DNA of 64,000 nt, from contig NZ_FZNY01000007.1 in the NCBI RefSeq assembly GCF_900188275.1, forward strand, positions 62,001-126,000. The letters are read 5' to 3'. Below the pieces are notes generated by a model. The model made no database searches and had not been told where the DNA came from. It saw only the letters and a list, made by a program, of their open reading frames with translations. Position 1 is the first letter of the stretch. The number at the start of each line of letters is the position of its first letter. Positions 1 through 64,000 of the stretch are shown piece after piece. The translations under genes were made by a program, and so were the position numbers. Origin of the DNA: Dokdonia pacifica. Lineage in GTDB: Bacteria; Bacteroidota; Bacteroidia; Flavobacteriales; Flavobacteriaceae.

Positions 1-1178
1 ACAATATTCAAGAAAAAGTAAAAGAAGGATTTGAAAATGTGGCTGACGCGGTAAAAAATGTAGATTATGACAAATATGGAAACCAAGCTAAAAAAGGAGC
101 GCAAGGGTTTTTCCAAACTATAGGAAAAATAATCATGTTCTTTTTAAAGGTACTCGCAAAAATTATAGGAGTACTCTTTATCATTACTGGTGCAGCCGTT
201 GTGATATCACTATTTGTAGGGTTATTTACAGCAGGTACATTTGATATATTCTATGGAGATTTAGGGAATTATGGAGATTATATTCATACAGCTGGTATAC
301 CACTTTGGTTGGCTTCATTATTAACATTCTTTGCGGTTGGAATTCCATTTTTCTTTCTTTTCTATCTAGGATTAAAAATACTAGCAGGTAATTTGAAATC
401 AATGCCATTAGCAGGAAAACTATCACTATTAGGAATTTGGTTGCTCTCTGTTATTGGTCTTGGAGTAATCGGAATACGTGAAGCAACAGAACATTCATTT
501 ACAGGAAAAGTAAACACTAAAGAAACCCTTGCGATTACAGCAAATGACACATTATCTATTAGAATGCAAGGAAGTGATATTCTTCCTGGAGAGTTACGTC
601 GTTCTAATAATTTCCTTATGGAATATGACAACAATGGAGAGCGTGTATATATGAGACGTAACGTACGCCTTATTGTACGTAGTACTACAGAAGACAATGC
701 GTATTTAAAAATCCAAAAGGAAACTAACGGACGTAGTTTTACTGCTGCCCAAGAAGAAGCGAGTCGTATAGACTATAACTTTGAAGTAATAGACAATACA
801 TTATACCTAGATGGTTTCTTTACAACAGTAGCCAGTAGTAAATTTAGAAGTCAAGAAGTACAAGTAATCTTATACCTTCCTGAAGGCACTACGCTCTATG
901 CAGATAGTAATACTTACAGTTATCACCGTAATGACAGTCGTTACAGAGATTTACTAGAAAATGGTAATGAAGAAAAATACTTACTCATGAAAAGAGGTGA
1001 GTTAGTATGTGATACATGTACAAAAAGCGAACGTGGCTCATCTTCAAATCGTGAAGACGAATGGGAACAACGCTCTTATCAAGAAGGACAAGAAATTCCA
1101 GATTGGGAAAGAGACGAGCCCACAGAAAGCACAACTGAAGAAAGAGTAGAAACTAATATTCAAAAAGATAGTATATAA
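1..1178 (+). CDS. PspC-family membrane protein, C-terminal part (cut by left window edge)
   Basis: The frame is open to the first base (codons begin at base 3), so the N-terminus lies outside the window; the GTG at 39 is only an internal codon. The visible part has an acidic/basic linker (KEGFENVADAVKNVDYDKYGN), then three or four hydrophobic segments with little between them, then a roughly 200-residue soluble domain and a Glu/Ser-rich tail. From memory, this linker and membrane block follow the PspC domain in a long flavobacterial protein thought to act in envelope stress at the inner membrane. The PspC domain itself is not visible, so the name is inference. It may be the first gene of a run through 3013, since the next gene starts 43 bp downstream. 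Confidence 0.7.
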   Translation, partial: NIQEKVKEGFENVADAVKNVDYDKYGNQAKKGAQGFFQTIGKIIMFFLKVLAKIIGVLFIITGAAVVISLFVGLFTAGTFDIFYGDLGNYGDYIHTAGIPLWLASLLTFFAVGIPFFFLFYLGLKILAGNLKSMPLAGKLSLLGIWLLSVIGLGVIGIREATEHSFTGKVNTKETLAITANDTLSIRMQGSDILPGELRRSNNFLMEYDNNGERVYMRRNVRLIVRSTTEDNAYLKIQKETNGRSFTAAQEEASRIDYNFEVIDNTLYLDGFFTTVASSKFRSQEVQVILYLPEGTTLYADSNTYSYHRNDSRYRDLLENGNEEKYLLMKRGELVCDTCTKSERGSSSNREDEWEQRSYQEGQEIPDWERDEPTESTTEERVETNIQKDSI

Positions 1179-1221
1179 AAAGAAGTAAGTAACATTCATT
1201 CATCAATCAAAAAACAAACTA

Positions 1222-1671
1222 ATGACATCTTCAAGACTCATAGCATTTCTTCTCTTCATTCCTTTTATAGGAATAGGACAAGTAGCTAAAGATTCTGAAC
1301 TTTTTAAAACAATTGCAGCACTAGACAAACAGTATTTTGATGCATATAACACCTGTGATCTTAAAACACAAGCCGATTTATATGCAGAAGATATCAAGTT
1401 TTACCACGATAATGGAGGGCTTAGTACTGTGAAACAAGATATTATAAACAGTATTGAACGTAATATCTGTAATAAAGTAACTAGAACACTTGTAACAGAA
1501 AGTTTAGAGGTGCATGCTATTAAAGATTTTGGAGCTGTTGCTATGGGATTACATTCTTTTTATAATAATCAAGAACCCGATGCGACGCCTAAGCCTACTA
1601 AATTTATTATGATTTGGAGGCAAGTAAATGCTACCAAATGGGAAATAGCAGAAGTCATCAGTTTACATTAA
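1222..1671 (+). CDS. Secreted SnoaL/DUF4440-like (NTF2-fold) protein
   Basis: This is a 149-residue protein with a short N-terminal hydrophobic signal (about residues 5-19, ending IGIGQ) and one NTF2-like domain. The repeated pattern of an alpha helix with LDKQYFDAYNTCD, then DLYAEDIKFYHDNGG, then a C-terminal strand IMIWRQVNATKWEIAEVISLH is typical of DUF4440/SnoaL-like proteins. No catalytic role can be assigned. It is a clear paralogue of the next gene (shared QDSELF and FxHDxGG motifs) and is probably co-transcribed with it across 13 bp. It probably acts in the periplasm. Confidence 0.75.
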   Translation: MTSSRLIAFLLFIPFIGIGQVAKDSELFKTIAALDKQYFDAYNTCDLKTQADLYAEDIKFYHDNGGLSTVKQDIINSIERNICNKVTRTLVTESLEVHAIKDFGAVAMGLHSFYNNQEPDATPKPTKFIMIWRQVNATKWEIAEVISLH

Positions 1672-1684
1672 TCAATCAACAACA

Positions 1685-2461
1685 ATGACCATTTATAAAT
1701 CAATTATAATAGCTCTTTTTATTCCATTTTTGAGTCTGGCACAAGTCCAGCAGGATTCTGAATTATTTTTAGAACTACAAAAAATGGATGCACTTCTTTT
1801 TGAAGAAGGTTTTAACAACTGTAGTAAAGAGGCGATGGAAACAGCGCTAAGTGAAGACCTTGAATTTTTTCATGATAAAGGGGGTGTTACCAAAGGAAAG
1901 GAAACATTTATAACTTCTTTTATTACAAATATGTGTGATGAGAATAAAAAACCCATTCGCAAATTAGTACCTAATAGCCTTTCTGTTTTTCCACTTCGTA
2001 AAAACGGCGTTTTATATGGGGCTATTCAAAAAGGAGTTCATGAATTTTTTATCAAAGAATCTGGTAAAGAATTATACAAAACCGAAGTATCTCAATTTAC
2101 ACATCTGTGGCTTAAAGAAGACACAGGGTGGAAAATATCACGTGTTTTGAGCTATGATCACAAAGCACCAGAGATCAATACTAATGGAATTAAAGTGGCT
2201 ACTAAACTGCTTGCAAGCTATGCCGGTAATTATAAAGCACCTCAGACAGGGAATATAATCATATCTATAAAAGATAATGTTATGCATCTTGATGCTGGAA
2301 AGATGCAAGCAGATTTGGTAGCAAAATCAACAAATACTTTTGCGCATCCACAAGCTCCTATTGCTCTAAAGTTTATTGCAAGAGAAGATGGAAGCATTGA
2401 AAAATTTATCGTTCTAGAAAACGGTAAAAACGTAGAAGAAGCAATTCGTATAGAAAAATAA
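1685..2461 (+). CDS. Secreted DUF4440-like protein with extra C-terminal beta domain
   Basis: The protein has 258 residues. The N-terminus (MTIYKSIIIALFIPFLSLAQ) is a signal peptide. Residues about 22-160 repeat the NTF2-like domain of the upstream gene (FFHDKGGV, HLWLKEDTGWKISRVLSYDH). Residues about 170-258 form an additional domain with the pattern YAGNYKAPQTGNIIISIKDNVMHLDAG, which resembles the small beta domain (DUF3471-like) found after beta-lactamase-type or DUF4440 domains. That tail is absent from the upstream paralogue. The enzymatic function is unknown. It starts 13 bp after the upstream gene and ends 6 bp before the next one, so an operon is likely. Confidence 0.75.
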   Translation: MTIYKSIIIALFIPFLSLAQVQQDSELFLELQKMDALLFEEGFNNCSKEAMETALSEDLEFFHDKGGVTKGKETFITSFITNMCDENKKPIRKLVPNSLSVFPLRKNGVLYGAIQKGVHEFFIKESGKELYKTEVSQFTHLWLKEDTGWKISRVLSYDHKAPEINTNGIKVATKLLASYAGNYKAPQTGNIIISIKDNVMHLDAGKMQADLVAKSTNTFAHPQAPIALKFIAREDGSIEKFIVLENGKNVEEAIRIEK

Positions 2462-2467
2462 AAGATC

Positions 2468-3013
2468 ATGAATATACATTTCTCTTTTAAAAATCGATTA
2501 TTATTTACAATAGTAGTAAGCTTATTAATGTGGTCGTTTTTAGCTTGGGATTATTTTCATGAAGGTGTTCCAACACATTATATATTACATAATGATGAAT
2601 ACCCAGGGTTTTCAAATTGGTGGGGAGCTATTACAATACCTCTAATCACATGGGGTTTATTATACCTCGTACAACTTAGAGTGCTCAAAGAAAAACCAAA
2701 AAACATAAGCGCATCAATAGCATATGGTTTTATAGGGTTTCTTCTTTATGGTATTGTATCATCCATTTTATTTATGATGGGTTTTGAAACAATCCTTCTA
2801 TATATGACAGTAGCTCTTATAGTAAGTGCATTTTTTATCCCCATATATAGACCAGAATGTTTATTAGGATATATACTAGCAATGACATATGTATTTGGAG
2901 CTATACTACCGTTGCTATTTGGAATCATTTTTTGGACACTATATATCATCGCATATAAGCTTCCAAGAATAATTTTACAATATATAAATAAGAAAAAGTA
3001 CAACTCAGCCTGA
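2468..3013 (+). CDS. Polytopic membrane protein of unknown function
   Basis: This 181-residue protein has about five hydrophobic segments: near residues 10-28, 50-66, 82-106, 109-125 and 132-162. Its C-terminus is basic (KKKYNSA). I recognise no domain. It follows the DUF4440-like gene by 6 bp, suggesting co-transcription. A copy of the dispersed GCTTTCGCGAAAGC palindrome sits 24 bp after its stop codon. Confidence 0.7.
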   Translation: MNIHFSFKNRLLFTIVVSLLMWSFLAWDYFHEGVPTHYILHNDEYPGFSNWWGAITIPLITWGLLYLVQLRVLKEKPKNISASIAYGFIGFLLYGIVSSILFMMGFETILLYMTVALIVSAFFIPIYRPECLLGYILAMTYVFGAILPLLFGIIFWTLYIIAYKLPRIILQYINKKKYNSA

Positions 3014-3037
3014 AAAAATAACAATTGGGCTTTTTAC

Positions 3038-3051
3038 GCTTTCGCGAAAGC
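3038..3051. repeat. Dispersed palindrome GCTTTCGCGAAAGC, exact copy
   Basis: An exact copy in the gap between the membrane-protein gene and the head-GIN lipoprotein gene. The left flank extends to TTTTTAC, so TACGC...GC is present on the left arm only. Confidence 0.95.
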
Positions 3052-3130
3052 ATATAATGGAGCACTTTTACAGTATCAATAAAGAGGAATCATTCATTAC
3101 AATCAATTAAACAATCAAAATAAAGGAATC

Positions 3131-3868
3131 ATGACAACACTAATTAAATTTATTATCGGGGTATTCACTTCGCTTTTGGTTACATCTTGTGTCTTTGACG
3201 GCTCATTTAACCAAGTACGAGGTAATGGAAATGTACAAACAGAAAACTTTAACATCACACAAGACTTTGACGGCGTAACTGCTGGAAGTGGATGGGATGT
3301 ATATTTAGAAAAAGGATCAGAAGTATCTGTAATTGTAGAAGCAGATGAAAATCTTATCGAACTAGCAGATATTTACGTAAAAGGAAGCACCTTAAAAATC
3401 TACTCTGAACACAACATACGCAGTGCAACATCAAAAAAAGTATTTGTTACCTATGTAGGAAATCTACAATCTATAAGTGCAAATAGTGGCGCCGACATTG
3501 TGACTAAAGAAGTCTTAAAAGGAGAAGATTTAAGCCTTAATGTATCTAGTGGAGGATCTATAAAAGCCGAAGCTATTGTACGTAATATAGATACCGATGT
3601 AAGCAGCGGAGGCTCTATACGTCTAGCAGGAAGCTCAGAAAAATTAGACGCCGATGTATCTAGTGGTGGTGTTATAAATGCTAGAGACCTTAGAGCAAAA
3701 TATGCAGATGCAAATGCTTCTAGTGGAGGAAATATAGACATCCAGGTAACAGACAAATTACGTGCACGCGCCTCTAGTGGAGGAGATATAGACTATTGGG
3801 GAAACCCTAAAGAGGTAGACAAGCCTAAGAAGAGTTACTCTGGAGGTAGTGTATCTGCACAAGACTAA
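3131..3868 (+). CDS. Head-GIN domain lipoprotein (DUF2807)
   Basis: This 245-residue protein has a lipoprotein signal ending LLVTSC (Cys20). It is dominated by repeated short beta-solenoid turns with the recurrent SSGGxI/SGGSI motif (for example VSSGGSIKAEA, VSSGGSIRLAG, VSSGGVINARD, ASSGGNIDIQV, ASSGGDIDYWG), about one turn per 20-24 residues. This is the signature of the head-GIN family, which is widespread in Bacteroidota; some members are called putative autotransporter adhesins. It should be surface- or periplasm-facing and anchored by lipid. The molecular role is not established. A strong terminator follows at 3940. Confidence 0.88.
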   Translation: MTTLIKFIIGVFTSLLVTSCVFDGSFNQVRGNGNVQTENFNITQDFDGVTAGSGWDVYLEKGSEVSVIVEADENLIELADIYVKGSTLKIYSEHNIRSATSKKVFVTYVGNLQSISANSGADIVTKEVLKGEDLSLNVSSGGSIKAEAIVRNIDTDVSSGGSIRLAGSSEKLDADVSSGGVINARDLRAKYADANASSGGNIDIQVTDKLRARASSGGDIDYWGNPKEVDKPKKSYSGGSVSAQD

Positions 3869-3939
3869 ACAAAACCTACTTAATATAGCAAACCAACCTA
3901 TCTATGTGTGCAATCACTGCTCTTGATTCACACGATAAA

Positions 3940-3966
3940 GCCCGCAATACTATTGCGGGCTTTTTT
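3940..3966 (+). terminator. Rho-independent terminator after the head-GIN gene
   Basis: GCCCGCAAT pairs with ATTGCGGGC around a 3-nt loop and is followed by TTTTTT. It lies between convergent genes (head-GIN and trxB). The plus strand has the better U-tract. Confidence 0.9.
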
Positions 3967-3987
3967 ATATTTATATGAGAGAAGGTT

Positions 3988-4950
3988 TTAAGCTTCTGCT
4001 TCTACAACACTTTCTTTTGCTGCAAGATAACGCTCTGCATCTAGCGCTGCCATACATCCCGTACCAGCTGCTGTAATTGCTTGACGATATACATGATCTG
4101 CAGCATCTCCAGAAACAAATACACCCGGTACATTTGTACGAGATGATCCAGGTTCATTAATAATATACCCCGTTTCATCAAGGTCTAAATAGTCTTTAAA
4201 GATATCTGTATTAGGCTTATGTCCTATAGCTACAAAAAACCCTGTTGCAGGAATGTCATGCTTCTCTTGTGTTTTATTATTAAAAACACGAACACCCGTT
4301 ACTACTTGACCATCTCCTAAAACTTCTTCTGTTTCGGTATTAAATAAGATTTCTATATTTTCTGTATTCTTAACACGAGCAGCCATAATCTTAGAAGCTC
4401 TAAATTCATCACGACGCACAAGCATGGTTACTTTAGTACACAATTTAGATAGGTAATGTGCTTCTTCTGCTGCCGAATCTCCAGCACCCACAATCACTAC
4501 TTCCTGATTCTTGTAAAAGAAACCATCACAAACTGCACAAGCAGATACACCACCTCCTAAGTTTAAGTATTTTTGTTCTGATTCTAGTCCTAAATATTTT
4601 GCAGTAGCTCCTGTAGAAATAATAATAGTATCGGCATGGATTTCAGTCTCTCCATTTACCCAGGCTTTATGTACATCTCCAGAGAAATCAACTTTAGTAA
4701 TCCATCCATCGCGTACATCTGTATCAAAACGCTTTGCTTGATTCATTAATTCAATCATCATAGCGGGTCCCGTAATTCCATCTGGATATCCTGGAAAGTT
4801 TTCTACTTCATTGGTTGTTGTCAACTGCCCTCCTGGTTGCATTCCTTGATATAAAACTGGTGCCATATTTGCTCTTGCTGCATAAATAGCCGCAGTATAC
4901 CCTGCAGGTCCAGATCCTATGATTAAGCATTTTACGTGTTCAATTTCCAT
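3988..4950 (-). CDS. trxB: Thioredoxin-disulfide reductase
   Basis: TrxB uses NADPH and FAD to reduce thioredoxin in the cytoplasm. From the chosen start it has 320 residues: an FAD-binding GSGPAG at about 12-17, the redox-active CAVC at about 138-141, an NADPH-binding GAGDSA at about 155-160, and the C-terminal FAD motif VSGDAADHVYRQ. I start it at 4950 (MEIEHVKCLIIGSG), where family members usually begin. An in-frame ATG at 4983 would add 11 residues (containing LSRK) translated through the palindrome at 4959, which is probably artefactual. A well-spaced Bacteroidota promoter lies at 5022-5053. Confidence 0.95.
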   Translation of the reverse strand: MEIEHVKCLIIGSGPAGYTAAIYAARANMAPVLYQGMQPGGQLTTTNEVENFPGYPDGITGPAMMIELMNQAKRFDTDVRDGWITKVDFSGDVHKAWVNGETEIHADTIIISTGATAKYLGLESEQKYLNLGGGVSACAVCDGFFYKNQEVVIVGAGDSAAEEAHYLSKLCTKVTMLVRRDEFRASKIMAARVKNTENIEILFNTETEEVLGDGQVVTGVRVFNNKTQEKHDIPATGFFVAIGHKPNTDIFKDYLDLDETGYIINEPGSSRTNVPGVFVSGDAADHVYRQAITAAGTGCMAALDAERYLAAKESVVEAEA

Positions 4951-4958
4951 ATGTTTAT

Positions 4959-4972
4959 GCTTTCGCGAAAGC
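4959..4972. repeat. Dispersed palindrome GCTTTCGCGAAAGC, exact copy
   Basis: This exact copy lies in the trxB 5' leader, 8 bp upstream of the likely start codon, and is flanked by GTATAAAA on the right. Confidence 0.95.
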
Positions 4973-5021
4973 GTATAAAACACCTCTCGCTGTTATAATA
5001 TTAGTTAGTAAATATACACTA

Positions 5022-5053
5022 CAAAAGTAGGTTTTTAAGCTATATCCTTACAA
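5022..5053 (-). promoter_or_regulatory. Predicted Bacteroidota promoter for trxB
   Basis: On the minus strand, a TTG (complement of 5051-5053) is followed after 21 nt by TACTTTTG (complement of 5022-5029). This matches the -33 TTG / -7 TAnnTTTG consensus. The start codon is about 70 bp downstream. Confidence 0.65.
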
Positions 5054-5180
5054 AGATGTTATCAAGAAATCCTATGAGTTAATAACATAATGTAATGATT
5101 CGTCTATTCCAAAACATAGGATAATGTTAAGAATAGGATACATTTGAAGAATATTGAGTATTTTTCGAAAAAATTAGATC

Positions 5181-6299
5181 ATGAAAAATAACTTCCTTTT
5201 TATCTTCATGTTAGTGATCACAAGTTTAGGTTGTGCTCAAGAGACTAGAACCAACGATTTTGAATTAAAACAAAACGACAATTACACTATAGAAATGGTC
5301 GTTCCAGAGCTTGTAAACCCATGGGGATTGGCATTTTTACCAGATGGATCTATGCTTATTACTGAAAAAAGTGGAGAACTTATTCACTTTAAAGATGGAG
5401 CAAAAACAATAATTTCTGGTGTGCCAGAAGTATCTAGTCGTAATCAAGGAGGATTACTTGACATACACTTACATCCTGATTATAAAAAGAATGGATGGAT
5501 ATATATTACTTACTCCTCTGTAGAAGGTGATGGTGAAGGAGCACACACAGCTTTAATGCGCGCAAAACTTACAGGAACAGCACTTACCAATCAGGAAGTT
5601 TTATATAAAGGAAGTCCTAATACAAGAAAAAGTCATCACTTTGGATCTCGTATCGTATTTGATGATAAAGGGCATGTTTTTTTCACCATAGGAGATCGTG
5701 GAGCACGTGATGAAAATCCTCAAGATATTACACGTGATGGAGGAAAAGTATATAGACTTAACGATGATGGAAGTATTCCTAAAGACAATCCTTTTGTAGG
5801 GCAATCTGGAGCTAAGGAAGCTATTTGGTCATATGGTCACCGTAATCCTCAAGGAATGGCTATTCACCCTAAAACGGGAGCTGTATGGACACATGAGCAT
5901 GGACCTCGTGGTGGTGATGAAGTAAATATACCTGAAGCTGGAAAGAATTATGGCTGGCCTGTTATTTCATATGGAATTAATTACAGCGGAACTTCATTTA
6001 CAGACATTACAGAAAAAGAAGGTATGGAACAGCCAATATATTACTGGGTTCCTTCTATCGCACCTTGCGGAATGGATTTTGTTTCAAATAGTAAATATGG
6101 AGATTTGGATGGAAGTTTATTAGTAGGCTCTCTTAAATTTAAGTATATAGAACGTCTTATTTTAAAAGGAAATACCGTAGTAGGTCGCGAAAAACTATTA
6201 ACAGATGCAGGTCGTATGCGTAATGTTGTGATGGGGCCTGATGGATACATATACTTAGGAATAGAAGGTGCTGGAATTGCACGTATGATAAAAAAGTAA
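5181..6299 (+). CDS. PQQ-dependent sugar (aldose) dehydrogenase-like lipoprotein
   Basis: A 372-residue protein of the glucose/sorbosone dehydrogenase family (YliI/Asd-like), which oxidises aldoses with PQQ outside the cytoplasm. The N-terminus carries a lipobox (TSLGC, Cys18). Family motifs are visible: VNPWGLAFLPDGSMLITEKSG, DIHLHPDYKKNGWIYITYS, SHHFGSR, GDRGARDENPQD, GHRNPQGMAIHP and HEHGPRGGDEVN; conserved His and Arg residues in these segments line the PQQ site in characterised members. The next gene, 4 bp downstream, is a small cytochrome c, the likely electron acceptor. Substrate specificity cannot be read from sequence. Confidence 0.88.
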   Translation: MKNNFLFIFMLVITSLGCAQETRTNDFELKQNDNYTIEMVVPELVNPWGLAFLPDGSMLITEKSGELIHFKDGAKTIISGVPEVSSRNQGGLLDIHLHPDYKKNGWIYITYSSVEGDGEGAHTALMRAKLTGTALTNQEVLYKGSPNTRKSHHFGSRIVFDDKGHVFFTIGDRGARDENPQDITRDGGKVYRLNDDGSIPKDNPFVGQSGAKEAIWSYGHRNPQGMAIHPKTGAVWTHEHGPRGGDEVNIPEAGKNYGWPVISYGINYSGTSFTDITEKEGMEQPIYYWVPSIAPCGMDFVSNSKYGDLDGSLLVGSLKFKYIERLILKGNTVVGREKLLTDAGRMRNVVMGPDGYIYLGIEGAGIARMIKK

Positions 6300-6303
6300 T
6301 GAC

Positions 6304-6738
6304 ATGAAAAAACTACTTATTATAAGTGCCATAGGTTGTTTATTAATGGGATTTACATTACAAAAAGAAACACCTGAATACATACCTCAAAATCAAGATC
6401 CGCTTAAAGAAAGTATTGAACGAGGCGCCGAAGTATATACAGAGTATTGCGTACAGTGTCATTTAGGAAAAGGAGAAGGCATTCCTAAAACCTTTCCCCC
6501 TCTTGCAAAATCAGATTGGCTCACCAAAAATAATATCACAAATGCCATACGTGTTGTAAAGTATGGGCAAACTGGTGAGATCAAAGTAAACGGCGAAACG
6601 TATAACGGTGTAATGGCTGAACTAGGTCTATACGAAGATGAAGTTGCCGATGTCATGAATTACATTATGAATAGCTGGGGCAACTCTTATGATTCAATGA
6701 TTACTGAAGAGCAAGTTAAAAAGGTAACGAAAGAGTAA
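6304..6738 (+). CDS. Small cytochrome c (class I), probable partner of the sugar dehydrogenase
   Basis: A 144-residue protein with an N-terminal hydrophobic export signal and one haem c site, CVQCH (Cys49, Cys52, His53). A Met in VMAELGLYEDEVADVMNYI is the probable sixth ligand. PLAKSDWL and the C-terminal helix are typical of mono-haem cytochromes fused or paired with periplasmic dehydrogenases. It starts 4 bp after the PQQ dehydrogenase gene, so the two are almost certainly co-transcribed, and it likely passes electrons to the respiratory chain. It ends 1 bp from the convergent MBL-fold gene. Confidence 0.9.
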   Translation: MKKLLIISAIGCLLMGFTLQKETPEYIPQNQDPLKESIERGAEVYTEYCVQCHLGKGEGIPKTFPPLAKSDWLTKNNITNAIRVVKYGQTGEIKVNGETYNGVMAELGLYEDEVADVMNYIMNSWGNSYDSMITEEQVKKVTKE

Positions 6739-6739
6739 A

Positions 6740-7864
6740 TTACTTTCCCTCTAAATAGTTTTTTATAAACGTTGCTGCTTTATCTATAGTATTCTTATTT
6801 ACAATTCTTTGGTGTCTATGTAACCATACATATTGCTGATATGCTAATGCTTCTTGACGAGTTGCTACATAGGCCTCTGCTAGTAATCCTCTAGCTTTTG
6901 CTTCTACACCCCAATCTATATCTGGCACTGCTACAAAAGCTTGTTCTAATAGCCTTATGGTTTCTTGATATTTTTGCTTTCGCGAAAGCATCATTGCCTT
7001 TGCATAATATCCGTCCATAACAAATGGAGCAGACTGAATAGCTTTATCATATATCTTACTAATAGCTTCATCATCCTGAACTTCAGATTCTTTCTGAAGC
7101 TCTGAGACTTCTTTAAGAATCTCTATTGTTTTATAGTACGCTGTAGACCATTCTTGAACTTTAGAGGAAGGTGTAAAAACTAAAATTTTTGCAGAAGTAT
7201 CCTCTTGAATAGGTTGATACGTATTTGTAGTTAGTTGTACGACTCCATTTTTATCTTTTAGCCATCCATCTACAGGTTGCATCCAATTTTTATGTTTTGT
7301 GATTTCAGGAAGTAAGTAATGATTCGGAATATATACCGCATTAGGAAATAATGTAAAATATGCATCTCGAGGATGTCCAATGATGTAATCTACATCTGCA
7401 AGTTGTGTTATTTCTTCGGCAGTTGGGACTTCATTATCTCCTAAATGTGCAATTTTAATCCCATCTATCTCAACGACCCAGATGGTATTATAATTCTGAT
7501 TTCCTGATTTTCCAATTTGTTCTGCAAAACTATGTTTGCTCCCGATTCCTGTAAAAAAGATGTCATTATATTGATAAACTCCTGCATCTCTAAAAATGGG
7601 TGTGTTTTTACTAAAATACTGACTTCCATCATGGTCATAATGCGGATGTGTAATCAATACAAAATCGGCAGGAATATCTTCTGGAAACGTAAATCCCATC
7701 TGTCTATAGCTATGGTATGGATCTATGACAACTCGTGTACCTTGAGATGATTCTATAACAAATGCAGCATGTGCTATGTATTCTATTTTTGGAGATTGAG
7801 CTTGTACATAACTATGAATCAATAAAAATATGAATAGTAAGAATGGAGAGCTTCTTTTTATCAT
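6740..7864 (-). CDS. Exported metallo-beta-lactamase-fold hydrolase with TPR-like tail
   Basis: This 374-residue protein has a signal peptide (residues 1-23, ending YVQAQ). The N-terminal half is an MBL-fold domain with the zinc motif HPHYDHDG (His73, His75, Asp77, His78), DPYHSY and a downstream HLGDNE; this pattern resembles the UlaG/YtnP-like branch. The C-terminal third has helical repeats resembling TPRs (AKAMMLSRKQKYQETIRLLEQAF, then ARGLLAEAYVATRQEALAYQ). An exact copy of the dispersed palindrome lies within the gene and encodes LSRK in the first repeat helix. Substrate unknown; location probably periplasmic. Confidence 0.8.
   Translation of the reverse strand: MIKRSSPFLLFIFLLIHSYVQAQSPKIEYIAHAAFVIESSQGTRVVIDPYHSYRQMGFTFPEDIPADFVLITHPHYDHDGSQYFSKNTPIFRDAGVYQYNDIFFTGIGSKHSFAEQIGKSGNQNYNTIWVVEIDGIKIAHLGDNEVPTAEEITQLADVDYIIGHPRDAYFTLFPNAVYIPNHYLLPEITKHKNWMQPVDGWLKDKNGVVQLTTNTYQPIQEDTSAKILVFTPSSKVQEWSTAYYKTIEILKEVSELQKESEVQDDEAISKIYDKAIQSAPFVMDGYYAKAMMLSRKQKYQETIRLLEQAFVAVPDIDWGVEAKARGLLAEAYVATRQEALAYQQYVWLHRHQRIVNKNTIDKAATFIKNYLEGK
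6976..6989. repeat. Dispersed palindrome GCTTTCGCGAAAGC, exact copy inside a gene
   Basis: This copy is inside the MBL-fold gene, in the frame that reads Leu-Ser-Arg-Lys on the coding (minus) strand. Confidence 0.95.
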
Positions 7865-7899
7865 AACCGTTTTTTTTTGATAAAGATAGGTATGAATTT

Positions 7900-8209
7900 A
7901 TAAACCCTTTATTACAAATAGAAAAGTGAAGCTATGCTTCTTACTTTTAATTTTTGATCGTTTATCAAAACTAGGTTTTGAATACCAGCAAAAGGATTTG
8001 GATAATCCTCATAAACCCTTCGTTACAAATAGAAAAGTGAAGCTATGCTTCTTACTTTTTAATTTTCGATCGTTTATCAAAACTAGGTTTTGAATACCAG
8101 CAAAAGGATTTGGATAATCCTCATAAACCCTTCGTTGCAAATAGAAAAGTGAAGCTATGCTTCTTACTTTTTAATTTTCGATCGTTTATCAAAACTAGGT
8201 TTTGAATAC
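7900..8209. repeat. Tandem repeat, about 2.8 units of 111-112 bp with three hairpins each
   Basis: Units are 7900-8010, 8011-8122 and a partial third at 8123-8209; they differ by only a few bases. Each full unit contains three inverted repeats: AAAAGTGAAGC/GCTTCTTACTTTT, TTTTGAT/ATCAAAA, and AGGATT-TGGAT-AATCCT; the third unit stops before the last one. The array separates the start of the MBL-fold gene from the tRNA-Pro terminator. No open reading frame fits it. The first hairpin shares AAAAGTGA/ACTTTT arms with the adjacent terminator, so the array may derive from terminator-like DNA. Function unknown. Confidence 0.93.
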
Positions 8210-8221
8210 TCTCTAAAATTA

Positions 8222-8251
8222 AAAAGTGATTTACATTCGTAAATCACTTTT
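8222..8251 (-). terminator. Terminator downstream of tRNA-Pro
   Basis: A perfect 13-bp stem, AAAAGTGATTTAC with GTAAATCACTTTT, has a 4-nt loop. On the minus strand it is followed by a T-rich run. It starts 8 bp past the tRNA 3' end. Confidence 0.85.
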
Positions 8252-8259
8252 CTGCTTAG

Positions 8260-8334
8260 TCGGGATGACAGGATTTGAACCTGCGACCACACGGCCCCCA
8301 GCCGTGTACGCTAACCGGACTGCGCCACATCCCG
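8260..8334 (-). tRNA. tRNA-Pro (anticodon GGG)
   Basis: The minus strand folds as a cloverleaf. The acceptor arm CGGGATG pairs with CATCCCG, the anticodon stem CACGG pairs with CCGTG around the loop CTGGGGG (anticodon GGG), and the T arm carries GGTTCAAATCC. The discriminator is A, and CCA is not encoded. The length is 75 nt. Short ORFs across this segment are spurious. Confidence 0.93.
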
Positions 8335-8339
8335 AATTT

Positions 8340-8353
8340 GTTTTTGCGAAAGC
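8340..8353. repeat. Degenerate copy of the dispersed palindrome (2 mismatches)
   Basis: GTTTTTGCGAAAGC, with GCGAAAGC intact. It lies between the tRNA-Pro -7 element and the mature tRNA, in the part that would be the 5' leader. Confidence 0.6.
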
Positions 8354-8360
8354 AAATATA
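8353..8360 (-). promoter_or_regulatory. -7 element (TATATTTG) for tRNA-Pro
   Basis: The minus strand reads TATATTTG, a perfect TAnnTTTG, about 19 bp before the tRNA 5' end. I see no convincing TTG at the usual distance upstream. Confidence 0.5.
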
Positions 8361-8668
8361 ATAATTAAGACATATTGATACCACTTGACAAGCAAGTAGA
8401 AATATAATTTTTACATCATTTAATTTGTGGAGTGATTCTTCTAAAAAAGAAAAAAAGCACAACTACTATTGAAGAAAGATATATGGTTGCTTTTTAAATC
8501 CTACTAAAAAAATATAACCTAAATGTCAACTCAGAGTTTATGAGTTAAGTAATAACTATGAAAACTACAAACACAGTTAAAAAAGACATCTTTCTAAGAC
8601 AATATCATTGTGCTTAATTATAAGCTAATATATACAATTTCCTACATAATTACTAGGAATTTATTTTT

Positions 8669-9079
8669 TTATAACAAAAGATCCGCAAGGGTTTTATTTT
8701 CAAGTACATGAAGCGTACTATCACGTACTTCTTCCATCAATCCATGCACTGTACATTTGCCTTCATCTGGACAATCATCGCATTTTTCATAAAAATTTAG
8801 ACTTACACAAGGCAACATAGCAATAGGCCCTTCTAAAACTCGTATAACGGCTGCCATTTTTATGTCTTTAGGATCTTTAATAAGGTAATAACCTCCGCCT
8901 TTTCCTTTTTTACTTCCTAAAAATCCAGCCTTTCTTAATGAAAGTAATATACTTTCTAGAAATTTTCTTGAAATATCCTCAGCCTCAGAAATATCTTGGA
9001 TGAGTATCATTGCATTTTCTTCTTGACGCGCTATGTACGTAAGCGCTTTTAATCCATATTTTGTTTTTCGCGAAAGCAT
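8669..9079 (-). CDS. Rrf2-family transcriptional regulator (probable Fe-S sensor)
   Basis: A 136-residue protein beginning MLSRKTKYGLKALTYIAR, the characteristic Rrf2 winged-helix start. The HTH region (DISEAEDISRKFLESILLSLRKAGFLGSKKGKGGGY) and four Cys near positions 91, 100, 103 and 109 match an IscR-like [Fe-S] ligand pattern. Members repress or activate Fe-S, redox or cysteine-metabolism genes. It is the last gene of the trkA-trkH-ypdA-ctlX run, 13 bp after ctlX. Its own start codon overlaps a two-mismatch version of the dispersed palindrome; LSKK/LSRK is normal at this position in the family. Targets unknown. Confidence 0.88.
   Translation of the reverse strand: MLSRKTKYGLKALTYIARQEENAMILIQDISEAEDISRKFLESILLSLRKAGFLGSKKGKGGGYYLIKDPKDIKMAAVIRVLEGPIAMLPCVSLNFYEKCDDCPDEGKCTVHGLMEEVRDSTLHVLENKTLADLLL
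9064..9077. repeat. Variant of the dispersed palindrome at the rrf2-family start (2 mismatches)
   Basis: TTTTTCGCGAAAGC covers codons 2-5 of the Rrf2 gene, again in the Leu-Ser-Arg-Lys frame. It may be coincidental because MLSxKTKYG is a family motif. Confidence 0.5.
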
Positions 9080-9092
9080 ATGCCAAAATACG

Positions 9093-10028
9093 TTATTTTT
9101 TTGGAAGAAAGACTTCTGCCATCATACAACGTGCACTACCTCCTCCACAGGCTTCTATGATATCAAGAGAACTTGAAAGGATGGTTGCATGTTTTTCAAT
9201 TTGGTTGATTTGCTTTTTTGTAAGACTTTGATGTGCCGCATTACTCATTACCAAATAGGGAGTTTCATTTGCTCCTTTTAGTTCAAGCATATTTCCTGCA
9301 AAATGTACTACCTGCTCTTCTGTGATATCTATAATTTCTTTGCCGTCGCCCTTAAGGTGTTTGATTACATTTTTACGTTCTTTTTTATCATCTATAGAAT
9401 CTAAGCATATCACAGAAATTTTTTCTCCGATACACATCATCACATTGGTGTGATAAATAGGTAATCGCTCACCATTTAACGTCTGATTTGCTGTGAAAAT
9501 AACAGGTGTATATTCAAAATCTTCACAAAATTCTATGAGTACTTCTTCATCTGCTCTAGGCGAAAGTGCACAATATGCTTTTCGATGCACACGGTCTAAA
9601 ATTAAACTCCCTGTACCTTCTAAAAATAAGTTTTCATCTTCGGCAGAAGAATAATCAATAATATCTGTAATGGTAAATCCTTTAGATTCTAATACATCAA
9701 AAACATCTTCACGTCTTTCAGTACGTCTATTTTCTGCAAACATTGGATAGGTAGCTATTTTACCACTTTGGTGAAAACTTATCCAATTATTAGGGAAATG
9801 AGCGTCAGGAGTATCCGTTTCTTTTGCATCATCTACTACAACCACCTGAATACCTACAGCTTCTAATTTATGTACAAAATTATCAAACTCTAGTTGTGCA
9901 TTTTGCAAAAGCTTTTCTGGCGTTACATTATCTACTACTTTTTGATAATAATTATTGACTGCTGTTTGTTCATTCATCCTAAAATGCACAGGACGAATCA
10001 TTAAAATTGTATCTGTAGTTTGTTTCAT
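9093..10028 (-). CDS. ctlX: Citrulline/arginine-deiminase-related hydrolase (CtlX-like)
   Basis: A 311-residue member of the guanidino-group-modifying superfamily that acts on arginine/citrulline-type substrates. It begins TDTILMIRPVHFRMNEQTAVNNYYQ, which is characteristic of CtlX-type proteins. Other core motifs are DAHFPNNWISFH, EGTGSLILDRVHRKAYC, LPIYHTNVMMCIG and the C-terminal GGGSARCMMAE, where Cys301 is the expected nucleophile and the His in YHTNVMM its partner. It is cytoplasmic (no signal peptide). It lies 29 bp after ypdA in the minus-strand operon. The exact substrate (citrulline versus a methylated arginine) is not resolved. Confidence 0.85.
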   Translation of the reverse strand: MKQTTDTILMIRPVHFRMNEQTAVNNYYQKVVDNVTPEKLLQNAQLEFDNFVHKLEAVGIQVVVVDDAKETDTPDAHFPNNWISFHQSGKIATYPMFAENRRTERREDVFDVLESKGFTITDIIDYSSAEDENLFLEGTGSLILDRVHRKAYCALSPRADEEVLIEFCEDFEYTPVIFTANQTLNGERLPIYHTNVMMCIGEKISVICLDSIDDKKERKNVIKHLKGDGKEIIDITEEQVVHFAGNMLELKGANETPYLVMSNAAHQSLTKKQINQIEKHATILSSSLDIIEACGGGSARCMMAEVFLPKK

Positions 10029-10057
10029 TTTTTAAAAGATATAATAAAGTTGTAAAG

Positions 10058-11032
10058 CTACAATTTACTATCGATATCTTCCAAGATTATGGTAGCATGT
10101 TCGCGTGTATTTTCTATAAATAATTTACTTGTTTGAAGTCCCGCATTGATAACACCAGCTACATATACATTTTTAAGCGGTGTCTCTAAGGTATTTGGAT
10201 TATGAATAGGTGTTTTAGTAACATCATCAGTGATAGGTAATCCTAGTTTTTCAAACAATAAATAATTAGGCTTATACCCTATCATAGCAAGTACAAAATC
10301 ATTTGCTATTTCTACAATTCCTTCTGGAGTTTTTATAACAACAGCATCTTCTTTAATTTCTATTACTTCACTCTCAAAGTATGCTTTTATAGCTCCTTCT
10401 TTTATTCTATTTTCTATATTAGGTTTGATCCAATATTTTGTTTTAGGGTAAATTTCTGATTTACGAATAACCATCGTCACCTCAGCACCTTTATAATACG
10501 TTTCTAATGCAACATCACATGCTGAATTTGCAGCTCCGATCACTACTAATTTTTGCCCCACATAAGGATGCGGACTATTATAAAAATGAGTTACTTTAGG
10601 TAAGTCTTCTCCTGGAATATTTAGAGTTCTTGGAGTATCATAAAATCCTGTACAGACTACGACAGACTTTGCAAATGTATTTCCTTTATTAGTTTCAATA
10701 TAGTAACCATTATTCTCTGGAGTCATTGAAGACACTTCTGTATAGAGTTTAAGGTTTAGATGCCAACTTTCTTGAACTCTTCTATAATATTCTAATGCTT
10801 CTTTACGAGTAGGCTTATCAGTATGCGATATGAAAGGAACGCCTCCTATTTCTAATAATTTAGAAGTGCTAAAGAAAGTCATTTGCTCTGGAAAATTATA
10901 GAGTGAATTTACCAAAACCCCTTTCTCTACTATAATGTAGGAAAGTCCTTTTTTTTGAGCTTCAATACCACAAGTAAGTCCTATAGGCCCTCCACCTATA
11001 ATGACAAGGTCATATTTTTCTAATAATTGCAT
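10058..11032 (-). CDS. ypdA: YpdA-family flavin disulfide reductase (putative bacillithiol disulfide reductase)
   Basis: A 324-residue FAD/NAD(P)H oxidoreductase. FAD-binding GGGPIG lies near residues 13-18; LYNFPEQMTFFSTSKLLEIGGVPF is specific to YpdA/Bdr; a second nucleotide-binding site GAANSACD sits mid-protein; and the C-terminal YVAGVINAGLQTSKLFIEN closes the FAD site. Characterised YpdA proteins reduce bacillithiol disulfide; whether this organism makes bacillithiol cannot be judged here. It follows trkH by 2 bp, so it is translated in the same operon. It lacks the CxxC of TrxB. Confidence 0.88.
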   Translation of the reverse strand: MQLLEKYDLVIIGGGPIGLTCGIEAQKKGLSYIIVEKGVLVNSLYNFPEQMTFFSTSKLLEIGGVPFISHTDKPTRKEALEYYRRVQESWHLNLKLYTEVSSMTPENNGYYIETNKGNTFAKSVVVCTGFYDTPRTLNIPGEDLPKVTHFYNSPHPYVGQKLVVIGAANSACDVALETYYKGAEVTMVIRKSEIYPKTKYWIKPNIENRIKEGAIKAYFESEVIEIKEDAVVIKTPEGIVEIANDFVLAMIGYKPNYLLFEKLGLPITDDVTKTPIHNPNTLETPLKNVYVAGVINAGLQTSKLFIENTREHATIILEDIDSKL

Positions 11033-11034
11033 AA

Positions 11035-12531
11035 CTATCTATTACGCCAAAAGAAAGGCGTGAGTAATATTAATACCGTAAATAATTCTAAACGCCCTAT
11101 AAGCATTAAAAACGCTAGCCACCATTTACCTTGACTAGGCAAACCATTATAACTATCTACTGGACTTAATTCACCAAAAGCGGGTCCTACATTACCTAAT
11201 GCAGATGCAGCTCCTCCTAAGGCTGTTTTAAAATCCAATCCCATAGCCCCTAATACACTTGCTCCTATTATCCAAGAAAGCATATACAAAATAAAAAAAG
11301 CTAGAATATTAAAAATAATTGTACGATCTACAGATCGTGTATTGTAACGTACAGGAAGAATTGCATTAGGATGTAATGTACGTTTAAACTCTATTAAAGC
11401 ATTTCGAATAGTTAATAAATGTCGTACCACTTTTATTCCACCAGATGTCGATCCTGCTGATCCTCCTAAGAACATCAATCCAAAAAAGATAACCGTTAAA
11501 AATGGTGTCCACATTGTAAAATCTGCTGTCACAAAACCCGTAGTAGTAATAACGGCGAGTACTTGAAAAAGACCATGTCTAAAAGCACTTTCTCCTGCAC
11601 CCAACACCATAGGATGATCTATAGAAGAGGCACTTACATCTGCTCTAAAATATACTACCAATGCAGTAATGATCGTAAATCCAAACACAAAAGTCATATA
11701 CAATCTAAACTCATCATCTTTGATGATTTTCTGAACCTTTCCCTTAAAAGCAAAATAACTCAATACAAAGTTCATTCCTGCTAGCAACATAAAGAATATA
11801 ATAATATACTGTATGAGAGGGGTGTCATTCCAATAGGCTACACTTGCATTTTTTGTTGAAAATCCACCAGTAGATAATGTACTCATTGCATGATTAATAG
11901 CATCAAAAAATGACATTCCCGCTAGCTTCAAAGCAATAGTTTCTGCTGCTGTAAATCCAAAATAGATAAGCCATAATCGTTTTGCGGTATCTGTAATTCT
12001 TGGATGCAATTTATCTGCACTAGGCCCAGGAGCTTCTGCTGCAAATAACTGCATTCCTCCAATACCCAATAGCGGAAGTATTGCTATAGCCAAAACAATA
12101 ATCCCCATACCTCCTATCCAATGCGTAGTGCTTCTCCAAAAAAGAACCCCCTTGGGAAGTGACTCTATATCTGTAAGTATAGTGGCTCCTGTAGTTGTAT
12201 AACCACTTATTGTTTCAAAAAATGCATCCGTAACTGATGGAATCGCATCAGTTACCAAATAAGGCAACATACCACTTAGGGACATAAATAGCCAACCAAA
12301 AGTTACAACAATATACCCTTCCCTTTTTTTGATTTCTTTTTTATGATCTCTAGTCACAAACATTAAAAGCATTCCCGCAAATAATGCTAATAATCCCGAA
12401 GCTGTAATTTGTAATGCAACCCCATCTTTTGTGATAAAACTTACAAGCGCAGAAATCATCATAAAACCACCGTTAAAGAGTAACAGCAATCCCATTAAAT
12501 GAAAAATGATCTTATAATTAAGTTTTGGCAT
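11035..12531 (-). CDS. trkH: TrkH-family potassium uptake protein
   Basis: A 498-residue inner-membrane K+ transporter subunit with about ten membrane segments. The four P-loop filter regions are visible as TTTGATIL, STLSTGGFSTKN, ITTTGFVTAD and ALGNVGPAFG, each with the conserved Gly. LFAAEAPGPSADKLHPR is a family motif between the first two loops. It lies 12 bp downstream of trkA, its regulatory partner, and the two together form a Trk/Ktr-type potassium uptake system. Confidence 0.95.
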   Translation of the reverse strand: MPKLNYKIIFHLMGLLLLFNGGFMMISALVSFITKDGVALQITASGLLALFAGMLLMFVTRDHKKEIKKREGYIVVTFGWLFMSLSGMLPYLVTDAIPSVTDAFFETISGYTTTGATILTDIESLPKGVLFWRSTTHWIGGMGIIVLAIAILPLLGIGGMQLFAAEAPGPSADKLHPRITDTAKRLWLIYFGFTAAETIALKLAGMSFFDAINHAMSTLSTGGFSTKNASVAYWNDTPLIQYIIIFFMLLAGMNFVLSYFAFKGKVQKIIKDDEFRLYMTFVFGFTIITALVVYFRADVSASSIDHPMVLGAGESAFRHGLFQVLAVITTTGFVTADFTMWTPFLTVIFFGLMFLGGSAGSTSGGIKVVRHLLTIRNALIEFKRTLHPNAILPVRYNTRSVDRTIIFNILAFFILYMLSWIIGASVLGAMGLDFKTALGGAASALGNVGPAFGELSPVDSYNGLPSQGKWWLAFLMLIGRLELFTVLILLTPFFWRNR

Positions 12532-12543
12532 CTAGATCTTTAT

Positions 12544-13893
12544 TTAAACAAACATTTTTTCAACTTGTTTGATAGATCGTGGTAAACAGCATACAACCAC
12601 GCGGTCTCCTGCAGTAATTTTATAATCCCCAAGAGCAATCACTCCTATTCCATTACGCACAACTCCCGCAATTGTTGCAGACCTAGGAAAATCAATATCT
12701 TTTATTTTCTTCCCTTCGGCTTCAGAAGTAGGTTTTACAATAAACTCCAATAATTCTGCATTCATATTATTGAGTTTTGTCATCGCAACAACTTCTCCTT
12801 TACGTATGTATCTAAAGATATTATTTGCCGCAAGTAATTTTTTATTAATCAGTGTATCAATCCCTATACTTTGTGATAGCTGGAAATAGTCCATGTTTTC
12901 TACAAGGGCAATTGTTTTTTTAACACCTCTAGATTTGGCAACAAGGCATGACATGATATTGGTCTCACTATCACCTGTCACAGATATGAAAGCATCCATA
13001 TCTTGAATATTCTCTTCTTCAAGCAACTCTACATTACGCCCATCTCCATTTATTACCAATGCCTTAGGAAGAATATCTGCAAGATCTATTGCTTTATCTT
13101 TATCACGCTCAACCAATTTGACATTAAATTTATGAGAACATAAATCCCTACAGGTTTTGAACCCAATATTACTTCCTCCTAAGATCATGACATTCTTGAT
13201 ATCCTGTCGTACCTTACCAGTAAGTTTATAAAGTTCTTCCACCCCACCTTGAATAGTCATAAAGTATACCTGATCTCCTTCTTTAAAAACGGTATCTCCA
13301 CGAGGTATTAATGTATATTGCGTAACTAATCGCTGTATAGCAATAGGCATAAAGTGTAATTCTGGAAAAATAGTAGCAGCCTCTTTAACACTCTTCCCTA
13401 CAAAAGAAGCGGTACGAGATAAAGTAGTTCCTACCATAGTAAGCGCACCTTCTTCAAACTCATAACTATCACTAAATCCACTTTGATTTAATAATAATTC
13501 AATCTCTGATGCTGCTAAACTTTCTGGCGATATTAACTCATCAATACCAAATTTAGAAAAACCAGCAAGCTCCTTATGCTCTATAAATTCTGTATTAGAA
13601 ATTCGAGCAATCGTACGTGCAGCTCCTAATTGTTTTGCAAGTACACAAACTGTAATATTAGTAGTTTCACTAGCCGTAACAGCAATCACTAAATCTACAT
13701 TTTCTACTCTAGAATCTTGTAGTATAGCGATAGAAGTAGCGTCTCCCTTAATAGTCCGAATATCCAAATGCGTATCTGCGTACGCCAGGCTTTCTTTATT
13801 GGTGTCTATAAGTGTAATGTCCTGAGACTCGTATGATAGCAGTTTGGCTAAGTGGAAGCCCACCTCACCAGCTCCTGCAATAATAATTTTCAT
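12544..13893 (-). CDS. trkA: Trk system potassium transporter TrkA (double RCK)
   Basis: A 449-residue cytoplasmic gating subunit with two RCK-N/RCK-C pairs. The first Rossmann motif is GAGEVGFHLAKLL (near residue 6) with IDTN; the second is GGSNIGFKTCRDL (near residue 230) with VERD. RCK-C domains end each half. It binds NAD(H)/ATP and controls TrkH, encoded next in the operon. It is the first gene of a five-gene run (trkA, trkH, ypdA, ctlX, rrf2-family). A -7 element TATCTTTG lies at 13920-13927 on the minus strand. Confidence 0.95.
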   Translation of the reverse strand: MKIIIAGAGEVGFHLAKLLSYESQDITLIDTNKESLAYADTHLDIRTIKGDATSIAILQDSRVENVDLVIAVTASETTNITVCVLAKQLGAARTIARISNTEFIEHKELAGFSKFGIDELISPESLAASEIELLLNQSGFSDSYEFEEGALTMVGTTLSRTASFVGKSVKEAATIFPELHFMPIAIQRLVTQYTLIPRGDTVFKEGDQVYFMTIQGGVEELYKLTGKVRQDIKNVMILGGSNIGFKTCRDLCSHKFNVKLVERDKDKAIDLADILPKALVINGDGRNVELLEEENIQDMDAFISVTGDSETNIMSCLVAKSRGVKKTIALVENMDYFQLSQSIGIDTLINKKLLAANNIFRYIRKGEVVAMTKLNNMNAELLEFIVKPTSEAEGKKIKDIDFPRSATIAGVVRNGIGVIALGDYKITAGDRVVVCCLPRSIKQVEKMFV

Positions 13894-13919
13894 ATAATAT
13901 AATGAACTGAAAAGTGATA

Positions 13920-13927
13920 CAAAGATA
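13920..13927 (-). promoter_or_regulatory. -7 element (TATCTTTG) for the trkA operon
   Basis: A perfect TAnnTTTG on the minus strand, about 27 bp upstream of the trkA ATG. No clear -33 TTG is seen. Confidence 0.5.
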
Positions 13928-13977
13928 CACGATTGATAAGAACTACGATGAAATCCTGTAGATAATTATGTTTTTAC

Positions 13978-13991
13978 GCTTTCGCGAAAGC
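13978..13991. repeat. Dispersed palindrome GCTTTCGCGAAAGC, exact copy
   Basis: An exact copy in the divergent gap between trkA and ubiE; the left flank is TTTTTAC, as in the copy at 3038. Confidence 0.95.
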
Positions 13992-14103
13992 AAAAACCAC
14001 CCGTAATCAAATCAATACGATATCTATTTGTCACAATATTGAAAAATCTAAAAACAGCACTTCCTTTTTAAGTATGTCGCTATCATCTTCGCTATTGATA
14101 CCG

Positions 14104-14111
14104 TATATTTG
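14104..14111 (+). promoter_or_regulatory. -7 element (TATATTTG) for ubiE
   Basis: A perfect TAnnTTTG, 14 bp upstream of the ubiE ATG. The resulting leader would be very short. No TTG is found at 19-21 nt upstream. Confidence 0.5.
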
Positions 14112-14125
14112 TCAAAAAATATGCC

Positions 14126-14854
14126 ATGACCAAAAAGGTAACGCCATATAATTCTTCAAATCAGTCTAAGAAAGAGCAAGTCGAGCAAATGTTTGACACT
14201 ATTTCTGATAATTATGACGGTCTAAATAGAGTCATTTCTTTTGGAATTGATGTAAAGTGGCGTAAAAAAGTGGTACAACTTGTCACTGACACTAAACCAG
14301 ATAGCATTCTTGATATAGCAACTGGTACTGGGGATCTCATTATTAATCTTTCAAAAAGCGGTGCTACAAAACTAGTAGGTCTTGACATTTCTGAAGGAAT
14401 GTTATCTGTAGGGCGTAAAAAAATAAAAGCTGGCGGACTTGACGATCGTATAGAAATGATTCAAGCAGACAGTGAAGCGATGCCATTTGAGAATGATAGT
14501 TTTGATGCTATTACTGTTGCTTTTGGTGTGCGTAATTTTGAAACATTAGAAAAAGGACTTGCTGAAATTTATCGAGTACTTAAACCTGGTGGTATTTTTG
14601 TGATTTTAGAAACATCTGTTCCTACAAAAACGCCATTTAAACAAGGGTATAAATTTCACTCTAATGTCATCTTACCTACAGTAGGTCGTTTATTTTCTAA
14701 AGACAAAGAAGCCTATTCCTATTTAAGTAAAAGTGCTTCTGTTTTTCCTTTTGGAGAAGAGTTGAACAATATTTTACGTAAAATTGGGTTTACCAACGTG
14801 AAAGATAAACCACAAACATTTGGTGTAGCCACCATTTATACAGCTTCAAAATAA
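14126..14854 (+). CDS. ubiE: Demethylmenaquinone/ubiquinone C-methyltransferase
   Basis: A 242-residue SAM-dependent methyltransferase that performs the last C-methylation of menaquinone (the quinone expected in Bacteroidota). Motif I is ILDIATGTGDLIINL; further family motifs are VEQMFDTISDNYDGLNRVISFGID, FDAITVAFGVRNFE and EIYRVLKPGGIFVILE. It is cytoplasmic, 4 bp upstream of porT, and probably co-transcribed with it. Confidence 0.95.
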   Translation: MTKKVTPYNSSNQSKKEQVEQMFDTISDNYDGLNRVISFGIDVKWRKKVVQLVTDTKPDSILDIATGTGDLIINLSKSGATKLVGLDISEGMLSVGRKKIKAGGLDDRIEMIQADSEAMPFENDSFDAITVAFGVRNFETLEKGLAEIYRVLKPGGIFVILETSVPTKTPFKQGYKFHSNVILPTVGRLFSKDKEAYSYLSKSASVFPFGEELNNILRKIGFTNVKDKPQTFGVATIYTASK

Positions 14855-14858
14855 ATTC

Positions 14859-15563
14859 ATGAGAGTATTTATTGTAATCGTATTTTTCTTAGCCTTTACG
14901 CAGGTATCCCAAGCACAATGGCTTACTAGACCTCGTGTTCAAAACAATCAAAACTTTGATAAAGCACCTATCTCATGGGGGTATTATTTAGGGTTCAATT
15001 CTCTAGATTATAATTTTGATTACATAGAACAGCAAGAAGATGTGCAAGTTACACGTTCTATAGGTTTTAATGTTGGACTTATAGGAAACCTACGATTATC
15101 TGAATATGTAGATTTACGCACAGAACCTGGACTAAGCTTTACCAGACGTGACTTAATGTATGCTCCTGACCCAAGATTTGATAGTGAAGATGATTTACTA
15201 AGAGAAGTACCTGCTACCTATATATATGTACCATTACTCTTAAAGTTTAATACCAAACGTCTTAATAATGTAAGACCTTTTGTAACTGTGGGTGTCTCTA
15301 CTACGATTAACTTATCTAGTAACGAGAAAAATCCTGACGACAACTTTGCGGGTCAATTTAGAACAACGACCAATCCATTCTTTTATGAAGTAGGTTTTGG
15401 TATAGATTTATACCTTCCCTTCTTTAAGTTTACGCCTAGCATCCGTGGTATATTTGCTACTTCAGATGAGTTAGTCAGAGACAACATTGCAAATAGTCCT
15501 TGGACTGGAAATATTAGTAAACTATCTACTAGAGGTATCTTCTTGAATTTTACTTTTCAATAG
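14859..15563 (+). CDS. porT: PorT-family outer-membrane barrel (type IX secretion)
   Basis: A 234-residue protein with a signal peptide (to SQAQ) and an eight-strand-type beta-barrel ending in aromatic TFQ. WGYYLGFNSLDYNFD, RSIGFNVGLIGNLRLSEYVDLRTEPGLSF, ATYIYVPLLLKFNTKRLNNVRPFVTVG and the C-terminal LSTRGIFLNFTFQ match flavobacterial PorT/SprT as I remember it, including its position directly after ubiE. PorT is needed for assembly of the type IX secretion system. It overlaps the convergent trmH-family gene by 14 bp at the 3' ends. Confidence 0.9.
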   Translation: MRVFIVIVFFLAFTQVSQAQWLTRPRVQNNQNFDKAPISWGYYLGFNSLDYNFDYIEQQEDVQVTRSIGFNVGLIGNLRLSEYVDLRTEPGLSFTRRDLMYAPDPRFDSEDDLLREVPATYIYVPLLLKFNTKRLNNVRPFVTVGVSTTINLSSNEKNPDDNFAGQFRTTTNPFFYEVGFGIDLYLPFFKFTPSIRGIFATSDELVRDNIANSPWTGNISKLSTRGIFLNFTFQ

Positions 15564-16299
15564 AAACTCCTCTCTTAAATTCACTTAAACAAATAGCGGT
15601 GGCAGTTGCTACATTAAGACTTTCTGTTTTTTGCAATTGCCCAAAACGAGGTATGGCTATTTTATGAGAAACAAGCTGCTCTATTGCATTAGATATTCCA
15701 TTAGCTTCATTTCCCATGACAATAACAGCTTCATCCGGAAGAGATGCACCATAAATAGTTGTGCCGTCCATAAAGGTTCCATAAATAGGTCTTTGCTCTT
15801 GTTGTAGATATGCTACCAGATCTGTATACACAATAGAAATTCTAGATAATGAGCCCATGGTAGCTTGTACCACTTTAGGATTATAACAATCTACTGTTTG
15901 AGTTGAGCATACAAGGCTCGTTATACCAAACCAATCGCATAATCTGATAATTGTTCCGAGATTACCAGGATCTCTTACATCATCCAAAAGTACTGTTATC
16001 CCTTGTCTCACATTTGGTAATTGAGTAGGTATTTTAAAAAGAGCGAGTGCCGTTTGTGGGGTTTTAAGAAAACTTATTTTCTTTAATTCGGCAGGTGTAA
16101 TCTTATGAAAAATAGTTTCGCTCCCCTTTTCAATGCGCAAAGAAGTACTATCAAGACCGTAGATTGCCTCTAGTTCAAATGAAGAATTTAGAAGTTCATT
16201 TATTACTTTTATACCTTCTGCCACAAAGAGTCCTTCTCTTTGTCGGTACTTTTTTTGAAGTAATCCCGTTATTCGTTTACTATTACTTTTGCTTAACAC
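15550..16299 (-). CDS. TrmH/SpoU-family RNA 2'-O-methyltransferase
   Basis: A 249-residue protein with the three SpoU motifs: VLLDDVRDPGNLGTIIRLCDWFG (motif 1), AVIVMGNEANGIS (motif 2) and IPRFGQLQKTESLNVATATAI (motif 3). The N-terminus carries a substrate-binding domain typical of 23S rRNA-type methyltransferases (KRITGLLQKKYRQREGLFVAEG). The exact target nucleotide is not predictable. It is transcribed divergently from tamL, with only 38 bp between the two starts, and the tamL -33 element falls inside its 5' coding end. Confidence 0.9.
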   Translation of the reverse strand: MLSKSNSKRITGLLQKKYRQREGLFVAEGIKVINELLNSSFELEAIYGLDSTSLRIEKGSETIFHKITPAELKKISFLKTPQTALALFKIPTQLPNVRQGITVLLDDVRDPGNLGTIIRLCDWFGITSLVCSTQTVDCYNPKVVQATMGSLSRISIVYTDLVAYLQQEQRPIYGTFMDGTTIYGASLPDEAVIVMGNEANGISNAIEQLVSHKIAIPRFGQLQKTESLNVATATAICLSEFKRGVSIEK

Positions 16300-16318
16300 T
16301 ATATAAAATGTACTTTTG
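16289..16318 (+). promoter_or_regulatory. Predicted tamL promoter overlapping the trmH-family start
   Basis: TTG at 16289-16291, then 19 nt, then TACTTTTG at 16311-16318: both Bacteroidota promoter elements are perfect. It ends 19 bp before the tamL TTG start. The -33 element lies inside the first codons of the opposite-strand gene. Confidence 0.65.
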
Positions 16319-16337
16319 ATTTATTATCACAACCCAC

Positions 16338-18899
16338 TTGAAGTATACATTTACAAAAATATCATTATTTATTCTTCTAGCGATAGTACTTGCCAGTTGT
16401 AATGCAACAAAGCGGGTTCCTAAAGAAGATTTTTTACTTACAGATAACACAATTACTGTTGATGGAGAGAAAATTACTGACCAACGTTTTTATAATTTCT
16501 TATACCAACAGCCTAATACGAAAGTAGCTGGATCGCCATTTAGACTTTACATTTATAACTGGGCACGTCCTAATATAGATTCTATACTTGCAGCGCAACG
16601 TGCAAAGAATGATGTACGGCGTAATTTCTGGACGCGTTTGCTTTCGCGAAAGCAAGTAGAAGCATTTAGAAAATTTAAAAAAGATTTTAACTCTGGAGTA
16701 AAAAAAACAGGAGAACCTCCCACGATTGTGAATGAAATTCTCACTAAAAAATCGGCTAACAGGCTTGCCAAATTCTATATCAACAATGGGTATTTTAATA
16801 CAGAGGTAGATTATAGTATCAAAAAAGATAGTAATCAAAGAGCTACTGTACATTATAATGTAGTACGTCATCAACCCTATTTACTAGATTCAATAGTTCC
16901 TATTATTGCTTCTCCCGTTGCCGATTCTATTTATGAAGCACATAAAAATGCCTCCTTCCTTAAAAAGGATGATAATTATCAAAAAATTAATTTAGATAGA
17001 GAGCGACTTCGTATTGAAAAGTTATTTAGAAATAATGGATTATATCATTTTGAATCTGATCGGATACGTGTACGTGTAGATTCTAATGAAACAGGTCACA
17101 AAGCAAATCTTGAATATTTCATAGATAATCGAAAAGAAACTGTAGGTGATTCTATTTTAGATTTTCCATTTAAAGTTCATAAGGTCAGTGAAATTAACAT
17201 CAACACTGATTATAGTTTTGCAAATAAAGATAAAGCCTATGCAGATTCTATTAGCGCCGATGGGTATACCTTTTATGTGTATGATGAATTAAATTATAGA
17301 ACAAATGCTATTACAGATATTATTCCTCTAAAGCCTGGATCTATATATCGAGATATTGACAAAACACAAACCTTAACTCGTTTAAGTAGGCTAAATACTT
17401 TTAAATATCCAAGTATCAGTTACCAAGAAGATCCTAAGGATAGTACGGGAACGAATCTGATTGCTAATATTCGTTTAACGCCTTTAGAAAAGTATAAGTT
17501 CCGAGCCGATTTTGATGTTTCTACATCAAATATTCAGGATATAGGTATTGCAGGATTTGGTTCTTTATTAATACGTAATATCTTTAAAGGTGCAGAAACC
17601 TTAGAAATTTCAGCAAGAGGTAATATTGGAGCTTCTGATGATGCAGCAAATGACAGTGATAGCTTTTTTAATATCTCAGAAATAGGATTGAATGCAAATC
17701 TTGTTTTTCCTAGGATATTTTTCCCAGTTAATACTTCTAAACTGATTCCTGCCGAATGGCAACCCAACACTCGATTTAATTTAGGTGTAAGTATACAACA
17801 AAACATAGGTTTGGATAAGCAAAGCTTTGCTGGTGGATTATCATATAATTGGACACCTTCTGCCACAAATACATTTACATTTGACCTTTTAGATATCCAA
17901 TATGTCCGAAACTTAAATGCCAATAATTATTTTAACATCTATAGAAATAGTTATGACGATTTAAATACCCTTGCAGCATCTAACATAAATAATGTCAATC
18001 CTGATTATTTTGAAGATGGTAATAACTCACCTGAGCTTATCATCCCTAATGGTGCAGATAGTTTTATTAATGATGTAGAAAATGGTATTGTGCCAGGGTT
18101 TAATGACTCACAAGTATCGGAGATTAATGCTATAAGAGAACGTCAAAATAGACTTATAGAAGACAACTTAATTTTTGCACTTAATCTCACATACACATAT
18201 AATAATCGTGAAAATTTATATGATGATGCTTTTTCAAGATTAAGAACTCGTATTGAACTTGCAGGAAATGCCCTTTCATTAGCTTCAAATCTCATAAACG
18301 CTCCAAAAAATGAAGATAATAACTCACGTATTTTAGGAGTTGTATTTTCTCAATATGCTAAGACAGAAATAGACTATACAAAACACTGGGATTTAGGGCA
18401 TGAAAACATCCTTGCGATAAGGGCGTTTGGAGGACTCGCCATTCCATATGGCAATGCCAACAGTATACCTTTTACACGAAGTTTTTTTGCAGGAGGGTCT
18501 AATGATAACCGTGCATGGCGTGCTTATGAGCTAGGACCTGGTAGTAGTGGAGCACCTAATGAATTTAATGAAGCAAATATGAAACTTGCTTTAAATGTAG
18601 AACACCGTTTTGAATTGTTAGGGCCTTTTGAAGGTGCCTTTTTCCTAGATGCTGGAAACATATGGAATGTCTTTGATAATGTAGAAGACACCAATTCACA
18701 ATTTAGAGGATTTTCAAGTTTGAGTGACTTAGCGCTTGGATCTGGATTTGGACTACGCTTAGATTTTGATTTTTTCTTAGTAAGATTTGATGTTGGTTTT
18801 AAAACGTATGATCCAGCTTTTGAAACTGGAAATCGATGGTTTCGAGAATATAATTTTGCTAATGCCGTATATAATATTGGTATTAATTACCCATTCTAA
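16338..18899 (+). CDS. tamL: TamL: lipidated TamA/BamA-family outer-membrane assembly protein
   Basis: An 853-residue protein that begins with TTG. There is no ATG nearby, and this start gives a clean lipoprotein signal ending VLASC (Cys21). POTRA-like repeats fill roughly residues 25-370, and the C-terminal half is an Omp85 barrel (AGGSNDNRAWRAYELGPG resembles the lid-lock motif region; the last residue is Phe). TamL is the Bacteroidota lipoprotein form of TamA and works with TamB in transporting lipids or proteins to the outer membrane. An exact dispersed palindrome is embedded at 16640, encoding LSRK. Adjacency to a trmH-family gene is typical for the family. Confidence 0.9.
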   Translation: MKYTFTKISLFILLAIVLASCNATKRVPKEDFLLTDNTITVDGEKITDQRFYNFLYQQPNTKVAGSPFRLYIYNWARPNIDSILAAQRAKNDVRRNFWTRLLSRKQVEAFRKFKKDFNSGVKKTGEPPTIVNEILTKKSANRLAKFYINNGYFNTEVDYSIKKDSNQRATVHYNVVRHQPYLLDSIVPIIASPVADSIYEAHKNASFLKKDDNYQKINLDRERLRIEKLFRNNGLYHFESDRIRVRVDSNETGHKANLEYFIDNRKETVGDSILDFPFKVHKVSEININTDYSFANKDKAYADSISADGYTFYVYDELNYRTNAITDIIPLKPGSIYRDIDKTQTLTRLSRLNTFKYPSISYQEDPKDSTGTNLIANIRLTPLEKYKFRADFDVSTSNIQDIGIAGFGSLLIRNIFKGAETLEISARGNIGASDDAANDSDSFFNISEIGLNANLVFPRIFFPVNTSKLIPAEWQPNTRFNLGVSIQQNIGLDKQSFAGGLSYNWTPSATNTFTFDLLDIQYVRNLNANNYFNIYRNSYDDLNTLAASNINNVNPDYFEDGNNSPELIIPNGADSFINDVENGIVPGFNDSQVSEINAIRERQNRLIEDNLIFALNLTYTYNNRENLYDDAFSRLRTRIELAGNALSLASNLINAPKNEDNNSRILGVVFSQYAKTEIDYTKHWDLGHENILAIRAFGGLAIPYGNANSIPFTRSFFAGGSNDNRAWRAYELGPGSSGAPNEFNEANMKLALNVEHRFELLGPFEGAFFLDAGNIWNVFDNVEDTNSQFRGFSSLSDLALGSGFGLRLDFDFFLVRFDVGFKTYDPAFETGNRWFREYNFANAVYNIGINYPF
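16640..16653. repeat. Dispersed palindrome GCTTTCGCGAAAGC, exact copy inside tamL
   Basis: In the Leu-Ser-Arg-Lys frame of tamL (residues about 102-105, within WTRLLSRKQVEAFRKF). Confidence 0.95.
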
Positions 18900-19002
18900 A
18901 AGGGATCATAGCACTTTCAAACGTTATCGTAATTCGATTTTGTTTCCCTTTATTTTACTATATAATTTCTTATTTTTACCAACTTAAACATAAATCAAAA
19001 AT

Positions 19003-20070
19003 ATGGCTCATTCTATCAAGCCGGGAGTAGCTACCGGTTATCAAGTGCAAAAGATTTTTAATTATGCAAAAGAAAAAGGATTTGCACTTCCAGCTGTAAA
19101 TGTTATTGGATCAAATAGTATCAATACTGTATTAGAAACTGCTGCAGCACTCAATGCTCCTGTAATTATACAGTTTAGTAATGGAGGCGCTCAGTTTAAT
19201 GCTGGTAAAGGTTTAAATAATGATAACCAAAGAGCAGCGGTTGCAGGTGCAGTTGCAGGTGCAAAACATGTACATGAACTTGCAAAAGCTTATGGAGCAA
19301 CTGTGATCCTTCATACTGATCACTGTGCTAAAAAATTATTGCCTTGGATAGACGGTATGCTTGATGCTAGTGAAGCTTATTATAAAGAGCATGGGCATTC
19401 ATTATTTAGTTCGCATATGATTGACCTAAGTGAAGAGCCTATCGAAGAGAATATTGAAATCTGTAAAAAGTATCTTGAGCGCATGGAGAAAATGGACATG
19501 ACGCTAGAGATCGAATTAGGAATTACAGGAGGTGAAGAAGATGGTGTAGATAATACAGATGTAGACGACTCAAAATTATACACACAACCTGAAGAGGTTG
19601 CCTATGCCTATGAAGAGCTTTCAAAAGTAAGCGATCAGTTTACGATTGCTGCTGCTTTTGGAAATGTACACGGTGTATACAAACCAGGAAATGTAAAACT
19701 TACTCCAAAAATTCTTAAAAACTCCCAAGAACATATCACACAAAAGTATGGTGTAGAGCATAATCATATTGATTTTGTTTTTCACGGCGGAAGTGGTTCT
19801 ACAGTAGAAGAAATACGAGAAGGAATAAGCTACGGAGTTATCAAAATGAATATTGACACAGACCTTCAGTATGCTACTGCAGAAGGAATACGTGATTATT
19901 TTAGTGAAAATGCTGAGTACTTAAAATCACAAATAGGAAATCCTACAGGTGATGATGCTCCTAACAAAAAGTATTATGATCCTCGTGTATGGCTTCGTAA
20001 AGCAGAAGGTACTATGCGTACTCGATTAGAAAAAGCATTTGAAGATTTAAATAATGTAAATACATTATAA
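19003..20070 (+). CDS. fbaA: Class II fructose-bisphosphate aldolase
   Basis: A 355-residue zinc aldolase for glycolysis and gluconeogenesis that cleaves fructose 1,6-bisphosphate. Visible features: the zinc-binding segment VILHTDHC, the [16 protein letters not shown] loop, [27 protein letters not shown] and phosphate-binding [10 protein letters not shown]. Length and motifs fit the type A (E. coli FbaA) branch. accD follows after 56 bp, with a palindrome copy between them. Confidence 0.96.
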
Positions 20071-20074
20071 GTAC

Positions 20075-20088
20075 GCTTTCGCGAAAGC
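20075..20088. repeat. Dispersed palindrome, exact copy with full 20-bp symmetry
   Basis: The symmetry extends over 20072-20091 as TACGCTTTCGCGAAAGCGTA. It starts 4 bp after the fbaA stop and lies upstream of accD. Confidence 0.95.
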
Positions 20089-20126
20089 GTATAACACAAA
20101 CACAAACTCATAAATACTCCCTCACT

Positions 20127-20984
20127 ATGGCTTGGTTTAAGAGAAAAGATAAAGGAATTCAAACTCCAACAGAAGAAAAAAAAGATACTCCTAGAGGTCT
20201 TTGGTATAAATCTCCTACAGGAAAAATTGTAGATACAGAAGAACTAGAAAAAAACTTCTATATCAGCCCTGAAGATGGTTATCACGTACGTATAGGAAGT
20301 AAAGAATATTTTGAAATTCTTTTTGATGATAATACATTTAAAGAATTAGATAAAAATTTATCATCCAAAGATCCTTTAAAATTTGAGGATAAAAAGAAAT
20401 ATACAGATAGACTTAAAGACGCTCAAGAGAAAACTGGTCTTAAAGACGCTGTTAGGACAGCTGTAGGTAAATCTAAAGGAGAAGATCTCGTAATTGCTTG
20501 TATGGATTTTAGGTTTATAGGTGGTTCTATGGGAAGTGTAGTAGGAGAAAAAATTGCACGCGCTGCAGACTATTCTTTGACAAATAACATTCCTTTTATG
20601 ATTATTTCAAAATCGGGAGGTGCTCGTATGATGGAGGCAGCTTTATCATTAATGCAACTAGCAAAAACATCGGCAAAATTAGCACAACTTGCAGATGCTG
20701 GAGTCCCATATGTTTCTTTATGTACAGACCCTACTACAGGAGGAACAACAGCCTCTTTTGCAATGTTAGGAGATATTAATATTTCCGAACCGGGTGCATT
20801 GATTGGATTTGCAGGACCACGTGTAGTACGAGATACTACAGGTAAAGAATTACCAGAAGGTTTTCAAACTGCAGAGTTCCTACAAGAACATGGGTTTTTA
20901 GACTTTATTACACCTAGACAAGAGCTTAAAAACAAAGTAAATCTATACTTAGATTTGATCTTAAATAGGCCTGTAAGAGCTTAA
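20127..20984 (+). CDS. accD: Acetyl-CoA carboxylase carboxyltransferase beta subunit, without zinc ribbon
   Basis: A 285-residue subunit that, with AccA, moves CO2 from biotin to acetyl-CoA in fatty-acid synthesis. The crotonase-fold core is clear: [61 protein letters not shown] and [13 protein letters not shown]. The N-terminus keeps the usual spacing ([26 protein letters not shown]...), but the four Cys of the classical ribbon are missing: SPTG and SPEDGYH stand where CPxCG and CPxCxxH would be. I recall the same in other Flavobacteriaceae. Confidence 0.95.
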
Positions 20985-21015
20985 TTCATATAGAAAAAGT
21001 AAAAAATGTTTACTT

Positions 21016-21058
21016 AAGAACAAAAATAGCTGCTGTAATAGCAGCTATTTTTGTTCTT
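21016..21058. terminator. Long terminator-like inverted repeat after accD
   Basis: A perfect 19-bp stem (AAGAACAAAAATAGCTGCT and its complement) with a 5-nt loop. A-rich and T-rich arms make it terminator-like in either direction, and it ends the fbaA-accD stretch. Confidence 0.8.
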
Positions 21059-21206
21059 ATAAACATCTAAAAACCAATAAAATACTCAATATTTTTATAT
21101 AAAAGAATAAACTTTTAATATTTAATTATTAATCGAGTGTTAAACAATCATTAAACTAAAATATAATCCTTACTTTTATAGGATCAATTTAAACTACATA
21201 ACAATT

Positions 21207-22061
21207 ATGAGAAAAATTACTTTACTGGTTGCATTATGTGCAACATTTATTATGAATGCTCAAATCTTCACAGATGATTTTGAAGCTGAAACTGCTGATG
21301 CTACTACATTTGCCAATTGGACATCTGTTGACGTAGATGCTGACGGTGAATTTTTTGAGGTAGCTGATATTGAAGCAGCTGCAACTGGAGCAGAAGCATC
21401 TCCATTAAGTGGACTTGTTGCTGATTCAGATTCTTGGGAAGGTACTCCTTTTACACCAGACAACTTCCTAATCTTAACTGATCCTATTGATTTAACTGGA
21501 ATTGATGATGCAACTCTTGTTTTTACAATGGGAACGTACCAAACAAACGGAACTTTTATCGCAGATAGATTACAAGTATATGTATCTACTTCAAATGATC
21601 CTGCTGTTTTAGTAACAGAAACTCCAGTATTTGATCAAACAGTTGGTGATGTAACTCCTGCTGATGATGGAGGAGCAAACTCTGGAGCTGACATTACACC
21701 AATTGATTTATCTTCTTTCGCTGGACAAGAAGTATACATCGCATTCAGACATTTTGATTCTGTTGATGAAAATTCAGTACTTATTGATAACATCGTTTTA
21801 GACGGTACATTATCTGCTGAAGATTTCAATGTTACAAACTTTACTCACTTCTACAATACAGTAAATAGTGAAGTACGTTTAAATGCTTCTGTACCTATGC
21901 AGAATGTAAAAGTATTTAATACTTTAGGACAAGAAGTAGTAAACAGAACACTTTCAAACACAGAAGAAACTGTAAGCATTTCTAACCTTTCAAAAGGTGT
22001 TTATATTGCTCAAGTAGCAATTGGAAATACAACAGAAACTTTCAAATTTATCAAAAGATAA
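21207..22061 (+). CDS. Secreted protein with a jelly-roll (choice-of-anchor J-like) domain and T9SS type A sorting tail
   Basis: A 284-residue protein with signal peptide MRKITLLVALCATFIMNAQ. Residues about 20-205 form an acidic beta-sandwich with choice-of-anchor J patterns (DDFEAETADATTFANWT, PDNFLILTDPIDLTGIDDATLVFTMG, IDLSSFAGQEVYIAFRHFDS, VLIDNIVLDG). The final 70 residues are a T9SS type A sorting domain (NVKVFNTLGQEV, VSISNLSKGVYIAQV, ETFKFIKR). It should be exported by the T9SS, whose component PorT is encoded at 14859. Ligand or surface role unknown. A strong terminator follows. Confidence 0.88.
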   Translation: MRKITLLVALCATFIMNAQIFTDDFEAETADATTFANWTSVDVDADGEFFEVADIEAAATGAEASPLSGLVADSDSWEGTPFTPDNFLILTDPIDLTGIDDATLVFTMGTYQTNGTFIADRLQVYVSTSNDPAVLVTETPVFDQTVGDVTPADDGGANSGADITPIDLSSFAGQEVYIAFRHFDSVDENSVLIDNIVLDGTLSAEDFNVTNFTHFYNTVNSEVRLNASVPMQNVKVFNTLGQEVVNRTLSNTEETVSISNLSKGVYIAQVAIGNTTETFKFIKR

Positions 22062-22081
22062 ATAGTTGTTTTTAGATATTT

Positions 22082-22111
22082 AAAAAAGCGACCTTAGGGT
22101 CGCTTTTTTTT
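22082..22111 (+). terminator. Rho-independent terminator after the T9SS cargo gene
   Basis: AAAAAAGCGACC pairs with GGTCGCTTTTTT around TTAG and is followed by further T residues. Confidence 0.92.
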
Positions 22112-22169
22112 GCCCTAATTTTAAATCAACTAGATCTTATTTAGTATATTGATTTTGTAATTTTAATTC

Positions 22170-23426
22170 ATGAGTTTAGATACTAATCAATTATTGCGTT
22201 TTACAACAGCTGGAAGTGTAGATGATGGAAAGAGTACTCTTATCGGACGACTTCTATATGACTCCAAAGCTATTTTTGAAGATCAGCTGGCAGCCATTAC
22301 TTCTATAAGTAAACGTAAAGGTCATGACCAAATAGATTTAGCACTATTTACAGATGGTCTTCGTGATGAAAGAGCACAAGGCATCACTATAGATGTAGCC
22401 TACCGTTACTTTACAACTCCAAAACGTAAATTTATTATAGCTGACACCCCTGGACATATTGAGTATACTCGCAATATGGTTACAGGCGCTTCTACAGCAA
22501 ATGTTGCACTTATCTTGATAGATGCACGTCATGGAATTATTGAACAAACCAAAAGACATGCATTTATTGCATCTTTACTACATATCCCACACATCATCGT
22601 ATGTATAAATAAAATGGATTTGGTTGATTATGCAGAAGAGGTATATGAAAGTATCCGTTCTCAGTTTGAAGAATTCTCTTCAAAATTATATGTAAAAGAC
22701 ATTCGTTTTATTCCTATGAGTGCTTTACACGGAGATAATGTTGTCAATAGATCACAGCATATGCCTTGGTTTCAAGAAGCCCCTTTATTGTATACATTAG
22801 AACATATGCACATAAGCAGTGATCTTAATAAAATAGATGCACGCTTTCCAGTTCAAACAGTATTAAGACCACAAAGCAAAGATTTTATCGATTACAGAGG
22901 ATATGCTGGTCGTATTGCAAGTGGTATTTTTAGACCTAAGGATAAGGTAACTATATTACCTTCTGGACTCACATCTACCATCAAAACAATAGATACAAGT
23001 AAAGGCTCTTTACAAGAAGCTTATGCTCCAATGTCTATAACTATTACCCTTGAAGATGATATTGATGTAAGCCGTGGAGATATGATTATTAAAACAAATA
23101 ATACTCCAACACAAACCCAAGAGTTTGATGCTATGATTTGCTGGCTAAACACACATACAGCGCGTCCTAGAACAAAGTATACAATATTGCATACCTCTAA
23201 TGAGCAAAAAGCAATGATCAAAGAGGTATTATACAAAATAGATATAGACACTTACCAAAGAAATCTAGAAAACAAAGATTTAGCTATGAATGATATTGCT
23301 CGTATTAAAGTTAAAACAACTCGTCCTTTAATGATTGATGAATATCGTGATAATCGTATTACGGGAAGCTTTGTTTTAATAGATGATGGCACACATGAGA
23401 CGGTTGCCGCAGGTATGATATTATAA
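22170..23426 (+). CDS. cysN: Sulfate adenylyltransferase subunit 1 (GTPase)
   Basis: A 418-residue GTPase subunit that, with CysD, makes adenosine 5'-phosphosulfate from ATP and sulfate. G-domain motifs: GSVDDGKST (G1, residues about 15-23), the switch region GITIDVAYRYF, DTPGH (G3) and NKMD (G4), followed by EF-Tu-like beta domains. There is no fused APS kinase; that is the separate cysC. Unusually, cysN is on the opposite strand to cysD and converges with it across 57 bp, whereas cysDN is usually one operon. Confidence 0.95.
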   Translation: MSLDTNQLLRFTTAGSVDDGKSTLIGRLLYDSKAIFEDQLAAITSISKRKGHDQIDLALFTDGLRDERAQGITIDVAYRYFTTPKRKFIIADTPGHIEYTRNMVTGASTANVALILIDARHGIIEQTKRHAFIASLLHIPHIIVCINKMDLVDYAEEVYESIRSQFEEFSSKLYVKDIRFIPMSALHGDNVVNRSQHMPWFQEAPLLYTLEHMHISSDLNKIDARFPVQTVLRPQSKDFIDYRGYAGRIASGIFRPKDKVTILPSGLTSTIKTIDTSKGSLQEAYAPMSITITLEDDIDVSRGDMIIKTNNTPTQTQEFDAMICWLNTHTARPRTKYTILHTSNEQKAMIKEVLYKIDIDTYQRNLENKDLAMNDIARIKVKTTRPLMIDEYRDNRITGSFVLIDDGTHETVAAGMIL

Positions 23427-23483
23427 TACTAATTATGCTTTCTTCAAGAAAGAAGTTTATGCTGATCGCCGAAGTACGAGAGT

Positions 23484-24389
23484 TTAAAAATACCCTTCTT
23501 TTTTTCGATCTTCCATTGCAGACTCACTTCGTTTATCATCTGCACGGTTTCCTCTTTCAGTTTGTTTCATCATAGCTACCTCAGCTACAATTTTTTCAAG
23601 AGTATCTGCCTCACTTTCTATCCCACCAGTAATAGTAATATCACCAAGCGTTCTAAAACGTACTTTTTTAGAATGTACTATTTCTTCCTCCCTTTTCAAC
23701 AAATATTCAGACACGGGAATCCATGATTCGTTTCTCAAAACCACTTCTCTTTGATGAGCAAAATAAAGAGAAGGTACTTCTATCTGCTCTCTTAATATAT
23801 AATTCCAAACATCCATTTCCGTCCAATTACTAATTGGAAAAGCTCTAAAATGCTCACCTTCAAAATGCTTTCCATTCAAAATATTCCATAGTTCTGGACG
23901 CTGATGTTTTGGGTCCCAAGATCCAAAATCATCTCGATGTGAGAAGAATCGCTCCTTCGCTCTTGCTTTCTCTTCATCACGTCTTCCACCCCCTATTGCA
24001 CAATCTATATGATATTCTTCTATAGCATCCAATAATGTAATAGTCTGCAATGCGTTTCTCGTTGCATTTTTGCCTTTTTCTTCAAGAACTCTTCCTTTAT
24101 TAATAGACTCTTGAACAGAACCTACAAGTAACTGAACACCTAATTCTTGTACCAATTGATCCCTAAATTGTATCGTCTCCGGAAAATTATGCCCCGTATC
24201 AATATGCATTAATGGAAATGGAATCGCAGCTGGGTAAAAGGCTTTCTTAGCCAAATGAGTAACCAAAATCGAATCCTTCCCTCCAGAAAAAAGAATAACT
24301 GGGTTTTCAAATTGCGCTGCTACTTCTCTTAAGATGTATATAGCTTCAGATTCTAATTCATCTAAATAGTTTAAATAATACTTACCCAT
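23484..24389 (-). CDS. cysD: Sulfate adenylyltransferase subunit 2
   Basis: A 301-residue ATP-pyrophosphatase-fold protein with the PP-loop SGGKDS (near residues 35-40), HIDTGHNFPE and GGRRDEEKARAKER, typical of CysD. It forms the sulfurylase with CysN. The start codon overlaps the end of cysC by 8 bp, so the two are translationally linked. cysN, its partner, is convergent on the plus strand. The C-terminus ends in a charged tail (ERGNRADDKRSESAMEDRKKEGYF), as in other CysD proteins. Confidence 0.95.
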   Translation of the reverse strand: MGKYYLNYLDELESEAIYILREVAAQFENPVILFSGGKDSILVTHLAKKAFYPAAIPFPLMHIDTGHNFPETIQFRDQLVQELGVQLLVGSVQESINKGRVLEEKGKNATRNALQTITLLDAIEEYHIDCAIGGGRRDEEKARAKERFFSHRDDFGSWDPKHQRPELWNILNGKHFEGEHFRAFPISNWTEMDVWNYILREQIEVPSLYFAHQREVVLRNESWIPVSEYLLKREEEIVHSKKVRFRTLGDITITGGIESEADTLEKIVAEVAMMKQTERGNRADDKRSESAMEDRKKEGYF

Positions 24390-24984
24390 CCCTCATTAGT
24401 TTATTTTCAATATACTTCAAAACAATACAAGCAGCCTCTTCTATTGTACAGGTCGAAGCATTAATTTCTAGATCAGGAGTTCTAGGAATTTCGTAAGGAG
24501 CGTCTATTCCTGTAAAATCTTTGATGAGACCTGCTCTTGCTTTTTTATACAACCCTTTTACATCTTGTTGTTCACAAACTTCTAGTGGCGTACTCACGTA
24601 GACCTCTATATATTTATCACTACCAACTATTTCTTTGATACGTTTTCTATCACGATCATAAGGGGAAATAAAAGCACCTAAAACAACTAAACCAGCATGA
24701 TTAATCATCAAACTAGCTACTTCTGCAATACGTCGTATATTCTCTCTTCGATCTTCTGGAGAAAAGGTCAAATCATTACTCAACCCATTTCTCACACTAT
24801 CTCCATCTAATATACAGGTGTGTATTTTTTTTTCTAATAATGATTGATTAAGCGCATTGGCAATGGTAGATTTTCCAGAACCCGACAAACCCGTAAACCA
24901 TATCAGAAAAGGGTTATGGTTCTTTATAGCTTTAAGTTGTTCAATATCAACGCTAAAATTATGTGGAATAATATGTTCCTGCAT
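24382..24984 (-). CDS. cysC: Adenylylsulfate kinase
   Basis: A 200-residue kinase that phosphorylates APS to PAPS. The P-loop GLSGSGKST is near residues 32-40; the substrate-binding segment LDGDSVRNGLSNDLTFSPEDRRENIRR and FISPYDRDRKR are family hallmarks. It is cytoplasmic and lies between cysQ and cysD on the minus strand. No PAPS reductase or sulfite reductase is in the window, so the PAPS could serve sulfation as well as assimilation. Confidence 0.95.
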   Translation of the reverse strand: MQEHIIPHNFSVDIEQLKAIKNHNPFLIWFTGLSGSGKSTIANALNQSLLEKKIHTCILDGDSVRNGLSNDLTFSPEDRRENIRRIAEVASLMINHAGLVVLGAFISPYDRDRKRIKEIVGSDKYIEVYVSTPLEVCEQQDVKGLYKKARAGLIKDFTGIDAPYEIPRTPDLEINASTCTIEEAACIVLKYIENKLMRDG

Positions 24985-25060
24985 ACAAGTTCTATAATTC
25001 CTTAAATATACGATCTACAAGAATTAAAAAAGGATTCTTTCCAAAAAATCCTTCTCGATA

Positions 25061-25861
25061 TCACTTTAGAGAATTCACCATAAAGTATGGGTTTAATAAA
25101 TTCTCTTTATTGTACTGTAATGGTTGTTGTGTTTCTTGATTAATCACCTCTACTCCTACTGCTTTACAAATAGCATGTCCAGCCGCAGTATCCCATTCCA
25201 TAGTAGGTGCAAAACGAGGATACATATGTGCTTCCCCTTCTGCTATTACACAAAATTTTAAAGAACTCCCTCTAGATACAATCGCTACTTTGTGTTTATT
25301 TTCAATTTCTGAAATAAACTGTTTTGTAGCTTCATTAAGATGAGAACGACTACCCATTATTTTAATTGGATTATCTTGTTTAGAAGGAGAGATTGCAACT
25401 GCATTGGTTATAATTTCTTCTATAGAAATTTCTTTTTCAGTATCGACTATATACTTATAGGAACTTGTCGCATCTTCTGATGTAAAGTACAAGGTTTTAG
25501 ATACAGGGATATAAATAACACCTAAGAAAGGAGCTCCTTCATGTACCAACGCTATATTTACTGTAAACTCACCATTTCGTTTTATAAACTCTTTCGTCCC
25601 ATCTAGTGGATCTACAATCCAACAACTACTCCAATCTTTTCTTTGAGCATAGTTTAATTGCTTATTTTCTTCGCTTATAATAGGAATATGTGTTGTTTCT
25701 AAATAGTCATTAATAATAGCATTTGCATTCTGATCTGCTATGGTTAATGGAGATTGATCATCTTTAACAATAACATCAAAATCTGTTGCATATATTTCCA
25801 TAATAGCTTTCCCTCCATCTATTGCGGCTTTTATTGCGGTATGTAAATATGATGTTATCAT
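25061..25861 (-). CDS. cysQ: 3'(2'),5'-bisphosphate nucleotidase
   Basis: A 266-residue inositol-monophosphatase-fold enzyme that removes the 3'-phosphate of PAP left after PAPS use. Metal-binding motifs are visible: ISEENK (first Glu), DPLDGTKEF (near residues 92-100) and a C-terminal WDTAAGHAI. It is the upstream gene of the cysQ-cysC-cysD run (76 bp to cysC), which supports the PAP-recycling role. Confidence 0.93.
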   Translation of the reverse strand: MITSYLHTAIKAAIDGGKAIMEIYATDFDVIVKDDQSPLTIADQNANAIINDYLETTHIPIISEENKQLNYAQRKDWSSCWIVDPLDGTKEFIKRNGEFTVNIALVHEGAPFLGVIYIPVSKTLYFTSEDATSSYKYIVDTEKEISIEEIITNAVAISPSKQDNPIKIMGSRSHLNEATKQFISEIENKHKVAIVSRGSSLKFCVIAEGEAHMYPRFAPTMEWDTAAGHAICKAVGVEVINQETQQPLQYNKENLLNPYFMVNSLK

Positions 25862-25891
25862 TAGTTAGTAGATTCTATTATTTAGATATAC

Positions 25892-25905
25892 GCTTTCGCG
25901 AAAGC
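25892..25905. repeat. Dispersed palindrome, exact copy with full 20-bp symmetry
   Basis: The symmetry extends over 25889-25908 (TACGCTTTCGCGAAAGCGTA). It lies between the polyprenyl synthase stop and the cysQ start on the minus strand. Confidence 0.95.
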
Positions 25906-25932
25906 GTAATTAACAAGCCCAGTATTCTATTC

Positions 25933-26910
25933 TTACTTTTTCCTGTTAATTACGTAGTTTACCATAAGTTCCAAAGAATCACGATACTCAGACTGAGGAT
26001 AACTATGTAGAATTTCCAGCGCTTCTTGCTGAATTTTTTTCATCTGAGTAATTGCATACTCCAATCCTCCTTCATTTTTCACAAAGGCAATTACTTCTTT
26101 TACCCGTTTCTTATTGGTATTGTGATTTTTAATACTATTGATGAGCCAGTTTTTCTCCTTGACAGATACTTTGTTCAAAACGTAAATGAGTGGTAAGGTC
26201 ATCTTTTGCTCTTTTATATCGATACCTGTAGGTTTTCCTATTTTATCATCTCCGTAATCAAAAAGATCATCTTTGATCTGAAATGCCATTCCAATAAGTT
26301 CTCCAAAGTGTCTGAGTTTTTCTACTTCTTCTTTGGAAGCATGAACAGCGCAGGCACCTAGAGCACAACACGCTGCAATAAGTGTTGCTGTCTTTTGGCG
26401 AATAATTTCGTAATAAATTTCTTCTGTAATATCGAGCTTTCTCGCTTTTTCAATTTGAAGTAACTCCCCTTCACTAATCTCTCGTACAGCGACAGATATG
26501 ATTTGTAATAAATCAAAATCACCATTATCTATAGAAAGCAATAAACCTTTAGAAAACAGAAAATCTCCTACTAATACAGCAATTTTATTTTTCCATAATG
26601 CATTGAGAGAGAAAAAACCTCGTCGTCTATTACTATCGTCTACCACATCATCATGCACAAGACTGGCCGTATGAATAAGCTCAATCACAGAAGCACCTCT
26701 ATAGGTACGGTCATTTACTTGTCCATTGCCCATCATTTTAGCGACAAGAAATACAAACATAGGGCGCATTTGCTTTCCCTTTCTGTTTACAATATAATGT
26801 GTAATACGGTTTAAGAGCGCTACTTTTGAACGCATAGAGAGTGCAAACTTTTCTTCAAAAAGTTCCATCTCATAGGATATAGGTTCTTTGATTTGCGCAA
26901 CAACTTTCAT
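25933..26910 (-). CDS. Trans-polyprenyl diphosphate synthase
   Basis: A 325-residue all-trans prenyltransferase (IspA/IspB family) that elongates isoprenoid diphosphates, probably to the menaquinone side chain. The first Asp-rich motif is LVHDDVVDDSNRRRG and the second is IKDDLFDYGDD; GKQMRPMFVFL is the N-terminal binding motif. Bulky residues before the first motif suggest chain-length control, but the exact length (C30-C40) is not readable. Located upstream of cysQ with a palindrome in the 71-bp gap. Confidence 0.93.
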   Translation of the reverse strand: MKVVAQIKEPISYEMELFEEKFALSMRSKVALLNRITHYIVNRKGKQMRPMFVFLVAKMMGNGQVNDRTYRGASVIELIHTASLVHDDVVDDSNRRRGFFSLNALWKNKIAVLVGDFLFSKGLLLSIDNGDFDLLQIISVAVREISEGELLQIEKARKLDITEEIYYEIIRQKTATLIAACCALGACAVHASKEEVEKLRHFGELIGMAFQIKDDLFDYGDDKIGKPTGIDIKEQKMTLPLIYVLNKVSVKEKNWLINSIKNHNTNKKRVKEVIAFVKNEGGLEYAITQMKKIQQEALEILHSYPQSEYRDSLELMVNYVINRKK

Positions 26911-27070
26911 AGAGAATCAAAGATAACGTCTTAATGCATTATAACATAAAAACGAAGTACTAAAACTCAACTCTTAATCAATATTAAGTTTACTTTTTTA
27001 CAAAAAACATAAAACTTGATTTTTTAAATAAATATTTATGTACATTGTATTGTAATAAAAAAAATGAAAA

Positions 27071-27700
27071 ATGAAAAAAATTACATTACTATTATCGGTT
27101 ATTATCTTGATTATCTCCTGTCAAAAAGATGAATTAAATGAAGAAAGTTTAAATGGAGATAATATTGCAAAATTACAATTATTAAACAATGACGAATTTG
27201 AATTTTTTCCTTTATGTGAAAGTAATGACATTCCATTATTTATAGACAATCCATTTAATCATCCAAATTATCCAGATCAATTTTTTGCTCATGATGTTAG
27301 CGGGGTCTTTTCCGGTGTAACAATCTGTGAAGATGTTTTAGGCAATAGCACCCCACGTCGTGAATGTTATCCTTCTCAATTAAAAATTCAACTTGAAAGA
27401 GAGTTTAGTAAACATACTAATAATATTTTATGTAATCAAAAAGGAGTACAATGCCCTACTAATGGAGTATTAATAGGAACATATGTAGGGATAATTGATT
27501 TAGAATCCCAATTCAATGTTGATACTACTAATGGAGAAATATCTATAGATGAAGCTAATCATATGTACCACCAATTTATGTGTGAGCTCCTTGAATTAGA
27601 TACAGAATCTTCTGAATATATAGTAGTAGATACTCTACATTGGGATTTTTGGGATATAACAGTAATACAATACACAATAAAATTATATGAAAATATTTAA
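27071..27700 (+). CDS. Lipoprotein of unknown function
   Basis: A 209-residue protein with a lipoprotein signal (LIISC, Cys17) and no domain I recognise. Several Cys are spaced through the mature chain (FPLCESNDI, VTICEDVLG, RRECYPSQ, NILCNQKGVQCPTNG, HQFMCELLELD), suggesting disulfides in an exported protein. It stands alone between divergent and convergent neighbours, followed by a strong bidirectional terminator that overlaps the rlmN stop. Unknown role. Confidence 0.65.
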   Translation: MKKITLLLSVIILIISCQKDELNEESLNGDNIAKLQLLNNDEFEFFPLCESNDIPLFIDNPFNHPNYPDQFFAHDVSGVFSGVTICEDVLGNSTPRRECYPSQLKIQLEREFSKHTNNILCNQKGVQCPTNGVLIGTYVGIIDLESQFNVDTTNGEISIDEANHMYHQFMCELLELDTESSEYIVVDTLHWDFWDITVIQYTIKLYENI

Positions 27701-27723
27701 AAAATAATTAATATTACTACCAT

Positions 27724-27762
27724 AAAAAATGAAGCTTTATGTATTTTAAAGCTTCATTTTTT
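27724..27762. terminator. Bidirectional terminator between the lipoprotein gene and rlmN
   Basis: A 16-bp stem AAAAAATGAAGCTTTA with TAAAGCTTCATTTTTT and a 7-nt loop. It serves convergent genes and includes the last codons and stop of rlmN (27754-27762). Confidence 0.9.
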
Positions 27763-28794
27763 ATTTGCCAGTTGTCCACAAGCAGCATCAATATCTTTTC
27801 CTCTAGAACGTCTTACCGTTACAGTGACTCCATTTGCTTCTAGTGTATTCACATAGTTATCTATTGCTTCTGGTGATGCTTGCTGAAATTGTCCATCATC
27901 TATAGGATTATATTCTATAAGATTTACCTTACTAGGTACTGCTTTACAGAAAGATAATAATGCTTGAATATCTACTTTACGGTCATTAATTCCATCCCAA
28001 ACTACATATTCATAAGTAATGCGTTTTTTTGTTTTTGCATACCAATATTGTAAAGCTTCTTTTAACTCTTGTAATGGCATTTGCTCATTAAAAGGCATAA
28101 TTTCAGTACGCACATCATCAAGCGCTGAATGAAGAGAAACAGCTAGATTAAACTTTACATTCTCATCTGCCATTTTCTTAATAATCTTAGGAACGCCAGA
28201 AGTAGATACTGTAATACGCTTTGGGGACATTCCTAATCCTTCAGGGGATGTAATTTTATCTATAGCCTTTAATACATTATTATAATTCATAAGAGGTTCT
28301 CCCATACCCATAAACACAATATTAGACAAAGGCCTATCATGATACAATTTACTCTGACGATCTATGATCATTACTTGATCTACAATTTCATCAGGATTCA
28401 AATTACGCATACGTTTAAGACGAGCGGTAGCACAAAATTTACAATTTAAACTACACCCTACTTGTGAAGATACACATGCTGTAGTTCTAGTATTGGTTGG
28501 AATTAATACCGATTCTACTACAAGTCCGTCGTGTAACTGCACTGCATTTTTAATAGTCCCGTCATTACTACGTTGCATTTGATCTACCTTAATATGATTG
28601 ATCACAAAATAGGTATCTAACAACTCTCGTGTAGCTTTTGAGATATTGGTCATATCATCAAAGCTATGAGCGCCTTTCTGCCATAACCATTCATATACTT
28701 GATTTCCGCGAAAGGCTTTATCTCCTTCAGAAACAAAAAAATCTCTCAGTTGTTCTTTAGATAATTTACGTATGTCTTTTTTCTGTGTAGTCAC
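27754..28794 (-). CDS. rlmN: 23S rRNA (A2503-C2)/tRNA dual-specificity methyltransferase
   Basis: A 346-residue radical-SAM enzyme that methylates C2 of A2503 in 23S rRNA and A37 in some tRNAs. The Fe-S motif CSLNCKFC gives Cys114, Cys118 and Cys121, and the C-terminal catalytic Cys is in DAACGQL (about residue 339). FMGMGEPLMN and VSTSGVPKII are further RlmN motifs. A terminator lies upstream at 28835, between queA and this gene, so it probably has its own promoter; TAAATTTG lies on the minus strand at 28799-28806, only 4 bp before the ATG. Confidence 0.96.
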   Translation of the reverse strand: MTTQKKDIRKLSKEQLRDFFVSEGDKAFRGNQVYEWLWQKGAHSFDDMTNISKATRELLDTYFVINHIKVDQMQRSNDGTIKNAVQLHDGLVVESVLIPTNTRTTACVSSQVGCSLNCKFCATARLKRMRNLNPDEIVDQVMIIDRQSKLYHDRPLSNIVFMGMGEPLMNYNNVLKAIDKITSPEGLGMSPKRITVSTSGVPKIIKKMADENVKFNLAVSLHSALDDVRTEIMPFNEQMPLQELKEALQYWYAKTKKRITYEYVVWDGINDRKVDIQALLSFCKAVPSKVNLIEYNPIDDGQFQQASPEAIDNYVNTLEANGVTVTVRRSRGKDIDAACGQLANKK

Positions 28795-28834
28795 GTTGCA
28801 AATTTAGGCTTTTCGCAAGGAATTAAAGTGTATA

Positions 28835-28866
28835 AAAAAACTCAAGCAAATATGCTTGAGTTTTTT
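28835..28866 (-). terminator. Terminator downstream of queA
   Basis: A 14-bp stem AAAAAACTCAAGCA with TGCTTGAGTTTTTT around AATA, with T-run arms on both strands. It separates queA from rlmN. Confidence 0.88.
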
Positions 28867-28875
28867 GTGTATTAG

Positions 28876-28895
28876 ATTTCCACTTCCGCGGAAAT
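28876..28895. repeat. Imperfect palindrome ATTTCCAC-TTCC-GCGGAAAT
   Basis: An eight-base arm on each side with one mismatch, touching the queA stop codon. The same arms occur without mismatch at 45953-45972, so it is probably a second small dispersed family. Confidence 0.6.
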
Positions 28896-29944
28896 TAGAT
28901 AATAAGCATGGCATCACCATATGAATAAAATTGATACCCTTCTTTTATAGCTTCATCATAAGCTTTCTTCATTAAATCATGTCCTGCAAATGCAGAAACC
29001 ATCATTAATAATGTAGATTTTGGAGTATGGAAATTTGTAATCATACAGTTTGCAATACTAAAGTCATATGGAGGAAAAATAAACTTATTTGTCCACCCTT
29101 CAAATTCGTTTAATGTATTTGCACTAGACACTGCACTTTCAAGTGCTCTCATCACAGTTGTACCTACTGCGCATATTCTACGTTTTTCTGTAATAGCTCT
29201 ATTAATAGTATCTGTGGCTGGCTTACGGATATACGCTTCTTCGCTATCCATTTTATGCTTAGACAAATCTTCTACTTCTACGGGACTAAATGTTCCTAAT
29301 CCTACATGTAATGTAACCTCAGCAAAATTAACGCCCTTTATTTCAAGACGTTTTAGTAAGTGTCTTGAAAAATGTAATCCAGCCGTAGGCGCTGCTACAG
29401 CCCCTTCTTCTTTTGCATATATGGTTTGGTAACGCTCTTGATCTTCTGGCTCTACCTCTCTTTTAATGTACTTAGGTAGTGGTGTCTCTCCTAAATCTGT
29501 AAGCTTTCTTCTAAACTCTTCGTATGAACCATCATATAAGAAACGTAAGGTACGTCCTCTAGAAGTAGTATTATCAATTACTTCTGCCACAAGACTCTCA
29601 TCATCTCCAAAGTATAATTTATTTCCAATTCTAATCTTACGAGCAGGATCCACTAAAACATCCCAAAGACGTGTTTCTGAATTTAATTCTCTAAGTAAAA
29701 AAACTTCGATACGCGCTCCCGTTTTTTCTTTGTTTCCATATAAACGTGCAGGAAATACTTTTGTATTATTAAGAACCATCACATCTTCTGGATCAAAATA
29801 GTCAATCAAATCCTTGAACGTCTTATGTTCTATGGTCTGATCTTTTCTATTAAGAACCATTAATTTTGATTCATCGCGATTTTCTGCTGGGCGTTCTGCA
29901 AGAAGCTCTTCTGGTAAGTTAAAGTTGAAATGTGATAATTTCAT
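28895..29944 (-). CDS. queA: S-adenosylmethionine:tRNA ribosyltransferase-isomerase
   Basis: A 349-residue enzyme of queuosine synthesis that transfers the ribosyl part of SAM to preQ1-tRNA to form epoxyqueuosine. It begins [33 protein letters not shown] and includes [48 protein letters not shown] and [18 protein letters not shown], all QueA motifs. The predicted promoter at 30030-30061 leaves an approximately 80-nt leader that carries a palindrome. Confidence 0.96.
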
Positions 29945-29982
29945 CCGTTGGCAAAGTTTTTAGTTATGTATGGTATTTATTT

Positions 29983-29996
29983 GCTTTCGCGAAAGC
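29983..29996. repeat. Dispersed palindrome GCTTTCGCGAAAGC, exact copy
   Basis: In the queA 5' leader, between its predicted promoter and start codon, in the gap to aroA. Confidence 0.95.
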
Positions 29997-30029
29997 GTAT
30001 ATAACAACACAATCGTTTTTGCAAGATGG

Positions 30030-30061
30030 CAAATATACAATCTCGGGATAGGGGTTGTCAA
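30030..30061 (-). promoter_or_regulatory. Predicted Bacteroidota promoter for queA
   Basis: On the minus strand, TTG (complement of 30059-30061), then 21 nt, then TATATTTG (complement of 30030-30037). Both elements are perfect. It lies immediately after the aroA stop. Confidence 0.65.
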
Positions 30062-30065
30062 GTAA

Positions 30066-31319
30066 TTAATGAATTATCTCTTGTTTAAACCCTAAAGTTT
30101 TCAAATCTTCCCAAAAATCAGGGTATGATTTTGATACAACACCGGCATCTTCTATACAAATAGGAACAAACAATCCAAGAGGTGCAAATGCCATAGCCAT
30201 TCTATGATCATGGTATGTTGCTATAGTACAATTTTCCTTTATAGGGGTTATTCTTGTCTTTAGATGCAAGGTTTTATCTGTAACTTCAATATCACCGCCT
30301 AGTTTTGTGATTTCTGCTTTGAGTGCTTCTAATCGGTCGGTTTCTTTTATTTTAAGTGTATGCAATCCTGATAAATCACATGCAATTCCCAATCCAAAAC
30401 AGCTCACTGCTATAGTTTGTGCAATATCTGGACTATTACTTAAATCCAATGTTAGTGTTTCTGGAAGTTCCTTATGAGCATCTAATCGCAGAGTTAATGC
30501 ATGATTTTCAAAATGAGAGGTCACACCCAATTCTGTATAAATTTTTGCGAGTACTGCATCACCTTGTAAACTATCTTTTTTATAACTAGAAATGGTGATC
30601 TCTGTAGGATGACTATCCTTATGCTTATGCATTAAAGCAACTAGGCTATAATAATAAGAGGCACTACTCCAATCTGATTCTACTGTAATTGTTTTCGACA
30701 ATTCACCTAATGCTGCAGGTTGAATTTTTATAGATTGTCCTTCAAAACTTGCTATTATATCTAATTGATGCAAGAGTTGCAATGTCATATTTATATAAGG
30801 AACAGATGTAATTTTCCCTTCTAGGGTTATGATGAGTCCCTCTGGAAGTGTTGCTCCTATAAGCATTAATGCTGAGATATATTGACTACTTACATTTGCT
30901 TTTAGGGTCACTTCATTTTTGGTTAAAGAAGTCCCTTGAATACATAAAGGCGGATATCCTTCCTCTTTTTGATATTCTATTTGAGCACCTAATGATCGTA
31001 ATGCATCTACAAGTATCCCAATAGGGCGTTCTTGCATACGCTTACTTCCTGTTAAGATTGTTTTACGGCCTTTTTGGATTGCAAAATAAGCAGTAAGAAA
31101 TCTCATAGCTGTTCCAGCATGGTGAATGTCTATAGTTTCAGCATCACTTAGCAACGCTTTTTGCATTAGCATCCCATCATCACTATTAGATAGGTTTTCT
31201 ATGGCAATTCCTTTAAAAAGGGCTTGTAATAACAACAATCGATTGGTCTCGCTTTTAGAACCTGTTATTTTAATAGCACCCGTAAGGTGTGTATGTGTAT
31301 TTTGTATGTTAAGAAGCAT
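30066..31319 (-). CDS. aroA: 3-phosphoshikimate 1-carboxyvinyltransferase (EPSP synthase)
   Basis: A 417-residue enzyme of the shikimate pathway joining PEP to shikimate-3-phosphate. KITGSKSETNRLLLLQALF contains the KSxSxR-type substrate site (KSETNR); GTAMRFLTAYFA, a phosphate-binding RPIG, PDIAQT, KETDRLEAL and YHDHRMAMA follow in order. It is somewhat shorter than the E. coli enzyme and typical for Bacteroidota. It follows the MazG-like gene by 8 bp on the minus strand. The DAHP synthase and tyrA/pheA genes of the same pathway lie at 41.8-45.9 kb. Confidence 0.95.
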   Translation of the reverse strand: MLLNIQNTHTHLTGAIKITGSKSETNRLLLLQALFKGIAIENLSNSDDGMLMQKALLSDAETIDIHHAGTAMRFLTAYFAIQKGRKTILTGSKRMQERPIGILVDALRSLGAQIEYQKEEGYPPLCIQGTSLTKNEVTLKANVSSQYISALMLIGATLPEGLIITLEGKITSVPYINMTLQLLHQLDIIASFEGQSIKIQPAALGELSKTITVESDWSSASYYYSLVALMHKHKDSHPTEITISSYKKDSLQGDAVLAKIYTELGVTSHFENHALTLRLDAHKELPETLTLDLSNSPDIAQTIAVSCFGLGIACDLSGLHTLKIKETDRLEALKAEITKLGGDIEVTDKTLHLKTRITPIKENCTIATYHDHRMAMAFAPLGLFVPICIEDAGVVSKSYPDFWEDLKTLGFKQEIIH

Positions 31320-31327
31320 ATGGTATT

Positions 31328-31654
31328 CTATTTAAGCTTCTCATTATTATGATGTCTATCATGATCACGCTTTGTCTTGATATCTAACTTTTTATCAAAA
31401 GCCTCTTGTAAGTTTACCCCTGTTTGATTTGCTAGGCATAACACTACAAACATAACATCTGCCAACTCTTCGCCAAGGTCTTTATTTTTATCACTTTCTT
31501 TCTCACTTTGCTCTCCATAACGCCTAGCTATAATACGCGCTACCTCTCCTACTTCCTCTGTAAGTTGTGCCATATTTGTAAGTTCGTTAAAATAACGAAC
31601 ACCATGGTTTTTAATCCAATCGTCTACGGCTTGTTGTGCATTTGAAATATTCAT
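31328..31654 (-). CDS. MazG-like nucleotide pyrophosphohydrolase
   Basis: A 108-residue all-alpha NTP pyrophosphohydrolase. The metal-binding motifs LTEEVGEVARIIAR and DLGEELADVMFVVLCLANQTG match single-domain MazG-like proteins. It is probably involved in nucleotide-pool cleaning; substrate not predictable. It lies between the DUF3857 array (2 bp upstream) and aroA (8 bp downstream), so it is in the same transcript as both. Confidence 0.9.
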   Translation of the reverse strand: MNISNAQQAVDDWIKNHGVRYFNELTNMAQLTEEVGEVARIIARRYGEQSEKESDKNKDLGEELADVMFVVLCLANQTGVNLQEAFDKKLDIKTKRDHDRHHNNEKLK

Positions 31655-31656
31655 GG

Positions 31657-33663
31657 TTATTTTTTTTTCAAAACTACTTTTTCTTTTTCTTTAGCCACAA
31701 TTTGTGCGTAGAAATTTTTGATTTCATTATAAGCATCTGCTTTCACTAAGGTACTATTGCTTTTAAAAGAACTCAGAACTTGTATGCTTTGATCATTTAC
31801 TTGTTTAAAAGCTATTTTATAGGACCCTAATCCACCTGAAAGCTTTAGTTCTATAGATTCGGGCATACTATCTACCGTATATTCTTTGGGTAATTTAAAG
31901 GTAATTGTATTTTCAACAATTCTAGGATATATAAAATCTATAGGAAGTTCTCTATTTGAAGCTTTAAATGGGTTTTCAGGTTTTTCTAAAAATAAATGCG
32001 GAGAAAGGTACATTTTATCATCTACAATCTCTGTATAATTAGATGTTTTAAAACCATAAGAAATCATCGTTGGTTTTGATGAGTTTTCAAGTTCAAAAAC
32101 AACATCATACACATTATTTTCATTTATGATTTCTTTCAGAACATCTTCTTGATAATCTTGATCTTCCCCTTTAAGTATATTTCTAATAGATAGCCCTTCA
32201 TTATTTGAATATTTCTGACGGCATTTGCCTGAAATTTCTCCCTTTTTATTTATAGAAACTATAATAGAAGATTTATTATCAGAATGTTCACTTGAAAACA
32301 ATGGAATAGACAAAGATTCTCCGTTTTCCTTTAAAAGTCTACCTTCCCAATTCATTACACGTTCTGGTAATAAACCTGGATATAAATTTTTACCAGAAGC
32401 ATCCATTAGGATCCACTTATTATCATAATAAACTGCCGCTATAGCATAATCAAAACCATCTACCGTTGGAAATATAGGAATCCCATTATCTTTAGTACTT
32501 GCCATAACTGGCGCTGCTTTTAGCCCCATTCTTTTTAATAGAGATACTAATAATGTATTAATTTCATAGGCTGTGCCCTTTTTTTGATAATAAGCTTTCT
32601 TTAAATCTTGTGACCTATACTTATTTATTCCTCTATCCCAAGTCATTCTATCTTGTATATAGTTATAGGCAAAATTCATTCTATCTAAGGTTGCTACAGA
32701 CTTTCGTTTTAAAGTATCACTTACACCTTCTAAAAAACTAGCTCTATCAATTTGTCCGGCAACACGTGCTGGATTATTTAGATATTCTGCTACCTCATCC
32801 CAACTTTTAGCTCTTTTTTCTTTAATCCCTTTTTTAAATTCTACCGTTGCCAATTCATAAACAACAGATATCCTATAATTTTCCATGTTATTTACAAAGG
32901 GCTCTTCTTTTAAGGCTGGAATATCTTGAAGATGATACTCTGAAACAATATCGTTATATTTTATTCTATTTGTGAGTGTCTTACTAGTTCTTCCACCAAA
33001 AGGGTTTCTGAGTTCAAAACTGGCATTTTCTTGACGAAGCTTTACATAATCATTAGAGATAATATCTCTATACCCTTTAATAAACTTATTATAATCAAAA
33101 AATTGAGGGGATTCTATGATAGCAAATGCATTTTTAACAGGAATATCTTCTTGAAAAATAACATCATCTATCTCATAATAGGAAGACTCTACAGTGTATT
33201 TATATTCAATAATAGTTCCTTGTTTAACTTCAGGCATTGTTATAGTAACTTCATCTAAATTTTCATTAATCCTATTTTTTATAATACGTTCCTTGGGAGT
33301 TTTGATTTTAACTACTTCACCACCTTCTATATTGTACGTGTAAGCTTCTACCTTTTTTACAGCCTCTGACTCTCTCCCTTCATTAAACAATTGTATCTTT
33401 TTTGTGCCATAAGAAAACCCTGAGATACTGTTGATCTTTATTACCTCATGCACTGTTGTATACAAAAGCCAACCATCAAGATCATCACGATATTCAAAAT
33501 TCGTTCTTCTATACTTATTTAAAAAAACAGCAGGCGCTGCCTTTTCTTCCTTACTTAAGGGAATATCAAAATGTTCTTTACTAATCTTCCCTAATTTAAA
33601 TTCCTGGGCATTTAAAGAGGTAACAAAAGAGAATATTAATAAAAGAAGAACCGTGTATCTCAT
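31657..33663 (-). CDS. DUF3857/transglutaminase-like protein, catalytically degenerate (copy 4 of 4)
   Basis: A 668-residue exported protein (signal peptide ending SLNAQ). It has an N-terminal DUF3857 beta domain (about 50-260), a transglutaminase-like core (about 310-430) and a C-terminal beta domain. Aligned by eye with the copy at 37844, the catalytic Cys is Ala365 (KKGTAYEIN) and the His is Tyr406 (GFDYAIA), while the Asp remains (ILMDAS, Asp421). It is therefore probably not a cysteine protease or transglutaminase. The nearest relative is the 668-residue copy directly upstream. Role unknown; periplasmic. Confidence 0.87.
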   Translation of the reverse strand: MRYTVLLLLIFSFVTSLNAQEFKLGKISKEHFDIPLSKEEKAAPAVFLNKYRRTNFEYRDDLDGWLLYTTVHEVIKINSISGFSYGTKKIQLFNEGRESEAVKKVEAYTYNIEGGEVVKIKTPKERIIKNRINENLDEVTITMPEVKQGTIIEYKYTVESSYYEIDDVIFQEDIPVKNAFAIIESPQFFDYNKFIKGYRDIISNDYVKLRQENASFELRNPFGGRTSKTLTNRIKYNDIVSEYHLQDIPALKEEPFVNNMENYRISVVYELATVEFKKGIKEKRAKSWDEVAEYLNNPARVAGQIDRASFLEGVSDTLKRKSVATLDRMNFAYNYIQDRMTWDRGINKYRSQDLKKAYYQKKGTAYEINTLLVSLLKRMGLKAAPVMASTKDNGIPIFPTVDGFDYAIAAVYYDNKWILMDASGKNLYPGLLPERVMNWEGRLLKENGESLSIPLFSSEHSDNKSSIIVSINKKGEISGKCRQKYSNNEGLSIRNILKGEDQDYQEDVLKEIINENNVYDVVFELENSSKPTMISYGFKTSNYTEIVDDKMYLSPHLFLEKPENPFKASNRELPIDFIYPRIVENTITFKLPKEYTVDSMPESIELKLSGGLGSYKIAFKQVNDQSIQVLSSFKSNSTLVKADAYNEIKNFYAQIVAKEKEKVVLKKK

Positions 33664-33686
33664 TTTCTGTTTTTATATTTTTATTT

Positions 33687-33700
33687 GCTTTCGCGAAAGC
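33687..33700. repeat. Dispersed palindrome GCTTTCGCGAAAGC, exact copy
   Basis: In the 52-bp gap between two DUF3857 copies, with flanks identical in style to the 29983 copy (TTATTT on the left, GTAT on the right). Confidence 0.95.
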
Positions 33701-33715
33701 GTATACTTAAAAAAC

Positions 33716-35722
33716 TTACGTTTTCACTAAAACTATTTTTTCTTTTTCTTTGGCTACAATTTCTGAATAAAAGTCTTTCATTTCATTATAAAATGAAGAT
33801 TCAACAAGTGTTTTACTCAATTTGAGTACGCTTGTAAGTTGTATGCTATTTTTATTGTTTTGAACAAAAGTTAATTTATATGAGCCTACTCCTTGCGGTA
33901 ATTGAACTTCTAAAGGCTCTGGGATATATTCTACTTCATATCCTTCGGGTATGTTAAGTGTAATATTATTTCCAATCCACTGAGGATATTTAAAATCTAT
34001 TGGATAAAATCGTTCTTCACTTTTAAAAGGGTTTTCATAATTTCCAAGAAATAGTATTGGAGAAATAAATAGTTTTTCTCCTATAAACTCAGATTTATTA
34101 TCTAACGCAAATGCAAATGATATGATAGCTGGTTTTGACTTATCATCTAACTTAAATTTAAAATTATTGATTGTTTCTAAGCTTAGCCGATTCTTTACTA
34201 TTCCTTGCTTTTGAACTTCATTTATTTCTGACAAATCATTTCTTATTTCTGAGCCATAATTTCTAGAAAATGACTGCCTACAATTACCTTTAATGTATCC
34301 ATCACTAGTAATATTTGCAATAATAAAAGATTGTTTTTTAGCATATTTTGTAGAAAATAAATTAATGGGTTTAGATGTTCCGTTATCTGCTAATAATCTT
34401 CCTTCCCAATTCATAACTCGTTCTGGAATCAAGCCCGGAACGAGGTATTTATCTGTTGCATCCAACAAGATATAACCCCCTTCATATTCTACAACACCAA
34501 TCACATAATCGAGTCCTTCTAAAGTAGGATATATAGGCACCCCATGATTTTTTGTGCTCGCTAGTACAGGACTTGCATTCAAGCCTATTTTCTTAAGTAA
34601 TGCAACCAGCATAAAATTAATTTCATAAGAATTCCCCACTTTATCCTTAAATGCTTTTTTAAGATTACTTTCTTTATAAAAGTTTTTATTCCCATCCCAA
34701 TTCATATGGTTTTGTATATATGAATAAGCCGCTTCTATTCGCTCACGTATCGAACCTGTGTTCTTAATTTGCTGTGCATATTCATTTAAAAAAGAAGTAT
34801 TAGGCATTTTACCTTCAGGGTAATAATTTTCATACCACCTTTTCAATACATCATCCCATGTTTTGGATACAGTTTCTTTTACTTCCCTATTATATTTTAA
34901 TGACACTAACTCATAAATAACAGATGCTCTATAATTTTCAAGATTATTGACATAGTTTTCTTCTCTCATAACCGACAGGTCTTTAAAAGTATATTCTGTC
35001 ACTATTTCATTATACTTGAAATTTGTTGTTAAAGTACGTTGTGTACGACCTCCAAAAGAATTTTTCTGTTCTCTACTAAAATTCTCATTACGCTGTTCTA
35101 TAGATTTTTTGGGTGTTACATCTAGAAATCCTTTTACAAAAGTATTGTATTCAAAAAACTGAGGAATCTCAATTTTGGCGATCATACTTTTAACAGGAAT
35201 ATCTTCTTGGATGATTACATCTTGTATTCTTAAAAAAGTAGATTCAATAGTATATTGATATTCTATAATAGTTCCTTTACGTACTGAAGGAAGCACTAAA
35301 GACACTTCATCAAGATGTTCATAAACGTTATTGGATAATATATTTTCTTTCTCTATTTTCTTTTTATCTATCTTTCCATCTTCTAGGTTATAGGAATATC
35401 CTTCTACTTTTTTCAATTCATCTATATTCCTGCCTTTTTTAAATATTGGTATTTTATGCGTCGCATATTTGTATCCATCAGCAGAATTGATCAGAATAAC
35501 GTGATGAATCATTGTATTTACAAGCCAACCATCTAGATCATCTTTGTATTCAAAATGTGTTCTTCTCTCTTTATACAAGAATACAGCTGGAGCTGCTTCC
35601 TGTTCTCCGTTTAAAGAAATATCAAAATGTTCTTTTTTTATTTTACCAACTTTAAAATCCTGCGCATTTGCTACAATGACAAACAACATTAATAGAGTTA
35701 ATAATTTATATTTTATATTCAT
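33716..35722 (-). CDS. DUF3857/transglutaminase-like protein, catalytically degenerate (copy 3 of 4)
   Basis: A 668-residue protein, the same length as copy 4 and collinear with it throughout. Signal peptide ends VANAQ. In the transglutaminase core the Cys position is Ser365 (KVGNSYEIN), the His position Tyr406 (GLDYVIG), and Asp421 (ILLDAT) is kept. Both copies share NPFGGRT/NSFGGRT and the conserved PERVMNWEGRLL after the core. This pair looks like the most recent duplication in the array. Confidence 0.87.
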   Translation of the reverse strand: MNIKYKLLTLLMLFVIVANAQDFKVGKIKKEHFDISLNGEQEAAPAVFLYKERRTHFEYKDDLDGWLVNTMIHHVILINSADGYKYATHKIPIFKKGRNIDELKKVEGYSYNLEDGKIDKKKIEKENILSNNVYEHLDEVSLVLPSVRKGTIIEYQYTIESTFLRIQDVIIQEDIPVKSMIAKIEIPQFFEYNTFVKGFLDVTPKKSIEQRNENFSREQKNSFGGRTQRTLTTNFKYNEIVTEYTFKDLSVMREENYVNNLENYRASVIYELVSLKYNREVKETVSKTWDDVLKRWYENYYPEGKMPNTSFLNEYAQQIKNTGSIRERIEAAYSYIQNHMNWDGNKNFYKESNLKKAFKDKVGNSYEINFMLVALLKKIGLNASPVLASTKNHGVPIYPTLEGLDYVIGVVEYEGGYILLDATDKYLVPGLIPERVMNWEGRLLADNGTSKPINLFSTKYAKKQSFIIANITSDGYIKGNCRQSFSRNYGSEIRNDLSEINEVQKQGIVKNRLSLETINNFKFKLDDKSKPAIISFAFALDNKSEFIGEKLFISPILFLGNYENPFKSEERFYPIDFKYPQWIGNNITLNIPEGYEVEYIPEPLEVQLPQGVGSYKLTFVQNNKNSIQLTSVLKLSKTLVESSFYNEMKDFYSEIVAKEKEKIVLVKT

Positions 35723-35978
35723 AATTTGACAAGAACTAGTTTTTTAAATTTCTAAAGGTTCTTCAAAAATTTCTTTTAATCAAACAGTGACATTGATTAA
35801 TGAAGTTTTATATATACAACAGATACCAACAGTTAATACATTCAAGAGCTATTTGCGACTCCTTATTTCATCATTTTAATACCTGCATAACACACGCAAA
35901 TTATATTTGTTATGAAAAAAGATTACACTGCATATACTTAGTTGAAGCAAATACTTTATAACATTTGACATATGTAAC
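35723..35978. other. 256-bp gap inside the DUF3857 array
   Basis: AT-rich sequence between copies 2 and 3. I see no gene, palindrome copy or clear terminator; it may hold a promoter for the two downstream copies. Confidence 0.5.
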
Positions 35979-37832
35979 CTATGATTTTACAAAAACAATT
36001 TTTTCTGCTTCTTTTTCTATTCTAGCTTTAAAGAAAGCTTTTAAATCTAAATATCTATCAAATGGAAATACACTCGTATTAATTTCATATTTAGATGCTA
36101 TTTGAATAAAATTAGCATTTTGAGAAAGGTTTAAAGAAAATGAACCTAAATTATCTGGTAGTCTTATACTTAATGATTGCGGTATACTTTCAACTTGATA
36201 CCCTTCAGGGACTATTATTTTAATAATTCCTCTTTTTCTTTTTGGAAATCCAAAATCAATAGGGTACTTACGTTCTTCTTTGAGAAAAGGGTTTTCTTCC
36301 AATCCCATAAAAAACATAGGAGAAACATATAATTTATCTCCTATTTCATCTACTACATTTTCCATTTCAAAATCAAAAGATACTGTAGTGACATTATTCA
36401 CATCATCATTACTATCTATAGCAACTTCATCTATCATACAATTTGAAGTTTCATAAGGAACGATATTTTTAATATTCTTTTCACTTAAATCTTCTACATA
36501 AGATTGTATATCCATAGAGTAATGACCTGTAGATTTTTCTCTTGCATCTCCACTTACAACAAGGTCTTCATCTATAGTAACATTGATCATAGTGTCTTTA
36601 GATGAAAAAGCTGTTTTTGTCAAATCTATCCAAAAAAGGTTGTCTTTATCTTTCAAAACATATCCTTGCCAGTTTAACAGTTTTTCTGCAATCATACGAT
36701 AACTTGAATCATCTTGCGCAAGATCAAAAACTTTTCTTTCTCCATTGATAACAGCAGTAGCTAGCACATAATTAAAAGCTTCTACACTAGGGGTCATAGG
36801 AATCCCATTTGCTTTTGTAGATGCAAGAACTGGGTCTGCCTCAATACCTATACTTCTAAGCATAGAGATAAACAACCCGTTTACATCTCCATTATCTCCC
36901 TCTTTTTTCTTGAAAGTATCTCTAGAACTATTATTATCTGAAATAAACCCATATCGCCCATTCCATTTTATTTCTTTCTTGAGATAATTATAAATAAGTT
37001 TTGCTTGTTTTTCTTGATCTTTTTCACCCCCCAATAAAGCTTCCACATCATCATCATACGATTTTATAGCTTTAAACGTTCTCTGAAAATCATCTAATTC
37101 CAACAAAAACTTTCCAATATCTTCAAACGAACTTAGTTTTAAAAAATCCTGAAAACCTGTAAACTTAAATTGAATTTTAGACCTAAAAAGGTCCATATCA
37201 TACACATAGTTTTCTTCCTCAAGAGGTGCAACATCTGATGCTGTAATTGTGGTTGTTTTACCACTTTGCTTTCTAGAAACCAGCAAAAAAGATCTTGGGT
37301 TTTGAAGGATTTTATAATTTGTTTCTGTATTATTTCGTATGATTAGATTAAGCCTTTTTATTGGAATATTATATTGCATATCAATATCAGAAACCGTAGA
37401 TCGTGTTGCTTTATATTTGAATTCCAGAACACTTCCTACACTTACCTTAGGGAAGGTAAACTTTCTAATCTTAACTCCTTTTACCACCTCATCTTCAAAC
37501 ACAAGCTTTCTGTTTAGCTCTGTTTTTTCAATCTTGCCATCTACAATATTGTAAGTAGCTCCTTCTACTTTCTGGACATTAGGGTATGGAATAGAAACTG
37601 TGGCATAATCATATCCATTTTCAGTAAGGATTTTATAACGTTCTTTAACAATCACATATTCCCCAACCTGAACTTCTACAGATCTATACAGAATAACAGC
37701 ATCTGCTTCTGGAAATTTAAAATCCTTTTCAGCACTTATCTCATCCATTTTTACTTCTCCAAATTTATAGAGCTGAGCATGAACAGTTAAACCCGTAATA
37801 AGAAATAAGTAAATAATAAAATTCTTTAACAT
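35979..37832 (-). CDS. DUF3857/transglutaminase-like protein, catalytically degenerate (copy 2 of 4)
   Basis: A 617-residue exported protein (signal ending TVHAQ). The DUF3857 domain is followed by a transglutaminase-like core in which the Cys position is Asn314 (EGDNGDVN), the His is Tyr355 (AFNYVLA) and the Asp is kept (VFDLA, Asp370). It shares VLASTKxNGIPxxPS with copies 3 and 4. It is 11 bp after copy 1 and probably co-transcribed. Confidence 0.87.
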   Translation of the reverse strand: MLKNFIIYLFLITGLTVHAQLYKFGEVKMDEISAEKDFKFPEADAVILYRSVEVQVGEYVIVKERYKILTENGYDYATVSIPYPNVQKVEGATYNIVDGKIEKTELNRKLVFEDEVVKGVKIRKFTFPKVSVGSVLEFKYKATRSTVSDIDMQYNIPIKRLNLIIRNNTETNYKILQNPRSFLLVSRKQSGKTTTITASDVAPLEEENYVYDMDLFRSKIQFKFTGFQDFLKLSSFEDIGKFLLELDDFQRTFKAIKSYDDDVEALLGGEKDQEKQAKLIYNYLKKEIKWNGRYGFISDNNSSRDTFKKKEGDNGDVNGLFISMLRSIGIEADPVLASTKANGIPMTPSVEAFNYVLATAVINGERKVFDLAQDDSSYRMIAEKLLNWQGYVLKDKDNLFWIDLTKTAFSSKDTMINVTIDEDLVVSGDAREKSTGHYSMDIQSYVEDLSEKNIKNIVPYETSNCMIDEVAIDSNDDVNNVTTVSFDFEMENVVDEIGDKLYVSPMFFMGLEENPFLKEERKYPIDFGFPKRKRGIIKIIVPEGYQVESIPQSLSIRLPDNLGSFSLNLSQNANFIQIASKYEINTSVFPFDRYLDLKAFFKARIEKEAEKIVFVKS

Positions 37833-37843
37833 TAGTATGATGG

Positions 37844-39745
37844 TTATTTGGTTAGTATAATTTTTTGATTATCTCCTTTAGCTATTTTTCTTCTAAAGGA
37901 TCTATATGCCTTATATTGGTCTTTAGGGTACATACCTTCTTGGACTTTCAAATATCGTTTATACGTCAAGTCTCCATTTTCTTCCTTAACAATAGACATC
38001 GTATATTCTCCAAAATCTGATACTACCTGAATGGGCTCTGGTACAAACTTTACATTCATACCTTCTGGTAATTTTATCGTAACCTCATCTTCATAGTTAT
38101 AGCTTCTGGATATCACCAAAGGCTGTTTTCTATCTTTATAACGTGTAGGGATATAGTTCGATCGTGTTACAAAATTTGCAGGTAAAATCATTTCTTCACC
38201 TACATATGTAGCATAAGAATCTGCACTAAACGTAACGTCTTCTTTAAAGACAACCTCATCTTTATTATTATCTAGTTGAATATCTATCAGTTTTAGATTA
38301 TTGATATAGTCCCAGTATTCTTTATAGTATTCATTTTTATCTTTTGCATCTAAAAACTCAAGTCCAAAATGACTTCCATATAATATCCCTGTAGATTCTA
38401 GATGTACATCTCCTTCTATAGCTCCAGCTTCATTTACAGTAACTACACCTGTAGTAAGAAGTTTATTTTCCTCAAGATCATATTTTTTTGTTTTCATGAT
38501 TTTTCCTCCTTCTGGAGTAATCACTAATGCATTCCTATCATCTGTAGATGCGCCAATATAACCAAAGGGGGTTTGCTGACTTGTACATTCCAACCAAACC
38601 ATTTCTTCATCATTAGGAACCGCTAGAATCACATGATTTCCCTGAATAGATGTAAAATCTGGTGTAATATCTTCTTTTTCAGAACTTGAATTAATCACCG
38701 TATAGTAAGAAGGAATTTCTGCAACATCCATCAATGCCTTTGTATAATTAGTAAGTGCCTTACAATCTCCGTATCCTAACTGATCTACATCATTTGCGAG
38801 CATTGGTTTCCATCCCCCAATTCCTATTTGAACACTAATATATCGTGTTCTATTTTGCATATACTCGTAGACAATCTTAGCCTTATCAATAGCAGTAGGA
38901 GCGTCTTTTGTCAATGCTAAAATTTCTTTTCGTGTAGCTTCAGAAACTTCTTTTGTTTCACTTAGTAGGCTCTCATTCATCCATTTACCAAAACTATTCC
39001 AATCATCACCAATGCCTTGCACACCTTTAAGTTCAAAATGATTTAATCCAAACTGAATTTTTGGCACAATGCCAGAAATAGTGAGCCCTTGATTTTCAGG
39101 AACAACAGCTTTCACATTTGTTGCTTCCACAACAATTTTACCTGTCAATTCATTAATCTTCAACACACTATCATCATCATTATATACTTTATACTTAAGC
39201 TCTAATTCCGGTAATACTTCTATGGTGTATAGACTTTTTAATGTACTTGTATAGTAATCTTGAGCAGCATAAAATGGGCTTATAAAAGCAGTAGTTTTTG
39301 ATTCTACTTCAGATTCAAAAACAATTGTATATGGATATTCATCTGGAGTATAATCTGCAAACATGATTCTAGACTCAGAATAAAGTGTCCCGCCTTCTAC
39401 GGCGCTTACATCATTAAAATCTCTTTTCTTAACCTCTTTTATTTTTTCGCCATTTTTATCATAAACAGTAATTCCAATATCTTTAATCTTCATATTGTCA
39501 TCATAATACTCATAGGCATTTACAGCTCTATTCCCATTTTTATTAAGAACTGTGATTACTTGATAAGTATTCACTATTTGCTTATCAATAGCAGGAATGT
39601 TTACAGATATTCTTTCATCTATAATAATACTATTTGCATCCTTTTTAAGGTCTTCAGGTATCGTATTACTTGAAAAGTTAAATGAATTTTGAGCAATAAG
39701 AAGTGTAGATTGCAGTAGTATGCAACATAAGATTAATAAACGCAT
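37844..39745 (-). CDS. DUF3857/transglutaminase protein, intact core (copy 1 of 4)
   Basis: A 633-residue exported protein (signal ending LLIAQ) and the only copy with an intact-looking triad: Cys328 in GYGDCKALTNYTKALM, His371 in GNHVILA and an acidic Glu386 in WLECTS (Asp in most relatives). The N-terminal DUF3857 domain includes FADYTPDEYPYTIVFESE and the C-terminal beta domain has KLPEGMNVKFVPEP. It may hydrolyse or crosslink peptides at the envelope; substrate unknown. It heads the array, 50 bp after dtd. Confidence 0.88.
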   Translation of the reverse strand: MRLLILCCILLQSTLLIAQNSFNFSSNTIPEDLKKDANSIIIDERISVNIPAIDKQIVNTYQVITVLNKNGNRAVNAYEYYDDNMKIKDIGITVYDKNGEKIKEVKKRDFNDVSAVEGGTLYSESRIMFADYTPDEYPYTIVFESEVESKTTAFISPFYAAQDYYTSTLKSLYTIEVLPELELKYKVYNDDDSVLKINELTGKIVVEATNVKAVVPENQGLTISGIVPKIQFGLNHFELKGVQGIGDDWNSFGKWMNESLLSETKEVSEATRKEILALTKDAPTAIDKAKIVYEYMQNRTRYISVQIGIGGWKPMLANDVDQLGYGDCKALTNYTKALMDVAEIPSYYTVINSSSEKEDITPDFTSIQGNHVILAVPNDEEMVWLECTSQQTPFGYIGASTDDRNALVITPEGGKIMKTKKYDLEENKLLTTGVVTVNEAGAIEGDVHLESTGILYGSHFGLEFLDAKDKNEYYKEYWDYINNLKLIDIQLDNNKDEVVFKEDVTFSADSYATYVGEEMILPANFVTRSNYIPTRYKDRKQPLVISRSYNYEDEVTIKLPEGMNVKFVPEPIQVVSDFGEYTMSIVKEENGDLTYKRYLKVQEGMYPKDQYKAYRSFRRKIAKGDNQKIILTK

Positions 39746-39795
39746 TTCCCCTTTTTTGGGGTTAATATAAAGCTACTTACAGAGATAGCAAAAAT

Positions 39796-40248
39796 TTATT
39801 GTTTGTTTTTTGAGTCTATGGTAATCGTAACAGGTCCATCGTTTAGTAACCTTACTTTCATATCGGCTCCAAACTCTCCTGTGTATACTTCTTTAGTATG
39901 CTTTCGCGAAAGCGTACTTATAAAATTTTCATACAAAGGAATCGCTACTTCTGGTCGAGCAGCCTCTAAAAATGAGGGGCGATTTCCTTTTTTTGTACTA
40001 GCATGTAATGTAAACTGACTAATCACTAAAAGGTCTCCATCAATATCTTTTACAGAAAGATTCATAGCCCCATTAGCATCACTAAAAATTCGTAATCCTA
40101 TAATTTTATTAGTTAGCCACTCTATATCTTCTTGTGTGTCTTCATGAGTGATTCCTAGTAAAATCAAAAAACCCTTCTCTATACTCGATTTTACCTGATC
40201 ATTAATAGTCACAGACGCTTCAGAAACACGTTGTATAATTATTTTCAT
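39796..40248 (-). CDS. dtd: D-aminoacyl-tRNA deacylase
   Basis: A 150-residue proofreading enzyme that removes D-amino acids (and Gly-tRNA-Ala mischarges) from tRNA. MKIIIQRVSEASVTI is the N-terminal strand; SQFTLHASTKKGNRPSFLEAARPE contains the active-site segment, and FGADMKVRLLNDGPVTITIDS the Gly-cisPro-like C-terminal motif NDGPVT. An exact palindrome copy is embedded at 39900, encoding LSRK in YENFISTLSRKHTKEVYTG; relatives have only about one residue fewer here, so it is not a large insertion. It is 3 bp downstream of rsgA. Confidence 0.95.
   Translation of the reverse strand: MKIIIQRVSEASVTINDQVKSSIEKGFLILLGITHEDTQEDIEWLTNKIIGLRIFSDANGAMNLSVKDIDGDLLVISQFTLHASTKKGNRPSFLEAARPEVAIPLYENFISTLSRKHTKEVYTGEFGADMKVRLLNDGPVTITIDSKNKQ
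39900..39913. repeat. Dispersed palindrome GCTTTCGCGAAAGC, exact copy inside dtd
   Basis: In the Leu-Ser-Arg-Lys frame of dtd. The right flank GTAC keeps part of the wider symmetry. Confidence 0.95.
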
Positions 40249-40251
40249 AAC

Positions 40252-41202
40252 TTAATGAGATGCATATTGATCTTTTCGGTATTGCTCTTCATCTCCTTCC
40301 ATAATTTGCACATAACTTTTGTAACGAGACCAATGCAATTCATCATTATCTAATGCATCTTTTATAGCACATTTAGGCTCTTCCAAGTGTAGACAATTAT
40401 TAAACTTACACTCGCTTTTTAATGCAAAAAATTCTGGAAAATAGTTTCCAATTTCTTCTCGTTCCATATCAACAATCCCAAATCCTTTAATTCCTGGAGT
40501 ATCAATTATTTTTGCATCAAAATTAAGATCATACATCTCTGCAAAGGTAGTTGTATGCTGACCTTGCATATGTTGCTCACTAATTGCTTTGGTTTTAAGG
40601 TTAAGGTCAGGCTCTATAGCATTAACAAGGGTAGATTTACCTACACCGCTATGCCCTGTAAACATATTTACCTTGCCTTCCATTTGTTTTTTAACGGCAT
40701 CAATATTGGTTTCTTTCAAAGCAGAAATACCCATGCACTCATACCCTATCTCTCGATACATTGCTGCTAGGAATTTAATTTCAAGCAGCTCATCTTCTGT
40801 ATACGTATCTATCTTATTAAAAAGTAATATGGCATGTATTCCATATGCCTCTGCAGTAATTAGAAATCTATCAATAAAAGCGGTAAACGTAGGTGGATTG
40901 TTTAATGTAACGAGTAAAAAAACTTGATCTATATTTGATGCAATGATATGTGTTTGCTTAGATAAGTTTACCGATTTACGGATTATATAATTTTCTCTTT
41001 CTTGAATATGAGTAATAACACCTGTCGCGACATCACTTTTTGTATCAAGGTCAAAGTCTACAACATCTCCTACTGCGACTGGATTTGTACTCTTTATTCC
41101 TTTGATACGAAATTTACCTTTAATTCTACACTCATACCATTGCCCATCGTCTGTCTTTACGGTGTACCAACTTCCAGTAGATTTATATACAATTCCTGTC
41201 AT
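40252..41202 (-). CDS. rsgA: Ribosome small-subunit GTPase RsgA
   Basis: A 316-residue circularly permuted GTPase that helps late 30S maturation. An N-terminal OB-fold is followed by the G4-like LLFNKIDTY, then the G1 P-loop GHSGVGKST, then G3 DTPGIKGFG, and a zinc-binding tail with CKFNNCLHLEEPKC (Cys, Cys, His, Cys). The order G4-G1-G3 is diagnostic. A -7 element TATTTTTG lies at 41218-41225 on the minus strand. Confidence 0.95.
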   Translation of the reverse strand: MTGIVYKSTGSWYTVKTDDGQWYECRIKGKFRIKGIKSTNPVAVGDVVDFDLDTKSDVATGVITHIQERENYIIRKSVNLSKQTHIIASNIDQVFLLVTLNNPPTFTAFIDRFLITAEAYGIHAILLFNKIDTYTEDELLEIKFLAAMYREIGYECMGISALKETNIDAVKKQMEGKVNMFTGHSGVGKSTLVNAIEPDLNLKTKAISEQHMQGQHTTTFAEMYDLNFDAKIIDTPGIKGFGIVDMEREEIGNYFPEFFALKSECKFNNCLHLEEPKCAIKDALDNDELHWSRYKSYVQIMEGDEEQYRKDQYASH

Positions 41203-41217
41203 ACTTACTAATTATAG

Positions 41218-41225
41218 CAAAAATA
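41218..41225 (-). promoter_or_regulatory. -7 element (TATTTTTG) for rsgA-dtd
   Basis: A perfect TAnnTTTG on the minus strand, 15 bp before the rsgA ATG. No good -33 TTG at the expected distance. Confidence 0.45.
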
Positions 41226-41289
41226 GTTACTTTTTACATACGAATTGATTTAATTTGCTTTTGTAAAAACCATTTAAATACAATTCATT

Positions 41290-41745
41290 ATGAAAAAAAT
41301 CTTACTAGCATTCGCTTTTGTTTCATTATTATCACTAGATATTCAAGCACAGCAGTATGAAGTAAAAATTGTAACTTCTATAGAATCTATCGTACCTAAT
41401 GGATTAGGTCGTAGCCGCCTTGTATCTGCAAATGACGCTAGAGACTATAAAGAGTTTACAACTACACAAACCGAAGAAGACAATAGCCGTAACAAATCAA
41501 AAAGAGCAGAAATTAGAGTAAAAGGTTTTGATGAAACAAAACTTTTAAACTTTTATAACCTTGGAGGTATTCGTTTTCAGAACATTGCATCTAATGACGC
41601 ACTTATCGAATCAAAGATTAACGATATGTTAGCTCAAGGATGGGATCTTGCTTTTGTTGCTAGTGCTGTAGAAAGTGAAGGTGGAAAAGGAGATGGAAAA
41701 GGTATTTTCATTACTAGATACATCTTTAAAAGATTAAAACAATAG
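41290..41745 (+). CDS. Exported protein of unknown function
   Basis: A 151-residue protein with a signal peptide (ending DIQAQ). I recognise no domain. The mature part contains VKIVTSIESIVPNGLGRSRLVS, a charged segment (EEDNSRNKSKRAEIR), and ends FITRYIFKRLKQ. The pattern NLGGIRFQNIASNDALIESKINDMLAQGWDLAFV suggests a small alpha/beta domain; DUF4177-like folds share a 'GW.L..V' feature, but this is only a resemblance. It is followed by a long terminator shared with the aromatic operon. Confidence 0.7.
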   Translation: MKKILLAFAFVSLLSLDIQAQQYEVKIVTSIESIVPNGLGRSRLVSANDARDYKEFTTTQTEEDNSRNKSKRAEIRVKGFDETKLLNFYNLGGIRFQNIASNDALIESKINDMLAQGWDLAFVASAVESEGGKGDGKGIFITRYIFKRLKQ

Positions 41746-41781
41746 TAACGATTAGAAACTTTTTCTAAACGAGTATAAAGT

Positions 41782-41823
41782 AAAGCGTCCAATATGATTT
41801 TAATATATCATATTGGACGCTTT
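41782..41823. terminator. Bidirectional terminator between convergent genes
   Basis: A 17-bp stem AAAGCGTCCAATATGAT and complement with an 8-nt loop. It serves the exported-protein gene (plus) and the aromatic operon (minus). Confidence 0.88.
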
Positions 41824-41854
41824 TATTATAGATACAATCTCAAAGAATATATTC

Positions 41855-42940
41855 TTATTTTGAATGCGCTATTTTTTGTTGATGATTAATAGATTCCTGG
41901 TGTATTGCTTTGAACACTCTAAGAATAAACTCCTCACTAAGGTTATTTTGCTCCCCTTCAAGAATCATTTTTCCTAAAATTTCATTCCAACGTTTTGTTT
42001 GCAGTATCGCTACATTATTATCTTTCTTAAGATGTCCTATTTGGTCTGCAATCTTCATACGTTTTCCTAAAGATTCTATAAGCTGATGATCTACCACATC
42101 TATCTGTGTACGTAGGGTATTAATTTTATTATTATACTCTACCTCACTTCCTTCTACCTTTCTAATTTTAAGATCAATCATCATTTGGATTAATGTATCC
42201 GGAGTAATTTGCTGTGCAGCATCACTCCATGCATTATCTGGATCATAATGTGTTTCTACCATTAAACCGTCGTAATTCAGATCTAATGCAGTCTGGCTCA
42301 GGTCATGAATAATATCACGACGTCCCGCTATATGAGAAGGATCTAAAATCAATGGCAGATCTGGAAAACGATTTTGAAGATCAATCGCTATTTGCCATTC
42401 AGGATTATTTCTATAACGTGTTTTCTCATAGGTAGAAAACCCTCTATGTATAACTCCTAAATTTTTAATATCTGCTGTATAAAAACGTTCTACAGCTCCT
42501 AACCATAATGATAAATCTGGATTAACAGGATTTTTTATCAATACTGTTTTATCAGTTCCTTTAAGTGCATCTGCTATATCTTGCACAATAAAAGGAGACA
42601 CTGTAGTACGAGCTCCAATCCATAAAATATCTACATCATGCTCTAAAGCAAGTTCTACATGATTTGCATTTGCCACTTCTGTCGTGGTAAGCATTCCTGT
42701 TTCTTGTTTTGCTTTTTGTAGCCATTTTAATCCCAAGGCACCTACCCCTTCAAAATTACCTGGTCGTGTACGAGGTTTCCAAATACCCGCTCTTAATACA
42801 GTAGCATCCGTATCTTTAAGTTGATGTGCAATTTTTAATAACTGCTCTTCTGTTTCGGCGCTACATGGTCCAGCTATTACAAGTGGATGATCTAAACCAA
42901 AAGCATCCAACCAATTTCTAAGTTCTTTCTTATTCTCCAT
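41855..42940 (-). CDS. Bifunctional DAHP synthase / chorismate mutase
   Basis: A 361-residue fusion. Residues about 1-260 are a KDO8P-type DAHP synthase joining PEP and erythrose 4-phosphate (VIAGPCSAETEEQ, LRAGIWKPRTRPGNFEG, LIKNPVNPDLSLWLGA, LILDPSHIAGRR, ETHYDPDNAWSDA). Residues about 270-350 are an AroQ-type chorismate mutase (NTLRTQIDVVDHQLIESLGKRMKIADQIGHLK). The fusion puts pathway entry and the Phe/Tyr branch point in one polypeptide; in relatives the mutase domain allows feedback by prephenate. It is the last gene of the pheA operon. Confidence 0.95.
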   Translation of the reverse strand: MENKKELRNWLDAFGLDHPLVIAGPCSAETEEQLLKIAHQLKDTDATVLRAGIWKPRTRPGNFEGVGALGLKWLQKAKQETGMLTTTEVANANHVELALEHDVDILWIGARTTVSPFIVQDIADALKGTDKTVLIKNPVNPDLSLWLGAVERFYTADIKNLGVIHRGFSTYEKTRYRNNPEWQIAIDLQNRFPDLPLILDPSHIAGRRDIIHDLSQTALDLNYDGLMVETHYDPDNAWSDAAQQITPDTLIQMMIDLKIRKVEGSEVEYNNKINTLRTQIDVVDHQLIESLGKRMKIADQIGHLKKDNNVAILQTKRWNEILGKMILEGEQNNLSEEFILRVFKAIHQESINHQQKIAHSK

Positions 42941-42968
42941 AGTATTACAAATTTATACCTCTTCAGGC

Positions 42969-43820
42969 TTATTCTATTCCTTTTAATATTTCTTTAATAT
43001 GATTTGTATTTTCCATTTCTTTATGCACTCCCGTAAAATTATCTTCTTGCATTAATTTTTTAAAATGTGTCAGATTAGAAATATACTCATCTAGTGTTTC
43101 TAAAATGTTCTTCTTATTCTGTTTAAATATGGAGGTCCATGTAACGGGGTTACTTTTTGCAAGTCTTACGGTAGACGCAAAACCACTCCCTGCCATATCA
43201 AAAATATCTCGTTCGTTTTTCTCTTTATCGATCACTGTTTTTCCTAACATAAATGCACTTATATGCGATAAGTGTGATACATATGCAATATGCTTATCAT
43301 GAGACACGGGGTCCATATATCGAATACGCATCCCTATAGACGTAAATAATTGCAAAGCCTTTTCTTGAAGTTTAAAACTTGTTTTCTCTACTTCGCAAAT
43401 AATATTAGTCTTACCTCGGTAAAGTCCTTCTATAGCTGCCATTGGACCAGAAAACTCGGTTCCAGCAATAGGATGACAAGCCAAGAAATTTCTTCTTTTT
43501 TCATGTGTGGTTACACAAGCACAAATAGATGCTTTTGTAGACCCCATATCTATCACTAGGGTTTGATCAGTTATTTGATCTAATACTTCTGGAAGTACTT
43601 TTACAGCAGTATCTACTGGAATAGAAAGCACTACCATATCTGCATCTTCTATGGTAGAAATAGTCGCCTCCTCATCAATCAATCCTATTCGTATAGCTTC
43701 CGTTATATGACTAGGTGTTGTGTCTATTCCAAAAATTTGCGCTTTTGGATAGCATTTTCTAAGGTCTTTTGCAAAAGAGCCTCCGATAAGTCCTATTCCT
43801 ATGATGTATATTTTTTCCAA
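42969..43820 (-). CDS. tyrA: Prephenate dehydrogenase
   Basis: A 283-residue NAD-dependent enzyme converting prephenate to 4-hydroxyphenylpyruvate for tyrosine. The NAD motif GIGLIGGSFAKDL begins near residue 8; IDMGSTK, CHPIAGTEFSGP and VSHLSHISAF contain the usual His residues of the active site. No fused mutase or ACT domain. It is 28 bp upstream of the DAHP synthase gene and 82 bp downstream of the aminotransferase, with a variant palindrome in the latter gap. Confidence 0.94.
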   Translation of the reverse strand: MEKIYIIGIGLIGGSFAKDLRKCYPKAQIFGIDTTPSHITEAIRIGLIDEEATISTIEDADMVVLSIPVDTAVKVLPEVLDQITDQTLVIDMGSTKASICACVTTHEKRRNFLACHPIAGTEFSGPMAAIEGLYRGKTNIICEVEKTSFKLQEKALQLFTSIGMRIRYMDPVSHDKHIAYVSHLSHISAFMLGKTVIDKEKNERDIFDMAGSGFASTVRLAKSNPVTWTSIFKQNKKNILETLDEYISNLTHFKKLMQEDNFTGVHKEMENTNHIKEILKGIE

Positions 43821-43884
43821 AAGTTATTCTTCTTTATATGCTTTATCGTTACTCTCTCCCTGTGGTCGTGAATCTCACAAGTTC

Positions 43885-43898
43885 GATTTCGCGAAAGC
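43885..43898. repeat. Variant of the dispersed palindrome (1 mismatch)
   Basis: GATTTCGCGAAAGC in the gap between tyrA and the aminotransferase gene. Confidence 0.75.
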
Positions 43899-43902
43899 GT
43901 TA

Positions 43903-45045
43903 TTAAAATCGATCTATAGCTTTTTGTATTTGATCTTCTGTCACGCATAAACTAAAACGTATGTAGCCAGCTCCTTGACTTCCAAAAATAGTTCCTGGTG
44001 TTATAAATACATGTTTTTCAAGCAATACCTCATCTATAAAAACCTCAGCATCTACCCCATCAGGAAGCTTTGCCCACACAAAAAGACCAACGCCATTTTT
44101 CTCATACGTACAGCCTAATTTTTCTACAAGTGTATAGATACGCTCACGACGTTTTCTATATATGGTATTCATTGAGTCAAACCAAGAGGCATCAAGTTGT
44201 AACGCTGCAATAGCGCCTTGCTGAATACCGTAAAACATCCCACTATCCATATTTGATTTTACTTTCAGAATATGACTTATATGTGCTTGACTTCCCATAA
44301 CCATACCTACACGCCAGCCTGCCATATTAAAACTCTTACTTAAAGAATTGAGTTCTAATGCAACATCTTTTGCGCCTGCTATAGAAAGAATAGATATTGG
44401 ATGCTCATTAAGGATAAAACTGTACGGATTATCATTTATAATAAGGATCTCATTTGCTTTTGCAAAAGCGATCAATTCTTCAAAAAAACCATCTTTTGCA
44501 GTGGCCCCTGTAGGCATATGCGGATAGTTCACCCACATGAGTTTCACTTCACTCAAGTCCTTTTTCTGTAAAGCATCGAGATCTGGTAACCAATGATTTG
44601 TTTCTTCCAAATCATAAAATACAGGGACCGCTTCTACCAATTTTGTAACGGCACTATACGTTGGATACCCAGGATTAGGAATTAACACCTTATCTCCTGC
44701 ATTCAGAAAGGCCATACTTATATGCATAATCCCTTCTTTAGATCCCATTAGAGGTAACACCTCTGTAGTTGCATCTACCAACACATTATAGTGTGTTTTA
44801 TAAAAAGCAGTCATTGCTTCTCGTAGTTCTGGAATTCCGGTATAGCTCTGATATTGGTGCACTTTAGGGTTTTCTAAAGCAGTATGCAAAGCAGTTACAA
44901 CCGCATCTGGCGCTGCTATATCAGGGCTTCCTATTCCCATATTTATGATAGGATGACCCGCAGCTTCTAAGGCACGTACTTCTTTTAGCTTTCGCGAAAA
45001 GTAATACTCCTTGGTCTCTTGTAATCTATTTGCTGGTTGTATCAT
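43903..45045 (-). CDS. Class I/II aminotransferase (aromatic branch)
   Basis: A 380-residue PLP-dependent fold-type I aminotransferase. The PLP lysine is in SLSKSFNMAGWRVGM; NDNPYSFI and YVRFSL-like SLCV near the C-terminus (YIRFSLCV) supply cofactor and carboxylate contacts. Its place between pheA and tyrA suggests it makes Phe and Tyr from phenylpyruvate and hydroxyphenylpyruvate; the sequence also resembles LL-DAP/aspartate-type aminotransferases, so specificity is inferred from context. The start overlaps pheA by 4 bp. A variant palindrome lies in its fifth-percentile codons (YYFSRKLKE). Confidence 0.9.
   Translation of the reverse strand: MIQPANRLQETKEYYFSRKLKEVRALEAAGHPIINMGIGSPDIAAPDAVVTALHTALENPKVHQYQSYTGIPELREAMTAFYKTHYNVLVDATTEVLPLMGSKEGIMHISMAFLNAGDKVLIPNPGYPTYSAVTKLVEAVPVFYDLEETNHWLPDLDALQKKDLSEVKLMWVNYPHMPTGATAKDGFFEELIAFAKANEILIINDNPYSFILNEHPISILSIAGAKDVALELNSLSKSFNMAGWRVGMVMGSQAHISHILKVKSNMDSGMFYGIQQGAIAALQLDASWFDSMNTIYRKRRERIYTLVEKLGCTYEKNGVGLFVWAKLPDGVDAEVFIDEVLLEKHVFITPGTIFGSQGAGYIRFSLCVTEDQIQKAIDRF
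44988..45001. repeat. Variant of the dispersed palindrome inside the aminotransferase gene (2 mismatches)
   Basis: GCTTTCGCGAAAAG, encoding FSRK in the same frame as the LSRK copies. Confidence 0.55.
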
Positions 45046-45860
45046 CTCTTTTGATTTTTATATTCACCCAATACTTTAAAATCTTTAGACATAATTGATA
45101 AGACCTTTTTTGCTTTTTCATAATCGCTATAGGCATCAAAAGTTATATCTACAAAAAATGCATATTGCCAAGGCATCTCTATCACTGGCATTGACTGAAT
45201 TTTAGTGAGATTAAGCTTGCAATCACTCATGATATTAAGAATGGTTGCCAAGCTTCCTCTTTTATGATCTGTTCTAAAACATATAGATGCTTTATTACAA
45301 TCTGTATTGATTTGTTTTTCTTCTGTATTTAAAATGAAAAAACGAGTTTCATTATGTTTTATCGTTTGTATTTGAGGTGCTATGATATCCAACTCATAAA
45401 TCTGAGATGCCGTTTCACTAGCAATAGCAGCAATTCCTTTGAGTTGTTCTTTTTGAATTTGATGTGCTACAGCAGCAGTATCTGTGGCTTCTACGAGTTT
45501 TATAGATGGATACTTTTCAAAAAACGAACGACATTGTATTAATGCCATAGGATGTGACCATACTTCTTTAATATCTTCTATTGTCTGTCCAGATAATGCC
45601 ATCAGGTTATGCTGCACATCTAAGTAAAACTCTCCTTCGATGGTAAGTTTATGTTTATCTATAAGTGCATAATTAGGCAAAATGGCTCCTGCAATAGAGT
45701 TTTCTATTGCCATGACAGCAGCCGAAGCATTTCCAGACACCAATTGATCAACCAATACAGGAAAAGACATACATTCCAATACAGGTGTGGTAGCGTCAAA
45801 AAATGTTTGAGCTACTTTATGATGGAAAGAACCTTTTACCCCTTGAATTGCTATTTTCAT
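45042..45860 (-). CDS. pheA: Prephenate dehydratase
   Basis: A 272-residue enzyme converting prephenate to phenylpyruvate. The catalytic domain (about 1-180) begins MKIAIQGVKGSFHHKVAQTFF and includes NSIAGAI, HPMALIQCRSFF, ATDTAAVA and NETRFFIL. An ACT domain (about 195-272) follows, where the usual ESRP Phe-binding motif reads QSMP (NLTKIQSMPVIEMPW). It is the first structural gene of the aromatic operon, and its 4-bp overlap with the aminotransferase suggests coupled translation. The upstream leader at 46033-46209 has an attenuator arrangement. Confidence 0.94.
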   Translation of the reverse strand: MKIAIQGVKGSFHHKVAQTFFDATTPVLECMSFPVLVDQLVSGNASAAVMAIENSIAGAILPNYALIDKHKLTIEGEFYLDVQHNLMALSGQTIEDIKEVWSHPMALIQCRSFFEKYPSIKLVEATDTAAVAHQIQKEQLKGIAAIASETASQIYELDIIAPQIQTIKHNETRFFILNTEEKQINTDCNKASICFRTDHKRGSLATILNIMSDCKLNLTKIQSMPVIEMPWQYAFFVDITFDAYSDYEKAKKVLSIMSKDFKVLGEYKNQKR

Positions 45861-45863
45861 TTT

Positions 45864-45945
45864 ATTCCCGCGAAGGCGGGAATCTCATCCCACATCCGAC
45901 TTTTTTTTATGAGCGAAGGCGGGAATCTCATCCCACATTCGTCTT
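45864..45945. repeat. Two direct copies of a GCGAAGGCGGGAATCTCATC element
   Basis: Copy 1 (45864-45904) includes the palindrome ATTCCCGCGAAGGCGGGAAT; copy 2 (45912-45945) keeps GCGAAGGCGGGAAT but has lost the left arm. Both continue with CTCATCCCACAT and end before CTTTT. They lie in the pheA leader just upstream of its start, and read like a dispersed REP-type repeat. ORFs across them are spurious. Confidence 0.8.
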
Positions 45946-45952
45946 TTATTTT

Positions 45953-45972
45953 ATTTCCACTTTCGTGGAAAT
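45953..45972. repeat. Palindrome ATTTCCAC-TTTC-GTGGAAAT
   Basis: A perfect 8-bp stem with a 4-nt loop, directly beside the GCGAAGGCGGGAAT repeats. A one-mismatch relative lies at 28876. Confidence 0.7.
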
Positions 45973-46032
45973 CTTATTTTACTTCATGTCTTTAATAACA
46001 ATTCATATTTTAAAATGAATACCCGTAAAAAC

Positions 46033-46065
46033 AAAAAAAAGTCCTGATAAATAAATCAGGACTTT
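46033..46065 (-). terminator. Attenuator terminator of the pheA operon
   Basis: On the minus strand AAAGTCCTGAT pairs with ATCAGGACTTT around a 6-nt loop and is followed by a T run of eight. It begins about 27 nt after the leader-peptide stop codon and about 170 nt before the pheA start, the geometry of a transcription attenuator. Confidence 0.85.
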
Positions 46066-46092
46066 AAGAGTTTTTGAGTGTATTTATTACAA

Positions 46093-46161
46093 TCACCGTC
46101 CCGATTTCAACTGCCCGAAGAAAAAGAAATAGTTATTCCAGTAATAAACGTTTGTAAACAT
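46093..46161 (-). CDS. Phe/Tyr-rich leader peptide (attenuator) of the pheA operon
   Basis: A 22-residue reading frame, ATG to TGA. It starts MFTNVYYWNNYFFFF and continues GQLKSGR: 5 Phe, 3 Tyr and 1 Trp in 15 residues. Four Phe codons are consecutive, with TAT/TAC Tyr codons just before. It lies between a promoter-like signal (46180-46209) and a terminator, upstream of the genes that make Phe and Tyr. Ribosome stalling when charged tRNA-Phe or tRNA-Tyr is short should prevent the terminator from forming. It lacks an evident Shine-Dalgarno sequence, as is usual in this phylum. Function is inferred from composition and position. Confidence 0.8.
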   Translation of the reverse strand: MFTNVYYWNNYFFFFGQLKSGR

Positions 46162-46179
46162 TATGAATTTGTTATGTTG

Positions 46180-46209
46180 TAAAAGTAGAAAAAAAAGTAA
46201 GGTAAACAA
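46180..46209 (-). promoter_or_regulatory. Predicted promoter for the leader peptide and aromatic operon
   Basis: On the minus strand TTG (complement of 46207-46209), 19 nt, then TACTTTTA (complement of 46180-46187), one mismatch from TAnnTTTG. The leader ATG is 18 bp downstream. Confidence 0.55.
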
Positions 46210-46325
46210 CATATGTGAATTATTTTTTATCTTTTTTTTCGGTAGTTTCAATTTTTACGCTTGTAACTTATATTTTCACAAAAAAACTACTTGAATAATA
46301 TAAAATATGTATTATTCTTATTCGT

Positions 46326-46333
46326 TAGATTTG
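46326..46333 (+). promoter_or_regulatory. -7 element (TAGATTTG) for gldA
   Basis: A perfect TAnnTTTG, 14 bp upstream of the chosen gldA ATG. No TTG at the usual upstream distance. Confidence 0.5.
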
Positions 46334-46347
46334 TAAAAACCTCGCAT

Positions 46348-47244
46348 ATGTCTATCGCAGTAAAAAATATTACCAAAACATATCATACCCAAAAAGCATT
46401 GGATGATGTTTCTTTTACGCTCACTAAAGGAGAGATTGTAGGTTTTTTAGGACCTAATGGAGCAGGAAAGAGTACAATGATGAAAATCTTAACAACCTAC
46501 CTTTCCCCTTCTCAAGGAACTGCTTCGGTAAATGAGTATGATACATTAACGCAAACACAAAGTGTACGGAAATCTGTAGGATACTTACCGGAACATAATC
46601 CGTTATACTTAGAAATGTACGTACGCGAGTATCTTACATTTAATGCAAATGTGCATAAAGCCAAAAAAGAACGCGTACAAGAAGTCATAGAACTTACAGG
46701 TCTTACTCCGGAAGCACATAAAAAAATAGGACAACTTTCAAAAGGATATAGACAACGTGTTGGACTAGCCAATGCCTTATTACACGATCCGGAAGTCCTA
46801 ATTCTGGATGAACCTACTACGGGTTTAGATCCAAATCAATTATTAGAGATACGAGGACTTATCAAATCTATAGGTAAAGAAAAAACGATTTTAATGAGTA
46901 CACATATTATGCAAGAAGTAGAAGCTATATGTGATCGTGTCATTATTATCAATAAAGGAAAAATTGTAGCCGATAAAAAACTACAAGAACTTCGAGAAGG
47001 ACAACAGCAAACCGTTATTGTAGAATTTGATTACCGAGTAGAAACAGTTGCCTTAGAAAGATTAGATAAAGTTGCCTCTGTAAAGAATACACATGATTTT
47101 ATCTATGAGATTATTTTTAACACAAAAGAAGATATGCGCTCTAGCGTATTTGATTTTGCACATGATAATGAACTTAAAATTTTACAGCTTAACCAAAAAA
47201 ATGCAAGCCTTGAAAGCCTTTTCTTAGAACTCACTGCAAAATAA
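46348..47244 (+). CDS. gldA: Gliding-motility ABC transporter ATP-binding protein GldA
   Basis: A 298-residue ATPase, the cytoplasmic partner of the GldF/GldG membrane proteins required for gliding in many flavobacteria. Walker A is GPNGAGKST, the signature region LSKGYRQR, Walker B VLILDEPTTGLD, and the switch His is in STHIMQEVE. I chose the ATG at 46348 (MSIAVKNITKTYH) because homologues begin there and the -7 element lies just upstream; a TTG at 46291 would put the promoter inside the gene. gldF/gldG are not adjacent. Confidence 0.93.
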   Translation: MSIAVKNITKTYHTQKALDDVSFTLTKGEIVGFLGPNGAGKSTMMKILTTYLSPSQGTASVNEYDTLTQTQSVRKSVGYLPEHNPLYLEMYVREYLTFNANVHKAKKERVQEVIELTGLTPEAHKKIGQLSKGYRQRVGLANALLHDPEVLILDEPTTGLDPNQLLEIRGLIKSIGKEKTILMSTHIMQEVEAICDRVIIINKGKIVADKKLQELREGQQQTVIVEFDYRVETVALERLDKVASVKNTHDFIYEIIFNTKEDMRSSVFDFAHDNELKILQLNQKNASLESLFLELTAK

Positions 47245-47300
47245 AACCCCTTTACATAGTATTACATAAAGGGATTCTAACGCTTACATCAAAAATCAAT

Positions 47301-48134
47301 TCATAACTGAATCGTAAAATCTTGATTCCCTATTGTAACGATGGCAATATTATCACATACGCCATCCCCATAGTTTAGTGTACCGCTCACATTATTACGT
47401 GTGATTGCTAAAGTCCCGCTTACAAAATGAGGACAACTAGCTTCTCTACGCAACGTTTCTAACACCTCTCCACTTCTCATAAATCCGTTACTTACTGATG
47501 TATTCCAATTACCCGTCACATGAAAGACATTATCTGTCCATGTACCAGATCCTACCCCTTCAATCCACTCTCGCACTCTATTGGCATCACGAATAGCAGT
47601 AACATCCTGCTCAGGAAAATACACAGTAATGGCAGAAGTCACATCAGATTCTGGATTGCCATTTTCATTCTCAAAAACGCGTTGTACGGTACCACCCCCA
47701 GACACTTCATTTCCATTGTAGGTAAAATTAGTATAGGTATATGTAATGGTACGTGAATTGCCTTGCTCACTAGCATATACTAAATTTACTTGTCCAGATA
47801 CAATAGCACCATTGGTAAGCTCACAACCATCACCAAAATCTACTAAAACACTACCACTACCATCTCCATTAGGAGTTACAGTAATAACAGCACAATCTGC
47901 AAAAAACGAATTTGCAATAGAAGCGCGAGTCTCATCTACATTCTCAATGTATAAATTTTCTACAATAGCATAGCTAGCATCTTCTGTAGTATCTACTTGT
48001 GCAGATAATAATAAATCGGCTGCTGTTGGTTCTGCATCTAGACTCGTTACCTCATCTTCATTGTCAGAACATCCAATAGCAATAAGCACCATTACCGCCA
48101 TACTCAACATTTTAATCATTCCAAATTTTCTCAT
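47301..48134 (-). CDS. Lipoprotein of unknown function
   Basis: A 277-residue protein with a lipobox (IAIGC) followed by an acidic tether (SDNEDEVTSLDAEPT). The mature part is a beta-rich chain with repeated strands (VTVTPNGDGSGSVLVDFGDGCELTNGAIVSGQVN; GTLNYGDGVCDNIAIVTIG) and paired Cys. I recognise a recurring Bacteroidota lipoprotein style but no named domain. It stands alone, convergent with gldA. Confidence 0.68.
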   Translation of the reverse strand: MRKFGMIKMLSMAVMVLIAIGCSDNEDEVTSLDAEPTAADLLLSAQVDTTEDASYAIVENLYIENVDETRASIANSFFADCAVITVTPNGDGSGSVLVDFGDGCELTNGAIVSGQVNLVYASEQGNSRTITYTYTNFTYNGNEVSGGGTVQRVFENENGNPESDVTSAITVYFPEQDVTAIRDANRVREWIEGVGSGTWTDNVFHVTGNWNTSVSNGFMRSGEVLETLRREASCPHFVSGTLAITRNNVSGTLNYGDGVCDNIAIVTIGNQDFTIQL

Positions 48135-48248
48135 GGTATTCTAAATTTTATGGTTTACGATTCTATGACTTTAAAAAAAAGAAAACGTTTAATTTCTTCC
48201 TGAAATTTGTTTTTCAACCACACTTCATTTTATGTTATTAAATATTGT

Positions 48249-48256
48249 ATCTTTGC
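48249..48256 (+). promoter_or_regulatory. -7 element (TATCTTTG) for rpsO
   Basis: A perfect TAnnTTTG, followed by GCACGC as in many Bacteroidota ribosomal-gene promoters, 52 bp before the ATG. Confidence 0.55.
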
Positions 48257-48308
48257 ACGCTGATAGACAGTCTATCATATACATAAAAATCATTTAAATA
48301 ATATTGGA

Positions 48309-48578
48309 ATGTATTTAACAAAAGAAGTTAAAGAAGAAATTTTCGAAAAACACGGTAAAGGAAAAAACGATACAGGTTCTGCTGAAGGACAAATTGCATT
48401 GTTTACTCACCGTATTAATCACCTAACAGAGCACTTAAAAAATAATCGTAAAGATTATAACACAGAGCGTTCATTAGTAAAGCTAGTAGGTAAGCGTCGT
48501 TCACTACTTGATTATTTAATCAAGAAAGATGTATTAAGATACCGTGCTATTATTAAAGAATTAGGTATTAGAAAATAA
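48309..48578 (+). CDS. rpsO: 30S ribosomal protein S15
   Basis: An 89-residue protein of the expected length, with GSAEGQIALFTHRINHLTEHLKNNRKDYNTERSLVKLVGKRRSLLDYLIKKD, the conserved S15 core that binds 16S rRNA. pnp follows, as in many bacteria. Confidence 0.98.
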   Translation: MYLTKEVKEEIFEKHGKGKNDTGSAEGQIALFTHRINHLTEHLKNNRKDYNTERSLVKLVGKRRSLLDYLIKKDVLRYRAIIKELGIRK

Positions 48579-48615
48579 GAATTACAAGGGGTCTATATGG
48601 CCCCTTCTTTTTTAC

Positions 48616-48629
48616 GCTTTCGCGAAAGC
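48616..48629. repeat. Dispersed palindrome GCTTTCGCGAAAGC, exact copy
   Basis: In the 215-bp rpsO-pnp gap, with TTTAC on the left (TACGC...GCG symmetry). Confidence 0.95.
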
Positions 48630-48793
48630 GAACACACAACGAAAGTCCTCCGAGACAAGAGGCAGAGAAAGCTAAAGAGCTAGTTTTTCATTGGTCACCA
48701 CAACTACAACTACAACACAACAACACACGGTTAACCAAAAGAGAATAAATGGTTGACTAGATCAAATGAATTACGCCTAATGAATAGGCGAAA

Positions 48794-51037
48794 ATGAAAA
48801 ACGAAATTATGATTCCAAAAGTTTACAGAGAGGTTATTGACCTCGGTGATGGTCGTGAGATCACACTAGAAACAGGAAAACTTGCAAAACAAGCGCATGG
48901 AAGCGTTGTTGTGCAATCAGGAAAATGTATGCTACTTTGTACAGTAGTATCTAACTACAAACAAGCAGATGTAGATTTTTTACCACTTACGGTAGATTAT
49001 CGTGAAAAATTTGCTGCTGCTGGACGTTACCCAGGAGGTTTCTTTAAAAGAGAAGCACGTCCAAGTGATGGAGAAGTATTAACAATGCGTCTTGTAGATC
49101 GTGTTTTACGTCCATTATTTCCAAAAGATTATCACTCAGAAACACAAGTGATGATCCAATTAATGTCACATGACGAAAATGTAATGCCAGACGCAATGGC
49201 TGGTCTTGCAGCTTCTGCAGCTATACAGTTATCTGACTTCCCATTTGAATGCCCAATCTCAGAAGTACGCGTTGCGCGTGTTGATGGTGAGTTTGTAATC
49301 AACCCATCTAGAGCACAACTAGCTGATTCTGATATTGACATGATGATTGGTGCATCTGCAGATAGTGTGATGATGGTAGAAGGTGAGATGGATGAAATTT
49401 CTGAAGAAGAAATGACAGAAGCGATCAAAGCTGCTCACGAAGCTATTAAAGTACAATGTGCTGCCCAAGTGCGTCTTGCAGAAGCATTTGGAAAGAAAGA
49501 AACACGTGAGTACGATCCAGAACGTGAAGATGAAGATCTTAAAAATAAGATTCACGAAATGGCATATGACAAAGTATATGCTGTTGCAAAAGGAGGTTCT
49601 TCTAAAAAAGAAAGAGGAATGGCTTTTTCTGAAATTAAAGAAGAAATCAAAGCTACTTTTTCTGAAGAAGAGCTTGAAGATATAGGTGATCTTGTTTCTA
49701 AGTATTATAGCAAAGCTGAAAAAGCGGCAATACGTGATTTAACTCTTAATGAAGGATTACGTTTAGATGGTCGTAAGACTACTGAAATCAGACCTATTTG
49801 GTGTGAGACAGATTACTTACCATCTGTACATGGATCTTCTGTATTTACACGTGGGGAAACACAAGCACTTGCAACAGTAACATTAGGAACTTCTAGAGAA
49901 GCAAATCAAATCGATATGCCATCATATGAAGGTGAAGAAACATTCTATTTACATTACAACTTCCCTCCTTTTTGTACTGGAGAAGCAAGACCAATACGTG
50001 GAACTTCTCGTCGTGAAGTAGGACATGGTAATCTTGCACAACGTGCTCTTAAAGGAATGGTTCCTGAAGATTGTCCATACACAGTACGTGTCGTATCAGA
50101 AGTATTAGAATCTAACGGTTCTTCGTCTATGGCAACCGTATGTGCTGGAACTATGGCAATGATGGATGCTGGTGTTCAAATGAAAAAACCAGTTTCAGGT
50201 ATTGCTATGGGACTTATCTCTGATGCAGATTCTGGAAAATATGCAGTACTCTCTGATATCTTAGGTGATGAAGATCACTTAGGAGATATGGACTTTAAAG
50301 TAACTGGAACAGCAGATGGTATTACTGCTTGTCAAATGGATATTAAAGTAAAAGGTCTTTCTTATGAGATCTTAGTAAATGCACTTCAACAAGCAAGAGA
50401 TGGTCGTTTACACATCCTTGAAAAGCTTACAGATACAATTGCTGCTCCAAGAGAAGATGTAAAAGATTACGCTCCTAAAATGGTAACTACTCGTATTCCA
50501 AATGAATACATAGGTGCTCTTATAGGACCTGGAGGAAAAGTAATACAAGAGCTTCAAAAAGAGACAGGAACTACTATTGTAATTAATGAAGATCCTGTAA
50601 CTGAAGAAGGTGTTGTAGAAATTCTAGGAACTGGACAAGATGGTATTGATGCTGTAATGGCAAAAATAGATTCTATTACATTTAAGCCTGTAGTAGGAAA
50701 CACCTACAAAGTAAAAGTAATTAAGATGCTTGACTTTGGTGCTGTTGTAGAATATCTAGATGCACCTGGAAATGAAGTTTTACTTCACGTTTCTGAAATT
50801 GCTTGGGCACGTACAGAAAATGCAAGTGATGTACTTTCTATGGGAGAAGAATTAGAAGTAAAATACTTTGGTATTGATTCTAGAACTCGTAAAGAAAAAG
50901 TATCTCGTAAAGCATTACTAGAAAAGCCAGAAGGATGGCAGCCTCGTCCTCCAAGAGATAATGGTGGAAGAGATAATAGAAATCGTGACAACAACAGAGG
51001 TCGTGATAATCGTAATCGTGATAGAAAGAGAGATTAA
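48794..51037 (+). CDS. pnp: Polynucleotide phosphorylase
   Basis: A 747-residue 3'-5' exoribonuclease/polymerase. Two RNase PH-like domains ([47 protein letters not shown]), then a KH domain ([21 protein letters not shown]) and an S1 domain ([21 protein letters not shown]). The tail is Arg/Asn/Asp/Gly-rich (residues about 715-747), a low-complexity RNA-binding extension common in flavobacteria. An alternative start at 48809 (MIPKVYREV) is closer to most homologues; I keep 48794 with modest certainty. A terminator follows at 51061. Confidence 0.97.
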
Positions 51038-51060
51038 CTCTTAAACGATATATAATAGTA

Positions 51061-51095
51061 AAAGCGGCTGTCTTAATAAGACAGCCGCTTTTTAT
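51061..51095 (+). terminator. Rho-independent terminator after pnp
   Basis: AAAGCGGCTGTCTT pairs with AAGACAGCCGCTTT, loop AAT, followed by a T run. Confidence 0.93.
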
Positions 51096-51144
51096 TTTAC
51101 TTATTTTATTATTTAAAAAATAATCTAGAATTACTTTTCCTTAT

Positions 51145-51804
51145 TTAATTCTCTATACGCCACTCATTATCAAAAGTGTCGTCAAAACCAACAATTCCAT
51201 AATTCTTATCATAATAAATCGTATGCATATTTCTTTCTACTCCAAAATAAGTACCTATAGATGCTTCATTTTGTGAATAAATAGTAATTACATTTTCATA
51301 CACCATACCATTAAAAGATAATTGAGTGGTCGATGCATCAAAATCCAGAACTATCGTTTCTGTAGAAGATATAGTACTGTCATCAATAGCATTCCACAGG
51401 ACAAACTCAATGATTCCTTTTAATTCATTATCTGGAGTCTTTCCTATCGCAAACGTAAAAACCTTAGAAGGATCTGGAGACCCTAAAAAATCCATTTCAA
51501 TATTCTGGACATCATATCTAAAAGTATTCTCTCCAGCTCTAAAAGCAAAATTTATTAGTGTAGAAGATCTTGTAGGGCCATTAATGCTCCTTGAGACCTG
51601 AAATGATAATTCTTCCCCTTGTTGATTAGTATAGGTCAACACATCTGACACTTCTGGAACATCAACCAGTAAATTTTCTGTATCGGCAGCAGTAAATGGA
51701 TAGTAATCCACACTTAAATCAGGTTCGTTATCATCATTATTACAGCTACTGAATACAGCTAGTATGATTACTAAAACACAGGTTTTTATATATTTAATTT
51801 TCAT
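51145..51804 (-). CDS. Lipoprotein of unknown function
   Basis: A 219-residue protein with a lipoprotein signal (VFSSC, Cys21) and an Asn/Asp-rich tether. The mature chain is beta-rich with no recognised domain; notable segments are ETIVLDFDASTTQLSFNG and the C-terminal FDDTFDNEWRIEN. It is divergent from the lipoprotein gene at 52143, with a 338-bp gap. Confidence 0.65.
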   Translation of the reverse strand: MKIKYIKTCVLVIILAVFSSCNNDDNEPDLSVDYYPFTAADTENLLVDVPEVSDVLTYTNQQGEELSFQVSRSINGPTRSSTLINFAFRAGENTFRYDVQNIEMDFLGSPDPSKVFTFAIGKTPDNELKGIIEFVLWNAIDDSTISSTETIVLDFDASTTQLSFNGMVYENVITIYSQNEASIGTYFGVERNMHTIYYDKNYGIVGFDDTFDNEWRIEN

Positions 51805-52142
51805 GATATACTTTTTTAATTATTAAAACATCTTTATCATTTAGAATTCAAAAGCTTAGGCTAAAGTAATTGCAATTAACACTATGAGTGCTTTATTATT
51901 CGCCAAATTTTAGATTTAAAACTTGTAATAATTACAAACCTATCTGATTAGATCAACTGTACTATCAAAAAATACAAATCGTTACTAAACATAATTAAAA
52001 TTATGACAATCAGATATTTACACTAAATCAATTTAGCTATTATTGCTCTCAAAGTAATTCCCGATAATAGTTACCATTGGTTTTTTTTTCAAACCTGTAT
52101 TTCTTTAGTAATTTGGTATCATCAATACATAAACACATAACT
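51805..52142. other. 338-bp intergenic region between divergent lipoprotein genes
   Basis: AT-rich, with no gene, palindrome copy or clear terminator seen. It must hold at least one promoter for each side, but I cannot assign them with confidence. Confidence 0.5.
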
Positions 52143-52685
52143 ATGAAAATGAAAAAAATACTATTACTTATGCTTGCAACAGTAACTTTATGGAGCTGTA
52201 GCAGTGACGATTCTAATGTTCTTCCTGAAAGCTTTGAAAATGGAGTTATCATCTCTATCGCAGATATTACTACAAATGTTATCTTCAATAATAATTTAGA
52301 TGGAAGATTAGATATAGATCTAGAATATAGAGATGCAGAAAATGGAAGCTTATTAGACAAAGTAGATATTTTTGTTACATTTTTGGATAAAACAGATAAC
52401 ACAGGAAATAATAATGGCGTTATTGAAGAAGAAGTGCTCTTACGCACGGTAGAAAACACAGGTTTCTCTATAGGAGATAATGATTTCCCTGTTCACAACC
52501 TTGTAATCACAACTGAGGATTATTTATCTATTACAAATAACACCTTAGATGGCATTACAGCTGGCGATGAATATATCACTCGTTTTGAGGTTACATTAAC
52601 AGACGGACGTGTATTCTCTACCAATAACACTGGAAGCAACGGAGGACTGATCAGTAACTTTAATGTTGTTACATCTGTAGAATAA
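52143..52685 (+). CDS. Lipoprotein, paralogue of the one at 58564
   Basis: A 180-residue protein; I chose the ATG at 52143, which gives a proper lipoprotein signal (TLWSC, Cys19) and avoids the 22 extra residues read from 52077. The mature domain repeats the pattern of the 58564 protein: LLDKVDIFVTFLDKTDNT...EVLLRTV...FPVHNLVITTEDYLSITNNTLDGITAGDEYITRFEVTLTDGRVFSTNNTG. I know no named family. A terminator-like hairpin follows at 52698. Confidence 0.75.
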   Translation: MKMKKILLLMLATVTLWSCSSDDSNVLPESFENGVIISIADITTNVIFNNNLDGRLDIDLEYRDAENGSLLDKVDIFVTFLDKTDNTGNNNGVIEEEVLLRTVENTGFSIGDNDFPVHNLVITTEDYLSITNNTLDGITAGDEYITRFEVTLTDGRVFSTNNTGSNGGLISNFNVVTSVE

Positions 52686-52697
52686 AAACTAATAATT

Positions 52698-52744
52698 GTC
52701 ATAAAAAAGGGATTGTCTTTTCAAGGTGATCCTTTTTTTATGAC
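52698..52744. terminator. Terminator-like hairpin after the 52143 lipoprotein
   Basis: GTCATAAAAAAGG pairs with CCTTTTTTTATGAC (one bulged T) around a long loop. Confidence 0.65.
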
Positions 52745-52757
52745 CAATATTTCATAA

Positions 52758-53300
52758 TCAATGTAGCTTTTTATAAAAGCTCTTTGACTTATGTGATGGC
52801 CCAGCAGTGATAAGAAAAATATTGCCCTCTTTCCTGAAGTATTCTTTTACAATAAGATCTCCATTCTCCATCAACTTAATTTTAATCTTTTCAATATGAT
52901 TAGTTCCATAAATAATTGGAACTAAAGGAGGCACCTGAACACGTTCTTTGACTAAAGTAATTTTATACTTCTCTTTACTTTTAAATTTCCCTTCATAAAT
53001 TATGGTCTGTTTTCGTTTAAGGCCCTGTATATCTTCTATAAATGACAGTATTAACTCTCCATTAGTAGTAAACTGTAAATTGACAGTATCTACTTTTTTA
53101 TCATATAGATTAAACAAATCAAGCAGCTTATATTTCCCGGTATTCAGTATCGTATCATTTTTAATTTCATAAGAATTATTCAATACAGATATTTGAAAAC
53201 CAGTCTCAAATTCTTGGATATTATCCTTATGAAATGCCGCACTACAGGAACCCAGAAAGCAACATAAAAACAATATTCCTATACATTTATAAAACTTCAT
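52758..53300 (-). CDS. Small lipoprotein of unknown function
   Basis: A 180-residue protein with lipobox FLGSC (Cys19). The mature chain shows strands such as VNLQFTTNGELILSFIED and a KIKIKLMENGDLIVKEYF ending; the 'NGDLIV' strand and length resemble the lipoprotein at 55272. It is the last gene of a minus-strand run (desaturase, barrel protein, this), 11 bp after the barrel gene. Unknown role. Confidence 0.65.
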   Translation of the reverse strand: MKFYKCIGILFLCCFLGSCSAAFHKDNIQEFETGFQISVLNNSYEIKNDTILNTGKYKLLDLFNLYDKKVDTVNLQFTTNGELILSFIEDIQGLKRKQTIIYEGKFKSKEKYKITLVKERVQVPPLVPIIYGTNHIEKIKIKLMENGDLIVKEYFRKEGNIFLITAGPSHKSKSFYKKLH

Positions 53301-53311
53301 AACGATATATT

Positions 53312-53980
53312 TTAAAAACGATAAAGTACTTTAGGTAAAATAGCGAGTCCTCCTAAATCTTGCTCTATAGCACCTTTTAGTTTATAAGGTGAGTACTGAA
53401 CATCTGCTCCTATGGTTATATGCGTATTTTCTGTGGGTTGAAATTTCCAATGTAAGCCTGGTGCTACTAAGAAAGACACCAATCCTCTATTTGCATTTTC
53501 ACCTTCATCATTAAAAAAACTAAATGGTGTTTGAACAAACATACTTGAAATTCCAACGCCTACCCCTAATTCAACTTTACTAACACTGTTTTTTGCAGTA
53601 AGGTTTTGACTGAATCTCAAAAATGAGTTTATGATAAAGTCACTTGAAACAGCTTCTACTTGATCTATATTATCTTGATTTTGTATCACAAACTGATCAT
53701 TTTGAGAAGGTCTTATAAATTGAACTACAATTGAAATAGATTTATTTCGTTTTGCAGGGATATATATATTAATATCTACAAATGGAGAAGGGTTAATAAA
53801 ATTAGTCAGTTTGCCTTGTGGTAAAAACACCCCTAATCCTATTTCAAATTTGGGACGTTGCCATTCTTTTTCATAGTCCCAATATTCTTTTGTAGTTTTT
53901 TTAGATGGTATGGAATCTGATTGAGCAATGGTCAGAAAAGAACATAAACTCATTGCTATGATAAAACATATAGTTTTCAT
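53312..53980 (-). CDS. Outer-membrane beta-barrel protein
   Basis: A 222-residue protein with a signal peptide (SFLTIAQ), starting at the ATG at 53980; an upstream start would overlap the desaturase and lack a signal. Alternating strands (KFEIGLGVFLPQGKL, VELGVGVGISSMFVQT, VSFLVAPGLHWKFQP, ITIGADVQYSPYKLKG) and a C-terminal Phe (ILPKVLYRF) indicate a porin-like barrel. No family name is certain. It lies 61 bp downstream of the desaturase gene. Confidence 0.75.
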   Translation of the reverse strand: MKTICFIIAMSLCSFLTIAQSDSIPSKKTTKEYWDYEKEWQRPKFEIGLGVFLPQGKLTNFINPSPFVDINIYIPAKRNKSISIVVQFIRPSQNDQFVIQNQDNIDQVEAVSSDFIINSFLRFSQNLTAKNSVSKVELGVGVGISSMFVQTPFSFFNDEGENANRGLVSFLVAPGLHWKFQPTENTHITIGADVQYSPYKLKGAIEQDLGGLAILPKVLYRF

Positions 53981-54041
53981 AATTTTTAATTTTAAAAATT
54001 TATTAGTGTTTGTTATAATTTTTGGACTTATATTTTCTTCT

Positions 54042-55151
54042 CTACCTTCCTGTAGTTTTATCAGCACCCTTCTCTTCTTTAGCTCTTAGCTTTCCCATAT
54101 TCTTCAAATGTTTAAAATGGGATTTCATCATCTCTAGCAATGATTTTTTATGATACGGGACATTAAACTCGCTAGTCGTTTTTTCAATGACTTCATTGAT
54201 TTGATTATAATTTGTATGGCAAATAGATGGAAATAAATGATGTGCCGCATGGCAATTTGAACCACCACTTAGAAAGCGAGCAAATTTATTATTAGGATTC
54301 CAGTCACAACTAGTTTTTAATTGATGTATCGCCCAAGATGATTGCAGCTCATCTGTAAGTGGCTGGTAATATTCTGCTTCATCAAAAAAATGTGTCCCTA
54401 CTAGCATTACCACAAATACCATTGATGTAAAAGCTGATGTACTAATATATGCAAGAACTATTAACTCTATTGAGAATTCTGAAAATAGGATTGGAACAAC
54501 AAGAACCAAACTGAAATATAAAATTTTAAATAAAAAATAGCGAACATATAACTGTGAACTAGCTATTCCTTTTCGCATCCATTCATATTCTTTAGAGAAT
54601 AGATATATCCAATCTCCTACAAATACAGAATGTAATAATGCCAACATATACACAAATGGAGCGTATATATGTTGATAGGCATGTTTTCTAGACCAAGGAT
54701 GTGATGGAGCTAATCTAAGAAAAGGGTTTTTGTCAATATCTATATCACTTCCTTCTACATTCGCATATAAATGATGAGAACGTATATGTCTTAACCCCCA
54801 TAATAACGGGTCAATACCTACAGTCAAAAAACTAAAAAAATGTAAGATCTGATTTGCTTGTTTATTCTTAAATGCAGTATTATGAGAAGCATCATGCCCC
54901 AAACTAAAACCAATAAGTAAGCCAGAAATTTGAAATACAAAATACAATACCCAAAAAGTAAGATAAGTATCAACCGATAACAAAAAGGCATAAGCCGTAT
55001 AAGATACTGTAATCCAAAAAAGACCTTTAAACCAAAAAGCGACTCCTCCATATTTTGAATACTCATTTTCTAATTTTTTATACACTCTTTTTCTGAGAGT
55101 CGTAAAAAACTCCTTTTCTTCCTCCGATGTTTTAAATTTTCTAAATTTCAT
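54042..55151 (-). CDS. Membrane fatty-acid desaturase (first of two)
   Basis: A 369-residue integral-membrane di-iron desaturase of the acyl-lipid/acyl-CoA type without a cytochrome b5 domain. The three His boxes are GHDASHN, RHIRSHH and HAAHHLFP, with hydrophobic segments (about 40-75 and 200-250) between. It likely introduces a double bond into membrane fatty acyl chains; position not predictable. It is a paralogue of the gene at 61786. It heads a run with a barrel and a lipoprotein. Confidence 0.92.
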   Translation of the reverse strand: MKFRKFKTSEEEKEFFTTLRKRVYKKLENEYSKYGGVAFWFKGLFWITVSYTAYAFLLSVDTYLTFWVLYFVFQISGLLIGFSLGHDASHNTAFKNKQANQILHFFSFLTVGIDPLLWGLRHIRSHHLYANVEGSDIDIDKNPFLRLAPSHPWSRKHAYQHIYAPFVYMLALLHSVFVGDWIYLFSKEYEWMRKGIASSQLYVRYFLFKILYFSLVLVVPILFSEFSIELIVLAYISTSAFTSMVFVVMLVGTHFFDEAEYYQPLTDELQSSWAIHQLKTSCDWNPNNKFARFLSGGSNCHAAHHLFPSICHTNYNQINEVIEKTTSEFNVPYHKKSLLEMMKSHFKHLKNMGKLRAKEEKGADKTTGR

Positions 55152-55271
55152 AAGTAAATAGTTAAAGTGATTCCCGTATTAAACAGTATTGTATTTGCGC
55201 TTAGGTAAGATGTATCACTACATGATTCATTTTAAACTCATAAGCATATAAACACATACCTATTTTGAATT

Positions 55272-55883
55272 TTATTCTATGCGTTTAAAATGATTTTGAT
55301 TGCGACGTACTGAGCTATTGAGGAACACGATTATCATAAAAGCTCCAGAATTTTGATTGGCTCCTTGAACAAATAAATCTCCATTAGGTAGGGTTGTTAA
55401 GCGAGTTCTTTTAAAATCAAATCGACCTGCTATATATGGAGCACCTATTAATTTTACATTTTTATATTTTAGGTGTACAAATCCGTCTTTTCTTAATTTA
55501 TATTTTATATCAAATTCATATAAAGATCTTGTAGCGGTATTAAACCTAATTTTCATTTTACGATCATCTATAACATCTATTTCAAAAGATTGTACAACCG
55601 TTGTATCTGCTAGTGAAGAGTGTTTACGTAAGTTAAGATGTAAATAATTATAGAATGATTCTCTAAAATCACCATACTCGCTCCGAACTACCTCATTAGC
55701 TTGAACAGCGTATGTCCCTTCAATTTCTTTTAGATTTGACGTATTTAATACATTGGGATTGATTGTCTCTTTAGAAAAAGAAGCACAACTTGATAATAAC
55801 ACAAGACCTGCACAACTTATCACAAACAGAAACCTGATGCTAGATATTTGGTAGAAAAAATAGTATAATCTTGAATATTCCAT
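55272..55883 (-). CDS. Lipoprotein of unknown function
   Basis: A 203-residue protein. The lipobox LLSSC is preceded by an unusually long N-terminus (residues 1-33), as only one ATG gives the signal. The mature chain is beta-rich: DDRKMKIRFNTATRSLYEFDIKYKLRKDGFVHLKYKNVKL and TLPNGDLFVQGANQNSGAFMIIVFL. It resembles the 52758 lipoprotein in its C-terminal 'NGDLxV' strand. It is 121 bp upstream of the desaturase on the same strand and divergent from the HTH gene. Confidence 0.68.
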   Translation of the reverse strand: MEYSRLYYFFYQISSIRFLFVISCAGLVLLSSCASFSKETINPNVLNTSNLKEIEGTYAVQANEVVRSEYGDFRESFYNYLHLNLRKHSSLADTTVVQSFEIDVIDDRKMKIRFNTATRSLYEFDIKYKLRKDGFVHLKYKNVKLIGAPYIAGRFDFKRTRLTTLPNGDLFVQGANQNSGAFMIIVFLNSSVRRNQNHFKRIE

Positions 55884-55998
55884 ATGATCGTTTTTATTTT
55901 CAATTCAAAATTATTGCGGTATTCACATATTTTTAAGTTCAAAATGCAAGATTTTGATTTAATTTTTGTGATTATCACAAAAATTGTATTTTACAACA

Positions 55999-56964
55999 AT
56001 GGAACAAGAATTATTTTTAAAAGAAATAAGACAGCTAATACCCACTAACACATCTCTTATAGATGCTGTTGCTGGAGCATTAGATATTAGCTATGATGCA
56101 GCTCATAGGAGGACAAATCTTAAAAGCAAGCTCTCGCTACAGGAGAGTATTCAACTTGCAAAACATTTTAAACTATCTTTAGACAAGCTATTTGTAAGCA
56201 AGCAAAGTAATTGGGTATCTGTAGAAAAAACCGCCCCTATACGTAATGAAAAAGAGCTTACGGCCTATTTTGAAAATTCATATGCAAACCTCATCCCATT
56301 ATTAGGTAAAAAAGGATGTAAACTTATCTACTCTGCAAAAGATATTCCTATTTTTTATGATTTAAAAAGCGATACTATGATGCGCTTTAAATTATATGTA
56401 TGGTTAAAATTACTAGACCTTGACTTTCATTCCGTGAGTTATACTGACTTCACTCCTAGTCTTGACATTCAAGAAATAGCAAAACGTCTAGGAGCGCTCT
56501 ATGAGGATTTACCTATTACAGAAATATGGGATCTTACAACTATTAATGGTACTTTAAAGCAAATCTACTTTTATTTTAAAGCCGGTCATCTTACAGAAAA
56601 AGATGCACTAATGGTCACAGCGAGTCTTAAAGAAACCATCACAACCATCTCTCAACGTGTCATTAAGGATAAAACCTATATGTTTTATTATAATGAGTTG
56701 TTATTAATGAATAATAATATTTACGCTCAAGTGGAAGATCAACAATCATTATATATTCCTTTCACATTACTTTCGTATTACCGCACATCTGATAGAATAA
56801 CCTGTGATCATGCAAAAACATATTTAGATAAGCAATTACAACATTCTAAGCTCTTGAATACGGCAGGAGAAAAGGAAAGGAACTCTTTTTTTAATAAAAT
56901 TCACAAAAAAATTCAAGCATTAGAACATCTTATAAATGCTTCAGAGACATTAGATTTTGAGTAA
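55999..56964 (+). CDS. HTH regulatory protein with large C-terminal helical domain
   Basis: A 321-residue protein from the ATG at 55999 (a TTG at 55984 would add five residues). The N-terminal 65 residues form a phage-repressor-like HTH (LIDAVAGALDISYDAAHRRTNLKSKLSLQESIQLAKHFKLSLDKLF). The rest is helical and unclassified, resembling the C-terminus of flavobacterial BetR-type regulators. It may control neighbouring lipoprotein or desaturase genes. A palindrome copy lies 15 bp after its stop. Confidence 0.8.
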   Translation: MEQELFLKEIRQLIPTNTSLIDAVAGALDISYDAAHRRTNLKSKLSLQESIQLAKHFKLSLDKLFVSKQSNWVSVEKTAPIRNEKELTAYFENSYANLIPLLGKKGCKLIYSAKDIPIFYDLKSDTMMRFKLYVWLKLLDLDFHSVSYTDFTPSLDIQEIAKRLGALYEDLPITEIWDLTTINGTLKQIYFYFKAGHLTEKDALMVTASLKETITTISQRVIKDKTYMFYYNELLLMNNNIYAQVEDQQSLYIPFTLLSYYRTSDRITCDHAKTYLDKQLQHSKLLNTAGEKERNSFFNKIHKKIQALEHLINASETLDFE

Positions 56965-56979
56965 AATATACCTGTATAC

Positions 56980-56993
56980 GCTTTCGCGAAAGC
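56980..56993. repeat. Dispersed palindrome GCTTTCGCGAAAGC, exact copy
   Basis: Between the HTH gene and the first ECF promoter; TATAC flanks it on the left. Confidence 0.95.
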
Positions 56994-57023
56994 AAAATTA
57001 TATACATTTAATACATGAGTGAC

Positions 57024-57051
57024 GCAACCTTTTTTTATTTAATAGACTATT
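57024..57051 (+). promoter_or_regulatory. Putative ECF-type promoter 1 (first sigma operon)
   Basis: GCAACC at 57024-57029, a 15-nt spacer, then GACTATT at 57045-57051, 38 bp before the sigma gene start. Two matching copies lie at 58441 and 59592. Confidence 0.65.
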
Positions 57052-57089
57052 AAGGTAAGTTTAATAGCTATAAACTGAATAACAAATCA

Positions 57090-57635
57090 TTGGAGAAAAC
57101 ACAACTTATTGCTGGATGCAAAAAAAATGATCTAGCAGCCCAGAAAATGTTATTTCTAAAGTATAAGGATCTTGTATACACAACATCCCTAAAATACTGT
57201 AGAAATGAAGCTGAGGCTGAAGATAATGTGCATGATGTTTTTATTGTCATTTTTGAAACGATCCATAAATATAAAAACAAAGGGTCTTTTGAAGGATGGA
57301 TAAGACGTATTGCAGTTCATAAAGCTGTAGATAAGTTTAGACAGAAAAAAACGACAGACTTACCCTATCAAATAGAAAGCGATACTAGGGAAGTGACTAT
57401 TGATAAAGAAAATATAGATATACCTGTTGATTTTATATTTAAAGCTATTCAAGAATTACCAGATAGGTATCGTCTTGTATTTAATCTATATCAACTAGAT
57501 GATTACTCTCATAAAGAGATTGCAAAAATGTTATCTATTTCTATAGGGACTTCAAAGTCTAATTTTCATCGTGCTAAACAAATTTTAAAAGATAAAATAC
57601 TAGCATTTTCTAGTACCAAAATATTGAATTTATAA
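57090..57635 (+). CDS. ECF RNA polymerase sigma factor (first)
   Basis: A 181-residue sigma-70 family ECF factor, starting with TTG (TTGGAG; no ATG gives a suitable N-terminus). Region 2 includes FLKYKDLVYTTSLKYCRNEAEAEDNVHDVFIVIFETIHKYKNKGSFEGWIRRIAVHKAVDKFR and region 4 LPDRYRLVFNLYQLDDYSHKEIAKMLSISIGTSKSNFHRAKQILKDKI. It is 3 bp upstream of its probable anti-sigma gene and follows a copy of the putative ECF promoter, suggesting autoregulation. Confidence 0.93.
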   Translation: MEKTQLIAGCKKNDLAAQKMLFLKYKDLVYTTSLKYCRNEAEAEDNVHDVFIVIFETIHKYKNKGSFEGWIRRIAVHKAVDKFRQKKTTDLPYQIESDTREVTIDKENIDIPVDFIFKAIQELPDRYRLVFNLYQLDDYSHKEIAKMLSISIGTSKSNFHRAKQILKDKILAFSSTKILNL

Positions 57636-57638
57636 CCT

Positions 57639-58367
57639 ATGAAACCACAAGAAGATATAGGAAGTTTAATTAAAACGAAACTTCAAGCAACGGAGAAAGT
57701 TTCTAATGAGGCTACTTGGGAGCGAATACAGCATTCTTTGGAAAAACGTAAACAAAAAAGAAGATTTGCCTTTTATATAAGATTAGGTTCTGCTGGTTTA
57801 TTAGTTTTAATAGGCGCTTTATTTTTAATCAATTACGTTAGTGACACCAATAAAAATACAACAACTTTTGATGAAGAAATCGGTATAGAAAATCCTGACA
57901 CAAAAAGTGTCTCTAAAGAAAAAAAGGCCGATTATAAAGTCTCAACAGAAATCACTACAGGCACAAATCTTGAAAATAAGGAAACCACAGAATTAAAATC
58001 TGACATCTCAAAACAGCAAGAAACATTATCCAATACAACTGTAAGTAAAACAGCTACAGAGGGTATTACTGAGACAAAAAAAGAGTCTACAAAAAATACT
58101 GAAATACAAACAAAACCAATAGCAATTGCAGAAACTAAAGAAGAAAAACCTGAAACAAATCATTCAAGAAAAGATGGATTAAATACAAAGGTTATAGATA
58201 CAATTTTAAATAGTAATGATGTTCCTGTTACTCAGACTACTCAAAAAGTATATTACTATTACAATAGTAAAAATGGGCAAGAAATAAGTAGTATGGATAA
58301 AGGCGTAATAGATTCGATTGTAAAAGCAAATCAAGTAAAACCAGATTCTCTTAAAACAAACAACTAA
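57639..58367 (+). CDS. Probable membrane anti-sigma factor (barrel-less)
   Basis: A 242-residue protein: a short cytosolic helix (IGSLIKTKLQATEKVSNEATWERIQHSLEKRKQKRRF), a single TM segment (LGSAGLLVLIGALFLINYV, about 49-67) and a long Thr/Lys/Glu-rich low-complexity tail. The N-terminus parallels that of the 60185 protein (DIGxLxxxxL, TWERI/LWDTI), but there is no barrel. It likely holds the first ECF factor at the inner membrane. No anti-sigma domain name is certain. A terminator follows at 58397. Confidence 0.72.
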   Translation: MKPQEDIGSLIKTKLQATEKVSNEATWERIQHSLEKRKQKRRFAFYIRLGSAGLLVLIGALFLINYVSDTNKNTTTFDEEIGIENPDTKSVSKEKKADYKVSTEITTGTNLENKETTELKSDISKQQETLSNTTVSKTATEGITETKKESTKNTEIQTKPIAIAETKEEKPETNHSRKDGLNTKVIDTILNSNDVPVTQTTQKVYYYYNSKNGQEISSMDKGVIDSIVKANQVKPDSLKTNN

Positions 58368-58396
58368 GTCCTACTAACAAGAAGAAAAAAATAAAC

Positions 58397-58430
58397 AAAG
58401 TAACTTTTCTAGTAAAGGTTACTTTTTTTT
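58397..58430 (+). terminator. Terminator after the first sigma/anti-sigma pair
   Basis: A 12-bp stem including one G-U pair, AAAGTAAC and GTTACTTT at the base, followed by T residues. Confidence 0.8.
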
Positions 58431-58440
58431 ATGAAACAAC

Positions 58441-58469
58441 GCAACCATTTGTTGTGATTGTAGTCTATT
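58441..58469 (+). promoter_or_regulatory. Putative ECF-type promoter 2 (lipoprotein gene)
   Basis: GCAACC at 58441-58446, a 16-nt spacer, then GTCTATT at 58463-58469, 94 bp before the lipoprotein ATG. It matches the other two copies including the adjacent ATTTGT and TAAG flanks. Confidence 0.65.
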
Positions 58470-58563
58470 AAGTATGGAGATATAACCATATTATGGTTAT
58501 CTTTAAATTTAGAAACAATTATAAATTATAAAGAAAACTAATCTAACTAAACAATCAATCAAT

Positions 58564-59532
58564 ATGAACGTTAAAAAATTACTCTTTACTGCCTTAACTG
58601 GGTGTATTATATTTTCCTGTGACAGTGATGATAAAGTAACAGATACTGTACAAGACAATGTAGAAACAGGAGCAGTACTTAGAACTATAGAAATTAGAGA
58701 AAATTCAATTCCTATAGGTATAGAAAATGGAGAAACTATTATTACTGGAACTGCTCAATTATCTATTACTCTTGAAGAACAAGATCAAGAAGAAGGAGCT
58801 TTACTAGAAAGTGTAGATGTATACACTACTTTTACAGATGGTTCTCCAGATACAGGAGATACCTCTATGGCTGTAACAGAAGAAGTATTTTTAGGTAATA
58901 TCCCTGTAGATTTATTTTCTGATGGACCATTTGGATTACCTAGACTTGATTTTACTATTGAAGCTACAGAATTAATTAGTGCAGTAAATCTTACCCCTAA
59001 TGCTCTTTTTGGAGGGGATACATTCACTACTAGATTTGCTTTAAATCTAAGTGATGGTCGTACATTCTCAACAAATAATGCAGGTGGAATCATTACTGCT
59101 GGTTTCTTTAACTCGCCATTTCAATATGTGACTCCAGTTGTTTGTAATCTAGATACGAATTCTTTTGTTGGAGATTATTTAATAGAAGAGCTTACTCCTT
59201 ATGTAGATGGACCTACGTTTGCAGATGGTTCTATAGTAGAAGTAACTGTAGGAAACACGGATACAGAACGTGTATTTTTCACTCCAAACTATCCAGATTA
59301 TTGTTCTACACCTAATGATTTTAATTTATTATTTGTTTGTGGAGAAATTATTATTCCTTTACAAGAAAGTAATTGTGCTTGTAGTTCTGGAGCAGATTAT
59401 TTTGGACCGACAGATACTCCTGAAAATTATAATGCAGATGATGATACTGAATTCCTTATCACATTTTTAAATGATGTGCAATCTGATTGTGCTACTCCTG
59501 AAATCACAACATATCGATTTACTAAACAGTAA
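58564..59532 (+). CDS. Lipoprotein, likely target of the ECF sigma factor(s)
   Basis: A 322-residue protein with a lipoprotein signal (IIFSC, Cys19). Residues about 35-200 match the paralogue at 52143 (ALLESVDVYTTFTDG, EVFLGN, FTTRFALNLSDGRTFSTNNAG). The C-terminal part adds a Cys-rich segment (NYPDYCSTPNDFNLLFVCGEII, SNCACSSG, QSDCATPE). I know no named domain. It lies between the two sigma operons and carries the same promoter-like motif. A strong terminator follows. Confidence 0.75.
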   Translation: MNVKKLLFTALTGCIIFSCDSDDKVTDTVQDNVETGAVLRTIEIRENSIPIGIENGETIITGTAQLSITLEEQDQEEGALLESVDVYTTFTDGSPDTGDTSMAVTEEVFLGNIPVDLFSDGPFGLPRLDFTIEATELISAVNLTPNALFGGDTFTTRFALNLSDGRTFSTNNAGGIITAGFFNSPFQYVTPVVCNLDTNSFVGDYLIEELTPYVDGPTFADGSIVEVTVGNTDTERVFFTPNYPDYCSTPNDFNLLFVCGEIIIPLQESNCACSSGADYFGPTDTPENYNADDDTEFLITFLNDVQSDCATPEITTYRFTKQ

Positions 59533-59541
59533 ATTATCAAT

Positions 59542-59583
59542 AATAAAAACGGGTATTTTAAAAAAAATACCCGTTTTTATTTT
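59542..59583 (+). terminator. Rho-independent terminator before the second sigma operon
   Basis: An 18-bp stem (AATAAAAACGGGTATTTT and complement), 4-nt loop, with T-rich 3' arm. Confidence 0.9.
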
Positions 59584-59591
59584 ATAATGAC

Positions 59592-59619
59592 GCAACCATT
59601 TGTCATTATTCAGTCTATT
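59592..59619 (+). promoter_or_regulatory. Putative ECF-type promoter 3 (second sigma operon)
   Basis: GCAACC at 59592-59597, a 15-nt spacer, then GTCTATT at 59613-59619. It overlaps an upstream ATG (59587), so translation should start downstream at 59638. Confidence 0.65.
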
Positions 59620-59637
59620 CTAAAACAAACCAAAGTA

Positions 59638-60192
59638 TTGGAGCTCGTCCAACTCATAGAAAAATGCAAAAAAAGTGATCGCAAATCACAGCAAGCCTTA
59701 TACAATATGTATAAGGACAGGCTTTTTGCACTTTGTTTAAAATATTGTAAGAATCGTGCAGAGGCAGAAGACAACCTTCAAGATTCTTTTATTAAAATAT
59801 TTCAAAGCATCAAGACCTATAATGGCAAAGGGTCTTTCGAAGGGTGGATGAAACGCATTACTATTAATAGAGCTATAGATCGTTATAAAAAAGAACCATT
59901 TATAGAACCTATAACAGATCAACATTTAAAAGAAGACACAACGGTAGATATTGATGAAGCTCCTATAAGTCTGCAACAAATGCTAGCACTTATACAAGAA
60001 CTTCCTAGTAGATATAGATTGGTATTTAACCTTTATGAACTAGACAATCATACGCATGTGGAGATAAGTGAAATCTTAGGAATTAGCGTAGGCACTTCAA
60101 AATCAAATTTGCACAGAGCCAAACTAATTTTAAAAGAAAAAATCACAGCGACACGTACAACCACCCAAAAAAACTCAATTGTAAATGGGTAA
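59638..60192 (+). CDS. ECF RNA polymerase sigma factor (second)
   Basis: A 184-residue ECF factor from the TTG at 59638, which begins TTGGAG like the first sigma gene; the ATG at 59587 would put the putative promoter inside the gene. Region 2: NMYKDRLFALCLKYCKNRAEAEDNLQDSFIKIFQSIKTYNGKGSFEGWMKRITINRAIDRYK. Region 4: LPSRYRLVFNLYELDNHTHVEISEILGISVGTSKSNLHRAKLILKEKI. The factor is highly similar to the first. Its 3' end overlaps the anti-sigma gene by 8 bp, so they are translationally coupled. Confidence 0.92.
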   Translation: MELVQLIEKCKKSDRKSQQALYNMYKDRLFALCLKYCKNRAEAEDNLQDSFIKIFQSIKTYNGKGSFEGWMKRITINRAIDRYKKEPFIEPITDQHLKEDTTVDIDEAPISLQQMLALIQELPSRYRLVFNLYELDNHTHVEISEILGISVGTSKSNLHRAKLILKEKITATRTTTQKNSIVNG

Positions 60193-61789
60193 TAGAAAAG
60201 ACATAGGCAAATTATTCAATGAGCAGTTCAAAGATTTTGAACAGGCACCTAGTGCAGACTTATGGGATACTATTGCTTCCGAACTAGATCAGAAAAGTGA
60301 TCGAAAAATAGCTCCATTTTGGTTATACTTTGGAGGTGTTTTAATTGTAGGAATGTTAACAGGTATATTATACTGGGCTCCTTGGGACACACTAACATCA
60401 CCAAAAACAAATGATCAACCTATAGTTAATGCTACTCAGGCTCCTATACCTGATGCTACAACGCCTACCTCATCATCGTCTTCTATAGAGAATACCACAA
60501 CTAATGCAGAACATACTTCTAATACGTCTTCAAGTAATATATCTTCAAAAACAACTTCAGATCAAAATATAACAGAAAATACAACAGTACAAACCGATAC
60601 TAATAATACATCTTTAACAACAAATACAGCTGGTGTTAGTACACCTCCTCAAAACACAAATTCAAATAACACGCAAATAGTAAGTACTGATAAAAATACT
60701 AGTCGCACCAATAATGCTACTTCAAATCAAACGGGTAGATACACTACTGCTCAAAACGATGAAAAAACGACATCGATTATAGAAGTGTTGCGTACTATGA
60801 AAAGTGCTTCTCAAGAAGCGCGAGAGAAAAAAGAACTTGAGGCAAAAACAGCATATCAAGCAAAAATTAAAGAAGAATTAGCCTTAGCAATAGCCGCACA
60901 AAAAGAGGATAATAAAATTGCAGCTCAAAAATGGCTAGATTCTTTACAAGCAATAGAAAAAGCTGAAAAAATAAAAAAAGCTGCTCTTGCTACTACTACT
61001 AAGGAAGAAGAAAAACCAATTAAGAAAAAAGTTCCAAAACTTCCTAAAACAGAAGAAGAGCGAGAAAAAGATCGTAAAGAATCTGTAAATTATAAATTTG
61101 CAGTATCACCATACACTAGTATATTAAGCTATGGATCTCTTACTAAAGGATCTTCTATAGACAATAGACTCGTAGATAATCCAAGAGATGCTATAGGAAC
61201 TATAGGATATGGGATAAGAGCAGATTATAGGCTTTCTGAAAGATCCAGTATTCGTTTCGGGATAGGTCTAGCCCCATTACAATACAGAACAGATGATTTT
61301 CAAGTACTTATTACAAATAATAATGTTAATATATTTCAACTTTCCGGGATTGATCCTCAAAACCTAGGACAAACAGGTGGCATTGAACCAAGTCCTGAAG
61401 CGTTAGCTTTTTTCAATTCTAATAATGTTGTTAGTATAGAACAAAACATATCGTATGTAGAAGTCCCTATTGATTATCAATATCGTTTTTTAAACAAAAG
61501 GGTTTCTATGAGTTTTAATTCGGGATTAAGTTTATTTGTATTAACAAACAATAGGGTATTTGCAACTGCAAATAGCGGAGAAAGTATTTTTATTGGTAGA
61601 GAAACTAGCCTGAAAGATTTAAGTTTAGCTCTAAATTTAGGTCTAGGGACTCAATACAATTTTTCTAAAAATTGGAGATTTGATGTAGAACCTGCTTTTA
61701 AATATCAACTTAATCCGTATACCGAAAACATAGGTAATTTTAAACCTTATTATTTTGGGTTGCAATTTGGCATTTCATACAAATTCTAG
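60185..61789 (+). CDS. Probable dual-membrane-spanning anti-sigma factor with outer-membrane barrel
   Basis: A 534-residue protein in five parts: a cytosolic helix resembling the first anti-sigma (about 1-40), a single TM (FWLYFGGVLIVGMLTGILY, about 42-62), a Ser/Thr/Asn linker (about 75-190), a charged helical/coiled-coil stretch (about 200-295) and an outer-membrane barrel (about 305-534, strands such as SIRFGIGLAPLQY, LALNLGLGTQYNF, ending YFGLQFGISYKF). It has no cleavable signal. This matches the dual-membrane-spanning anti-sigma (Dma) architecture described in Bacteroides, as I recall. It is coupled to the second ECF gene. Confidence 0.8.
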   Translation: MGNRKDIGKLFNEQFKDFEQAPSADLWDTIASELDQKSDRKIAPFWLYFGGVLIVGMLTGILYWAPWDTLTSPKTNDQPIVNATQAPIPDATTPTSSSSSIENTTTNAEHTSNTSSSNISSKTTSDQNITENTTVQTDTNNTSLTTNTAGVSTPPQNTNSNNTQIVSTDKNTSRTNNATSNQTGRYTTAQNDEKTTSIIEVLRTMKSASQEAREKKELEAKTAYQAKIKEELALAIAAQKEDNKIAAQKWLDSLQAIEKAEKIKKAALATTTKEEEKPIKKKVPKLPKTEEEREKDRKESVNYKFAVSPYTSILSYGSLTKGSSIDNRLVDNPRDAIGTIGYGIRADYRLSERSSIRFGIGLAPLQYRTDDFQVLITNNNVNIFQLSGIDPQNLGQTGGIEPSPEALAFFNSNNVVSIEQNISYVEVPIDYQYRFLNKRVSMSFNSGLSLFVLTNNRVFATANSGESIFIGRETSLKDLSLALNLGLGTQYNFSKNWRFDVEPAFKYQLNPYTENIGNFKPYYFGLQFGISYKF

Positions 61790-62889
61790 ATTTCCTGATA
61801 TAGTAACCCATGTTCATACCCTTCTCTTTTGAGTAGGTTGATATGTGATTTAAAAACTTGAAATAAATTTTCTTCCACTCTATAGTTTATATTGTAACGA
61901 AATGCTACATCTTTCAAAATAGGTGTGATATTCACATAATGCACATGATTTACCTCCGGAAAAAGATGGTGAATTACATGGTGATTAAAGCCTCCAAAAA
62001 AGAAATTAGTTAACTTATTTTTTGTACAAAAATCAGAGGTAGTAGCTATTTGATGCGTAGACCAGGTATGATCAAAATTCCCATCTATATTAGGAGTAGG
62101 AAATTCGTGATGATCTCCTACATGAGTTGATACTAATGCAATACTAATAATCATCCCAGAGAAAATATTCATCATTAAAAAACCAAGAAATACACTCCAG
62201 CTAATCCCAAGTACAAAAAGTGGAATAAAAAGTATAATTCCTATATACAAACATTTAAATAAAATTATTTTTGAGAATGTTCCTTTTGGATGTTTCTTTA
62301 TAATTTTCTTCCCAAATCGTTGCGTATAGAAATCCTGAAAGTCTCTAATCAAAAACCAATTAAGGGTATAACTAAAAATTAAAAGTATAGGCGTATATAT
62401 ATGTTGATATTTATGAAACTTCAAGTATACATCTTTAGGGAAAATACGCACCAATTTTGACTGTTTAATATCACTATCAAAGTCTATCACATTTGGATAT
62501 GGATGATGCGCATAAATATGTCTTATGCGCCATATATAAGAGTTACCTCCTAATAAATCAAAAACAATAGCATAGCGTTTATTTACAGATTGCCTTTTTG
62601 AAATAGAACCATGAGCAGCGTCGTGCCCTACATTTAAACCCAATAGTATTGCCAAAATTCCTAAAACCGCATAACAAGTATATAATACAACTGTATACTT
62701 TCCAAAAATGATAAGACTACTATATGTCAATATATAGATACTTATAAGGCTCCAAGCTTTCACATACCAAAATGATGTAGCTTTCTTAGTTAACCCCTTT
62801 TCTATAAAGTACGTATTAACCTCTGCTCTTAAATACTGAAAAAAAGCATCATCTTTTTTAAATCTAAGTGGTGGCATTTCTTTTTTCAT
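61786..62889 (-). CDS. Membrane fatty-acid desaturase (second of two)
   Basis: A 367-residue paralogue of the 54042 desaturase. His boxes: GHDAAHG, RHIYAHH and HHVIHHLFP. Membrane segments lie at about 48-90 and 205-255. It is convergent with the anti-sigma gene; their stop codons interlock in the CTAG at 61786-61789. The start overlaps the end of the upstream GNAT-like gene by 26 bp; a second Met (residue 5) would reduce this. Likely role in unsaturating membrane lipids. Confidence 0.92.
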   Translation of the reverse strand: MKKEMPPLRFKKDDAFFQYLRAEVNTYFIEKGLTKKATSFWYVKAWSLISIYILTYSSLIIFGKYTVVLYTCYAVLGILAILLGLNVGHDAAHGSISKRQSVNKRYAIVFDLLGGNSYIWRIRHIYAHHPYPNVIDFDSDIKQSKLVRIFPKDVYLKFHKYQHIYTPILLIFSYTLNWFLIRDFQDFYTQRFGKKIIKKHPKGTFSKIILFKCLYIGIILFIPLFVLGISWSVFLGFLMMNIFSGMIISIALVSTHVGDHHEFPTPNIDGNFDHTWSTHQIATTSDFCTKNKLTNFFFGGFNHHVIHHLFPEVNHVHYVNITPILKDVAFRYNINYRVEENLFQVFKSHINLLKREGYEHGLLYQEI

Positions 62890-63469
62890 AATCTCTTTTT
62901 AATAACCATAAAGTATAATCTCCAGAAGTATTTACAACGCTATCATAACATTCAAAGCCATAGCGTTCAAAAAGAATTTTATTTCTTCTTACAGAAGTTT
63001 GTATATAAATAGGCAACTGCTGTTTTTCACTTTGTTCAAATAAAAAATCTCTCAATTGAATAATAGTTTGCGTACTTTTTTCTTCAGGGCTTACCGCAAT
63101 AATTAAACAATAGAGATGAGGAATATTTGGTGTCTTTTTCTTAATTAATTGTTGCAATCTGCAAATTCTAGGTATTTTAAAAATGTCTACTACAGAAGAA
63201 ATAAAAAAAGAATAGACTCCTATTTTTTTCATAACATCACTAAGTGTACTTCTTCCGCCTCTTTTGTAAAATAACAAGACTCCTTTAGTATCAGAATGCA
63301 GATATGCACCTTTATATAACATAGCAAATCGTATACAAAAGCTATATAAGTTGTATAACCTCTTTTTACAAGCCCCAGTCATCCATAAAAGATTTGGGTT
63401 TTCAATCATTGATTTTCTTAAAACCTCTAGCGCTATAATCTTATTATGTGGTTGTATTGAATAAATCAT
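62864..63469 (-). CDS. GNAT-like N-acetyltransferase, tentative
   Basis: A 201-residue protein. The C-terminal half has a GNAT-like pattern: LYCLIIAVSPEEKSTQTIIQLRDFLFEQSEKQQLPIYIQTSVRRNKILFERYGFECYD, with strand-loop-helix near residues 120-145 and the typical 'FERYGF' near 170. The N-terminal part is divergent. It overlaps the second desaturase and probably shares its transcript. Substrate unknown; the fold call is by eye only. Confidence 0.6.
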   Translation of the reverse strand: MIYSIQPHNKIIALEVLRKSMIENPNLLWMTGACKKRLYNLYSFCIRFAMLYKGAYLHSDTKGVLLFYKRGGRSTLSDVMKKIGVYSFFISSVVDIFKIPRICRLQQLIKKKTPNIPHLYCLIIAVSPEEKSTQTIIQLRDFLFEQSEKQQLPIYIQTSVRRNKILFERYGFECYDSVVNTSGDYTLWLLKRDYEKRNATT

Positions 63470-63480
63470 CTTGACACATT

Positions 63481-64000
63481 TTAAAGTTTATATTTAATTC
63501 CTAATGAAATAGCTCTATTCTTAATACTTTCTCCTCTAAATTCTCCACTATTTAAGTAGCTAGAATCTAAGTAGACAAATGTAGTATCTGTAACAACAGC
63601 ATAAGAGAGAATCACATTAAAAGCATACCCAAGATTAGTGGCATCACCCGTAGAAAAAACGTCTTGTTGCACATTATCAGAGAGCACAAAACTATACATA
63701 GGGCCTAATGCTGCTTGTCCTCTTAGTTTTCCTTTTCCAAAAGCAAACATCAATTGTACAGGGACTGATAAGCTATTTCTTTCATATCGATCTGCATTGA
63801 ACTCTTCAAATGATAAAATGGTGTTACCACCTGTAACATCTACAAATGTCCCTAATGGTTCAACAGACACTTGAGCTGTTTGATAGTATTGTATTTTTGA
63901 ACGTATCCCCCAGCTATTAGCAAAGTAATACTCCCCTAAAACACTAATCATAAAACTTCGTTCATCATCATAAAGATTAGGAGGCGACGCAAGTGGAGAT
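63481..64000 (-). CDS. Outer-membrane beta-barrel protein, C-terminal part (cut by right window edge)
   Basis: The frame is open to the right edge (upstream of the Met at 63951 it reads SPLASPPNLYDDERSF), so the N-terminus is missing. The visible part shows alternating strands (MISVLGEYYFANSWGIRSKIQYYQ, SLSVPVQLMFAFGKGKLRGQAALGPMYSFVL, YAFNVILSYAVVTD, ISLGIKYKL) typical of the PorT/OmpA-like barrels. It lies 11 bp upstream of the GNAT-like gene and may share its transcript. Confidence 0.78.
   Translation of the reverse strand, partial: SPLASPPNLYDDERSFMISVLGEYYFANSWGIRSKIQYYQTAQVSVEPLGTFVDVTGGNTILSFEEFNADRYERNSLSVPVQLMFAFGKGKLRGQAALGPMYSFVLSDNVQQDVFSTGDATNLGYAFNVILSYAVVTDTTFVYLDSSYLNSGEFRGESIKNRAISLGIKYKL

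Follow-up and report, generated by a model that had tools for sequence, protein, structure and literature searches.

A palindrome spread over the chromosomes of Dokdonia and related Flavobacteriaceae, and its possible role as a mark of nucleoid architecture

Iterated sequences in bacterial genomes

Highly iterated sequences that occur throughout a genome are of a few well-understood kinds (uptake signals, Chi and KOPS), in addition to one, HIP1, that has long been unexplained. Some palindromic sites organise the chromosome. For instance, those of matS-MatP and SlmA are present in tens of copies and are either limited to the terminus or excluded from it, while the parS motif of ParB (TGTTTCACGTGAAACA) and the NBS motif of Noc (TATTTCCCGGGAAATA) have a spacer of 4 bp.

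The palindrome described here, with the 14-mer core GCTTTCGCGAAAGC, resembles several of these systems in part. It shares with parS and NBS a TTTC..GAAA palindrome, a similar length and the form of a dimer site, whereas its spacer is 2 bp and its sites number hundreds around the whole chromosome. In contrast to the sites of matS-MatP and SlmA, it is nearly uniform in the one chromosome sampled (genome G299), and, while REP/RAYT elements are extragenic, 81 of 167 sampled copies of this palindrome are coding. Like it, DUS have genus-specific flanks, and the copies of HIP1 are far more numerous than its own. The HIP1 and alternate HIP sequences of cyanobacteria (GCGATCGC) are also perfect palindromes in genome-wide excess and in patchy lineages (Elhai 2015, PMC4390886). 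Nevertheless, HIP1 is a GC-rich sequence of 8-10 bp, whereas the palindrome here has a 14-mer core with a species-specific extension (14-20 bp) and a sequence other than GCGATCGC. With a HIP, each high-copy genome would be expected to have a cognate methyltransferase, which is not the case here for the three methyltransferase classes tested in 14 carriers. Finally, the DUS and USS of Neisseriaceae and Pasteurellaceae likewise have at least hundreds of exact copies, both coding and intergenic, and a sharp drop at one mismatch (PMC1939737; PMC7811141), although here the count rises again at two mismatches. By contrast, their core is non-palindromic and directional, and USS are spaced about 1,000 bp apart on average (PMC7811141), while the sequence in Flavobacteriaceae is a perfect palindrome found 4-8 kb apart, with spacing repulsion.

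Sites in the window and their conservation

The window is the whole stretch of 64,000 nucleotides that was analysed. An earlier note on this DNA had listed 12 exact copies and four variants, all of which were found at the coordinates given there. A scan allowing up to 3 mismatches returned 19 matches, 12 of them exact, compared with a mean of 1.30 and a maximum of 5 in shuffles. TCGCGA is rare outside the motif, as 15 of its 18 occurrences in the window sit in TTTCGCGAAA.

Several exact copies lie in tandem gaps. The copy at 3038..3051 is 24 bases past a stop codon and is exact in G312, a close species; that at 20075..20088 directly follows a class II aldolase gene and is exact in G312, while a CCTGCC palindrome interrupts the G310 copy; and those at 25892..25905 and 29983..29996 are exact in both G312 and G310. 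The full 20-bp symmetry reported for two copies was borne out for those at 20075 and 25892. Also in tandem gaps, 33687..33700 is between two DUF3857/transglutaminase-type genes and is unalignable in G312, G310 and G314, and 56980..56993 precedes a sigma-factor gene and is exact in G312. Divergent gaps hold two copies rather than the single one noted earlier: 13978..13991, exact in G312 and G310 and absent in G314, and 48616..48629, upstream of pnp and exact in G312 and G314. The ORF list places three exact copies in coding sequence, namely 6976..6989 in ORF 6740-7864(-), which has a Lactamase_B_3 domain, exact in G312; 16640..16653 inside tamL, exact in G312 and G310 and substituted in G314; and 39900..39913 in a D-Tyr-tRNA deacylase gene, 39796-40248(-), exact in G312. 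Nine copies had been called intergenic, and eight clearly are by this list. The ninth, 4959..4972, is at the far 5′ end of ORF 3988-4983(-), within a GTG-start N-terminal extension; it is probably in a leader and not coding, because the Pyr_redox_2 domain starts only at residue 17. Its G312 ortholog is split by CCTGCCTGCCGGCAGGCAGG.

The variants at 8340..8353 (5 bases from tRNA-Pro, 8259-8334), 9064..9077 (at the start of ORF 8669-9079(-), with one palindrome end lost) and 44988..45001 (in ORF 43903-45045(-)) have two mismatches each. The one at 43885..43898, GATTTCGCGAAAGC, has a single mismatch; G312 has the same variant at the matching place, and an exact copy aligns in G314.

Between the window and G312, the one close species compared, all 154 of 154 core bases are identical over 11 of the 12 sites (33687 is excluded as unalignable, and one of the 11 has an insertion between core bases), compared with 676 of 814 bases (83%) in the flanks 4-40 bases away. 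The more distant G314 has about 77% DNA identity, and just one of the six alignable window sites is exact there, which counts against the architectural reading favoured below. Where alignments are of equal length, lost or gained sites differ by few substitutions and appear as point-substituted near-sites, contrary to the proliferating element proposed in the earlier note. Some intergenic copies that have been lost leave a gap of about 20 bases in the alignment, as in G314 at 13978.

In the sampled Dokdonia DNA, sites with 0, 1, 2 and 3 mismatches number 167, 24, 41 and 37, while one Markov copy gave 0, 0 and 4 at 0, 1 and 2 mismatches. Sites with two mismatches thus outnumber those with one, mostly through the loss of one end. 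Around the core, most of the sampled Dokdonia show the consensus extension TACGCTTTCGCGAAAGCGTA. With both sides pooled, the flank consensus varies by species. Most Dokdonia samples have GTA, G314 has ATA, and putative Nonlabens have G followed by A/G and then A. An asymmetric motif was rejected, as the GTA flank is approximately independent on the two sides in most samples; in G299, the flank is on both, one or neither side in 40, 46 and 32 copies (33.6, 58.7 and 25.6 expected), a mild positive association.

Distribution among genomes and along the chromosome

The over-representation seen in the window holds for this Dokdonia genome as a whole, which contains 903 exact copies of GCTTTCGCGAAAGC and none of the reversed control. 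The 167 copies of the sample come from 714,617 bases of Dokdonia DNA, of which one first-order Markov copy had none. All 18 Dokdonia genomes carry GCTTTCGCGAAAGC (369-905 copies each), as do all 23 genomes that we infer to be Nonlabens (288-857 copies each), and one further genus, with 408 copies, is a third carrier lineage. Outside these carriers, no genome in a family survey of 299 has more than 19 copies, and 295 other genomes of the class have 4 at most. The three lineages are separate in the pnp tree, which omits G318 (a partial match) and, like the poorly resolved ParB tree, is built on a single gene; there may have been a single gain with several losses instead of separate gains. In 400 kb from 7 genera of non-carriers, no different over-represented palindrome was found. 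Among the papers searched, none contains the exact 14-mer, the ten with its 10-base core appear unrelated, and none links a DNA uptake sequence with palindromes in Flavobacteria.

Small clusters in other genera were considered as parS arrays and rejected, since 38 of 40 copies (20 stretches) are inside ORFs. Several occupy an ORF some 405 aa long, in some cases with a neighbour of about 1250 aa, a pair that, judging by the ORF sizes, may be efflux genes. Among the matches listed, copies are also present on temperate-phage contigs, while a Nonlabens phage without an annotated integrase has none in 35.7 kb. Uptake or a drive mechanism would also lead to copies on temperate-phage contigs and to even spacing.

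By simple gene calls, the 167 sampled copies comprise 81 in coding sequence, 52 in tandem, 18 in divergent and 15 in convergent gaps, and one at an edge. Half are therefore intergenic, on 8.6% of the bases. The types of gap are used roughly in proportion to their bases, coding copies occur in all three frames, and 25 of the 52 tandem-gap copies start at most 16 bases from a stop codon.

Copies are seldom close together. In the G299 samples, 5 gaps are below 800 bp, compared with 21.6 ± 3.6 in simulations with a tenfold intergenic preference, and the variance/mean of counts per 20 kb is 0.31. In each of four genomes, judged by the first 50-100 copies listed, there are fewer short gaps than under an exponential null, and three of these genomes have a gap CV of 0.61-0.74. 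In G315 (contig C4 only), the CV is 0.92 and not below random (P 0.24), which goes against an evenly spaced mark; short gaps are still depleted there. With the terminus of G299 placed by GC skew, 25 stretches of this single sampled chromosome revealed neither exclusion from nor restriction to the terminus, and no clustering at the origin. Five stretches near the terminus have 7, 8, 5, 4 and 5 copies per 20 kb (mean density, 5.15), while three earlier ones have 2, 4 and 4, so that three of eight are on the low side, again unfavourable to such a mark. A density falling from the origin, likewise unfavourable, had a Spearman coefficient of -0.52 (P 0.02) over the first 20 stretches; once the five stretches by the terminus were added, this weakened to -0.33 (P 0.11), and the gradient was not retained.

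Possible functions

The explanation that we favour, while giving it somewhat less than an even chance, is that the palindrome is the site of a putative homodimeric DNA-binding protein that would mark the chromosome every few kilobases as part of nucleoid architecture. The dyad symmetry of the site points to a homodimer, which would bind the core sequence-specifically every few kilobases of the resident chromosome. One bound dimer would serve several kilobases, a second nearby would add nothing, and sites would therefore spread evenly. We infer that the mark would serve to organise the nucleoid rather than DNA uptake. Against this, no nucleoid protein is known to have some 900 sites of such information content. 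The ParB/Noc class, suggested in the earlier note, does not account for the carriers. One standard ParB is present in all 38 genomes tested, carriers and non-carriers, and the 30 sequences aligned, 6 from carriers and 24 from non-carriers, have its recognition region in common. A second PF02195 match turns up in 3 of the 14 carriers and 6 of the 24 non-carriers, and no carrier-specific extra ParB-family member is common to the carriers among these 38 genomes. The site was also rejected as one for ParB or Noc, as the spacer in TTTC-GC-GAAA is 2 bp, not 4, and as the one chromosome sampled lacks origin clustering and terminus exclusion. What remains of the signals first listed, without ParB/Noc, a methylase of the three Pfam classes tested or a proliferating element, is a site for a DNA-binding protein involved in chromosome organisation or DNA uptake.

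The latter is possible, if rather unlikely in our judgement. In a self-recognition signal of the DUS/USS type, a surface or periplasmic receptor would prefer site-bearing DNA, and biased uptake with recombination would keep the copies exact and spread. Copy number, coding and intergenic sites, genus-specific flanks, saturating spacing and the Nonlabens phage that lacks the site all fit such a signal. Nevertheless, the same core is found in lineages separate in the pnp tree (one gain with losses being possible), and Bacteroidota are not generally known to have type IV pili, which usually serve as the uptake machine. The steep fall from exact to one-mismatch sites is like that reported for DUES, but the perfect dyad symmetry is missing in DUES (PMC1939737). 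It is improbable that the palindrome is HIP-like in the sense of Elhai's proposal for HIP1, in which a DNA methyltransferase and the repair linked to it generate and maintain the sequence. Such an origin would agree with a perfect palindrome that is genome-wide, coding and intergenic, and patchy among lineages, but the methylase suggested earlier finds no universal candidate in the 14 carriers: at E ≤ 0.001, PF00145 (C5) has no match in 6, PF01555 (N4/N6) in 8, with a sub-threshold match in one more carrier, and PF02086 (D12) in 7, and G323, with 752 sites, lacks all three. In addition, TCGCGA is rare beyond the motif, and 14-20 bp exceeds the usual length of a methyltransferase target.

Even less probable is a proliferating, REP/MITE-like mobile palindrome. 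Copies in other genera on DNA that seems to have been transferred, the losses that align as gaps and the insertion of a second palindrome into the site would suit mobility; on the other hand, about half of the copies lie in coding sequence and use all three frames, lost or gained sites differ by few substitutions, and no target duplication was noticed on unsystematic inspection. Scarcely any weight falls on two further readings, a transcription terminator and an operator that serves a large regulon. The intergenic preference and the proximity of tandem-gap copies to stop codons are what either might produce, and the site is able to fold as an RNA hairpin. However, gap types are used in near proportion and half of the copies are coding, none of the five exact copies in positions 1-20000 of the window is called terminator-like, an intrinsic terminator being a GC hairpin with a U run after it at a gene end, and the fold energy is within the shuffle range for three of the four folded. 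The initial judgement that this is not a terminator thus stands.

The second palindrome, CCTGCCTGCCGGCAGGCAGG (CCTGCC), is nested in the site at a few recurring positions in all three lineages, as in the orthologs of 4959 and 20075 mentioned above, and none of the papers searched contains it. These recurring positions suggest that the site may be a specific break or landing point. It is thus conceivable, though doubtful, that marine Flavobacteriaceae have a new chromosome-marking system, with hundreds of evenly spaced palindromic sites, confined in this sampling to three lineages, and a putative dimeric reader, whose site would also be a break or landing point, cut or processed by an enzyme and not merely bound.

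Among iterated sequences, this palindrome is longer, sharper and evenly spaced, with carriers and non-carriers within one family. Because there are several single-contig genomes and named cultured strains, direct tests of the binder and of function are possible. If it serves in uptake, it would be the first palindromic signal of that kind, and none is known so far from Bacteroidota. If it is architectural, these bacteria would organise the nucleoid through specific sites far more numerous than those of known systems.

Copy number and distribution of the palindrome

An earlier note had described 12 exact copies and four variants of a perfect 14-base palindrome in the window, and all of them were found where it had placed them. 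The whole Dokdonia pacifica genome that contains the window (G000; 5.52 Mb in 31 contigs) carries 903 copies of the 14-mer and none of a reversed control. In a survey of 299 genomes of the family, covering 236 genera, the 14-mer was matched in 61 genomes. More than 100 copies are present in five of these, namely G000 (903), G206 (857), G242 (664), G010 (578), and G190 (408), the last being the sole genome sampled from its genus; the remaining 56 have 1–19 copies each. All 18 Dokdonia genomes sampled (369–905 copies each) and all 23 genomes of a putative Nonlabens, genus g11 (288–857), are carriers. At the level of the class, each of the 295 genomes surveyed besides G000 has at most four copies, and no comparable palindrome was found in 400 kb of non-carrier DNA (40–80 kb from each of seven genera).

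A tree of PNPase sequences from 29 genomes places the carriers in three separate positions and nests the pnp of a non-carrier, G076, within Dokdonia. Well-supported branches force at least three changes in carrier state, which could be compatible with one gain and two losses. The PNPase of Dokdonia sinensis (G206, locus L278) groups with that of G076 (L282), apart from other Dokdonia, possibly by transfer of pnp.

In several other genera, copies lie within coding stretches common to more than one genus, and a copy spacing of 933 bases recurs in four genomes within the same 405-aa ORF. Our reading is that such copies are DNA imported from carriers. A palindrome-bearing ORF of about 405–432 aa recurs in several genera (loci L001, L004, L005, L006, L009, L011, and L015) and is adjoined by an ORF of about 1250 aa in L004, L005, and L011. 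Judged by ORF size, the stretch looks like an efflux-type genomic island that spread from carriers.

Anatomy, placement, and spacing of the sites

The Dokdonia sample of 714,617 bases contains 167 exact copies, together with 24, 41, and 37 that have one, two, and three mismatches, as against 0, 0, 4, and 23 in one first-order Markov copy of the same DNA. In most copies with two mismatches it is one end that is missing (NNTTTCGCGAAAGC), the rest being intact. With sides pooled, the flank consensus outside the 14-mer is GTA in the majority of Dokdonia samples, ATA in the comparison genome G314, and G, then A or G, then A-rich sequence in the putative Nonlabens.

By simple gene calls made in this analysis, 85 of the 167 copies are intergenic, while intergenic DNA makes up 8.6% of the sampled bases; 81 are coding, with all three frames used (most commonly read as AFAK, 45 copies), and one is at an edge. 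Tandem gaps hold 52 copies in 32,363 bases, divergent gaps 18 in 16,436, and convergent gaps 15 in 8838.

In 20 stretches of the comparison genome G299, five neighbour gaps are shorter than 800 bp, versus 21.6 expected under random placement with a tenfold intergenic preference, and the number of copies per 20 kb is less variable than a Poisson distribution would give (variance/mean 0.31, P of about 0.003 or less). Among the first listed copies of each genome, short gaps are depleted relative to an exponential null in G299, G190, G315, and G000, and the coefficient of variation of the gaps is under random in all of these except G315. Exclusion from the terminus, placed by skew, was not seen in G299: five stretches added near it hold 7, 8, 5, 4, and 5 copies, and three earlier ones in the same vicinity 2, 4, and 4. 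Over the initial 20 stretches, copy density falls away from the origin (P 0.02), a gradient that is weaker once the stretches near the terminus are added (P 0.11).

The window has other repeated features. A 112-bp unit in 2.8 tandem copies (7900–8209; 97% matches) precedes a tRNA-Pro (8259–8334) and the variant site at 8340. Positions 45870–45954 hold two copies of a GC-rich 43-bp unit with GCGAAGGCGGGAATCTCATCCC, a kind of repeat known from other Bacteroidota. Four adjacent DUF3857-domain genes (31657–39745; 617–668 aa), three of them with transglutaminase domains, are an expanded paralog cluster.

Conservation of the sites and a nested repeat

The window aligns to the comparison genome G312 at about 85% DNA identity. 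Ten of its 12 sites are exact there, one retains all its core bases but is split by an insertion, and one is not alignable; across the 11 alignable sites, 154 of 154 core bases are identical, versus 676 of 814 bases lying 4–40 bases off in the flanks. Four of five alignable sites are exact in G310, the fifth being interrupted, and one of six is exact in G314. Several of the differing sites align at equal length with few substitutions (for instance, GCTTTCGCGAAAGC and GCTTTTGCAAAAGC), and half of the core bases differ between G299 and G301 at 4899. Some intergenic losses are alignment gaps within poorly conserved sequence, and the aligned orthologous sites include no unambiguous case of a clean empty site.

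CCTGCC...GGCAGG palindromes split two of the orthologous sites, and a scan blind to the site again recovered this repeat inside the 14-mer. In the sampled loci, eight of ten copies of the repeat lie inside the site, the ten having been chosen by eye from 32 matches to a loose pattern (L170 duplicates L202). These nested CCTGCCTGCCGGCAGGCAGG-type palindromes occur in Dokdonia (L021:11454, L022:366, L199:7946, L200:19502, L202:17965, and L208:3978), in the putative Nonlabens (L141:6848), and in G190 (L288:1283); the copies outside the site are in a Dokdonia MAG (L082:6647) and a non-carrier (L005:12461). Insertion points are mostly GCT^TTCGCG, GCTTT^CGCG, or the mirror images of these, and some of the interrupted sites also have a substitution. 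No match to the repeat was found in the literature searched. Either it is the repeat that targets the 14-mer, or the 14-mer is opened by an enzyme, and the CCTGCCTGCCGGCAGGCAGG-type palindrome is possibly a site-specific palindromic insert.

Candidate readers and the role of the site

ParB_N (PF02195) is present in all 38 genomes tested (14 carriers and 24 non-carriers). In 30 that were aligned, six of them from carriers, ParB is a standard protein of about 300 aa, much alike throughout, including the HTH region. Carriers tend to have N or S in place of K at one residue, which is N also in the non-carriers G007, G031, and G025. The parB gene is conserved in the family apart from the strongly diverged ParB of the putative Nonlabens G010 (L242), with an end branch of 0.84 versus a median of 0.14. 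Three classes of methyltransferase were searched for: at E ≤ 0.001, no match was found to PF00145 in six of the 14 carriers, to PF01555 in eight, and to PF02086 in seven, and the carrier G323 has no match to any of the three.

Among the matches listed in viral contigs, a few low-GC contigs have at least two or three copies of the 14-mer. Tail proteins and a Mu-type transposase are encoded on a 38-kb contig that bears three copies or more; the transposase shares 47% identity with its counterpart in a Winogradskyella phage. Nonlabens phage P12024S, with no integrase annotated, has no copies in 35.7 kb. On this small sample, the mark accompanies chromosome-resident DNA.

The perfect dyad, the exactness of the copies, their use in coding and non-coding DNA, the lack of a tie to gap type, and the even spacing together suggest a site that a putative homodimer reads at the level of DNA. 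A serious rival is that the 14-mer is a DNA-uptake signal. Bakkali argues against intracellular roles of uptake sequences, as these are non-palindromic and spaced less evenly than compaction sequences would be (PMC1939737); for the 14-mer, the same arguments turn the opposite way. Further comparisons drew on PMC4390886, for HIP, and on PMC7811141. The evidence in the sequence leans toward architecture over uptake, with the palindrome as the putative site of a homodimeric DNA-binding protein that would organise the chromosome.
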